Below are positions 1 to 40,679 of a DNA stretch of 40,679 nucleotides, in pieces. This stretch comes from Oscillospiraceae bacterium (lineage in GTDB: Bacteria > Bacillota > Clostridia > Oscillospirales > Oscillospiraceae), in NCBI GenBank assembly GCA_017549125.1, contig JAFYVL010000069.1:1-40679 (forward strand). Direction: 5' to 3'. The position numbers and the translations under genes were made by a program. Every line of letters begins with the position of its first letter. Position 1 is the first letter of the stretch. The notes beneath the pieces were generated by a model. It did no database searches, had not been told where the DNA came from, and saw nothing but the letters and a program-made list of their open reading frames with translations.

Positions 1-48
1 GGACTGAAAATCCACGTGTCGTTGGTTCGATTCCGACCGGAGGCACCA
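1..48 (+). tRNA. tRNA-Phe (GAA), 3' part only
   Basis: The window opens inside a tRNA. The anticodon stem GGA/TCC encloses the loop CTGAAAA, giving anticodon GAA (Phe). A T arm (GTTGG, TTCGATT, CCGAC) and the acceptor strand CGGAGGC follow, then A and an encoded CCA. The 3' half closely resembles E. coli tRNA-Phe as I recall it. The D arm and 5' acceptor strand lie outside the window, so acceptor pairing cannot be checked. Confidence 0.9.
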
Positions 49-51
49 GAT

Positions 52-127
52 GCGGGTGTAGCTCATCCGGTAGAGCGCCACCTTGCCAAGGTGGAGGTAG
101 CGAGTTCGAGCCTCGTCACCCGCTCCA
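52..127 (+). tRNA. tRNA-Gly (GCC)
   Basis: Full cloverleaf: acceptor GCGGGTG (52-58) pairs with CACCCGC (117-123), followed by T and an encoded CCA. The anticodon loop TTGCCAA sits on a CCACC/GGTGG stem and gives GCC, Gly. It lies 3 nt after the preceding tRNA, so the two are surely co-transcribed. Confidence 0.97.
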
Positions 128-139
128 ATAAAATAAAAT

Positions 140-164
140 AGGAACGCGCTGCGTTCCTGTTTTT
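140..164 (+). terminator. Intrinsic terminator or processing hairpin between tRNAs
   Basis: The 8-bp stem AGGAACGC/GCGTTCCT with a 3-nt loop is followed by G and five T. It lies between tRNA-Gly and tRNA-Cys, so it either ends the Gly transcript or attenuates read-through into tRNA-Cys. Confidence 0.75.
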
Positions 165-171
165 ATAATTT

Positions 172-246
172 GGTACTGTAGCCAAGTGGTAAGGCACGAG
201 TCTGCAAAACTCTGATCCGCCAGTTCAAATCTGGCCAGTACCTCCA
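172..246 (+). tRNA. tRNA-Cys (GCA)
   Basis: Acceptor GGTACTG (172-178) pairs with CAGTACC (236-242), then T and an encoded CCA. The anticodon loop CTGCAAA on a GAGT/ACTC stem gives GCA, Cys. The short D arm (GCCAAGTGGTAAGGC) is typical of bacterial tRNA-Cys. Confidence 0.97.
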
Positions 247-248
247 GA

Positions 249-286
249 AAACAAAAAGCAAGTCTTTTGACTTGCTTTTTGTTTTC
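249..286 (+). terminator. Intrinsic terminator of the tRNA cluster
   Basis: AAAAAGCAAGTC pairs with GACTTGCTTTTT around a TTTT loop, starting directly after the tRNA-Cys CCA. The A-rich upstream and T-rich downstream arms would allow function on both strands. Confidence 0.85.
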
Positions 287-289
287 AAC

Positions 290-460
290 TAAGTGTGCCT
301 TGCGGCACGTGAAGTGATGCTACGCATCGTGAAGTTGCTACGCAGTGAAGTTTGCTTCGCAAGTGTTTTGGCACACTTAACTTCACTTTGCGCATAATCG
401 CAAAACTTCACTATGGCGACAGCCATAACTTCATATCGGCGAAGCCGATACTTCACTAAA
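290..460. repeat. Hairpin-rich palindromic repeat (GTGAAGT / ACTTCAC array)
   Basis: This is non-coding. An outer 10-bp inverted pair, TAAGTGTGCC (290-299) and GGCACACTTA (370-379), encloses several small palindromes (TGCGGCA, GATGCTACGCATC, TTTGCTTCGCAA) separated by GTGAAGT units. To the right, further palindromes (around TTTGCG..CGCAAA, ATGGCGACAGCCAT, ATCGGCGAAGCCGAT) are separated by the reverse complement ACTTCA(C). The whole can fold as nested hairpins. It resembles small dispersed repeats I recall from Oscillospiraceae; its function is unknown. Confidence 0.7.
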
Positions 461-506
461 AAAGCGATTTCGGTATGTTTGCATAAAAGTACAATAAAGA
501 CAAAAC

Positions 507-536
507 AAAAAGGACATCCAAACGGATGTCCTTTTT
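507..536 (+). terminator. Intrinsic terminator upstream of pepT
   Basis: AAAAAGGACATCC pairs with GGATGTCCTTTTT around AAAC, a strong hairpin with A and T tracts that could act in both directions. No gene ends just before it on the plus strand. It insulates the tRNA/repeat region from the pepT promoter 40 bp downstream. Confidence 0.75.
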
Positions 537-573
537 GCTTTGGAGAAATCTGGCCAGTAAATCAAGGCAATTC

Positions 574-602
574 TTGCCCTTTTTATCAGATAGTGCTATA
601 AT
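574..602 (+). promoter_or_regulatory. Sigma-A promoter of pepT
   Basis: TTGCCC (574-579), 17-bp spacer, TATAAT (597-602), with an extended -10 TGC just before it. The predicted leader is about 23 nt and carries the GAGAGGA ribosome-binding site of pepT. Confidence 0.75.
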
Positions 603-631
603 AAAACAAAAACCCAAGAGAGGAATGTCCT

Positions 632-1834
632 ATGACCGTAACAGAACGATTTTTAAAATATGTGTCCTTTGACACCCAATCCAATGAATTTTCCGAGACC
701 TGTCCCTCCACAGACAGCCAGAAACTGCTGGGTCAAGCCCTGGTAGAGGAAATGCTGTCTATGGGCATTGCCGATGCTCACATGGATGCCAACGGCTATG
801 TGTATGGCAGTATCCCCGGCGACCCGAATTTACCTACCATCGGTCTGATTGCCCATATGGACACAGCCCCCGATGCCTCCGGTGCCAATGTACAGGCCAA
901 GATTGTGGAATACAACGGTGGTGATATTCTGCTGAATGCCGACAAGGATATTTGGATGCGTTGCGCAGAGTACCCCAATCTGACCAAACACACCGGTAAG
1001 CACCTGATCGTTACAGATGGTACGACCCTCTTGGGCGCAGATAATAAGGCCGGTATTGCGGAGATCCTGACCGCTGCCCAGTTCCTGCTGAAGGCTCGCA
1101 TGAACCATGCTACCTTGAAGATCGCCTTTACCCCCGATGAGGAGATCGGCAGAGGTGCAGATCTGTTTGATGTGGAAAAATTCGGTGCTGACTATGCCTA
1201 TACCGTAGACGGCGGTACAGTAGGGGAGATCGAGTACGAGAATTTCAATGCCGCCGGTGCAAAGGTGGTATTCCGTGGGGTAAATATCCACCCCGGCTCT
1301 GCTAAGGATAAAATGGTCAATTCCCAGTACCTGGCCATGGCATTCCAAAGCCTGTTGCCTGCCATGGAAAAACCGGAGCATACGGAAGGCTATGAGGGCT
1401 TTATCCATCTGACGGATATGAACGGCACGGTGGAGCAGACCACTTTGCGCTATATTATCCGTGACCACGACCGGGAGAAATTCACCCAGAAGAAGGCCGC
1501 CATGGAATCTGCCGCAAAGGCAATCCAGGAACGCTATGGCGACCATTCTGTGGAACTGCAGATCCGTGACAGCTATTATAATATGCGTGAGAAAATCGAG
1601 CCTTGTATGTATATTATTGACCGTGCCAAGAAGGCTATGGCTAATGTTGGTATGACCCCGGTGGAAGTGCCCATCCGTGGCGGTACAGACGGCGCAAGAC
1701 TCTCCTTTATGGGTCTGCCTTGTCCCAATCTGTGTACCGGCGGTGAAAATTTCCATAGCCGCTATGAGTTTATTCCTGTGGAAGATCTGGAAGCCTGTAC
1801 CCAACTGTTGGTGCAAATTCTCACAACCTTATAA
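632..1834 (+). CDS. pepT: Peptidase T (tripeptide aminopeptidase)
   Basis: Cytoplasmic M20-family metallopeptidase, 400 residues, about the usual PepT length, which removes the N-terminal residue of tripeptides. The dizinc-site motifs are all visible: IAHMDTAPD (H75, D77), LLGADNKAG (D137, bridging), TPDEEIGRG (E170 base, E171), YTVDGG (D193), and near the C-terminus NFHSRYE with the last His ligand. The dimerisation lid lies between about residues 205 and 320. The ATG at 632 follows GAGAGGA at a good distance and its own promoter, and a strong terminator follows, so this is a monocistronic housekeeping gene. Confidence 0.95.
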   Translation: MTVTERFLKYVSFDTQSNEFSETCPSTDSQKLLGQALVEEMLSMGIADAHMDANGYVYGSIPGDPNLPTIGLIAHMDTAPDASGANVQAKIVEYNGGDILLNADKDIWMRCAEYPNLTKHTGKHLIVTDGTTLLGADNKAGIAEILTAAQFLLKARMNHATLKIAFTPDEEIGRGADLFDVEKFGADYAYTVDGGTVGEIEYENFNAAGAKVVFRGVNIHPGSAKDKMVNSQYLAMAFQSLLPAMEKPEHTEGYEGFIHLTDMNGTVEQTTLRYIIRDHDREKFTQKKAAMESAAKAIQERYGDHSVELQIRDSYYNMREKIEPCMYIIDRAKKAMANVGMTPVEVPIRGGTDGARLSFMGLPCPNLCTGGENFHSRYEFIPVEDLEACTQLLVQILTTL

Positions 1835-1838
1835 GCAA

Positions 1839-1872
1839 CCATCCCTCCGATCTGGATCGGAGGGATGTTTTT
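1839..1872 (+). terminator. Intrinsic terminator of pepT
   Basis: CATCCCTCCGATC pairs with GATCGGAGGGATG around a TG loop and is followed by TTTTT, 5 bp after the pepT stop codon. Confidence 0.93.
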
Positions 1873-1918
1873 AGGTACATATCCTTAATATATTATGTGA
1901 AAATCTTAATATATGTAA

Positions 1919-1947
1919 TTGTTTCCTGAATTATGGCATGTTACAAT
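1919..1947 (+). promoter_or_regulatory. Promoter of the alkaline phosphatase gene
   Basis: TTGTTT (1919-1924), 17-bp spacer, TACAAT (1942-1947), with an extended -10 TG two bases upstream. It leaves a leader of about 85 nt before the ATG at 2040. No Pho-box-like direct repeat was obvious, but this was judged only by eye. Confidence 0.6.
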
Positions 1948-2039
1948 CTAAAAGCCGAGATGTTTTCTTGCATAGGAAAATATTTGTGAATCATATCGAA
2001 TTGTACTCGATTCGGTAAAAAACAGGAGGAAAATCAAGT

Positions 2040-5000
2040 ATGAAGATGAAGTTTTTATCTCTGCTGTTGGTTCTGATGCTGGTGATTGGTGTCACCACCA
2101 TGACCGTTATGGCAGAAGAACCTGCGCACGCCAACCACTGCGTTTGCGGTGGCGGCTGTGAGGGCATAGGTGATCACACCTGTGCTGCTATCGAAAACTG
2201 GACACCTTTCTCTGAAAGTGTTCTGGAGTATGATTCTGCATCAAAAACCTATAGTCTGCCTACCGGTAACTATTACCTGACAGGCCAGACGACCATTACC
2301 GGCAAGTCTCTGACTATCATGCCCGGTGCGGAGGTTACTTTCTGTCTCAATGGCTATCAGATGACCACCTCCAGCCGTACCTTCAAAGTCAATGGTACTT
2401 TGAATATTACGGATTGCCAGACAACCGGTAAGATCATCGGTAACTCCGGTAACGCCCCTGTTCTTTACACCTACAATGGAGCCCATGTGAACCTGTTTGG
2501 TGGCACGCTGACCGGTAAGTCCGGTGTGACCCGTAACTGGGGCGGCGTTGTGGCGCTCTCTAACGATGCAGGTCTTACCGGTGCTGAGGGTAGCAGCTCC
2601 ATGACTATGTACGGCGGTACCATTGACGCTTCCAAGCTGACCATCACCAAGACAGCTTCCGGCACCAATGGCGGCGGTGGTGCAGTTTACATTAGTGGTG
2701 GAACCTCCACACCTGCAACCTTCATTCAGTACGGCGGTACTGTCAAGGCCGCTAAGTCCGTAGAGGGCAACGGTGCGGCCATTGTCTGTGTTGCAGGCGA
2801 TATCATCAAGATTCTGGACCAGGCTGTGGTCACCAGCGGCGAAGCCGGTGGTTACGGCAATGGTATCTATGCAGCCAAGGGTGCTACCGTTGTTGTGGGC
2901 GGCAATGCCAAGGTCGATGATGTGTACATTCCCAGCGGTTTGGACCCCATTTCTGTTCAAAATCTGACCGGTTCTGTGGGCATTTCAACAGCTAAGACCA
3001 ATGAGGCTGTTTTGGCCATCTGCGACAGCGCAGCAAGTGCCAAAAACCTGGTTTGCAATGTTGCCAGTAGAGCCTTGGGTGTTACCCAGGTTGAGGGTCA
3101 GTTCCAGGTGAAACTGGTGGAGCATGCGGACCACTGCACCTGCGGCGGTAAGCTGACCGGTGTTGCTGCGCAGAATCACACCTGTGCAGAAACCGCACCT
3201 ACCTGGACGGCGCTGACCAGCGCAAACATCGTTCGTGATGCCGGTATTATTGTGAAATCCGATCGTTCCAGCAGCTTCGATATGTTTGCCCAGAGCGGCC
3301 ACTACTATCTGAGCGAGAACATCACCCTGACAAGAAACTTTGAGATTCGTCCCGGCCAGGAGATCACCATTTGTCTGAATGGTTACACCCTGACCACCAC
3401 CCAGGCACAGAGCATTTTCCGTGTGACCGGTGGTACGCTGAACATCTGCGATTGTTCCAACAAGGGTACTGTAACCTCCAGCTGGGCAGATACCGGCCCT
3501 ATTGTGTACTTGCTCAACGGCTATGCCAATGTAACAGAGGGTTGTACCTTCAATTTCTACGGTGGTAATCTCACCGCAGAAGGCACTAACACCGAAGCTA
3601 ATGGCGGTGTTATTCAGATCGCCAATAGCAGCAGTGCGAAAGCCGTGGCCACCATGAATATGTATGGCGGCACCATTACCGGTGTTTCCCGTAAGAACGG
3701 CGGCTGTATCAGCATGGTCAACTCTTCTTTGGCAGTGCTGAACATCTATGGTGGTACCATCCAGGGCGGCAGCGGTGCTGTTCTTGGCGGTGGTAACATC
3801 ATCTGCAACGTGGGCAGTATGTATGTCTACGGCGGTACGATCCAAAACGGCACCGGCACCAACGGTGGTAATATTTATGTTGGTGCGAAGGCTTCTTGTA
3901 CCATTTCCGGCGGTATTATTTCCGGCGGTGTGGCTACCGAGAAGGGCGGCAACATCTACAACGAAGGCAGCCTGACGATTACCGGTGGTGAACTGAGTAA
4001 TATTACTGAAACCGCAACTGCCAAGACCGGCGGTGTGATTTACACCAAGGGCGCTATGTCCATTTCTAACGCTACCATTTCCGGTGGTAATGCCAGCGCA
4101 AGCCCCAGCGGCGGCGGTATTGCTTTGGCAGGCGGCTGCACTGCAACCATCACGGACTCTGTGATCAATGCAGGTTGGGGTGCTCGCGGCGGCATGATCA
4201 ATGTTTGCGGTACCGGTACTGTGCTGACCATTACCGACTCACAGCTCAACGGCTTTACTGATGAAAATCCCTATATGGGAAGCGGCAAGGCAGATACCGG
4301 CAACGGCATTTGGGTCGAACAGAATGGTCGCTTGAACCTGGTCGGCGATGTGGTTATGACCGGCGATGGCGCAGATTTGGTTTGCGCTGACTATCGTAAC
4401 GGTGGCGAGGATACCCTCATCGATGTTACCTTGCTGGATACCCAGGAGCCCATCTACCTGAGAAGACAAGATGTGAAACCCGGTAAGGCTGTGTATGCCG
4501 GCGACAATGCCGATTTGATCTTTGAAGCAGCCGACGGTAAGATTGTGGAATACAATCCCCAAGATCAGTACTACTATGTATATCACCTGACCATTTATGG
4601 TTACGATGCCCAGGGCAATGAGATCCTGAGAGCAAAGAATCTGGAAGATGCTTTGGCAGCAGGTGCTGATTGCTACCAGGTCCGTGAAAATCTGGATGGT
4701 CTGCAGATCCCTCAGAGCATCATCCTGGACCTCTATGGCTGTAAGGTTAGCAATGCTGTGATTCCTGCAGGTGTGACCCTGTCTCTGGTGGATACCAAGA
4801 CCGAGAATTATCAAAATAATAAGGCAGGTAGCCTGTCCGGTACTGTGGAAGGCACTGTAGAATCCCTGGCCAGCTTCAATAACAACGACTACCTGGTAGT
4901 CAACCAGGATGGCACATATTCTGCCCACTGCTACTTGGTATATCTTTCCCATATCTCCCTGGATCCCCATAACGATGCCCTGGGCTACAAGACACTGCTC

Positions 5001-6392
5001 AAGGGCGACGATCTTGTGCAGAGCCAGGTAACCGGCTACGGTTACTATCTGGGCGTGGAAGGCGGCCAGATGAAGGAGTTTGTGAAGGAGGGCGCACCCA
5101 AGGATGCTACCTTCAGCCTGCGTCTGAAGAACATTCTTGCTCATAACGGTGGTGAAATGCCCATCATCGGCTACCCGGTTGTCTACTTTGGTGATCTGGA
5201 ATGTACTGCAGACCAGTACTCCGTCACCATGAAGCAGACTGTGCAAAAGATCAACGCGACCTGGCACAGATATACGCAGACACAAAAAGATGCTGTCATG
5301 GCTCTTTGCGAGATTTACAATACCACGGTCTCCCAGTGGGATCTGTTCAATATGTATCCCACCGGAGAAGCCAATCCCATCAAGAACATTATTCTGATTA
5401 TTGGCGACGGTATGGGTGATGCCCAGATTCGTGCCGGTGAGCTGGCTTCCGGAAAGACCTTTGCGTTCCGTGATTGGGAGAACGTCTATTGCAATACCAA
5501 CTCTCTGCGTCTGGCTACAGGCTTGCCTGTGCAGACCACAGACTCTGCAGCCGGCGGTACTGCTCTGGCTACCGGCTATCTGACCAACAACGAAAAGATC
5601 GGTGTGGATCCCAATGGTACAGAACTGAAAACTATTCTGGACTGGGCAAAGGAATACGGCAAGTCTACCGGCGTACTTTCCACCGATGATATGTCCGGTG
5701 CAACCCCCACCGCATTCTCCGGACATACCCTCAGTCGCTATGGTAAAGAAGAGATCCTGAAGTCCCAATTGACCTCCGGTGTGGATCTGCTTTGCACCGA
5801 TACCAGCGAACTGGCAAGATCCCTGAAAACAGATATTATAGCCAACGGCTATACCTACTGCACCGACCTGAGCCAGATGGAGGCTGCTATGGGTGATGAT
5901 ATGCTGTACTGCCTGTTGAATATGGGTCGCAGCTCTTCTTTGAAGCTGGAGACCGTAGTGCCTTATGCGCTGAACTACCTGGATCAGAACGAGGAAGGCT
6001 TTGTGATCATGATCGAGCAGGCCTTTATCGACAAGTACTGCCACGAGTGGGATATTGCAGGTACGCAGGACACCTCTAACTCTCTGAACAACACCGTAGA
6101 AGTGGTTCTGGAGTGGCTGGGTGATCGTACTGACACCGCTATCATCGTTACCGCTGACCATGAAACCGGCGGTCTGTCCGTAGGTGAAGAGGGTCAATAT
6201 GCGAATACCTATACTTCTGCTTCCGGTAATACCTTCTCCTATGAGTATACCACGGAGAAGCATAGTGCTACACCTGTCTTTGCTTACTGGTATGGCTTTG
6301 ATGTAGATATGACTCCTTATTACCTGGATGAAGAGCAGACCATCATTAAGAATATCAGCATCTTTGATATGATGATGAATTTGCTGAAATAA
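2040..6392 (+). CDS. Secreted beta-helix / PhoA-type alkaline phosphatase fusion
   Basis: 1450 residues. A signal peptide (1-25, cut after VMA) precedes two beta-helix-like blocks, each opened by a Cys/His-rich motif: HCVCGG..HTC near residue 33 and HCTCGG..HTC at 365-382. Both are rich in YGGTI / ISGG turns typical of parallel beta-helix surface proteins. Residues about 893-1112 match the 'DLNG' module of the giant proteins further right. Residues about 1116-1450 are alkaline phosphatase: IGDGMGD (D1123), nucleophile DSAAGG (S1169), ATPTAF (T1222), E1326/D1331/H1335, TADHETGG (D1373, H1374) and H1408. The residue matching E. coli D153 is Gly. Metal-dependent release of phosphate outside the cell is inferred. 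No sortase or S-layer anchor is visible. Confidence 0.9.
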   Translation: MKMKFLSLLLVLMLVIGVTTMTVMAEEPAHANHCVCGGGCEGIGDHTCAAIENWTPFSESVLEYDSASKTYSLPTGNYYLTGQTTITGKSLTIMPGAEVTFCLNGYQMTTSSRTFKVNGTLNITDCQTTGKIIGNSGNAPVLYTYNGAHVNLFGGTLTGKSGVTRNWGGVVALSNDAGLTGAEGSSSMTMYGGTIDASKLTITKTASGTNGGGGAVYISGGTSTPATFIQYGGTVKAAKSVEGNGAAIVCVAGDIIKILDQAVVTSGEAGGYGNGIYAAKGATVVVGGNAKVDDVYIPSGLDPISVQNLTGSVGISTAKTNEAVLAICDSAASAKNLVCNVASRALGVTQVEGQFQVKLVEHADHCTCGGKLTGVAAQNHTCAETAPTWTALTSANIVRDAGIIVKSDRSSSFDMFAQSGHYYLSENITLTRNFEIRPGQEITICLNGYTLTTTQAQSIFRVTGGTLNICDCSNKGTVTSSWADTGPIVYLLNGYANVTEGCTFNFYGGNLTAEGTNTEANGGVIQIANSSSAKAVATMNMYGGTITGVSRKNGGCISMVNSSLAVLNIYGGTIQGGSGAVLGGGNIICNVGSMYVYGGTIQNGTGTNGGNIYVGAKASCTISGGIISGGVATEKGGNIYNEGSLTITGGELSNITETATAKTGGVIYTKGAMSISNATISGGNASASPSGGGIALAGGCTATITDSVINAGWGARGGMINVCGTGTVLTITDSQLNGFTDENPYMGSGKADTGNGIWVEQNGRLNLVGDVVMTGDGADLVCADYRNGGEDTLIDVTLLDTQEPIYLRRQDVKPGKAVYAGDNADLIFEAADGKIVEYNPQDQYYYVYHLTIYGYDAQGNEILRAKNLEDALAAGADCYQVRENLDGLQIPQSIILDLYGCKVSNAVIPAGVTLSLVDTKTENYQNNKAGSLSGTVEGTVESLASFNNNDYLVVNQDGTYSAHCYLVYLSHISLDPHNDALGYKTLLKGDDLVQSQVTGYGYYLGVEGGQMKEFVKEGAPKDATFSLRLKNILAHNGGEMPIIGYPVVYFGDLECTADQYSVTMKQTVQKINATWHRYTQTQKDAVMALCEIYNTTVSQWDLFNMYPTGEANPIKNIILIIGDGMGDAQIRAGELASGKTFAFRDWENVYCNTNSLRLATGLPVQTTDSAAGGTALATGYLTNNEKIGVDPNGTELKTILDWAKEYGKSTGVLSTDDMSGATPTAFSGHTLSRYGKEEILKSQLTSGVDLLCTDTSELARSLKTDIIANGYTYCTDLSQMEAAMGDDMLYCLLNMGRSSSLKLETVVPYALNYLDQNEEGFVIMIEQAFIDKYCHEWDIAGTQDTSNSLNNTVEVVLEWLGDRTDTAIIVTADHETGGLSVGEEGQYANTYTSASGNTFSYEYTTEKHSATPVFAYWYGFDVDMTPYYLDEEQTIIKNISIFDMMMNLLK
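4716..5376 (+). repeat. 'DLNG' module, divergent copy in the phosphatase protein
   Basis: Residues about 893-1112 of the alkaline phosphatase fusion follow, block by block, the ~240-residue module of the proteins at 13592, 17604 and 27902: LDLYG for VDLNG, then GYKTLLKGDDLVQ for GYKAEFYADE, TFSLRLKNI for ELTLRVKNF, and a helical end YTQTQKDAVMAL for YTNEQLQAVRDM. The catalytic domain starts directly after it. Confidence 0.6.
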
Positions 6393-6396
6393 CATG

Positions 6397-6432
6397 AAAA
6401 CACCGTAGCCGCTTTGTCGGCTACGGTGTTTT
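6397..6432. terminator. Bidirectional terminator between convergent genes
   Basis: AAAACACCGTAGCCG pairs with CGGCTACGGTGTTTT around CTTTGT, 4 bp after the phosphatase stop codon. The A and T tracts let it serve the plus-strand gene and, less directly, the LysR gene arriving on the minus strand. Confidence 0.9.
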
Positions 6433-6442
6433 AAGTCTACAG

Positions 6443-6482
6443 TGTCATTGCGAACCAGCCCGCAGGCTGGTGTGGCAATCCG
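6443..6482. repeat. Dispersed palindromic element (TGTCATTGCGA .. TGGCAATCCG type)
   Basis: The ends TGTCATTGCGA and TGTGGCAATCCG flank an inner palindrome, CCAGCCCGCAGGCTGG. I recall this layout as a dispersed intergenic repeat in many Clostridia and other bacteria. It lies between the terminator and the end of the LysR gene. Confidence 0.65.
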
Positions 6483-6506
6483 TTTTCTTTATAAAAGCGC
6501 GTTTTC

Positions 6507-7460
6507 TCATGTATGGGCTAAATCTCCCAGGCTGGCAATGAAGGCATCCATGGCCTTAGAGCGAAATTTATTGCGCTTGTAGGAAATAAAGATTTGACGC
6601 TGGGCATGCTCCGTGGGCAGAGGATAGAACAGGATCTTGCTGTGATCCACTCCTCGAATATTGCGGATCAGCGTATCGCTGACCACAGAAGCTGCCGTAC
6701 CCATCTCAATATAGGCATACAGAGTTGCCAGGCGATCCATTTCAAAAAGAACCTGGGGGCGGAAATCGGTGGCTTCAAAAATCGCATCCGTGTGCCGTCT
6801 GGCATCGTTGTTTCGATTCATGAGAATAAAGGGGACGTGCGTAAAACGCTCCAAGGGGACAGGCGCAGGGGATAGGTTGCCATTTGCAATATTGTCAAAA
6901 GACAATTGGTGATTCTCCAAACCTATATTTTCCTTGAAATTTGCAGGCACGGCCAGGTACAATCGCTCCGTTGCCAGATGCCGCTGCTCAAAAATATCCC
7001 CTGGCAAAACCTGGTTATCGATCACAATATCCAGATGACCTGCAGAAATCTCATTTTCCAGGGTGGTGGAGTTGGCATCCAAAAGGGATAGATGAATGCC
7101 GGGATATTTCTGGGCAAAGGCGGAAATAAACCGGGGGAGTACCAGGGAGGACAGCAGCTGATTACTGCCAATACCCAAAGAACCGGCCTCTAAATGATTC
7201 ACAGACCGCAGATAGCTGTCAAAGGAATCCTCCACCTGCCGAATGGATTCCACAGCGGCAATATATTGCTGACCCGCTTCGGTGAGGGTGATGGGTTTGG
7301 TGGTGCGATCAAACAGGGGAACACCCATTTGCTGCTCCAACTTTTTCACGGTCAGACTTAAAGAAGGCTGTGCAATAAACAGCTTTTGTGCCGCCCGGGA
7401 AAAACTCTGCTCCCGATAGATGGTGTAGATCAACTCCCGATGCCGAAATAAATCGTCCAT
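6507..7460 (-). CDS. LysR-family transcriptional regulator
   Basis: 317 residues from the ATG at 7460, preceded by GGGGAGG (7470-7476). The longer frame reaching 7598 would begin inside a dispersed repeat without a ribosome-binding site. Residues 1-60 form the winged helix-turn-helix (FSRAAQKLF, then QPSLSLTVKKLEQ), followed by a linker helix and a periplasmic-binding-protein-like effector domain from about residue 90 (GSLGIGSNQLL onward). It is transcribed away from aspartate ammonia-lyase, so it probably controls that gene. The effector, perhaps aspartate or a C4-dicarboxylate, is a guess from the neighbour. Confidence 0.92.
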   Translation of the reverse strand: MDDLFRHRELIYTIYREQSFSRAAQKLFIAQPSLSLTVKKLEQQMGVPLFDRTTKPITLTEAGQQYIAAVESIRQVEDSFDSYLRSVNHLEAGSLGIGSNQLLSSLVLPRFISAFAQKYPGIHLSLLDANSTTLENEISAGHLDIVIDNQVLPGDIFEQRHLATERLYLAVPANFKENIGLENHQLSFDNIANGNLSPAPVPLERFTHVPFILMNRNNDARRHTDAIFEATDFRPQVLFEMDRLATLYAYIEMGTAASVVSDTLIRNIRGVDHSKILFYPLPTEHAQRQIFISYKRNKFRSKAMDAFIASLGDLAHT

Positions 7461-7477
7461 AACCAATATCCTCCCCA

Positions 7478-7542
7478 GTAGGGCGGGGCATTCCCAAGCC
7501 TTCTCCTGGGAGAAGGTGCCCCAAAGGGGCGGATGAGGGGGA
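7478..7542. repeat. Dispersed repeat with two small hairpins
   Basis: Read on the minus strand it starts TCCCCCTCATCCGCCCC and contains the palindromes GCCCCTTTGGGGC and CCTTCTCCCAGGAGAAGG. This is a recurrent intergenic repeat type in Clostridia from memory. It lies directly upstream of the LysR ribosome-binding site, hence in its leader or promoter area. Confidence 0.6.
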
Positions 7543-7644
7543 ATATTTACCGCACCTAATACTGAGAATATCATACCAACAGTAGCTGTCAATGTCAATA
7601 ATAATATAATAAAAAAATTATAATAACTATATTAATATAAATAT

Positions 7645-7673
7645 TTGCTTATATAGCTTTCCAGTGCTATACT
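7645..7673 (+). promoter_or_regulatory. Promoter of aspartate ammonia-lyase
   Basis: TTGCTT (7645-7650), 17-bp spacer, TATACT (7668-7673), with an extended -10 TGC. The AT-rich stretch 7595-7645 between the divergent genes is the likely LysR binding area; it holds the imperfect dyad TAATTATAATAACTATATTA at about 7617-7636, but no single LysR box stands out. Confidence 0.7.
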
Positions 7674-7714
7674 CCATAAGGTTTAAAAATTATACATATT
7701 TTGGAGTGTTACTT

Positions 7715-9118
7715 ATGGATACAACTATGCGTTTGGAAAGCGATTCGATTGGTAAAAAGAATGTGCCTGCTCAGGCTTATTACGGTGTGCAATCTCTGCG
7801 TGCCATGGAAAACTTCACCATTACCGGCCTGAAAATGCGTCGGGAAATGATCGATGCCCTGGCGCTGCTGAAAAAGGCCTGCGCCATGGCCAATAAGGGC
7901 GCAGGTGCATTAGAGCCTGTAATTGCCGATGCCATCATTGCGGCCTGTGACGATATTTGCGCAGGCAATTATCACGATCAGTTCATCGTCGATCCCATCC
8001 AGGGCGGCGCCGGCACATCCATGAACATGAATGTTAACGAGGTCATCGCCAATGTGGCCATCCGGAAACTGGGCGGCCAGCTGGGTGATTACAGCCTGGT
8101 GCATCCTAACGACCATGTTAACTGCGGTCAATCCACCAATGACATTGTGCCTACTGCCGGTAAAATGACCACCCTGGTGCTGCTGCAAGGCTTGATTACC
8201 AGCCTGGAGGGTTTGTACGCTTCTTTCTGCCGCAAAGCAAAAGAGTTTGACTCCATCATTAAAATGGGCAGAACCCAGCTACAGGACGCTGTGCCGGTGC
8301 GTCTGGGACAGGAGTTTGGCGCTTATGCCACCGCTGTGTATCGTGGTCTGAACCGCATCAAGGCGGTACAGAAGGAAATGTATGCGGTGAATATCGGCGG
8401 TACTGCCATCGGTACGGGTATCAATGCAGACAGAGCCTATTTTGATCACGTGACCCAGATCCTGGAGCAGCTTACCGGTTTCCCCTTCTGCCAGGCAGAG
8501 GATATGATCGACGGCACCCAGAATATCGACGGTTTTGCGGCGGTCTCCAGCGCGGTGAAGGATTGCGCCCTGGCACTGTCCAAGATCGCCAATGACCTGC
8601 GCCTGATGTCCTCCGGTCCTAAGACCGGCTTCGGTGAGATCAATCTGCCCGCCCGTCAGAACGGCTCTTCCATCATGCCCGGCAAGGTCAACCCGGTCAT
8701 CCCCGAGGTGGTCAACCAGGTGGCATTCCGAATCATGGGCAACGATGTGACCGTGTCCATGGCGGTGGAAGCCGGTCAGTTTGAACTGAACGCTTTTGAG
8801 CCTGTGGTTTTTGAAGCCCTATTCCAGTCTATCAAAATGCTGAATCGTGCGGTGGATACCTTCACCGTGAACTGTGTGGACGGCATCACCGCCAATGAAG
8901 AACGATGCAATGAGCTGCTCAATGCCAGCGTGGGCATCGTCACCGCTCTGTGTCCTTATATTGGCTATTCCCAGGCTGCAGCCCTGGCTAAAGAAGCCTT
9001 AAATAAGCGTATTCCCATCCGTACCTTGCTTATTGAGAAGAATATTCTGTCCCAGGAAGAAGCCGCCCGTGTGCTGGATGTGTATTCCATGACCCAGCCC
9101 GGTGTCACCGGCAAATAA
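7715..9118 (+). CDS. aspA: Aspartate ammonia-lyase (aspartase)
   Basis: 467 residues from the ATG at 7715 with TTGGAG upstream; the frame also extends 17 codons further up, but into the promoter. It would convert L-aspartate to fumarate plus ammonia. It belongs to the fumarase/aspartase superfamily: QGGAGTSMNMN, GQSTND, and the mobile catalytic loop GSSIMPGKVNPV with its Ser pair at 318-319. Throughout it follows E. coli AspA rather than FumC (ENFTITG near the start, MGRTQLQDAVP, AEDMIDGTQN, AVEAGQFELN). The divergent LysR gene fits substrate-induced control. Fumarase activity cannot be ruled out from sequence alone. Confidence 0.88.
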   Translation: MDTTMRLESDSIGKKNVPAQAYYGVQSLRAMENFTITGLKMRREMIDALALLKKACAMANKGAGALEPVIADAIIAACDDICAGNYHDQFIVDPIQGGAGTSMNMNVNEVIANVAIRKLGGQLGDYSLVHPNDHVNCGQSTNDIVPTAGKMTTLVLLQGLITSLEGLYASFCRKAKEFDSIIKMGRTQLQDAVPVRLGQEFGAYATAVYRGLNRIKAVQKEMYAVNIGGTAIGTGINADRAYFDHVTQILEQLTGFPFCQAEDMIDGTQNIDGFAAVSSAVKDCALALSKIANDLRLMSSGPKTGFGEINLPARQNGSSIMPGKVNPVIPEVVNQVAFRIMGNDVTVSMAVEAGQFELNAFEPVVFEALFQSIKMLNRAVDTFTVNCVDGITANEERCNELLNASVGIVTALCPYIGYSQAAALAKEALNKRIPIRTLLIEKNILSQEEAARVLDVYSMTQPGVTGK

Positions 9119-9126
9119 ATCTTTCG

Positions 9127-9155
9127 TTGATTTTACCTTCCATTTATGTTATACT
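9127..9155 (+). promoter_or_regulatory. Promoter of the PAP2-like gene
   Basis: TTGATT (9127-9132), 17-bp spacer, TATACT (9150-9155), with an extended -10 TG. It starts 9 bp after the aspA stop, so the PAP2 gene has its own promoter and a leader of about 31 nt. No clear terminator separates it from aspA. Confidence 0.75.
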
Positions 9156-9192
9156 ACACCAGTATGGAACGTATAATTGGAGGTTTCCTTGG

Positions 9193-9870
9193 ATGAAGCG
9201 GTTAATAGATAGAAAACGGTATACACCGAAAGCCGTATGTATCTTATTGGTTGCGCTGATTTGGAATGTATCTGTGTACTGGGGCGCAAGGCTGATTGCC
9301 TATAGCTGGCCACACACGGATCTGACCAGCCAATGGGATCATGCAGTACCCTTTGTACCCTGGACAATCGTGATCTACGGCGGTAGCTACTTGTTCTGGG
9401 TGGTGAACTACATATTGTGCGCCATGCAGGAATCTTATGCCAGAAGTCGCCTGTTTTGTGCGGATATGTTGGCAAAATTCGTTTGTCTGATCATCTTCCT
9501 GGCATTTCCTACCACCAATGTTCGTCCTGCCATTGTGAATAAGGACTTTTGGAGCGAAGCCATGAAAATGCTGTATGGTGTGGACTCTGCGGATAACCTG
9601 TTCCCCTCTATCCATTGCTTGGTCAGCTGGCTGTGCTGGATCGGTGTGCGGAAGCGGAAGGATATTTCTGCATGGTACCGTTACCTGTCTTTGGCCATCG
9701 CCCTGGCTATCTGCGTGTCGACCATGACTACCAGACAGCACGTGATGGTGGATGTGATTGGCGGTGTGGCATTGGCAGAGCTGAGCTACATCGTGGCAGA
9801 TTTTGCCTTTATGCGGAGCTTCTATAGCAAGCTGATCAACAGCATTCTGCATATCTTTAAGAAAGCCTAA
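9193..9870 (+). CDS. PAP2-superfamily membrane phosphatase
   Basis: 225 residues from the ATG at 9193, with TTGGAGG 9 nt upstream. Several hydrophobic membrane segments are visible (residues about 12-30, 55-75, 95-107, 160-178, 188-205). The signature of the lipid-phosphatase fold is there in order: a loop with R111-P112, FPSIH (S139, H141) and TRQHVMVD (R181, H183, D187). The middle motif reads PSIH instead of PSGH, as in the subgroup that resembles inositol-phosphorylceramide synthase. It probably acts on a lipid phosphate or transfers a head group at the membrane; the substrate is unknown. Confidence 0.82.
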   Translation: MKRLIDRKRYTPKAVCILLVALIWNVSVYWGARLIAYSWPHTDLTSQWDHAVPFVPWTIVIYGGSYLFWVVNYILCAMQESYARSRLFCADMLAKFVCLIIFLAFPTTNVRPAIVNKDFWSEAMKMLYGVDSADNLFPSIHCLVSWLCWIGVRKRKDISAWYRYLSLAIALAICVSTMTTRQHVMVDVIGGVALAELSYIVADFAFMRSFYSKLINSILHIFKKA

Positions 9871-9875
9871 ATAAT

Positions 9876-9907
9876 ATTACCCTCGTTTCTGACGAAACGA
9901 GGGTAAT
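9876..9907. terminator. Bidirectional terminator between convergent genes
   Basis: ATTACCCTCGTTT pairs with AAACGAGGGTAAT around CTGACG. It sits between the end of the PAP2 gene and the end of the minus-strand FAD oxidoreductase gene and can serve both. Confidence 0.88.
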
Positions 9908-9913
9908 TTGCTA

Positions 9914-11293
9914 TTAGAAGGTATCCGTATCGTACTTAGGCAGATATGCGCCTTCCTCCATCAAACGGCGGCGCAGCTTCTGGGTGTCCACATTGTGGAT
10001 GTTGACTTCACCCAGATCGCAAGCGTGCTTAGCGGCCATACCTGCAGCCTCACCTGCGCACAGGCAGGAGGACATGACACGCAGTGTGCCGTTGGAAACA
10101 CGGTCAGAGCTGATGGTGCGACCGGCAACCAGCACATTATCCAGATCCCGGGGGCACAGGCAGCGGTAGGGAACACCGTAGGACTCACCCTCACCGTAAC
10201 GGCCGTAACGGGCAACGGAGTCGCCCTGTGCGCCGGCTTCCTTCAGCTTGCGGTCATTCTCGTCGATGCCCTTAGAACCCTTGCGGGAATGGACGTCGAT
10301 CTGGTACTTGCCACGGTATACTTCGTCGGGGAAGCTGCGGCGCTCCAGATAGTCCTGACCGGTAAAGCGGTAATCACCGATGATACGACGGGACTCACGC
10401 ACACCCATCATGGGAGAGGTCTGCACCAGGAAGGAGCAGGACATACAGGGAGCGTACTCCTTGAAGGCGTCGTGGAGCTCTCTTGCCAGACGGCGGCCTT
10501 CGATCAAAGCCTTGGACAGGCTCTCAGGATCGGTAGAATCCAGATCAAACACGTGACCGGCATTGAGGGTGTAAGTACGAGGACCGATCTTACGCAGTAC
10601 ATAGTGGTCGTCGGGGATGTTATACTTGCCGTCAGCCAGAATCTTCTTAATCATATCTCTGTGTTTGCCGCCGTAGGCCTGCTCCAGATAGGGCTGGAAA
10701 TACTCATCCACGTTGGTCAGGGTAAAGCACATGCTGCCGGGCATAAAATCGCCCTCGCCGTTGCCGAAATCGTACTCCTTGCCTGCCCATGCGTACAGGT
10801 CAGCATCACCGGAGCAGTCCACAAAGACCTTGGCACGGTATGCGGTCAGACCCTTCTTGTTGGAAACCAGAATCACATCGATATTGCGGTCGTCCTTCAT
10901 TTCCACACCGCAGACAGTGGACTGGAACAGGATGTGGGCGCCGGAAGCGACCACTTCCTGATCGTAGATCTGCTTCAGACGCTCAAAGTCGATGGGGATC
11001 AATCGCCACTCGTCATCCTTCACGTGGGGCATGTAACTCTTCATGCGGCTCACCAGCTTATCAGCCAGACCACCGTATACATTGCGGATACCGTCACCCA
11101 TGTTGGTGAACATGTTGACCAGACCGTTGGTGCTCATGCCGCCTAAACAGCTGCTGCCTTCCAACAACAGGGTCTTAGCGCCTTCACGGGCAGCGGAGAT
11201 CGCTGCAGCAACACCGGCAGGGCCACCACCGCAAACGATAACGTCATATTCTTCGTTCAGCGCAATGGTGCTGTTCTTTAAGGTATATTCCAT
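9914..11293 (-). CDS. FAD-dependent oxidoreductase (FAD_oxidored type)
   Basis: 459 residues; the ATG at 11293 has AAGGAGG upstream. The N-terminus carries the dinucleotide-binding motif DVIVCGGGPAGVAAA (G22, G24, G27) followed by LLLEGSSCLGGMST. Further on FVDCSGDADLY and, near the end, VLVAGRTISSDR and AGEAAGMAA complete the FAD fold of the family often found in polysaccharide-utilisation clusters. No signal peptide, so cytoplasmic. The substrate cannot be read from the sequence; oxidation or reduction of a sugar-derived compound is a guess from the nearby Gfo/Idh/MocA and glycosidase genes. Confidence 0.88.
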   Translation of the reverse strand: MEYTLKNSTIALNEEYDVIVCGGGPAGVAAAISAAREGAKTLLLEGSSCLGGMSTNGLVNMFTNMGDGIRNVYGGLADKLVSRMKSYMPHVKDDEWRLIPIDFERLKQIYDQEVVASGAHILFQSTVCGVEMKDDRNIDVILVSNKKGLTAYRAKVFVDCSGDADLYAWAGKEYDFGNGEGDFMPGSMCFTLTNVDEYFQPYLEQAYGGKHRDMIKKILADGKYNIPDDHYVLRKIGPRTYTLNAGHVFDLDSTDPESLSKALIEGRRLARELHDAFKEYAPCMSCSFLVQTSPMMGVRESRRIIGDYRFTGQDYLERRSFPDEVYRGKYQIDVHSRKGSKGIDENDRKLKEAGAQGDSVARYGRYGEGESYGVPYRCLCPRDLDNVLVAGRTISSDRVSNGTLRVMSSCLCAGEAAGMAAKHACDLGEVNIHNVDTQKLRRRLMEEGAYLPKYDTDTF

Positions 11294-11324
11294 GAAATTT
11301 CCTCCTTAGTCATGCTATGTGCCT

Positions 11325-11353
11325 ATTTTATCAATTTTCTCAAGTAAATTCAA
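11325..11353 (-). promoter_or_regulatory. Promoter of the FAD oxidoreductase gene
   Basis: On the minus strand TTGAAT (11353-11348), 17-bp spacer, TAAAAT (11330-11325). It gives a leader of about 26 nt. The rest of the divergent gap (11354-11508) is AT-rich; no convincing promoter for the plus-strand gene was found in it. Confidence 0.65.
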
Positions 11354-11508
11354 TATGATCAGCTTATACAAATTACAGAATTTTGCGTATGATTGTGTAT
11401 TATTGTGAAAGCCCGGCACCAAACTCCATGCACAGAAAAGGGGAGAATGCATAAACTGTCCTGTAAGCGATATGCTTATTCCCAAATATATTATGGGGAG
11501 GTAATGTT

Positions 11509-12156
11509 ATGCCCGATCACTGTGCAAACACAGTATTGTGCAATCCGGCGGATCTTCGCCAGGCATTTTCCATTCATACCCGGAAGATCACCGACAGTTG
11601 CCGGGATAAGGATTGCATTGAGGATCTGCGTGTGTGGCTCACCCGGGGGTCACAGGGGATTCTGGATAAAGCGGCAACCGCCAAGGTTCGCTGCGCAGAC
11701 TTGATCAATACCTATATTGAGGTAGAGCCGGTGGCTTTCGACCGCAATCATTACTGCGTAGATGTGACCTTCTTCTACCGGATCGTTGCCGATGCCATTG
11801 TGGGGAATTGCCGCCCGGTGTCGCTGCAGGGTGTGGCCATGTTCTCCAAGCGAGCCGTACTGTGCGGTGAGGACAGCAAAGCCCATGTCTTCACCAGCGA
11901 TAACCACAACTGTGGGGATGCGCTCAATGGCTTTGGCGCAAACCGTCCCACGGCCGTAGTAGAGGTTGTTGCCCCCATTTCGCTCACTAATGGCGCTGTC
12001 TCAAAATTTATGAGACAGCGCCATTTTATGCAAATATTATCTGTAGGGGAGGCGTTTCGCCTCCCGTGGGACGGGAAACCCGTCCCCTACAGCCCGGAAT
12101 ATTCACAATTTCGGGTTATTATTCATTTTGAGACAGGCCCTTTTATTATAGATTGA
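11509..12156 (+). CDS. Conserved hypothetical protein, 3' end lost to a small element
   Basis: The ATG at 11509 follows GGGGAGG by 7 nt. The first ~158 residues resemble a conserved Clostridia protein of unknown function that I recall having the same order of blocks (KDCIEDLRVW, VEPVAFDRNHYCVDVTFFYR, AMFSKRAVLCG). From about residue 159 the frame runs through the hairpin, repeat and right end of the element at 11991-12140 and stops inside the end of the neighbouring minus-strand gene. The family's C-terminal part is missing, so this is probably a remnant; a 215-residue chimeric product is possible but doubtful. Confidence 0.6.
   Translation: MPDHCANTVLCNPADLRQAFSIHTRKITDSCRDKDCIEDLRVWLTRGSQGILDKAATAKVRCADLINTYIEVEPVAFDRNHYCVDVTFFYRIVADAIVGNCRPVSLQGVAMFSKRAVLCGEDSKAHVFTSDNHNCGDALNGFGANRPTAVVEVVAPISLTNGAVSKFMRQRHFMQILSVGEAFRLPWDGKPVPYSPEYSQFRVIIHFETGPFIID
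11991..12140. mobile_element. Small MITE-like element with terminal inverted repeats
   Basis: The left end GGCGCTGTCTCAAAAT (11992-12007) and the reverse complement of the right end, GGCCTGTCTCAAAAT (12125-12140 region), differ by one inserted base. Inside are a perfect 15-bp hairpin (11989-12003 with 12011-12025) and the palindrome-rich stretch CTGTAGGGGA..TCCCCTACAG (12041-12092), itself a recurrent Clostridia repeat type. There is no transposase, and no clear target duplication was seen. It cuts off the gene at 11509 and ends 5 bp before the stop of the Gfo/Idh/MocA gene. Confidence 0.55.
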
Positions 12157-13390
12157 TTTCCAGAGGTACGCCGTTCTTCTGGCGACTCTCTTCTGCCTTA
12201 AAGCCCATCAGGTGGCATTCAATGGAATCTGCGATGGTGGTGCGGGTAAAACTGGGGGAGTCCACGGTGATGTAGTCGATGAAGTCCTTATACAGGAAGT
12301 AATCACCGCCACCATGTCCGTCGTCCAGCACACGATCGGTCAGCTTGTTCACATCAATGATCTGCTGGGGCTTGCCGTATTCAGTCAAATACAGGATGCC
12401 CTCGTCGGCATCGCCATAAACCTCGCCCTTAGTGCCGTGTACCTTGATGTAACGGTAGCAACGCTCAGAGAAGGCGGTCATGGTCAGATGTGCGGTAGCA
12501 CCACTGTCGAAAATCAGATTGACCACCTGATTATCGATAGCATCATTGTCACCGCGGAATACGCAACGACCAATAACATCCTCTTTGCCGTCCAAAATCT
12601 GGTAAATATCCTTGCCCTTCAAACGAGCAGTACCACCAACAACGGAGGTATTCATTCTCTGGGGATAGATATTATAGGCGTTATATAAGCACTTTTCTTT
12701 GGTGGCAGGATCGCAATCCACGCAGTAATCCGCGCTGCCTTCCGGTGCGTGTGCCTGGTTGAAGTAGTACAGGTTGCCATAGGAACTGACAGAGGTGCAT
12801 TTTGCAGGAATCAGCCAGTTGATCAGATCCAAATCATGGCAGCATTTAGCGATAATGGTGGCGCTGCTGTCTTCCATACGTCTCCAGGGGCCACGAACAT
12901 AGCTCAGCGCAAAGTGCCAGTAGGCAATGTTCTCGGTCTGGTTCAAGGTGACCACCTCGCCCAACACACCGTTATCGATCATGTGCTTGATCTGCTGATA
13001 GAAGGGAGCGTAGCGCATCACATGGGTAAGCATGACCTTTCTGCCCAGCCTATTGGCGGTATCACGGATCTGGATGCAATCCTCAATGTTCACAGCGGCA
13101 GGCTTTTCCAGGCAAATGTCATAGCCTAGTTCCAGAGCCTTAAGCGCCATGTCGATGTGCTGTGCATCCTGGGTGCAGATAAATACCGCATCACAGATCT
13201 TGCCCTGGGCAAAGAAGCTGTCTGCACCGTCAAAGCACATTTCTTCCGGAACACCATACTCTGTTCCCATCAGGCGGGAAGCCTCTACATTGTCCGCAAC
13301 AGCGACCAATTCTACATTTTCGTCATTGTAAATATGAGAAGCAAACATTCTGCCTCGGTTGCCTAGACCGATAATGGCTACCTTTGTCAT
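12146..13390 (-). CDS. Gfo/Idh/MocA-family oxidoreductase
   Basis: 414 residues; the ATG at 13390 follows TGGAGGT. The N-terminal Rossmann fold starts at KVAIIGLGNRGRM (G8, G10, G13), with VADN for nucleotide ribose binding near residue 31-34 and the family's EKP motif at residues 95-97. The C-terminal domain is the alpha/beta substrate domain, with a Cys-rich insertion around residue 220 (YCVDCDPATKEKC) that could bind a metal or be structural. Cytoplasmic NAD(P)-dependent sugar or sugar-alcohol dehydrogenase is the likely role. GH109 alpha-N-acetylgalactosaminidases share this fold, so a glycosidase role cannot be excluded. Confidence 0.88.
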   Translation of the reverse strand: MTKVAIIGLGNRGRMFASHIYNDENVELVAVADNVEASRLMGTEYGVPEEMCFDGADSFFAQGKICDAVFICTQDAQHIDMALKALELGYDICLEKPAAVNIEDCIQIRDTANRLGRKVMLTHVMRYAPFYQQIKHMIDNGVLGEVVTLNQTENIAYWHFALSYVRGPWRRMEDSSATIIAKCCHDLDLINWLIPAKCTSVSSYGNLYYFNQAHAPEGSADYCVDCDPATKEKCLYNAYNIYPQRMNTSVVGGTARLKGKDIYQILDGKEDVIGRCVFRGDNDAIDNQVVNLIFDSGATAHLTMTAFSERCYRYIKVHGTKGEVYGDADEGILYLTEYGKPQQIIDVNKLTDRVLDDGHGGGDYFLYKDFIDYITVDSPSFTRTTIADSIECHLMGFKAEESRQKNGVPLEINL

Positions 13391-13420
13391 ACTGCATACC
13401 TCCAGTGTTATTTTACCTTA

Positions 13421-13449
13421 AAATTACATAAAATTGCTAAAATGTCAAT
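13421..13449 (-). promoter_or_regulatory. Promoter of the Gfo/Idh/MocA gene
   Basis: On the minus strand TTGACA (13449-13444), 17-bp spacer, TAATTT (13426-13421): a perfect -35 with a weaker -10. The leader is about 24 nt. Confidence 0.65.
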
Positions 13450-13489
13450 AGTAGATTGAATATTAGGGGCGATATTTTTTAAAAACAGC

Positions 13490-13556
13490 AGAAACTTGCT
13501 GGTTTAGTGCGTGTTTTTGCGAGAAATTGCCATATAAAATGCAGTAAAATGATATG
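13490..13556 (+). promoter_or_regulatory. Shared element A: candidate AraC operator/promoter of the first operon
   Basis: From CAGAAACTTGCTGG onward this stretch matches 26413-26480 almost base for base. It holds three TGC-centred half-site-like blocks (TTGCTGG, GTGCGTG, TTGCGAG) 11 and 10 bp apart, then TATAAAATG and TAAAATG 10 bp apart. TATAAA at about 13533-13538 may be the -10, with no good -35, as in activator-dependent promoters. The ATG of the first giant gene lies about 35 bp beyond the element. Confidence 0.6.
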
Positions 13557-13591
13557 GCTAAAATAGCAAACAAATCTAAGGAGGAGAAAAT

Positions 13592-16500
13592 ATGAAGAAT
13601 GCAAAGAAACTGCTTTCTGTGCTTTGGGCATTGGTCATGCTCGTAAGCATTTGTGCAATTGCAGTTACTGTGCAGGCTGCTGAGGTGGCAGAGGGATATA
13701 TGATCCTTTCTGACGATATCGAAGTAGACCTGACTTTGAACCAGGATCTTTATGTAGATTTGAATGGTTATAACCTAAGTGGTACGATCCAGACCAATGG
13801 ATTTAATGTCTATGGTATGGATAGCAGCACCAACCGGTATGCCGATGATAACATGGGTTATTTCACCTGTGTGGACGGCCAGGGTAACGCAATTGTACCC
13901 CAGAGCAATGTAAAGACTGAACTGAGCGGTGAGCCCATGCGTTATGTGACCATCGCAACCGAAAATGGTTATACCTTCCATAGAATCTATGTAGGTATCA
14001 CCAAGCAGAGCTTGGCACCCAGCGTGACCGGTGTGGGTTATAAGGCTGAGTTCTATGCAGACGAAACCGTATTGGCACAGGTTGAAGAGATTGGTTACAA
14101 CCTGTGGCTCGATGGCGGCAATACCGTCAGCCGCAATGCAGCATTCAAGAATGAACTGACCCTGCGTGTGAAGAATTTTGATGCTGCCAACTATGGCGAG
14201 GCAAACCTCAACGCATCCGTATGGATGACCATTGGCGACGAGACCATCACCAGCAGTGACTACAGCTTGACTCTGCGCAGCTTGGTGGAATTGGTCAATG
14301 CCAATGTGAGCGCCTATACCAATGAGCAACTGCAGGCTGTTCGCGATATGATCGCCGCCAACCCCATTATGGAGAACTGGCAGATCCAGAATCTGTTCAA
14401 GAATGTGGATTTGGTAACTGTCACCTTCGCTGATGTGCAGCTGGTAGAGCGTGACCTGGGTAGCATCGTCAATGGCCCTAAGGCATTGCGTGATCATCTG
14501 AACTATAGCAAGAGCATCAACGCAGATGTGCTGTTTATGGTCGGTGATATTGTCAACAACGCGACCCAGTCTTACTATGACCGTTTCTGGTCCATCTTCA
14601 AGTCCGTTTACTGTGAGGATGAGAGCCAGTGGCCCGAGTTGGTTTGGACTATGGGTAACCACGAGTGGTATGACGACAAGGAGAAGGATGCTGCCGATGC
14701 TATTGCCCTGTTCAAGGCAAATGCACACATTGAATCTGAGAACCTGGTAAAGATGAGCCAGGTGGAATCCGTGTCCAACCCCGGACAGACCGTTGCTAAC
14801 TACTATAAGGTCATCAAGGGTGTACCCTTTGTGGTCATCTCCGGTGATACCAGAGCCAATACCATCACCGAGGCACAGAAGGCCGAGCTGATCAGCTGGC
14901 TGGATGAGATCAACCAGTTGCCCTCCGTTAAGGCAGGCACTCCCATTTATGTGGCATTCCATATTCCCATTGCGGATGTGACCTACTTTGGACAGGGTGC
15001 AGGTGAAGGCTCCAGAGTGCTGGATGATATTCTGAAGCAGTATCCCAACACCATCGTCTTTACCGGCGATACCCATTGCCCCGGTATCAACGAGCGTACC
15101 ATTACCCAGATCGATTATACTGCGATCAATCTGGGCAGCTCCTCTTATTCCCGTATTGTCAACCGTAGCGCAACCTCTGAGCCCGGCGATAAATACTACA
15201 ATGTGGGCGGCGGCTCTGCCAAGGACGTTGTCAATGGCGAAGTGGCATTTGGCTTTGACTATACCCCCAACCTGATGGTTCTGGAAAACAACAGCGATGG
15301 TTCTGTGAACATGGATCGCTATTGGACCGATACCAACCTGGAAGATGTTCGCAAGGTAGGTATTACCTGGAACTTCCCCTCCGGTCTGACCAAGGATAAG
15401 TTCATCTATACCAATGACCGCTTCGAGAATACCGAGTGGGCCAATATCCTCTATGGTAAGGATGGTCTGGTCTTTGCAGAGGACGCAACCATCTCCTACA
15501 GCGTAAACGGCACAGATATGATCGTCTACTTTGACGATGTGACCGATCATAACTATGCTGAGCATTACAAGATTACTGTCACCGCAGACGGTACGACTTC
15601 CAAGGTCTATGATATCGTTGGTAACTACTATAAGTATTACGAAGAAGCCCAGATGTATCACATCCCCTTGGCAGATATCCCTGTTGGCACAAGCTACACC
15701 GTTGAGGTGAAGGCTTATGACTTCTTCGATAATGTGAGCTTGAACAGCCTGGTTGCTACTACCGAGAGCGCTACCAATCTGTTCCATAGCAAGGTAGAAG
15801 GTTCTATCAGCGGCACCTATACTGACATCTCCAGCAAGCTGAACTACCAGGTTACCGCAGGTAGTGTCGCTTCTATGGAGTATTACTACCGCGGCACATA
15901 CCTGTTCAAGTCAGGCGCTACTCTGGGTACTGTACTCACAAGTGATACGCTGTCCTTGGCAGAAGAATTTACCGTAACCGACTGGACCCACGGCATCCTG
16001 TCCGTAAAGGTCAAGAATGCAGGTGATGTACCCATCAATGTGGGCGTGACCATCGTTGTCAATGAGAACGGCAAGGAAAAGTGGTTGGCCGACTTCTCTG
16101 CTGAATACCAGCAGGTGGTAGCTGCAGATGGCCAGTGGACACAGCTCACTTGGGATCTGTACGAGCTGTTTGGCATTACCTCCCTGCAGCAGGTAAGCGC
16201 TATCCGTCTGAAGGCAAACAGCACTGCGCCCAGCGCTGACGGCTATGAGATGCATCTGTATCTGGATGATGTGGATATTCTCCAGGGTGAGCATGTGGAT
16301 GTGGAAATTCCCGATGATTCCGAGAATTCCGGCACAGTCTTTGAGGGCGGCAATTTTACAGCCAATACGGACTTTACCCTGAATCTGGCTAACGAGAACG
16401 AAGTGACCGACATTTCCTTCGATTATAAGATTACCGGCGGTGAGTATTTCCATATTGCATTCCTGCCTGATTGGAGCAACTACTTCGGCTACTTTAAGTT

Positions 16501-17461
16501 TGATGCCAATGGCATGGTGGGCAGCTATCCCGGTGTGACCACCCAGAAGCAGGCTGATGGCACTATTCATGTGGATATTGATCTGACTGCTGTAACAGCC
16601 ATCAACGGCAAACCCTCCACCGTATTGACCATTCTGTATATCCGAGGCGGCTGGTCCAACGCAAACGGCACCATTAGCAACATCTGCTTCAGTTCTGCTT
16701 CTGATGAGCCCGAGATCTCCGAGGATGTATACGAGGGCGGTCAGTTTGTGGCAAGTACGGATCTGACTATCGGCATGGATAACGATAAGGAAGTTACCCT
16801 GTTGACCTTCGACTATAAGATCACCAGCGGTGAGTATTTCAACATTGCGCTGTTGCCCGATTGGAGCAGTTATTTTGGCTACTTTGAGTTTAATGCCAAC
16901 GGTGCAGCAGGCAACTATGCCGGTATTACCACCGAGAAGCTTTCCGGTGGCACCATCCGTGTCCGCGTGAACATGGCTGAGCTGACGAAGGTGGCTGGTA
17001 CTCCCTCCAAGGTGCTGACCATGCTGTATATCCGTGGCGGCTATTCCAATGCCAATGGTACGATCAGCAATATCCGCCTGAGCCATGAAGCACAGGAAGT
17101 TCTGCGTGGCGAACTGGTAGATACCTCCGCAGGTAAGACCATTGCGCTGGGTAACACCAATGCTTTGAATACCATCAGCTTTGACTATAAGTGGGTTGAC
17201 GGCACCAAGTTCAACATGGCGCTGTGTCCCAACTGGAGCGCCTACTTTGGTTACTTTACCTTTGACGCTGAGGGCGCAAGAGACAAGGATGCCGGTGTCA
17301 CTACGGAGGTGCTGGCGGATGGCTATATCCGTGTTACCTTTGACTTGAGTGCGTTGAACACGATGAACGGTACACCTAGCAAAGTCATTGACTTCCTGTA
17401 CATCCGTGGCGATGACTGGTCTGACGCACACTGCTATATCGACAATATCACATTTGCATAA
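13592..17461 (+). CDS. Secreted metallophosphoesterase with DLNG module and three beta-sandwich repeats
   Basis: 1289 residues; the ATG has AAGGAGG 8 nt upstream. The signal peptide (1-30) ends at VQAA. Residues 34-269 are the DLNG module (DLYVDLNG, GFNVYGMDS). Residues about 272-530 are a calcineurin-like phosphoesterase: ADVQ (D281, Q283), GDIVN (D319), GNHEW (N356, H357), FHIP (H457) and GDTH (D493, H495). Compared with the usual DxH and GHxH, the first and last motifs are altered. A jelly-roll-like domain ends at LYLDDVDIL near 890, then come three ~118-residue repeats from residues 918, 1048 and 1172. Extracellular phosphate-ester hydrolysis on a glycan is inferred. It is the first gene of a run that includes a GH123-like enzyme and a GH20. 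Confidence 0.85.
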   Translation: MKNAKKLLSVLWALVMLVSICAIAVTVQAAEVAEGYMILSDDIEVDLTLNQDLYVDLNGYNLSGTIQTNGFNVYGMDSSTNRYADDNMGYFTCVDGQGNAIVPQSNVKTELSGEPMRYVTIATENGYTFHRIYVGITKQSLAPSVTGVGYKAEFYADETVLAQVEEIGYNLWLDGGNTVSRNAAFKNELTLRVKNFDAANYGEANLNASVWMTIGDETITSSDYSLTLRSLVELVNANVSAYTNEQLQAVRDMIAANPIMENWQIQNLFKNVDLVTVTFADVQLVERDLGSIVNGPKALRDHLNYSKSINADVLFMVGDIVNNATQSYYDRFWSIFKSVYCEDESQWPELVWTMGNHEWYDDKEKDAADAIALFKANAHIESENLVKMSQVESVSNPGQTVANYYKVIKGVPFVVISGDTRANTITEAQKAELISWLDEINQLPSVKAGTPIYVAFHIPIADVTYFGQGAGEGSRVLDDILKQYPNTIVFTGDTHCPGINERTITQIDYTAINLGSSSYSRIVNRSATSEPGDKYYNVGGGSAKDVVNGEVAFGFDYTPNLMVLENNSDGSVNMDRYWTDTNLEDVRKVGITWNFPSGLTKDKFIYTNDRFENTEWANILYGKDGLVFAEDATISYSVNGTDMIVYFDDVTDHNYAEHYKITVTADGTTSKVYDIVGNYYKYYEEAQMYHIPLADIPVGTSYTVEVKAYDFFDNVSLNSLVATTESATNLFHSKVEGSISGTYTDISSKLNYQVTAGSVASMEYYYRGTYLFKSGATLGTVLTSDTLSLAEEFTVTDWTHGILSVKVKNAGDVPINVGVTIVVNENGKEKWLADFSAEYQQVVAADGQWTQLTWDLYELFGITSLQQVSAIRLKANSTAPSADGYEMHLYLDDVDILQGEHVDVEIPDDSENSGTVFEGGNFTANTDFTLNLANENEVTDISFDYKITGGEYFHIAFLPDWSNYFGYFKFDANGMVGSYPGVTTQKQADGTIHVDIDLTAVTAINGKPSTVLTILYIRGGWSNANGTISNICFSSASDEPEISEDVYEGGQFVASTDLTIGMDNDKEVTLLTFDYKITSGEYFNIALLPDWSSYFGYFEFNANGAAGNYAGITTEKLSGGTIRVRVNMAELTKVAGTPSKVLTMLYIRGGYSNANGTISNIRLSHEAQEVLRGELVDTSAGKTIALGNTNALNTISFDYKWVDGTKFNMALCPNWSAYFGYFTFDAEGARDKDAGVTTEVLADGYIRVTFDLSALNTMNGTPSKVIDFLYIRGDDWSDAHCYIDNITFA
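13691..14398 (+). repeat. DLNG module, copy in the first metallophosphoesterase
   Basis: A ~236-residue unit starting near EGYMILSDD, with TLNQDLYVDLNG, GFNVYGMDS, FHRIYVGITKQSLAP, GVGYKAEFYADE and ELTLRVKNFD, and ending in a helical stretch (YTNEQLQAVRDM). It is strongly similar to 19860-20582 and 31916-32638. I do not recognise a named family. Confidence 0.8.
16343..17458 (+). repeat. Three ~118-residue beta-sandwich repeats
   Basis: Units start at 16343, 16733 and 17105. Each runs: an opening EGG or RGE, FDYKI near 25, a DWS/NWS..YFGYF block near 45, GVTT near 65, DGYIRV near 75, YIRG near 98, and a closing N-I or IDN-I strand. The closing strand and overall length suggest a carbohydrate-binding jelly roll, but I recognise no named CBM family. 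Confidence 0.85.
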
Positions 17462-17469
17462 ATTCCTAC

Positions 17470-17560
17470 TGGCAGCGGCAGAATTTTCTGCCGCTGCCGA
17501 ACCCGCCTTTAAGACCGTTCTAAAAGTCAACGATTTTCGCTGATTTTTAGAACTGCCTTG
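17470..17560 (+). terminator. Two-hairpin intergenic element, copy 1
   Basis: A first stem, GGCAGCGGCAGAA/TTCTGCCGCTGCC (17471-17498), is followed by a second long hairpin, GTTCTAAAA/TTTTAGAAC (17517-17553), with an inner TCA-CG/CG-TGA stem. Neither has a long T tract. The same pair of hairpins occurs after the next gene (21688-21782). It may cause partial termination or protect the upstream mRNA end within the operon. Confidence 0.7.
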
Positions 17561-17603
17561 TGACAGGAACAGTCAATCATTATCTTTTTTAGGAGGTGCG
17601 CTT

Positions 17604-20600
17604 ATGAAAAAGCACACCAAATACATCTTCGCGGTTTTGCTGACATTGGTGATGATTCTGGGGATGATCCCAGTGGCATCTGCCGATGAAACCGCAATTA
17701 CTACCGAGCAAGTGATCACTGGGCTTGAAATTTTCTACCCATACAATACGGAAACCATTCAGCGGACCGGTACTCCCGTGAGCCGTTTCCAGGCGCTGAC
17801 TTTTGAGAGTGCAAGAGGGGAAGTAGAATCTGCCCAGTTGATTCTCACGCCCAGCTTTGAGGTCAGCTCCTTTGAATTGACCATGAACAGCTTGAAGAAC
17901 GAGAAGGGCAATACCATTCCGTCTTGGGCCTTTGAGGTTTATACCCAGCATTACGTGACCATTACAGGTTCTTCCAATGCGCCCAACTATTCCAGCAGAC
18001 ATGATATGTATCATCCTGAGTCCGGCAAGAGCGGTTGGGATGGTGTTTATCCCGATGGTCTGATTCCCCAGGATGCAGCCATCAAGGCAGGGGAGAACAC
18101 CATCGCTGCCGGCAATAACCAGGGTATCTGGGTGAACCTGAATGTGCAAAATGCCGCTCCCGGTCAATACACCGGTTATGCAGATCTGACCATCAATGAT
18201 ATGGCCATGCAGATTCCCGTGGCCGTGCATATCTACGATGTGCAGCTGCCCGAACAGGTACATACCAAATCCTCCGTGGGCATTTGGTGGGATCAGTTGC
18301 AGGCAGGCGAGGGCTATATTGATGGTCAGCTGGCAGATGCCTATTTTGATTATCTGGTCAGCAAGCGCATTATGCCCATGGATGCATGGGGTGTCACCAA
18401 TTCTGCGGAAAGCTTAACCGGTGCCATTGTCAATGAGTTTGCGGTGTCTCCTAAGATCGCCAACTACTCCATTGGTGTTGCCCGAGATGCAGAGGGCTAT
18501 GTAAACCCCGAGGGTTTGAAGGTTACCTTGACCACCTTGATCAACAATAATATTGAACAGATCAAGGCCGGCAACCATATCAATTTCTTTGAGAAGGCAT
18601 ATTTTAGCTGGATCATCGACGAACCCAGAAATGATACCACCTATGCCAAAGCCAATGTGATCACCTCCCAGTTGGATGCGGTGAAGGCAGAACTTGCACC
18701 TCTCCTGGCGGAATATCCCGACCTGCAGGAAAGCTTCATGAATCTGAAGCATTTGGTCACTGCACCTAATCCTACGGATAAGACCTATGTGGTAAAAAAT
18801 AACTTTTTTGGCACCAGTTACTTTGTTAATAACAATTATGGCAACACGGCATTGACCGGCGATAGTTATATTTATGCGCCCCAGTATCAGTGGCTGCACA
18901 CCGAGAAACAGCGCGCCATGTATGCAGGTGAGCAGGAGGTTTGGTGGTATGGTTGTTTGCACCCGGTATCTCCGTACCCCACCTGGCATATCAACGCACC
19001 CTTGGTTGCCGCCCGTCTGGAAGGCTGGATGCGCTATGACTACGGTATCGACGGTTTTGTATTTGCCTGTGCAAATATGTGGGGCGAATACACGGAAGAT
19101 CTGACAGAGATTGTTCAGCATGATTACTGGGATGCCTATACCAAGGTGTTTGCACCCGGTGACCAGATTCTGGTGCTGCCCGGTTCAGAATATGGCGTTT
19201 ACGGCCCCATCGGTACGATCCGTATTGAGAATATCCGTGAAGCCAATGAGGATTATGAATATCTGTGGATGCTCCAGAATGAATACGGCATCAACGATAT
19301 TTCTGCTTATACCGCAAATCTCTACGAAGGGACGATCTCTACTACAGATGTGTCCCTGTATTACAACAGCCGCAAGAATTTGCTGACCCAGCTGGAAAGC
19401 TTAAGCATTGCCAAAAATGGCAAGACGCAGATCAATCCCGGCGAGGAAGGGTTTGTTCGTGGCACAGCTTTGACCCCTACGGTCAATCAGACCATTTCCG
19501 TGGGCGCAACAGAGCCTATGGATCTGCTGGCGTTTGACTATAAGGTAACCAACAACGAAAAATTCGATGTGGCAATCATGCCGGATTGGTTTAGCTACTA
19601 CGGTTACTATTCCTTCAATACCAATGGTGCTGTGTCCAACTATACCGGTGTGAAGGTTCTGCGTCTGGACGACGGCTACTATCGTGTGATCTTCGATATG
19701 GATGCCTTGACCGCCATGAACGGTGAGCCTACCACCCAAATTGATTTCCTGTTCCTGCGAGGCAATACCTCCCAGGCCACAGGCTATATCGACAATGTGC
19801 GTATGGCAATGCATGGAGACACGGAGTTGGATGCACCCTTCACAGAGCCTACAGAGCCGGAGGGCTATGTGGTTCTGTCGGAAAATGCCAAGGTCAATTG
19901 GTTGCTAAATCAAGATTTGTATGTGGATCTGAATGGCTTCACCTTGACCGGTACGATTCAAACCAATGGCTTTAAGGTCTATGGCATGGATTCTGCCACC
20001 AACCGATATACCTGTGAAAACATGGGCTATTTTGCCTGTGTCAATGATCAGAATCAAGCCGTCGTACCCGAAAGCGAAGTCAAGACCGATCTGAGCGGTG
20101 AGGTTATGCGCTACCTGACCCTGGAGACCAACGAGGGCTTTACCTTCCATCGTATCTATGTGGGCATTACCAAGCAGAGTCTTGCGCCTAGTGTGACCGG
20201 TGTTGGCTATAAGGCGGAATTCTATGCCGATGAAATGGTGCGCTCCCAGGTGGAATCCATTGGCTATGACCTGTGGCTGGAAGGCGGCCATGTGGTCAGC
20301 CGCAGTACTGAGTTCCAGAACCAGCTGACCCTGCGAGTCAAAAACTTTGATACCCGGAATCATGGCCAGACGAACCTGTATGCAACGGTTTGGATGAATG
20401 TGAACGGCAAACGGATTGCCAGCTCCCAGTGCAGCGTGAACCTGCGGCAGATGGTGGAATCCATAGATGCCAATGTGGTTGCTTATTCTTTGGAACAGCT
20501 GCAGATCGTGCAGGATATGATCCAGGCCAATAGCACCATGCAATCCTGGCAGGTGGATCGTATCCGCAAAGCGCTGATTATTCGCGGTGAAGCCTTTGCT

Positions 20601-21680
20601 TCCGGTGTGGATAAAAACATTCTGCTGAATAATAAGGGAATTCTGGATACCATCACCTTTGAGTACAAAGTGACCAATGGTGGTACGATCAATCTGGCAT
20701 TTATGCAGGATTGGTTTAACTTCTACAGTTACTATGCTTTTGATGCATTCGGCGCAGTAGATAACTATGCCGGTATCACCACCCAAGAACTGGATGATGG
20801 TTATATTCGTGTGACCGTACAGCTTTCCCAGTTGAACCAGGTGTCCGGTAGCCCTGAGCGTATGATCGATTTCCTGTATATCCGTGGTGATTGGTCGGAC
20901 GCCGATGGCTACATCGACAATGTTAGCTATACGGTGTACAAGCCCACCGAGATCTTTGAGGGTGGCAGCATTGTGGCAGGCAAGGATTTGACCATTCATA
21001 TGGGGAATGCCCAGGCGGTAACCAGAATGTCCTTTGACTATTCTATTACGAGTGGTTCTTTCCACATTGCATTGCTGCCGGATTGGTCTAATTACTTTGG
21101 CTACTTTAAGTTCGATGCCAATGGTGAGGTAGGGGATTATCCCGGTGTTCTGGCACAAAAAATCAATGATACCACCTGGCGGGTATATTTTGATATGACC
21201 CAGGTTACAACCATTGCGGGCGCACCCTCCCCGGTCATTACCATGTTGTATGTTCGCGGCGATTGGACATCTGCCAATGGTTCGATCAGCAATATTTGTA
21301 TCAATGATGCGGCAGCCGTTCCCCCTCGAGGTGAGTCTTTTGCAGCTTCGGTAAATAAGACCATTGACCTGTCTGCTACGGGTAATGTAAGCACCATCCG
21401 TTTTGATTATAAGATCACAGAAGGTACAGCCATCAATGTGGCGCTTTGTCCGAACTGGAGCAGCTACTACGGCTATTTTGCATTTACCGCAACAGGTTGC
21501 ACGACTGCCTACAATGGTGTGACCACTGAGGTTTTAGAGGACGGTTATATCCGTGTTACGATCCACATCGATGCATTGACCGATAAGGTTGGTACACCCT
21601 CTAAGGCCATTGATTTTCTGTATATCCGTGGGGATTGGTCCGATGCCAGCGGCTATATAGATAATGTCATATTTGCGTAA
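17604..21680 (+). CDS. Secreted GH123-like glycosidase with four repeats and a DLNG module
   Basis: 1358 residues; the ATG follows AGGAGGT. The signal peptide (1-27) ends at ASA. Residues about 33-610 form a GH123/DUF4091-type region: an N-terminal beta-sandwich (FESARGEVESAQLIL) and a barrel with VGIWWDQLQAGEGY, the acidic pair in IIDEPRND (D339, E340), WWYGCLHP, and YGPIGTIRIENIREANEDYEY. In known GH123 enzymes an adjacent Asp-Glu pair drives substrate-assisted cleavage of beta-GalNAc. Repeat units start at residues 619, 994, 1119 and 1242, and a DLNG module fills 753-993. It probably releases HexNAc at the cell surface; no anchor is visible. Its closest relative in the window is the 3030-residue protein. 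Confidence 0.87.
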   Translation: MKKHTKYIFAVLLTLVMILGMIPVASADETAITTEQVITGLEIFYPYNTETIQRTGTPVSRFQALTFESARGEVESAQLILTPSFEVSSFELTMNSLKNEKGNTIPSWAFEVYTQHYVTITGSSNAPNYSSRHDMYHPESGKSGWDGVYPDGLIPQDAAIKAGENTIAAGNNQGIWVNLNVQNAAPGQYTGYADLTINDMAMQIPVAVHIYDVQLPEQVHTKSSVGIWWDQLQAGEGYIDGQLADAYFDYLVSKRIMPMDAWGVTNSAESLTGAIVNEFAVSPKIANYSIGVARDAEGYVNPEGLKVTLTTLINNNIEQIKAGNHINFFEKAYFSWIIDEPRNDTTYAKANVITSQLDAVKAELAPLLAEYPDLQESFMNLKHLVTAPNPTDKTYVVKNNFFGTSYFVNNNYGNTALTGDSYIYAPQYQWLHTEKQRAMYAGEQEVWWYGCLHPVSPYPTWHINAPLVAARLEGWMRYDYGIDGFVFACANMWGEYTEDLTEIVQHDYWDAYTKVFAPGDQILVLPGSEYGVYGPIGTIRIENIREANEDYEYLWMLQNEYGINDISAYTANLYEGTISTTDVSLYYNSRKNLLTQLESLSIAKNGKTQINPGEEGFVRGTALTPTVNQTISVGATEPMDLLAFDYKVTNNEKFDVAIMPDWFSYYGYYSFNTNGAVSNYTGVKVLRLDDGYYRVIFDMDALTAMNGEPTTQIDFLFLRGNTSQATGYIDNVRMAMHGDTELDAPFTEPTEPEGYVVLSENAKVNWLLNQDLYVDLNGFTLTGTIQTNGFKVYGMDSATNRYTCENMGYFACVNDQNQAVVPESEVKTDLSGEVMRYLTLETNEGFTFHRIYVGITKQSLAPSVTGVGYKAEFYADEMVRSQVESIGYDLWLEGGHVVSRSTEFQNQLTLRVKNFDTRNHGQTNLYATVWMNVNGKRIASSQCSVNLRQMVESIDANVVAYSLEQLQIVQDMIQANSTMQSWQVDRIRKALIIRGEAFASGVDKNILLNNKGILDTITFEYKVTNGGTINLAFMQDWFNFYSYYAFDAFGAVDNYAGITTQELDDGYIRVTVQLSQLNQVSGSPERMIDFLYIRGDWSDADGYIDNVSYTVYKPTEIFEGGSIVAGKDLTIHMGNAQAVTRMSFDYSITSGSFHIALLPDWSNYFGYFKFDANGEVGDYPGVLAQKINDTTWRVYFDMTQVTTIAGAPSPVITMLYVRGDWTSANGSISNICINDAAAVPPRGESFAASVNKTIDLSATGNVSTIRFDYKITEGTAINVALCPNWSSYYGYFAFTATGCTTAYNGVTTEVLEDGYIRVTIHIDALTDKVGTPSKAIDFLYIRGDWSDASGYIDNVIFA
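19458..21677 (+). repeat. Four ~118-residue beta-sandwich repeats, interrupted by a DLNG module
   Basis: Units start at 19458, 20583, 20958 and 21327. The first is separated from the rest by the DLNG module (19860-20582). The third unit (EGGSIVAG opening, GSISNICIN end) pairs with the EGG-type units of the proteins at 13592 and 27902; the others are of the RGE type ending in GYIDN. So at least two subtypes alternate. Confidence 0.85.
19860..20582 (+). repeat. DLNG module, copy in the GH123-like protein
   Basis: Residues 753-993: NQDLYVDLNG, TNGFKVYGMDS, FHRIYVGITKQSLAP, GVGYKAEFYADE, QLTLRVKNFD and a helical end (YSLEQLQIVQDM). It sits between the first and second repeat, not at the N-terminus as in the protein at 13592. 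Confidence 0.8.
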
Positions 21681-21687
21681 ATAGGGA

Positions 21688-21782
21688 TTGGCAGCGGCAG
21701 AGAAATCTGTCGCTGCCAAGAAGCCCCTTAAGACCGTGCTAAAAATCAATGAAATTCGTTGGTTTTTAGAACTGCCTTATGG
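21688..21782 (+). terminator. Two-hairpin intergenic element, copy 2
   Basis: TTGGCAGCGGCAGA/TCTGTCGCTGCCAA (21688-21719), then a second hairpin at about 21735-21772 (CTAAAAA..TTTTTAG). It is clearly the same element as 17470-17560: AAGACCGT, the CTAAAA stem and TTTTTAGAACTGCCTT are shared. It lies between the GH123-like gene and the GH20 gene. Confidence 0.7.
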
Positions 21783-21822
21783 TATTTAAAAAGAATTCCC
21801 CATGGAAATGAGGTAAGAAATA

Positions 21823-23682
21823 ATGATTTTTACAAAGGAAAACATAGACCCTCAAGTGTTGGAGATCGGCAAACAGATCGTGTTGCCGGAGGATCTGCAG
21901 TTAGAGACAGTTTATGCACCAGGTGAACCCCTACAGGTGTCAAAGAGTGGTAAAAGCTGTAAGATCATCTATGGTCAGCGAGTGGAGCTGTTCCGTGGGT
22001 TGGGTCTGTTGGCAGAGCACAGCGGCGAGGAAACCTATGAGACCACCCAAAAGGCTCGTTTTACCATGAACGGTGCTATGCTGGATTGCTCTCGCAACGG
22101 TGTATTGAATCTGAATGCCACCAAGCAGATGATCCGCTACATGGCGCTGATGGGTCACAATATGCTCATGCTATACACCGAGGATACATACGAAGTGCCG
22201 GAGTATCCCTATTTCGGTTATATGCGTGGTCGTTACACCCAAAGTCAGCTGCAGGAGCTGGATGCTTATGCCGCAGGCTATGGCATCGAGATGATTCCCT
22301 GTATCCAGACCTTGGCGCACCTGTCTCCCACATTGCGTTGGGAGTGCTTTGACGATATTAAGGATACAGAGGATATTTTGCTCTGCGGTGAGGAAAAGAC
22401 CTACGAATTTATTGAGGCCATGATCCGTGCCTGCCGTAACAGCTTCCGTACCAATCGTATCCACATTGGCATGGATGAAGCCTTTTTGCTGGGCTTGGGT
22501 CGCTATCGTGAAAAGAACGGCTTCCATCCCCGGGAAGAGGTGTTCTGCGACCATCTGATCCGAGTCAATGAGATCTGCAAGAAATATGATTTCAAGCCCA
22601 TGATCTGGAGCGATATGTTCTATCGGGTCACCTGTGCCGGCATGTATGATGCTTCCATCACCATCTCCAAAAAGATCCGTGCCGTAGTACCGGCTGAAGT
22701 GGATCTTGTGTACTGGGAATATGATACGGCCACCAAGGAAGAATATAAAAAGCCTCTGGAAAGCCATCTGCAGTTCCGCAACAAGGTGATTTTTGCTGGT
22801 GGTGCATGGCGCTGGCTGGGCTTTGCACCCCATATTCAAAAGAGCCAGGAAGCCAGCCGCGCAGCCCTGGAAGCCTGTATCGAAAACGGTATCCAGGAAG
22901 TGATACTGACTGCCTGGGGCGATGATGGCAACGAAGCTTCCTTCTTTACCATTCTGCCTACCTTGCAGCTATATGCAGAATATGCCTACCAGGGTGCGGT
23001 GGATGATGCGGAGCTTGCTAAGCGCCTGTATGCATGCACCGGTGAAAGTCTGGAGGATATGATGCTGATGGATATGCCGGACAGACCGGATGGCGTGTAC
23101 CGCCAGGTGGTTACCAATCCCTCTTGCTATTTCCTCTATAGCGATGTGCTGGGTAGCTTGTTTGAAAAGCACAGCCGTGACGAATATAAGAAAAATTATG
23201 CCGATTATGCCAAGGCCTTGTTCCAGGCGGCAGATCGCAGTACCAATCATGGCGATATGTACCGGATGCTGGCAGAACTTTGTGATTTGCTGTCGTTAAA
23301 GAGCTGTGTCAGCGCAGATGCCTATCATGCCTACCGGACAGGCAATAAAGAAGCCCTGCAAATCATTGCAGAGCAGACCCTGCCCCTTGTGATCGATCAC
23401 TTGGATCGATTCCGGGATGCAGTGGAAGAATGCTGGATGGCAGAGAAAAAACGCTCCGGCTTTGATGTGCTGGACATTCGCTTGGGCGGTGTCCGGGCCA
23501 GAGCCAAGAGTGCGATTCGGCAGCTACGGGACTATTTGGCGGGTGATTTAGACCAGATCGAAGAGCTGGAAGAGGATCGGTTGGCATATAACAACAAGAC
23601 CGACGAAGAACTGGAACAGAATCCCGTTATGGCATGGGGCATTCGTAAACACCTGTTTACCCCCAATCGCTTGGTATGGTAA
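21823..23682 (+). CDS. GH20 beta-N-acetylhexosaminidase, GcnA type, cytoplasmic
   Basis: 619 residues without a signal peptide, so intracellular. It follows the streptococcal GcnA beta-hexosaminidase closely as I recall it: LDCSRNGVLNLNATKQM, LYTEDTYEVPEYPYFGY, IPCIQTLAHLSP, the catalytic pair in HIGMDEA (D218, E219; the Asp orients the acetamido group, the Glu is the acid), WSDMFYR, VYWEYDT, FAGGAWRWLGF, LTAWGDDGNE, and a helical C-terminus. It would remove terminal GlcNAc or GalNAc from imported oligosaccharides. The ATG follows GAGGTAAG. It is third in the operon, and its stop abuts the next gene's ribosome-binding site, so the two are translated together. Confidence 0.92.
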   Translation: MIFTKENIDPQVLEIGKQIVLPEDLQLETVYAPGEPLQVSKSGKSCKIIYGQRVELFRGLGLLAEHSGEETYETTQKARFTMNGAMLDCSRNGVLNLNATKQMIRYMALMGHNMLMLYTEDTYEVPEYPYFGYMRGRYTQSQLQELDAYAAGYGIEMIPCIQTLAHLSPTLRWECFDDIKDTEDILLCGEEKTYEFIEAMIRACRNSFRTNRIHIGMDEAFLLGLGRYREKNGFHPREEVFCDHLIRVNEICKKYDFKPMIWSDMFYRVTCAGMYDASITISKKIRAVVPAEVDLVYWEYDTATKEEYKKPLESHLQFRNKVIFAGGAWRWLGFAPHIQKSQEASRAALEACIENGIQEVILTAWGDDGNEASFFTILPTLQLYAEYAYQGAVDDAELAKRLYACTGESLEDMMLMDMPDRPDGVYRQVVTNPSCYFLYSDVLGSLFEKHSRDEYKKNYADYAKALFQAADRSTNHGDMYRMLAELCDLLSLKSCVSADAYHAYRTGNKEALQIIAEQTLPLVIDHLDRFRDAVEECWMAEKKRSGFDVLDIRLGGVRARAKSAIRQLRDYLAGDLDQIEELEEDRLAYNNKTDEELEQNPVMAWGIRKHLFTPNRLVW

Positions 23683-23693
23683 AGGAGGCGTTT

Positions 23694-25613
23694 ATGAAGA
23701 AAATCAGTAAAGTTTGCGCGGTTGCGCTGCTGAGCCTGAGTCTGTGTGCCTGTGGCGATGAAAAAGCCCCGGCAAAGGCCGAGGATGTGGCTATTTCCAT
23801 AACAGAGAATCTTCCTTCTGCCATTGTGGGAGAAGCCTACGAATTAGACAAGCTGGTAGCTGTGCAAGAGGGTATAGCGTATAGCTACACCGCCAGCTAT
23901 GTTGACCCGGACTCCGGTGAGACCAAGGAATTAAAGATAAGAAACGAAAAGTTCACCCCTAAGGTGGAAGCGGATATTACCGTGACGGTCACAGCGAAAA
24001 AAGGGGAGAAGGAGTCCCAGAAACAAATCCTGATTCCCATTCATGTTTGTGCAGATATCTTGGATAGCTTATTTGCTTCCACAGGTGCTGCAGCAGAGGC
24101 AGATAGCGGTGTTACAAAAAACGTTACCAAAGAGGCGGAACATCTGCAGGGAGAAAATTCCACCTCTGCGTTGGCGGTGACCTTTTCCAATCCCCAGGCA
24201 GAGAACGCAGGCACAAAGCTTTTGAATTTGAGCCATTACAGCGTGCAAGCCTATTATTCTGCTAAGGTGTGGGACGATGCAGCGGTGGTGTTCTGGGTCT
24301 ATAACCCTATGGAGAAGCCTGTAAGATTCCGCCTGGCAAGCCATAATCCTGCAAACGGCAAAACTCTCACATGGGGCAGCCCGGATAACACCCAGGTGCA
24401 GACAGCACAGCCCGGACAATGGACACGGGTAGCATTTTCTCTGTATGACATGGGAATTACCCAGCCACTCTTTGAAACCCTGGCCTATGAGCGTGAGGAC
24501 TCCATGCAGCTGTTGGCGCGGTATGAGGGCGCAGAGGAATGCACGATTTACATAGACGGTGTGGACGTTGCCCATGCGGCCAAAGAGGGTGTAGAGTCCG
24601 GTCATGTGGAATACGCATTACCTGCGGGCAATTTTACGGATATGCTCAATCGGTTTGAGGTCTATTCCGTAGATCCTGCAGCAAAGCTGACCAAATCTAC
24701 CAAGGGCAATGAAAGCAAGGATTCCGTTTGCTTTGGTACAGAGCAGGCCATTGGCTACCCCAAGTTCCATGTGGATTTTCCGGCGGTGACAGATCTGCGT
24801 GGTTTTGATTATCTGAAATTCGATATTCTGGCGGAAAATGCGTATCCCTTTGTGACGGTGGGCTTCCGCTATCTGGATGAAAATGGACAGGAGCAGGCCA
24901 AGGGCGTTTCCTTTGACTATTACCGGGATCGCTGGCAGACCTTGTACCTGAATCTGGACTATGTGAAGGATGTGGATATGAGCCGCGTGGTTGGCCTGTA
25001 TTTCAACATCCATGCAGAGAGCAAATTTGTACCGGATCGTTTTAATTGTGCTTACTTTGATAATGTGAGCCTCTACCAATATCCGGAGGACGAACCCCAG
25101 CTTGCGCCTGCCACCCAGGAGGATCACGATATTATCAGCGGTCCTTTCTATACCATCAACACAAAGCCTAACACCAATGGTGTTTGCAAGGTAGCCACCG
25201 ACGAACTGGGTGATCAAAAAAGTAACAGCACATTGCTCTTCTGGACCAATAGTGCCAGCGGATATCCCAGCGTGGCTGCTACTTTCCCCTATGAAGGAGA
25301 ACAGGATTGGTCCGATAAACATGTGCTGTCCTTTGATGCGCACCAGTTCCACGGTCATTACTGGATGGGCATGAAGATTCTGTATTTGGATGAAGAGGGT
25401 AATCAAAAAACTTTAACCTGGTATCACGATACGGTTTTGACCAATTGGCAGATAGTGAATGCGCCGTTTGAGTGGTTCAAAACTGAGGATGGTGGAGCGG
25501 CGAAGCCGGAACACCTGAAACGCGTGGTAGGATTTGAGATCTCTGTGAATTTAGCAGCGAACATCACATCCGAGGTTGCCCATATCTATTTTGATAATTT
25601 CTTACTCTCGTGA
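23694..25613 (+). CDS. Surface lipoprotein of three jelly-roll-like domains
   Basis: 639 residues from the ATG at 23694 (AAAGGAGG 5 nt upstream, overlapping the GH20 stop); a longer frame exists but skips this site. The signal peptide ends in a lipobox, SLCAC, with lipid Cys at about residue 19. An Ig-like segment (about 25-110) is followed by three beta-sandwich units whose last strands read IYIDGVDV (near 288), AYFDNVSL (near 456) and IYFDNFLL (end), typical of carbohydrate-binding jelly rolls. No catalytic motif was seen. It probably binds the glycan at the membrane for the enzymes of the operon. The gene's last 28 bp overlap the end of the minus-strand AraC gene. Confidence 0.8.
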   Translation: MKKISKVCAVALLSLSLCACGDEKAPAKAEDVAISITENLPSAIVGEAYELDKLVAVQEGIAYSYTASYVDPDSGETKELKIRNEKFTPKVEADITVTVTAKKGEKESQKQILIPIHVCADILDSLFASTGAAAEADSGVTKNVTKEAEHLQGENSTSALAVTFSNPQAENAGTKLLNLSHYSVQAYYSAKVWDDAAVVFWVYNPMEKPVRFRLASHNPANGKTLTWGSPDNTQVQTAQPGQWTRVAFSLYDMGITQPLFETLAYEREDSMQLLARYEGAEECTIYIDGVDVAHAAKEGVESGHVEYALPAGNFTDMLNRFEVYSVDPAAKLTKSTKGNESKDSVCFGTEQAIGYPKFHVDFPAVTDLRGFDYLKFDILAENAYPFVTVGFRYLDENGQEQAKGVSFDYYRDRWQTLYLNLDYVKDVDMSRVVGLYFNIHAESKFVPDRFNCAYFDNVSLYQYPEDEPQLAPATQEDHDIISGPFYTINTKPNTNGVCKVATDELGDQKSNSTLLFWTNSASGYPSVAATFPYEGEQDWSDKHVLSFDAHQFHGHYWMGMKILYLDEEGNQKTLTWYHDTVLTNWQIVNAPFEWFKTEDGGAAKPEHLKRVVGFEISVNLAANITSEVAHIYFDNFLLS

Positions 25614-26461
25614 TTTTGAGATTTATGCAACTTTCGATACTGCGAAGGTGTCATGTTGTAATGTTTTAGGAAAATGTGATTAAAAGAACGCAAGGATGCA
25701 AAACCGGATTGGCTGGCAATATCAATGATGCTGGTGCTGCTTCGTTCCAGTAGCTTCACCGCATCATTCAGCCGCAGACCGTTGATGTAGCTGGGGAAGC
25801 TGATGCCCAGGGTTCTGCCGAATAGATGGCTGATATGGCTTTCGCTGATGCGCAAAGCCATAGCGATCTGACTGAGGGAGATAGGTTCTCTGTAGTGCTC
25901 CATGCAGTACATAAGGATCTTCTGTTCTGTACGCAGCTTATGTTTGACGCTTTCCAGGGTCATATCATTGACAATCAAGGAGATGGCGCTGGAAAGAAGG
26001 AGAACAAAATCCTTTGGCGGGAGCTGATCCCGGTTGTCATATGCGTACTGAACCAGATCCCAAACGATCTGCTTCTGCTCCACACCGTGCCAAATCGGGT
26101 ACAGCGGCATGGTATTGACCAGTTGTGCCGCGGTGCCGGATAACAGGGTAGGATCAATGATCAGCAGCAAGGTCTGACAGCTATACATAGGACTTTTGTA
26201 GGTATGGATCGTACCTGCGGTGGCAATAAATGCGCTGCCTGCGGTTACGGTGTACTCCTGTCCGTTGTAGCTGGTCCAGAAGCTGCCCTCCATCACAAAG
26301 ATCACTTCCAGCTCATCATGAAAGTGGGGCGGATAGTTGTGTTCGACACATTTGCGGAATTTAATTCCCTGGTGAACTTCTTTTACAATATTTTCCGTGC
26401 GTAGCTCCAATTCTGCAGAAAATTGCTGGTTTACTGCGTTTCTTTGCGAGAATTGTAGCAT
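25586..26461 (-). CDS. AraC-family regulator 1 (cupin sensor plus AraC DNA-binding domain)
   Basis: About 291 residues from the ATG at 26461. An N-terminal cupin carries the motif NYPPHFHDELEVIFVMEG and a second half around AGTIHTY; the C-terminal two helix-turn-helix units run from about LRTEQKILMY (ISLSQIAMALRISESHISHLF, then DIASQSGFASLRSFNHIF) to PSQYRKLHK. Such proteins sense a sugar and activate carbohydrate genes. The start is uncertain: neither this ATG nor one at 26617 has a ribosome-binding site, and a promoter read at 26480-26452 would begin transcription inside the first codons. A TTG at 26410 is an alternative. It sits between the two glycan operons and overlaps shared element B. 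Confidence 0.88.
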   Translation of the reverse strand: MLQFSQRNAVNQQFSAELELRTENIVKEVHQGIKFRKCVEHNYPPHFHDELEVIFVMEGSFWTSYNGQEYTVTAGSAFIATAGTIHTYKSPMYSCQTLLLIIDPTLLSGTAAQLVNTMPLYPIWHGVEQKQIVWDLVQYAYDNRDQLPPKDFVLLLSSAISLIVNDMTLESVKHKLRTEQKILMYCMEHYREPISLSQIAMALRISESHISHLFGRTLGISFPSYINGLRLNDAVKLLERSSTSIIDIASQSGFASLRSFNHIFLKHYNMTPSQYRKLHKSQNHESKKLSK

Positions 26462-26480
26462 AAAATGCGATATAATGCAA
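26413..26480. promoter_or_regulatory. Shared element B at the 5' end of AraC gene 1
   Basis: The plus strand from CAGAAAATTGCTGG onward matches 13490-13556: TTGCTGGTTTA, TGCGT, TTTGCGAGAA, TTG and ATAAAATGC are all kept, with only scattered changes and one 1-bp gap. Here it lies over the promoter and first codons of the regulator gene and in the opposite direction to it, the layout of an autoregulatory operator. Confidence 0.6.
26452..26480 (-). promoter_or_regulatory. Promoter of AraC gene 1
   Basis: On the minus strand TTGCAT (26480-26475), 17-bp spacer, TACAAT (26457-26452), with an extended -10 TGC. It overlaps shared element B, so a protein bound to B would block it. Confidence 0.55.
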
Positions 26481-26525
26481 GTGTTAAACTGGCGAGGGTA
26501 GTGGCCTTTCGGTATTTTTGCATGG

Positions 26526-26759
26526 CGTAATATGACTTGGATTTCCCTAAATAGATCGTAAAATGACCGAAAATGCAAATCTAAGGCCGCCTTGATGGAT
26601 AATTTATGGGGAAACATTCACTAATTGCGTGTATTATCGAGTCAAAAAAGGTTTAATATTTGCACAAAATGACCATGAAAATCGCTGAAAATTTTATGTG
26701 AAATTTGCAATAATTTTTAGCAAATATCGTAAAATGACCAAAAGTAGTCGTAAAATGAC
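26526..26759 (+). promoter_or_regulatory. Cluster of CGTAAAATGAC repeats (candidate AraC half-sites)
   Basis: CGTAAAATGAC occurs exactly at 26557-26567, 26728-26738 and 26749-26759; near-copies are CGTAATATGAC (26526-26536) and ACAAAATGACC (26664-26674). All face the same way. Spacings of 31 bp (first two) and 21 bp (last two) are whole turns of the helix. The last copy abuts the -35 of the promoter at 26760. The gap 26481-26900 holds no gene. Confidence 0.6.
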
Positions 26760-26788
26760 TTGAATTGCATCGGTCTTTGTCCTATAAT
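26760..26788 (+). promoter_or_regulatory. Consensus promoter with no gene directly downstream
   Basis: TTGAAT (26760-26765), 17-bp spacer, TATAAT (26783-26788). Transcription would start near 26795 and run into the 3' end of the minus-strand AraC gene 2. Only a 13-codon frame without a ribosome-binding site (from 26807) lies before it. Confidence 0.55.
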
Positions 26789-26864
26789 GATGATACAATA
26801 TATTGGATGGATATCATAGCACATTTTATGACTAGCCATATGCCGTGATAGGGCATTATGCTGC

Positions 26865-26895
26865 AAAAAAGAGGAAGAGTCAACGACTCTCCCTC
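26865..26895 (-). terminator. Intrinsic terminator of AraC gene 2
   Basis: On the minus strand GAGGGAGAGTC pairs with GACTCTTCCTC around GTT (one mismatch) and is followed by TTTTTT, 6 bp after the stop codon. On the plus strand there is no T tract, so a plus-strand transcript would not stop here. Confidence 0.85.
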
Positions 26896-26901
26896 AAGAT
26901 A

Positions 26902-27693
26902 TTAAGCATTTGTGCGAGGTGGTTCCGATGCCTTATCCTTTCGATAGTGGCTGGGGGATATGCCAAACTGCTTCAAAAATGCCCGGTTAAAGGTGCGGAT
27001 GGAATTAAATCCGCAGGCAGTACATATGTCGGAAATGCTGATTTTCGGATCGCGGAGCAATCGAATGGCTTCGTTGGTGCGCAGAGCATTGATGTAATCC
27101 GGGAAGCTTTGATGCAGGCGATAAGTGAATAAGTGGCTGACATGTCCCTCGCTCAGTGAAAGCGCCGCAGCCAGACTCCCAACGGAAATAGGCTCCTGGT
27201 AATGCTTTTGACAGTATTCTAAAAGCCGCTGCAGAGATGTTCCCTGGTGCGTGGGTTTTGTAAAAGAATAACATTTGAGAATCTCATTGATGATTCCGCA
27301 CACCATGATGAAGGTGGATTTTTCATCCACATGATCCCGATTGGCCAGAATGGTCTGCGCTAAGGACCAAATGGGATGATCCATCTCCGGGTTGCGCCAT
27401 ACAGGATCAGAAGGATGCAAATCACTGGAGTATGGCACAAGATCCGCTATGCGATTCATTTCCACAAACAGGGCGATGGCCCTGAAATCCTCGGTGCGGT
27501 TGTCATAGGAATGAATCACCCGAGGGGGAACGAAAAGCACACTACCTGTGGGCTGATCGTGGTAAACACCATTATAGCAAACACGACCGGAACCCTGCAG
27601 AATCAGCATGACCTCCACAGCATCGTGGAAATGGGGGTCACAAGTGCCTGTAGGGATCGGGATAATGGTTGGTAAGATATATTCTTTTAACAT
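26902..27693 (-). CDS. AraC-family regulator 2 (cupin sensor plus AraC DNA-binding domain)
   Basis: 263 residues from the ATG at 27693, which has GGAGG 7-8 nt upstream; 18 further in-frame codons reach into the promoter and are unlikely to be used. An N-terminal cupin (DPHFHDAVEVMLILQG, PPRVIHSYD) is followed by two helix-turn-helix units (ISVGSLAAALSLSEGHVSHLF, split near residues 180-200, then DICTACGFNSIRTFNRAF) ending at PSHYRKD. It is a paralogue of AraC gene 1, with the same domain order. It is divergent from the 3030-residue protein gene and so likely controls that second operon. Confidence 0.92.
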   Translation of the reverse strand: MLKEYILPTIIPIPTGTCDPHFHDAVEVMLILQGSGRVCYNGVYHDQPTGSVLFVPPRVIHSYDNRTEDFRAIALFVEMNRIADLVPYSSDLHPSDPVWRNPEMDHPIWSLAQTILANRDHVDEKSTFIMVCGIINEILKCYSFTKPTHQGTSLQRLLEYCQKHYQEPISVGSLAAALSLSEGHVSHLFTYRLHQSFPDYINALRTNEAIRLLRDPKISISDICTACGFNSIRTFNRAFLKQFGISPSHYRKDKASEPPRTNA

Positions 27694-27718
27694 CGCGCCA
27701 CCTCCGTTCGTTTTATCT

Positions 27719-27747
27719 ATTATAGTAGCTCTTTTGCGCAAAGGCAA
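27719..27747 (-). promoter_or_regulatory. Promoter of AraC gene 2
   Basis: On the minus strand TTGCCT (27747-27742), 17-bp spacer, TATAAT (27724-27719). It gives a leader of about 20 nt carrying the GGAGG. Upstream at 27753-27769 TTGCTG and TGCG recall shared elements A and B, but weakly. Confidence 0.75.
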
Positions 27748-27841
27748 CTATTTTGCTGTTACAAATGCGCAGTTGATGAAATTTTTGGGAAAAAGAGCGC
27801 GTTTGTGGAAGTTTGATAGAGCAAACCGCTAAAATATATTT

Positions 27842-27877
27842 TTGTATCATGTGATCAATTCCAGATAATATATCTGG
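27842..27877 (+). promoter_or_regulatory. Promoter and overlapping palindrome before the giant gene
   Basis: TTGTAT (27842-27847), 16-bp spacer, GATAAT (27864-27869). The perfect palindrome CCAGATA-ATA-TATCTGG (27861-27877) covers the -10. This could be a repressor site or a start-proximal RNA hairpin. The ribosome-binding site AAGGAGG lies at 27887-27893. Confidence 0.55.
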
Positions 27878-27901
27878 GGTGAAAATAAGGAGGAAAACAA
27901 T

Positions 27902-30900
27902 ATGCAAAAGAACCTATGCAAAGTTTTGTCTTGTTTCTTGGCAATTATTATGGTTTTGGGCATGATCCCCACCACCGTTTTTGCGAATGAAGCACAGGCA
28001 GCAAGCAATTCTGACTTGCCCACCGTCATGGAGGGTCTTAGTATTGCGTACCCCTACAATACAGAAATGGTTCAGCAGACAGGCAATGTCCCTGACCGTT
28101 TCGACGCACTTACCTTCGAAAGCGCAAGAAACGAAACAGAGTCTGCGCAGTTGATCCTGACTCCCAATTTTGATGTGACCTCTTTCGAGCTGACCATGAA
28201 TGGTCTGCAAAACGAAAAGGGCAACATCATTCCCGGTTGGGCATTTGAGGTCTATACCCAGCACTATGTGTCCATCAGTGGCGCAGGCAATGCTCCCTAC
28301 TGGACAAAGGACAGCTGGCTTAGCGGCACTTATATGTTCAAGCCTCGTGGTGGTAAGACCGCTGCCAGCGGTGTTTACCCCGATGCCCTGATCCCTATGG
28401 ATGCCGCGATCGCTGCCGGTGAGAACAAGATTTCCGCAGGCAAGAACGGTGGTCTGTGGGTCAACCTGAATGTACAGGACGCAGCCCCCGGTACTTACAC
28501 GGGCTTTGCAACCCTGACCGTCAATGGTACTGCTATGCAGATTCCTGTATCTGTCCGCATTTATGATGTGGCAGTGCCGGAAGAAGTCCATATGGAGTCC
28601 TGCTTCCCCATTTGGTGGGATCAGCTGCAGGCAGGCGAGGGCTATATTGACAGAAACCTGGCAGATGCTTATTTTGACTACATTGTCAGCAAGCGTCTGA
28701 GCCCCATGGATGCCTGGAATATTTCCAGATGGGATGACTCTCTGGCAGATTACGCAGCCAGCTACCTGGCAGTATCTCCTGAAATTTCTTCCTATAATAT
28801 TCCTTTTACCAGAAATTCTGATGGCACCGTGGATACCGCAGCCATGAAGGCTACGCTGACCGCTCTGATCAATAAGAACCTGGAACTGGCAGCAGCTGGC
28901 AGCAATGTGGATCTGTTCAAGAAGGCATATTACTATCTGTACGACGAACCCGAAACCAACGCAGAATATAAGGCAGCCAACGAAATGACTGCCCAGATGG
29001 ATGCAGTTAAGAATGAGCTGGCTCCTATGCTGGATGCATATCCTGAGCTGAAGGCAAGCTTCCTGGGCATTAAGAATCTGGTAACAGCCCAGCATCCCAA
29101 CGATTCTACTTACGACAAGATGTGGCAGGATGTTGGTAATACTGTGCTGACCGGCAGTGCATTCTACTGCCCTCAGTATCAGTACCTGAACACCGAAGCC
29201 CAGCGTGCTCTGTATGCCAATGAGGAGAAGCTGTGGTGGTATGGCTGCTGCTTCCCCACAGAACCCTTTGCTACCTATCAGATCAACAGCCCCCTGATTG
29301 CCTCCCGTGCAAATGGCTGGATGATGTATGATTATGGCATTGATGGCATGTTGTACTCCAGCGTCAACTACTGGGGCACATACAACAATGACGGCTCCAT
29401 TACCCAGCTGAGCTATTGGACTGGTTACAACAATAACGGTACTCCCGGTGACGGTATGCTGGTCTATCCCGGTTCTGCCTATGGTGTCTATGGTCCCATT
29501 GGTACTGTCCGCTTGGAGAACATCCGTGAGTCCAACGAAGAGTATGAGTACCTGTGGCTGCTGGAAAATGCATTCGGCATTTCTGATATTTCTACCTATA
29601 CCAAGGGCCTGTATGAAGGCGTGATCGTGACCGGCGTTTACGACGGTCAGACCATCGACCCCGATGGCGACGGCAACACCGATGCTGTGAGCATCTATTA
29701 TAACAGCCGTAAGGCATTGCTTGCCAAGCTGGAGCAGCTGAATGTTGCCGCCAACGGCGCAACTGAGATTCAGCCCGGCCAGGAAGGCTTCGTCCGTGGC
29801 GAGGCATTTACTGCCGGTGTGAACTTCCAGAAGGATCTGGATCAGACCAAGACCGCTGCCGGTTTGAGCCTGGAGTACAAGATCACCGATGGCGAGAAGA
29901 TTGGCGTTGCTCTGCTGTCTGACTGGTCTAACTTCTATGGTTACTATAATCTGTATGCCGATGGCATCAAGAATGAGTATGAGGGCGTGTATGTTCAGCA
30001 GCTGGACGACGGCTATGTCCGTGTGATCTTTGATCTGTCTAAGTTGAATGTTACCAACGGCGCTCCCACTCCTAACATTGATCTGCTCTTTGTCCGTGGC
30101 GCAAATACCTCTGCCAGCGGTTATTTCGACAAGATCCAGCTGCTGGATGAGATCCCCGAGATCGAGACTCCCGTAACCTATCGCGGTGAGGAAATCGTGG
30201 TTGGTCAGAAGCAGTCTATTTACTTCCCGGAAGCAGCTGCTTATGATGTGGTTACCTTCGATATGATCGTACCTGCCGCAGGCGGCGAAAATGAGATCGG
30301 CTTCTGCCTGTATCAGGATGGTAGTAACTATTTGGGTTACTTCTATCTGGAAAAGACCGGTCTGGAAAATAACTATTCCGGTGTTTCTGCAGAGCAGTTG
30401 GATGACGGCTACTGGCGTGTAACTCTGGATGTGGATCAGATCACCGATTCTGCAAGAGTTCACGGCGCTCCCGAGATCTTCGACAGAATTTATATCCGCA
30501 ATCATACCACCGGTGGCTACATTGATAATGTGCAGTGCATCATCGAAGAGCCTGTACAGCCCGAAGCACCCAAGCAGGAGTTTGAAGGCGGCGAGTTTGT
30601 TGCCGGCAGCGGTATTACCGTTAGCATGGATAATGCCCAGGCAGTTACCAAGCTGAGCTTCGATTACAAGCTGACCTCTGAAGGCCACATGAACGTGGCT
30701 CTGCTGCCCGACTGGTCCAGCTACTATGGCTACTTTAAACTGGATGCCAATGGCGAATGTGGCGATTATAAGGGCGTGACCACCCAGAAGATCGAAAACG
30801 GCTATATCCGTGTCTATATCGATCTGGCTGATGTGAACTACATTGCCGGCACTCCTTCTGATGTGATCACCATGATCTATGTCCGTGGCAACTACACCAC

Positions 30901-33900
30901 CGCCAACGGCGAGATCACCAATATCCGTCTGAATGAGAGCGCATATACACCTTATCGTGGCAAGGCATTGACCCCCGGTGTGAACCAGCAGATCGATCTG
31001 GATGCAACCGAGGAAATTGCGACCCTCAGCTTTGACTATAAGATCGTCGGCAGCGGCCATATGCAGATTGCATTGTTGCCCAACTGGAGTGCTTATTTCG
31101 GCTATTTCAAGCTGGATGCCAATGGTGAAGTGGGCGACTATGTGGGTGTGACCACAGAAAAACTGGAAGACGGTTATATCCGCGTTGCTATGAATCTGAA
31201 TGATGTGACTGCTATGGCAGGCACTCCCTCCACTATCATTGACTTCCTGTACATCCGTGGCGATTGGACTACCGCCAATGGCTACATTGACAATGTGCAG
31301 TATACTTTAAAGAAGGACATGCCTCGCGGTCAGTTCTTCGAGGCTGGCAAGCAGACCCAGATCATGATCAATGCCACCGAGGAAGTCAGCCAGATCTCCT
31401 TTGATTACAAGCTGATCGAGGGCAAAAAGTTTGATCTGGCATTGCTGCCTGATTGGAGCAGCTACTTCGGTTACTTCGGCTTTATGGCTGAAGGCACTGA
31501 GGGTATCTATAACGGTGTGACCACCGAGACTCTGGAAGACAGCTATATTCATGTTACCATCGATCTGGATCAGCTGACTCAGATGGCAGGCACTCCCTCC
31601 AAGGTAATCTCTTTCCTGTACCTGCGTACGGATTGGGGCAATGGTGCAGGCTATATTGACAATGTGCAGTATACCGTCAATACCCATACCCATAATCACA
31701 ATGCAGTTGTGACCGCACCTACCTGCACCGCAGGCGGCTACACCACTTACACCTGTGATTGTGGCGATACCTATACTGGCGATGCTACCGAGGCTTTGGG
31801 CCATAACTATGAATCTGTTGTGACCGCACCCACCATGTCCGCTCAGGGCTACACCACCCATACCTGCGCAAATTGTGGTGACAGCTATGTGGACAGCTAT
31901 ACAGACTTTGTGCTGGAAGGCTACCTGGTTCTGACCGAGAATATGGAAGTGAACCTGACCTTGAACCAGGATCTGTATGTGGATCTGAACGGTCACACCA
32001 TGTCCGGTGTCCTCAATACCAATGGCTTCAAGGTCTACGGTATGGATGCTGCTACCAACAATTATACCTGTGAGACTTTGGGTTACTTCTCCTGCGTGGA
32101 TGCCCAGGGCAACGCAATCGTTCCCGAGAGCGATGTTAAGACCGATCTGAGCGGTAGCGTCATGCGTTATGTGACCATCGCAACTGAGAGTGGTTATACC
32201 TTCCACCGTTTCTATGTAGGCATTACCAAGCAGAGCCTGGCACCCCAGGTAACCGGTGTTGGCTATAAGGCTGAGTTCTATGCGGATGAGATGGTTCAGG
32301 CGCAGGTAGGCGGCATTGGCTATAACCTGTGGCTGGAAGGCGGTAAGGCTATCAGCCGTGACCATGCATTCCAGAATTATCTGACCCTGCGTGTTAAGAA
32401 TTTTGATGCTGTCAACTATGGCGAAACCAATCTGTACGCAAACGTATGGATGACCATTGGTGATGTGACCATTAACAGCAGCGAGTATAGTCTGACTCTG
32501 CGTCAGATGGTTGAGGCTGTGAATGCTGACGTGAGCGCATACTCCGAAGAGCAGCTGCAGGCTGCTCGGGATATGATCGAGCGCAATCCTGTCATGCAGA
32601 ATTGGCAAGTTGAGAATCTGTACCAGAAGGAAGTCGTCCGTGGTCAGGAAATTGCTCCTTCCACAGATCTGACCCTGCCTCTGAACTGCTCTGAGGAATT
32701 GGAGTCCGTAAGCTTCGATTATAAGGTTACCAGTGGTAGCTTTAACATCGCCCTGCTCCCCGATTGGAGCAACTACTTCGGTTATTTTGCATTTGATGCC
32801 GCGGGTATGGTTGACAACTACGACGGCGTAACCGTGGAAACCCTGGATGACGGCTATATCCGTGCTACCTTCGACCTGTCTGCTTTGACCAAGTACACCG
32901 GTACACCCGGTGCGGTACTGGATTGTCTGTACGTCCGCGGCGATTGGAGCGATGCAACCGGCTACATTGACAATGTTCAGTTTGTTGTGGCCGAGGTTCC
33001 CGAGACACCTGAGGTCAATCGTGGCGAAAAGATTGAACCCGGCGTAAATATGACACCTTTGTCCAATACCACTGCAGAACTGGAATCTGTAAGTTTTGAG
33101 TATAAGGTTATCAGTGGCCGCTTCAATATTGCCCTGATGTCCGATTGGCAAAACTTCTACGGCTACTTTGCATTTAACGCAGAAGGTAATGTGGATTCCT
33201 ACGATGGCGTGACTGTTGAACCTCTGGAGGATGGCTATATCCGTGTTACCTTCGATATGGCTGCCCTGACCAAGTACACCAACACCCCCACTGCAGTACT
33301 GGAATTCCTGTATATCCGTGGCGACTGGAGTGATGCCACCGGCTATATTGACAACATCCAGTTTGTGGCAAAGGATCAGCCTGAAACCAGCTACCGTGGT
33401 CAGAAGATCACAGTGGGAGAATCCTTGTCCATTATGGCAGACCAGCCTGACAACTACAGCCAGGTCGTTATGGACATCATCGTTCCTGCTGTAGGTGGCG
33501 AGAATGAGATCGGCATTGCTTTGTTGGATGCGGATTGGGAATACTACGGTTATTTCTATCTGGAAAATACCGGTCTGGAGAGCAACTATGCCGGTGTCAG
33601 CGCAGAGCAGCTGGAGGACGGCTACTGGCGTGTGACAATTGACATTGCCAATATTACCGATAGCTCCAGAATCCATGGCGATGTGGGTGATATTGAGCGT
33701 GTTTATATCAATAACCACACCACCGATGGCTATATTGACAATGTAGAATTTATTAAAGAAGAGATTTCTGTTGATATTGAAGCCCGTGGTCGCAAGATCA
33801 CTTCCGGCGAGGGTCTGACCTGGGATATGGGTGCAGGCACTTTCTCCACCGTGACTATGGAATATGCCATCACCAACGGTGGCACATTCTCCCTGGCGGT

Positions 33901-36900
33901 TTGTGGCAGCTGGAGCGACTTCTACGGCTACTATAGCTTTGATGCAAACGGTACTGTGGGCAGCTATGCCGGTATCAGCACCGAGAAGCTGGAAGATGGT
34001 TATGTCCGTGTGACCTTTGATGTGGCTGCGCTGAATGTTACCGCCGGCGCACCCACTCGTGATCTGAAGTTCCTGTATATTTCCGGCAGCAAGAATACAG
34101 CAAACGGCTATATCGACAAGGTTTCCGTAGTGGATTACCGGGAAGAGGTGATCCGTGGTGAAGCCTTCACCTCTGGTACGAACTGGAGCATGTTCGTAGA
34201 CGAAACTACCTACGGTGCAGTGACCTTCGATTATAAGATCACCGATGATGGCAAGATCGCAGTTGCACTGCTGGATACCGCATTTTCTAAGTACTACGGC
34301 TATTTCGAGTTCGATAAGAACGGTGCTACCAGAACCTATAACGGTGTGACCACCACAAAGCGTTCTGACGGCTATATCTATGTTACCTTTGATGTAGACG
34401 CTCTGACTAACATCAGTAGCAGCGGTGAGCCTGAGGCTCTGGGTGCGATCCGTATCCGTGGCAGCGCAAGCACCGCTAACGGCTATATCGACAGTGTACA
34501 GTTTAAGGAAAGTCTGAATCCCACCGGTGTTCGCTTTGGTGTGCTCAGCGACGTGCACCTGGGCAACGACGACACCTACTGGGCATCCAATCATTTGAAG
34601 AATGCTCTGACCATCTATAAGAACCGTGGTGTCGATGCGATTGTCATGACCGGTGACCTGCAGAACCACTACAAAGATCCCTATACTGTAGAAGATTGCA
34701 AGGCTTGGATTGAGAATCTGGCCGATGTATGGTTTGAGGTATTCCCCGATGGTATCAACGATCTGACCGGTGAGCCTGTAGAGCCTATTTTGATCTACGG
34801 CAACCACGATCAGCTGCTGGTGGCCGAGGAATATTGGCCTGAGCGCTTCGGTGAGTATACCGATGCCTATCTGAAGGAAGTCAACGGCTACTACTTCGTT
34901 GGTGCTATGTACCAGCGTGAGAGTGCTGCAGCTACTCTGGTGGACTATGCCGAGGAAAACAGCAATGGCTATCCCTTCTTCTATATGCAGCATTGCCCCA
35001 TGATCGACATCCTCTATGGTGAAGATCTGGATGCAACCGACTTTGAAACCGGTATGACCATGCGTGATGACCTGTGGAATGTTTCCAATGCCATTACCTT
35101 CTCCGGTCACACCCATTTGCCCGCTACCGACGAGCGTAGCATCTATCAGCCTTCCGACGCTGATGATGCACAGTTTACCGCAATTCAAGTGCCTTCTTTG
35201 AACTATGCAAGATTGTCTGATCTGGGCTATGATGTTCCCGGTGATGCATCTGCTTCCAAGCAGGGTCTGTATGTGGTAGTAGAAGGCTCTGAAGTGAATG
35301 TCAGCCGCTTGAGCTTTGCTGACAGCAACTATCCCGAAGGCGAGTCCATCGGTGCTGATTGGGTCTTTGACGCAGCAGATCCCGAGGATAAGCCCTATGG
35401 TTATGAGACCCGCGCCAATGCAACCAATAAGCCCGAGTTTGCAGCCGATGCCAAGATCGAGGTTCTGTCCAACAGCGGCGACTCCGTGGCATTCCAGTTC
35501 CCGGCCGCTACTGTGACTGCGCCTGAGGGCTTTAGCGATCAGATCCAGTCCTACTACATTGAAACTGTCAATGTGGCAACCGGTGAGACCGTGAACACTC
35601 AGTCCTTCGTGACCAATTACTTTATGGATGCCAAGGAAGCAAACTTTGCCGGTCCTTACAACATAACTGTAAACGGCCTGGCAGAGGAGACCACCTATGA
35701 GATTCGTGTGTATGCCAAGGAATACTACCAGGTATCCAGCGAACCTCTGACCCTGCAGATCATCACGACGAAGAGCGTTGTTCGTGGTACTGCCTTGGTA
35801 GCAGGCGAGAGCCTTCAGATTGCAACCAACACCACAGAAAAGCTGGCTGCTATCAGCTTCGACTATAAGATCGTGTCCGGTGAACGGTTCAATGTGGCTC
35901 TCATTACCCACGATTGGAGCAACTACTTCGGCTACATTCCTTGCTACGCTTCCGGTTATCGGGGTAGTGATCCCGGTGTCAGCTACGAGATTCTGGCAGA
36001 CGGTTATGTTCGTGTGACTCTGGATCTGGACAAGCTGACGACCTGCGCTGGCGAACCTTCCAATGTGGTGGAGCTTCTCTATATCCGTGGCAGCTGGAGC
36101 GATGCCAACGGCTATATCGATAACATCCAGTATGTTGTCGCAGAGGACGAACCCGAAGTTCCCACCGAGCCCGAGCCCACCGAGCCCGAACCTACCGAGC
36201 CCGAAGTGACCGAGCCCACCGAGCCTGAGGTGACCGAACCTGTGATCCGTGGCAAGGCATTTGATGCCGGCGCTAACAGCTATCTGTACACAGATTGTAC
36301 CGATAATATGACCCAGTTTAGCTTCGAGTACAAAGTCACCAATGATGGTGCGATGGATGTATTGATCGGTAACGATAACGGCCAGTATGGCAACTTCTAT
36401 CTGAATGCCAACGGCACAGTTATCAGCCTGTCTGACACCACTGCCAAGAACTATGCCGGTGTGACTACCGAGGTTCTGGCTGATGGCTACATTCGTGTGA
36501 CCTTCCAGCTGGATGAACTGACCACTGTATACAGAGGTACTCCCGGTTCTGTGATCAGCTATATCCGCATTCGTGCTACCACTACCGCATCCGGTTATGT
36601 GGACAATGTTCAGTGGGATGCAGCTCAGACCGATGTGATCCGCGGTGAAGCTTTCACCGCCGGCAGCAGTAAGCGCATTGCCTTTACCGAGGGCGTTTAC
36701 AGCACCGTTACCTTCGACTACAAGATCACCGAGGGTACAGAGATGCAGTTTGCTGTTCTGCAGGATTCCGCAGGCTCTGCCTACTATGGCCGATTCACCC
36801 TCATTGCTACCGGTGAGAAGACAGACTATGCCGGCGTTGAGGTACAGGCTCTGTCCGATGGCTATTATCGTGTGACCATTAACATTGCTGAGGTTACCGT

Positions 36901-36994
36901 GGCGAACGGCACACCTTCTGTGCTGTCCACCTTCTATATCCGTGGTAGCGGTACCAATGCCAGCGGCTACATTGACAATCTGCAGGTAGCCTGA
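27902..36994 (+). CDS. 3030-residue secreted protein: GH123-like domain, 13 repeats, DLNG module, metallophosphoesterase
   Basis: The ATG follows AAGGAGG by 8 nt; the signal peptide (1-35) ends at FANEAQA. Residues about 40-620 are GH123/DUF4091-like, with the acidic pair in LYDEPET (D348, E349), WWYGCCFP and YGPIGTVRLENIRE. Then come five ~118-residue repeats (632-1259), a Cys/His-rich double motif (1260-1335: TCTAGGYTTYTCDCG, GYTTHTCANCG), a DLNG module (1339-1578) and five more repeats. A complete calcineurin-like phosphoesterase follows (about 2205-2500: SDVH, GDLQN, GNHD, QHCP, GHTH), then a fibronectin-III-like segment, one repeat, a (PTEPE)n linker (about 2750-2780) and two last repeats. 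No LPXTG, S-layer or lipid anchor is visible. It likely trims a HexNAc-containing, phosphate-bearing glycan outside the cell. Confidence 0.87.
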   Translation: MQKNLCKVLSCFLAIIMVLGMIPTTVFANEAQAASNSDLPTVMEGLSIAYPYNTEMVQQTGNVPDRFDALTFESARNETESAQLILTPNFDVTSFELTMNGLQNEKGNIIPGWAFEVYTQHYVSISGAGNAPYWTKDSWLSGTYMFKPRGGKTAASGVYPDALIPMDAAIAAGENKISAGKNGGLWVNLNVQDAAPGTYTGFATLTVNGTAMQIPVSVRIYDVAVPEEVHMESCFPIWWDQLQAGEGYIDRNLADAYFDYIVSKRLSPMDAWNISRWDDSLADYAASYLAVSPEISSYNIPFTRNSDGTVDTAAMKATLTALINKNLELAAAGSNVDLFKKAYYYLYDEPETNAEYKAANEMTAQMDAVKNELAPMLDAYPELKASFLGIKNLVTAQHPNDSTYDKMWQDVGNTVLTGSAFYCPQYQYLNTEAQRALYANEEKLWWYGCCFPTEPFATYQINSPLIASRANGWMMYDYGIDGMLYSSVNYWGTYNNDGSITQLSYWTGYNNNGTPGDGMLVYPGSAYGVYGPIGTVRLENIRESNEEYEYLWLLENAFGISDISTYTKGLYEGVIVTGVYDGQTIDPDGDGNTDAVSIYYNSRKALLAKLEQLNVAANGATEIQPGQEGFVRGEAFTAGVNFQKDLDQTKTAAGLSLEYKITDGEKIGVALLSDWSNFYGYYNLYADGIKNEYEGVYVQQLDDGYVRVIFDLSKLNVTNGAPTPNIDLLFVRGANTSASGYFDKIQLLDEIPEIETPVTYRGEEIVVGQKQSIYFPEAAAYDVVTFDMIVPAAGGENEIGFCLYQDGSNYLGYFYLEKTGLENNYSGVSAEQLDDGYWRVTLDVDQITDSARVHGAPEIFDRIYIRNHTTGGYIDNVQCIIEEPVQPEAPKQEFEGGEFVAGSGITVSMDNAQAVTKLSFDYKLTSEGHMNVALLPDWSSYYGYFKLDANGECGDYKGVTTQKIENGYIRVYIDLADVNYIAGTPSDVITMIYVRGNYTTANGEITNIRLNESAYTPYRGKALTPGVNQQIDLDATEEIATLSFDYKIVGSGHMQIALLPNWSAYFGYFKLDANGEVGDYVGVTTEKLEDGYIRVAMNLNDVTAMAGTPSTIIDFLYIRGDWTTANGYIDNVQYTLKKDMPRGQFFEAGKQTQIMINATEEVSQISFDYKLIEGKKFDLALLPDWSSYFGYFGFMAEGTEGIYNGVTTETLEDSYIHVTIDLDQLTQMAGTPSKVISFLYLRTDWGNGAGYIDNVQYTVNTHTHNHNAVVTAPTCTAGGYTTYTCDCGDTYTGDATEALGHNYESVVTAPTMSAQGYTTHTCANCGDSYVDSYTDFVLEGYLVLTENMEVNLTLNQDLYVDLNGHTMSGVLNTNGFKVYGMDAATNNYTCETLGYFSCVDAQGNAIVPESDVKTDLSGSVMRYVTIATESGYTFHRFYVGITKQSLAPQVTGVGYKAEFYADEMVQAQVGGIGYNLWLEGGKAISRDHAFQNYLTLRVKNFDAVNYGETNLYANVWMTIGDVTINSSEYSLTLRQMVEAVNADVSAYSEEQLQAARDMIERNPVMQNWQVENLYQKEVVRGQEIAPSTDLTLPLNCSEELESVSFDYKVTSGSFNIALLPDWSNYFGYFAFDAAGMVDNYDGVTVETLDDGYIRATFDLSALTKYTGTPGAVLDCLYVRGDWSDATGYIDNVQFVVAEVPETPEVNRGEKIEPGVNMTPLSNTTAELESVSFEYKVISGRFNIALMSDWQNFYGYFAFNAEGNVDSYDGVTVEPLEDGYIRVTFDMAALTKYTNTPTAVLEFLYIRGDWSDATGYIDNIQFVAKDQPETSYRGQKITVGESLSIMADQPDNYSQVVMDIIVPAVGGENEIGIALLDADWEYYGYFYLENTGLESNYAGVSAEQLEDGYWRVTIDIANITDSSRIHGDVGDIERVYINNHTTDGYIDNVEFIKEEISVDIEARGRKITSGEGLTWDMGAGTFSTVTMEYAITNGGTFSLAVCGSWSDFYGYYSFDANGTVGSYAGISTEKLEDGYVRVTFDVAALNVTAGAPTRDLKFLYISGSKNTANGYIDKVSVVDYREEVIRGEAFTSGTNWSMFVDETTYGAVTFDYKITDDGKIAVALLDTAFSKYYGYFEFDKNGATRTYNGVTTTKRSDGYIYVTFDVDALTNISSSGEPEALGAIRIRGSASTANGYIDSVQFKESLNPTGVRFGVLSDVHLGNDDTYWASNHLKNALTIYKNRGVDAIVMTGDLQNHYKDPYTVEDCKAWIENLADVWFEVFPDGINDLTGEPVEPILIYGNHDQLLVAEEYWPERFGEYTDAYLKEVNGYYFVGAMYQRESAAATLVDYAEENSNGYPFFYMQHCPMIDILYGEDLDATDFETGMTMRDDLWNVSNAITFSGHTHLPATDERSIYQPSDADDAQFTAIQVPSLNYARLSDLGYDVPGDASASKQGLYVVVEGSEVNVSRLSFADSNYPEGESIGADWVFDAADPEDKPYGYETRANATNKPEFAADAKIEVLSNSGDSVAFQFPAATVTAPEGFSDQIQSYYIETVNVATGETVNTQSFVTNYFMDAKEANFAGPYNITVNGLAEETTYEIRVYAKEYYQVSSEPLTLQIITTKSVVRGTALVAGESLQIATNTTEKLAAISFDYKIVSGERFNVALITHDWSNYFGYIPCYASGYRGSDPGVSYEILADGYVRVTLDLDKLTTCAGEPSNVVELLYIRGSWSDANGYIDNIQYVVAEDEPEVPTEPEPTEPEPTEPEVTEPTEPEVTEPVIRGKAFDAGANSYLYTDCTDNMTQFSFEYKVTNDGAMDVLIGNDNGQYGNFYLNANGTVISLSDTTAKNYAGVTTEVLADGYIRVTFQLDELTTVYRGTPGSVISYIRIRATTTASGYVDNVQWDAAQTDVIRGEAFTAGSSKRIAFTEGVYSTVTFDYKITEGTEMQFAVLQDSAGSAYYGRFTLIATGEKTDYAGVEVQALSDGYYRVTINIAEVTVANGTPSVLSTFYIRGSGTNASGYIDNLQVA
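29795..36991 (+). repeat. Thirteen ~118-residue beta-sandwich repeats
   Basis: Units start at 29795, 30182, 30584, 30956, 31325, 32639, 33020, 33395, 33785, 34154, 35783, 36248 and 36641. Consensus blocks: RGE opening, FDYKI, DWS..YFGYF, GVTTE.L.DGYIRVT, YIRG and GYIDN-V. Units 2 and 8 form their own subtype (IVPA-GGENEIG, GVSAEQL-DGYWRVT, NNHTT or NHTTG end). Unit 3 is of the EGG type. Units 6 and 7 are close copies of each other. Confidence 0.88.
31916..32638 (+). repeat. DLNG module, copy in the 3030-residue protein
   Basis: Residues 1339-1578: NQDLYVDLNG, NGFKVYGMDA, FHRFYVGITKQSLAP, GVGYKAEFYADE, YLTLRVKNFD, and a helical end YSEEQLQAARDM. It is preceded by the Cys/His-rich double motif and followed by repeats 6-10. 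Confidence 0.8.
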
Positions 36995-37012
36995 AATAAG
37001 TAAATGAACCCA

Positions 37013-37044
37013 GGTCTGCCCTCCTTGAGAGGGGAGGGCAGACC
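37013..37044 (+). terminator. Hairpin between the giant gene and the GH123-like lipoprotein gene
   Basis: GGTCTGCCCTCC pairs with GGAGGGCAGACC around TTGAGAGG: a stable 12-bp stem without a T tract, so partial termination or an mRNA-stability element is more likely than full termination. The next ribosome-binding site is 8 bp further on. Confidence 0.65.
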
Positions 37045-37063
37045 AATCCCCAAGGAGGAACCT

Positions 37064-38869
37064 ATGAAGAGAATATTGACCTTCTGTTTGGCTTTGGTCA
37101 TGATGCTCTCCTTGTGCGTTGCGTGCAAAGATGAAGCACAGACCGAGGCCCAGACAAACCAGGGTGATGTAAAGCTCTGGTATGCCTACAATACAGAAAA
37201 CTTTATGCAGGATGTGGAGTATCCGGAAGTGATGGCGGAAAGAGATTCCACTTTGCGTATGCAGTGCCTGCGTAATGATGTAGAATCCATTCAGCTGATG
37301 ATCACACCCACCTATAATGTGGTGGAGTATGATTTCCAGATGAAGGACCTCAAGAATAAGGCCGGTGATGTACTGGCGGCTGATACTTTTGAATTTTTTG
37401 CTGAATATTACACCGAAATTACAGAGTCCTATAACATGGATTCCTACTATGGTTTCTATCCGGATGCCTTAGTGCCGCTGGCAAATTATAAGGACTCCCA
37501 CTATAATTACATTTCTGCAGGTATGAACCAGGGCTTGTGGATTCATGCCAACATTCCTGAGGATCAGGCGGCAGGTGTTTACACCGGTAGTGGCAAGCTG
37601 ATCCTGGATGGAAAATCCTATGACATTCCCTTTGAAGTGACTGTCTATGAAGCAAGTATCCCCCAGGAAAACAATATTCGTACCGCAATTGCTATCTGGT
37701 ATGAATATATTGCCCGTGGTGAGGGCTATTACTCCCCGGAATTGGGTGAGGCTTACTACGATTTCCTGGTTAGCAAGCGTATTTCCCCTCTGAAGGCAGA
37801 GGATATTCTGTGGACCATGTCCAATGTGGATGGCTATGTAGATTGGGTTGTGGAGCAGACCAAGAATCCCATGGTTTCCAACTACACCCTGCCTTACGAT
37901 GTTGACATGTATGAATTAGGCAGAATTGTCCGCAGAGAAAGTGTTATGACCATGCTCTCTGCTATGGCCGAGAAGAACATTGAACTGCGCAAGGCAGGCG
38001 ATGAGACCATTGACCTGTTCCAGAAGGCATCCTATTACCTGGGTGCTGTTTGTGACGAGCCCTCCGGTCAGCGTGTGCAGGTGGCTAAGGATTGCGACCT
38101 GATCATTTACCAGTGCAAGCGTGAGGTTGCAGAAAAGTACTTCAAGGATCAGTATCCGGATCTGTATGAGTCCTGCATGAAAGTGCCTCACATTGTTACC
38201 TCCGCCTACAACCCTGAGGTGGCAGGCGACGATACCACCGGTGGCGTACAGACCTGGTGTGGTCAGTTCCAGAGCTGGCATACCGAGGCTCAGCGTCAGA
38301 ACTACTATGACCGCCGGGATAATTCCGGCCGTGAATACGGAGAAAACCTGTGGTGGTACGGCTGTGAAAGCCCTCATGCACCTTTCCCCAACTTCCACAT
38401 GGATGACGATACCATCGCCACCCGTATTATCCCCTGGATGATGTTTGACTACGATGTGGAGGGTATGATCTACTGGTGCGTAAGCTATTATGCTACAGCG
38501 GATATCTATCAGTATCCCTCTGTGTATTTGAATGCTGTGGGTGACGGTCAGTTGGTATACCCCGGCGCCAAGTTCGGTATCTACGGACCCATTTCTTCCC
38601 GCAGATTGGAAAATATCCGCGAGGGCTTTGAGGATTACGAGTGCCTGCTGATGATCGAAAAGAACATCCTGGCTTACAATGAAGCCAATGGCACCGATCA
38701 CGATCCCAAGGAGATCATGGGTTGGATCTATGCAGATCTGTACGAGGGCACGATTCCCGAGCGTGACAACGCAGCTGGCTTTGCCGAGCAGAGAACTGCT
38801 ATGTTGGAAATTCTGGAACTGTTTACCACCGATGCAGAGGCAGCTATGGATGCCCTGCTGGATGGTTAA
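37064..38869 (+). CDS. GH123-like surface lipoprotein
   Basis: 601 residues from the ATG at 37064 (AAGGAGG 5 nt upstream); an in-frame start 20 codons earlier would pass through the hairpin and has no site. The signal peptide ends in a lipobox, LCVAC, with lipid Cys near residue 21. The rest is one GH123/DUF4091-like unit: NDVESIQLMITP, AIWYEYIARGEGYYSPE, the acidic pair in VCDEPSG (D331, E332), WWYGCESP, and YGPISSRRLENIREGFEDYE. Unlike its two giant relatives it has no repeats, so it is the minimal membrane-bound form. It stands just before the binding protein and permease genes and could feed them with product. Confidence 0.87.
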   Translation: MKRILTFCLALVMMLSLCVACKDEAQTEAQTNQGDVKLWYAYNTENFMQDVEYPEVMAERDSTLRMQCLRNDVESIQLMITPTYNVVEYDFQMKDLKNKAGDVLAADTFEFFAEYYTEITESYNMDSYYGFYPDALVPLANYKDSHYNYISAGMNQGLWIHANIPEDQAAGVYTGSGKLILDGKSYDIPFEVTVYEASIPQENNIRTAIAIWYEYIARGEGYYSPELGEAYYDFLVSKRISPLKAEDILWTMSNVDGYVDWVVEQTKNPMVSNYTLPYDVDMYELGRIVRRESVMTMLSAMAEKNIELRKAGDETIDLFQKASYYLGAVCDEPSGQRVQVAKDCDLIIYQCKREVAEKYFKDQYPDLYESCMKVPHIVTSAYNPEVAGDDTTGGVQTWCGQFQSWHTEAQRQNYYDRRDNSGREYGENLWWYGCESPHAPFPNFHMDDDTIATRIIPWMMFDYDVEGMIYWCVSYYATADIYQYPSVYLNAVGDGQLVYPGAKFGIYGPISSRRLENIREGFEDYECLLMIEKNILAYNEANGTDHDPKEIMGWIYADLYEGTIPERDNAAGFAEQRTAMLEILELFTTDAEAAMDALLDG

Positions 38870-38889
38870 TGAAATATAGGAGGAAATAT

Positions 38890-40554
38890 ATGAAGGCTTT
38901 GAAGAAGATTATGTCTCTGGGTCTGGCAACTGTTATGACCCTGAGCCTGTTTGCCGGTTGCGGTGAGAAGAAGGAATTCAACGCAGACGGTACTGCTAAG
39001 GAGCAGAGCAAGACCGCTATTGTAGCTTACAACTCCGTGGGCTACGGCCACGAGTGGCTGCAGATCCTGGCAGACGAGTTTAATGAGATGTATGCCGAGG
39101 AAGGCTACAAGATCAAGCTGAAGATCTCCATGTCCAACGAAAACAATGCTGCTCTGGAAATCGGTAAGGGCGGCGACAAGAACGATGTTGACCTGTACAT
39201 GGATGCCATGAATCTGGAAAGCGTTCTGGATGCATCCAACAAGACCATGCGTGGCAACGGTGCAGTTCTGATGGATCTGACCGAGACCGTTTGGAACAAG
39301 CCTGCTATCGGTAAGGATAAGCAGGAAGAGTCCAAGACCGTAGCAGAGCGTTTCCTGCTGGACGATACCAATCTGTACTATGACGGTATTCAGGAAGAGT
39401 TCAAGGGTGGTCTGTATGTTCTGCCCACCGGTATGGAGCTGTGGAGCACCGGTATCGTTGTGAACCCCACTGTCATTGAAAAGTATGGCTACAGCGCTGA
39501 CAATCTGCCCCGCACCACCGATGAGTTCAATGCTCTGTGCGCAAAGATCGCTGCTGAGAGCAGCAAGACCGGTGTTTATGCTTATTCCTGGCCCGGCAAC
39601 AACGCATCCGGCTATCTGAGCTACCTGTTCTTCGAGTACTTTGCACAGTACTCCGGCGCAGAAGCTTTCTTGAACTTCTCCATGACCCGTCCCTCTACCG
39701 ATGCTACCCTGGAAGAGATCGTCAGCGATGGCTGGAAGGTCTATGAGGACAAGGGTATCCTGGAAGGCTTCAAGGCTATGGAGCCTATCATGAAGACCGA
39801 GTATTCTCCCAAGGGTTCTGCTTCTATGACCCACCTGCAGGCACAGCATGAGCTGCTGACCGGTAAGGTTGCATTCATGCCCGTAGGCGACTGGCTGTAC
39901 TATCAGATGAAGGGTGAGTACGAGAAGGAAGCTGCTCAGTGTCTGATGATGAACACCCCTGTTCTGTCCGTGATTGGTACTGAGAGCGGTATCACCGATG
40001 CCGAACTGAGCCAGGCTGTTAAGATGGTTGACGAGGATAAGACCGCTGAAGAGATCATGGCTGCTATCTCCGGCCTGGATGCAACTGAGGTTGCTCGTAT
40101 CCAGGAAGCCCGTCACATCTACTGCGGCGGCGAGATCAACCTGCGTTCCGGCATGGCAATTCCTGCTTATGCTGACGGCACCGAGGTAGCTACCTTGTTT
40201 GCCCGTTTCCTGCTGTCTGAGTACGCACAGGGTGTGATCCGCAATGTTGGTTACAAGTATAACTGCTATGAGTGCGCAGATTACTCTATTGAGAATGACA
40301 ATCCCTTCATGCAGTCCGTTCTGGCTAACCAGGATCCCGGCGACGGCATCTATGTGGCCATGGACTCCTCTTTGTCCATCGTTCGTGCCAACTCCGGCAT
40401 GCTGTACTTCAACCACCCCAACCTGGTTCAGCCTGTTACCTTCAAGAACATGATCCTGGATACCACCGGTAATCTGACCGCTGAGAAGATGTACGAGATG
40501 GAGAAGGAGTACGCTAAGCAGAACTGGAGCACTTGGGCTGCATACATCGGTTGA
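38890..40554 (+). CDS. ABC transporter solute-binding lipoprotein (family 1, sugar type)
   Basis: 554 residues from the ATG at 38890 (AGGAGG 6 nt upstream); a frame starting 7 codons earlier overlaps the previous stop and is not preferred. The signal peptide ends in the lipobox LFAGC (lipid Cys near 24). The mature part is a two-lobed binding protein: YGHEWLQILADEFNEMY near the start, a mid-protein hinge (LPTGMELWSTGIVVNP), and PVGDWLYYQMKGEYE. It is at the long end for the family. Followed by a permease gene, it should deliver oligosaccharides, probably HexNAc-containing ones given the locus. Confidence 0.9.
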   Translation: MKALKKIMSLGLATVMTLSLFAGCGEKKEFNADGTAKEQSKTAIVAYNSVGYGHEWLQILADEFNEMYAEEGYKIKLKISMSNENNAALEIGKGGDKNDVDLYMDAMNLESVLDASNKTMRGNGAVLMDLTETVWNKPAIGKDKQEESKTVAERFLLDDTNLYYDGIQEEFKGGLYVLPTGMELWSTGIVVNPTVIEKYGYSADNLPRTTDEFNALCAKIAAESSKTGVYAYSWPGNNASGYLSYLFFEYFAQYSGAEAFLNFSMTRPSTDATLEEIVSDGWKVYEDKGILEGFKAMEPIMKTEYSPKGSASMTHLQAQHELLTGKVAFMPVGDWLYYQMKGEYEKEAAQCLMMNTPVLSVIGTESGITDAELSQAVKMVDEDKTAEEIMAAISGLDATEVARIQEARHIYCGGEINLRSGMAIPAYADGTEVATLFARFLLSEYAQGVIRNVGYKYNCYECADYSIENDNPFMQSVLANQDPGDGIYVAMDSSLSIVRANSGMLYFNHPNLVQPVTFKNMILDTTGNLTAEKMYEMEKEYAKQNWSTWAAYIG

Positions 40555-40574
40555 TCCTTTAGGAGGCATTTACA

Positions 40575-40679
40575 ATGCTGAAAACACAAGAAATTGCCAC
40601 CCGCAAGGGTGGCAAGCTGAAGCAACGCAGAAAGAATTTAATATTCGTTCTGTGTATGCTGGCGATTCCCTTCGCAAAC
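40575..40679 (+). CDS. ABC sugar permease, N-terminal part (cut by window end)
   Basis: The ATG at 40575 has AGGAGG 8 nt upstream and lies 20 bp after the binding-protein gene. The 35 visible codons show a basic stretch (KLKQRRKN) running into the first membrane segment (LIFVLCMLAIPF), the usual start of MalF/UgpA-type permeases. The assignment rests on this and on the neighbour. Confidence 0.75.
   Translation, partial: MLKTQEIATRKGGKLKQRRKNLIFVLCMLAIPFAN

Follow-up and report, generated by a model that had tools for sequence, protein, structure and literature searches.

We identified a protein module of ~117 amino acids that occurs 20 times in three proteins (3 copies in P0001, 4 in P0002 and 13 in P0003) encoded in the window, by which we mean the whole stretch of 40,679 nucleotides analysed here. 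Judging from the sequences, the module is strongly expanded in its own genome, appears nearly private to one species within the collections searched, and most likely works in the manner of a carbohydrate-binding module (CBM), outside any CBM family that could be matched. We give a probability of roughly 0.55 to the reading that it is a compact, lineage-restricted, carbohydrate-binding-like beta module deployed in multivalent arrays.

When a single module copy served as query, without iteration, the three proteins gave 3, 4 and 13 hits and a set of 300 shuffled proteins gave no hit, which reproduces the split that a first-pass annotation had given for the open reading frames (ORFs) starting at 13592, 17604 and 27902. 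An iterated profile recovered the identical 20 copies, each spanning model positions 1-116 (Table 1; all 20 are contained in alignment A2), and in the window the module is 116-124 aa long. The same annotation had listed a set of motifs as present in every copy. This list is a fair consensus but does not hold literally for all 20 copies: those at 30182 and 33395 lack FDYKI and DWS, and four copies combine an EGG opening with a GTISN, GSISN or GEITN closing. The closing strand resembles the YIDN-like end of beta-sandwich CBMs. Mean pairwise identity among the module copies, one copy from another genome of the genus (G720) included, is ~37%, and several aromatics are conserved across 118 copies (again with the one from G720), namely Y28 (97%), W45 (89%), Y75 (87%) and W106 (71%). 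Averaged propensities describe the module as mostly strands, with no helix longer than 4 residues. A tandem-repeat finder picked up the Pro-rich linker of P0003 and not the module.

Table 1. Coordinates of the three module-bearing proteins, their parts and neighbouring genes in the window, with Pfam matches (E-value) or alignments.
Feature	Position	Strand	Match or alignment
P0001: signal-peptide-like start (by eye), 245-aa module, calcineurin-like phosphoesterase, ~170-aa accessory domain, 3 C-terminal module copies	13592..17461	+	
P0001 245-aa companion module	13688..14413	+	alignment A4
P0001 calcineurin-like phosphoesterase domain	14477..15082	+	PF00149 1.3e-09
P0001 ~170-aa accessory domain, common to two further ORFs of own genome	15794..16309	+	alignment A8
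P0001 module copy 1	16343..16693	+	
P0001 module copy 2	16733..17083	+	
P0001 module copy 3, ending at stop codon	17105..17458	+	
P0002: signal-peptide-like start (by eye), GH123-like enzyme, module copy 1, 245-aa module, copies 2-4	17604..21680	+	
P0002 GH123-like region, DE motif present	17604..19457	+	PF13320 8.6e-10, PF22680 1.6e-07
P0002 module copy 1	19458..19808	+	
P0002 245-aa companion module	19857..20573	+	alignment A4
P0002 module copy 2	20583..20933	+	
P0002 module copy 3	20958..21305	+	
P0002 module copy 4, ending at stop codon	21327..21677	+	
Neighbour: GH20 (subtype C) hexosaminidase-like enzyme	21823..23682	+	PF18088 3.1e-49, PF00728 1.9e-11
P0003: signal-peptide-like start (by eye), GH123-like enzyme, 13 module copies, 245-aa module, calcineurin-like phosphoesterase	27902..36994	+	
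P0003 GH123-like region, DE motif present	27902..29794	+	PF13320 3.3e-12
P0003 module copy 1	29795..30145	+	
P0003 module copy 2 (divergent, without FDYKI and DWS)	30182..30541	+	
P0003 module copy 3	30584..30934	+	
P0003 module copy 4 (best match to window profile)	30956..31306	+	
P0003 module copy 5	31325..31675	+	
P0003 245-aa companion module	31913..32638	+	alignment A4
P0003 module copy 6	32639..32986	+	
P0003 module copy 7	33020..33367	+	
P0003 module copy 8 (divergent)	33395..33754	+	
P0003 module copy 9	33785..34132	+	
P0003 module copy 10	34154..34507	+	
P0003 calcineurin-like phosphoesterase domain	34532..35128	+	PF00149 9.1e-07
P0003 module copy 11	35783..36136	+	
P0003 module copy 12 (carries insertion)	36248..36619	+	
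P0003 module copy 13, ending at stop codon	36641..36991	+	
Neighbour: stand-alone GH123-like enzyme without module, DE motif present	37004..38869	+	PF13320 2.2e-14
Neighbour: extracellular solute-binding protein	38869..40554	+	PF01547 9.5e-11

The module is by no means confined to the window. Its own assembly, 2.29 Mb in 93 contigs with 71.5% completeness and 0.6% contamination, gave 120 module matches at E<=0.001, a handful of which are partial. In the stretches fetched from this assembly, 23 ORFs with lengths of 230 to 3134 aa together carry 117 full copies; five of these ORFs are cut by a contig end (four at the C-end). The copies total 13,913 residues, or ~1.8% of the assembly, and since they are spread over many contigs and often lie near contig ends, the true number is probably higher. 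Each ORF carries 1 to 13 copies, arranged head-to-tail and separated for the most part by short linkers. In 13 of the 19 ORFs with a closed C-end a module copy closes the protein, at most 7 residues before the stop; one small ORF (L050) bears a single copy. The most similar other copy resides in a different ORF for 80 of the 117 copies and in the same ORF for 37 (18 of these adjacent), where 5.9 would be expected with shuffled labels. This pattern suggests that copies have both moved between genes and been duplicated in place. Among the 6786 copy pairs, all 173 with dS between 0.02 and 1 have dN/dS below 1 (median 0.56), which is soft evidence because dS near 1 is close to saturation.

The domains that accompany the module are those that the first-pass annotation had proposed. 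The GH123-like domains, in 17604 and 27902, and the calcineurin-like phosphoesterase domains, in 13592 and 27902, all score above the Pfam cut-offs, with GH123_cat reaching 38.9 bits in P0002 and 46.9 bits in P0003 (cut-off 23.1) and the consecutive DE motif present in both. This catalytic motif is kept in 12 of 12 aligned GH123-like sequences (seven fused, five stand-alone) and, according to PMC11087588, represents the catalytic stabiliser and the acid/base of beta-N-acetylgalactosaminidases. Across the 23 module ORFs, Pfam recognised Metallophos in seven, GH123_cat in six and a GDSL lipase/esterase in five, these classes overlapping, so that the module is attached to a carbohydrate-active catalytic domain in 6/23 ORFs. 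One further match concerns the surface glycan-binding SGBP_B_XBD (one ORF, E 1.9e-5). At E<=1e-4, the Pfam table of the 23 ORFs, four of them cut at the C-end, contains no cohesin, no dockerin and no known surface anchor (SLH, LPXTG, wall-binding repeats). The remaining matches at this threshold, among them TFA2_Winged_2 in three ORFs, DUF5640 in two and about seven singletons, were taken as chance or unrelated.

Five of the 23 ORFs form a related lipoprotein-like group, starting with a signal that we take to be lipobox-like and bearing two A6-type domains each (see below for the A6 repeats). This group has no PDB match, and the two of the five ORFs that were scanned singly have no enzyme match. 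The 245-aa companion module occurs in 29 ORFs of the own genome, 13 of which are without the 117-aa module. The surroundings of the module ORFs include carbohydrate-related genes. Besides the neighbours in Table 1, the window codes for two AraC regulators and a GFO/IDH/MocA oxidoreductase, and of ten neighbour ORFs selected at other module loci nine have a Pfam match and one has none: the matches comprise two stand-alone GH123 enzymes, a GH20C enzyme, an L-rhamnose isomerase, an FGGY kinase, an alpha-L-rhamnosidase, a GlcNAc 2-epimerase, a permease and a GFO/IDH/MocA oxidoreductase. An enzyme class (GH123, GDSL, phosphoesterase or lipoprotein-like) could be assigned to 19 of the 23 module ORFs, four remaining without class. 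We detected no sorting of the module by class: 30 of 99 nearest copies on other contigs belong to the same class, against 22.2 expected, a value that is reached by 311 of 2000 permutations. One shared target is therefore likelier than enzyme-specific ligands; candidates for it are a substrate matrix that the proteins have in common, the own cell surface or the module itself.

The first-pass annotation knew of no named family with this pattern, and this was borne out for Pfam, NCBIfam and PDB sequences. In Pfam, none of the 20 window copies does better than E 0.0014 and 19.5 bits, below the curated cut-off of 24, and the 12 families weakly matched by the 20 copies include one that is carbohydrate-related (Bac_A_amyl_C, E 0.093) and no CBM. 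Nor is there a CBM in the Pfam table (E<=1e-4) of the 23 module ORFs. Searching the whole of P0003 gave a sub-threshold match to Pfam KOW6 on 18 residues of one copy (E 9.4e-5, 22.3 bits against 27). For 47 diverse copies the best matches are E 0.0006 in NCBIfam, for one copy only, and E 0.011 in PHROG, and profile searches of PDB sequences with the module returned no chain better than E 0.025; the leads were cyclodextrin glycosyltransferases (E 0.025 and 0.1), which cover part of the profile only. The NCBIfam phage head spike fibre domain NF048003 matches six of the 47 copies weakly at E<1 (best E 0.0015). We rejected membership in this family, as the copy shown scores 18.7 bits against a cut-off of 36 and there is no profile support in a comparison with alignment A10, built from 23 of the 30 fetched loci that match NF048003: hhalign gave a probability of 0.7 over seven aligned columns, a score reached by 3 of 100 shuffles. 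In the literature we found no title or abstract describing the module, and four of its short motifs searched as text led only to papers that are unrelated judging by title and abstract.

Outside its own genome the module is close to absent from the collections searched. Within the genus it is present in 2 of 136 genomes, the own genome and G720, which has one clear copy at a contig edge, and in 0 of the 40 that are near-complete (>=90% complete, <=5% contaminated). Because repeats break assemblies, a draft that lacks the module counts for less than a near-complete genome that lacks it. The own genome is the only one with the module among 300 genomes of the family and among 398 of the phylum, and one of two with a match among 295 of the order (these sets and that of the genus overlap); the second, G1030, was treated as chance (E 0.0035, 38 positions, one stop). 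E. coli genomes gave no module match. Pattern scans with one copy and with an 8-copy alignment confirmed none in a collection of 84,980 species genomes, and pattern scans of viral contigs, plasmids and phages likewise confirmed none; these collections may leave out the own genome, and distant relatives may escape such scans. Two weak hits within the genus were dropped, L053 of G765 for being without the module motifs and L056 of G737 for what we take to be a cohesin-like sequence, and the module profile was built from the own-genome ORFs and the G720 copy, without these two. A misbinned contig is an unlikely explanation for so narrow a distribution. A lyase gene of the window is 87% identical to a gene of G725, a member of the same genus, with a related LysR gene adjoining, and this, together with the copy in G720, is why the window contig seems to belong to its own genus. 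G725 itself (82% complete) has no module match at E<=0.001.

Food for comparison comes from G721, also of the same genus. Here a GH123 region 51% identical to ours lies within an ORF of 2636 aa, and a second ORF of 2675 aa has a phosphoesterase-like beginning (by eye). The 117-aa module has no profile match in G721 and was not seen in either ORF. Instead, these ORFs bear other repeats, A6 (142-160 aa) and A7 (129-163 aa), whose closing strands (YIDN, YVDG) are similar to that of the module; A6-type repeats are present in 2 of 136 genus genomes, the own one and G721. The module profile A3 scores 28.6 against A6, compared with no more than 22.1 for any of 100 column-shuffles and 13.3 for the reversed profile. 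The corresponding scores are 25.9 for the enlarged set EXT (shuffle maximum 24.1) and 20.6 for A7 (19.9), and that for the control A4, the 245-aa companion module, is 12.5 and is reached by 55 of 100 shuffles. The hhalign probability of module against A6 is 40 (23 with EXT), for a local match of the C-terminal half only, and in a forced full-length alignment W45 is not paired with a matching Trp. A6 and A7 resemble each other (probability 82.7), and A7 resembles A10, whose sequences match a jelly-roll-like NCBIfam family (76.5), while A6 does so weakly (2.9). Neither the ~170-aa accessory domain A8 (0.3) nor the whole of A9, which contains A6-type domains (0.6), aligns convincingly with the module. 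In the PDB, the leading matches of A6 and A7 stay below threshold; they are to an endoglucanase entry (2c26, E 0.023) and to a mannanase (1wky, E 0.024). Altogether, the G721 repeats and our module accompany related GH123/phosphoesterase enzymes in a similar repeated-accessory layout and share a similar C-terminal half (0 of 100 shuffles), but the former are longer, at 129-163 aa, and differ in the N-terminal half. These comparisons lend weak support to a shared jelly-roll ancestry of the module and the A6/A7 repeats.

How might such arrays work? We propose the module as a beta-rich accessory unit that would function like a CBM, arrays of 1-13 copies converting weak single contacts into high avidity and thereby holding GH123-like beta-hexosaminidases, metallophosphoesterases, GDSL esterases and lipoprotein-like binding proteins on one glycan-rich target. 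It may have arisen in or near its own lineage from jelly-roll repeats like those on the related enzyme of G721. Copies of the module lie behind the catalytic part, flank it or form its end, number 1-13 per ORF and have conserved aromatics, which is the anatomy of a carbohydrate-binding array. Moreover, the enzyme partners, the glycan-utilisation neighbourhoods, the conserved aromatics and the weak similarity to the jelly-roll-like repeats of G721 make putative multivalent glycan binding plausible, though the aromatics may be structural instead. That the proteins are secreted, that the unit folds as a beta-sandwich, that its ligand is a sugar and that the arrays work by avidity are features that we infer.

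Choline-binding, GW and SLH modules serve the attachment of proteins to the cell envelope, and it is possible, if unlikely, that the arrays similarly tie secreted proteins to the envelope of the producer (wall polymer, capsule or surface layer). One module pool common to unrelated enzymes and without detectable class sorting would suit such a role, as would the C-terminal module in 13 of the 19 ORFs with closed C-ends, and some anchoring may be needed given that the Pfam table of the 23 ORFs (E<=1e-4) holds no known surface anchor. Nonetheless, the five lipobox-like ORFs would be anchored already, which argues against pure anchoring, 13 of the 29 ORFs with the companion module do without the 117-aa module, and absence of a match from G725, although this genome is 82% complete, and from 134 of 136 genus genomes would be unusual for an envelope-anchoring system. 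Quite unlikely, in our view, is a structural spacer or stalk, in which the module would be a rigid, ligand-free bead setting the distance between the catalytic domains and the cell or substrate. Head-to-tail arrays of variable copy number with mostly short linkers would suit a stalk, and so would the same module next to different enzymes with no detectable sorting by class; the terminal position and the small single-copy ORF L050 would be odd for one, however, and the strongly conserved aromatics would suit binding, if they are exposed. The dN/dS values below 1 fit a spacer too and do not decide the matter.

It is also conceivable that module units bind to one another across proteins and so build one surface complex, a single-module analogue of the cohesin-dockerin pair. 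The same module is indeed found on catalytic ORFs and on lipoprotein-like ORFs with N-terminal A6-type domains, the sequence pool is common to the ORFs (as seen in the 80 of 117 copies whose nearest copy lies elsewhere), and cohesins and dockerins are missing from the Pfam table of the 23 ORFs (E<=1e-4). The jelly-roll-like G721 repeats speak for ligand binding instead, and we regard self-association as improbable. A broader idea, for which we would offer only long odds, is that this near-private module of ~120 copies acts as a common glue, through a shared ligand or through self-association, on enzymes and lipoprotein-like proteins, which would give rise at the surface to an enzyme system whose members carry no cohesins, dockerins or sortase signals.

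If we return to the carbohydrate-binding reading, the closest counterparts of the module are arrays of CBM32, CBM20 and CBM4/9-type beta-sandwiches, which are likewise small repeats beside glycan-degrading catalytic domains and have conserved aromatics. Unlike these, the module has no Pfam CBM match, and it is present in ~120 copies in one genome and almost nowhere else in the sets searched. Multi-CBM arrays that give avidity are described in PMC13003330. The cellulosome-like mucinolysome of Limousia (PMC12997984) is a surface system of gut bacteria that combines several enzymes for host glycans with repeats of non-catalytic modules. The system described here shares such repeated modules with the mucinolysome; it differs in that a single module type is joined by direct fusion to the enzymes and lipoprotein-like ORFs, and the Pfam table of the 23 ORFs (E<=1e-4) lists neither cohesins nor dockerins.

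What is surprising is the copy number of the module, its near-privacy and the differing modules on related enzymes; its function we infer. Should the carbohydrate-binding reading be right, the module would represent a binding-module family that is absent from the libraries searched, and its many sequence variants within one genome would be useful for mapping specificity and avidity. Additionally, related enzymes in species of one genus bear different accessory modules, thereby making the origin and spread of new modules directly testable.

A second unnamed module of about 245 aa (profile A4) is common to the three window proteins that carry the 117-aa module, P0001, P0002 and P0003. With the A4 profile, 27 matches were listed in the bacterium's own genome, which was also the only one matched of the 101 family genomes. 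The alkaline-phosphatase protein of the window (2040-6392) contains a further, divergent copy.

Coordinates of accessory features (window positions unless a locus is named)
Feature	Protein or locus	Position	Remark
245-aa module	P0001	13688-14413	
245-aa module	P0002	19857-20573	
245-aa module	P0003	31913-32638	
Two Cys-containing GYTTxTC repeats	P0003	about 31680-31900	between 117-aa module copy 5 and 245-aa module
Accessory domain, ~170 aa	P0001	15794-16309	C-terminal end LYLDDVDI
230-aa ORF		L050:6677-7366	single 117-aa module copy, C-terminal

The accessory domain of P0001, in which similarity to the 117-aa module was not detectable, was also found in two further ORFs of the genome, and stretches resembling the GYTTxTC repeats are present in other ORFs of the same genome. 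The N-terminus of the 230-aa ORF resembles a SipW-dependent one; NCBIfam gave this no support.

Outside the window, an L-rhamnose isomerase and an FGGY kinase (L043:1116-3736) share a locus with GH123, GH20C and a lipoprotein-like ORF bearing the 117-aa module, suggesting a glycan that contains both rhamnose and HexNAc. A contig with two giant 117-aa-module ORFs also carries a short ORF (L042:244-684) that resembles an IS200/IS605-type transposase. By eye, other giant ORFs of the genome, at L104 (C26) and L101 (C38:28001-43000), combine the 245-aa module with internal repeats of other kinds, hinting that this genome has undergone several repeat expansions.
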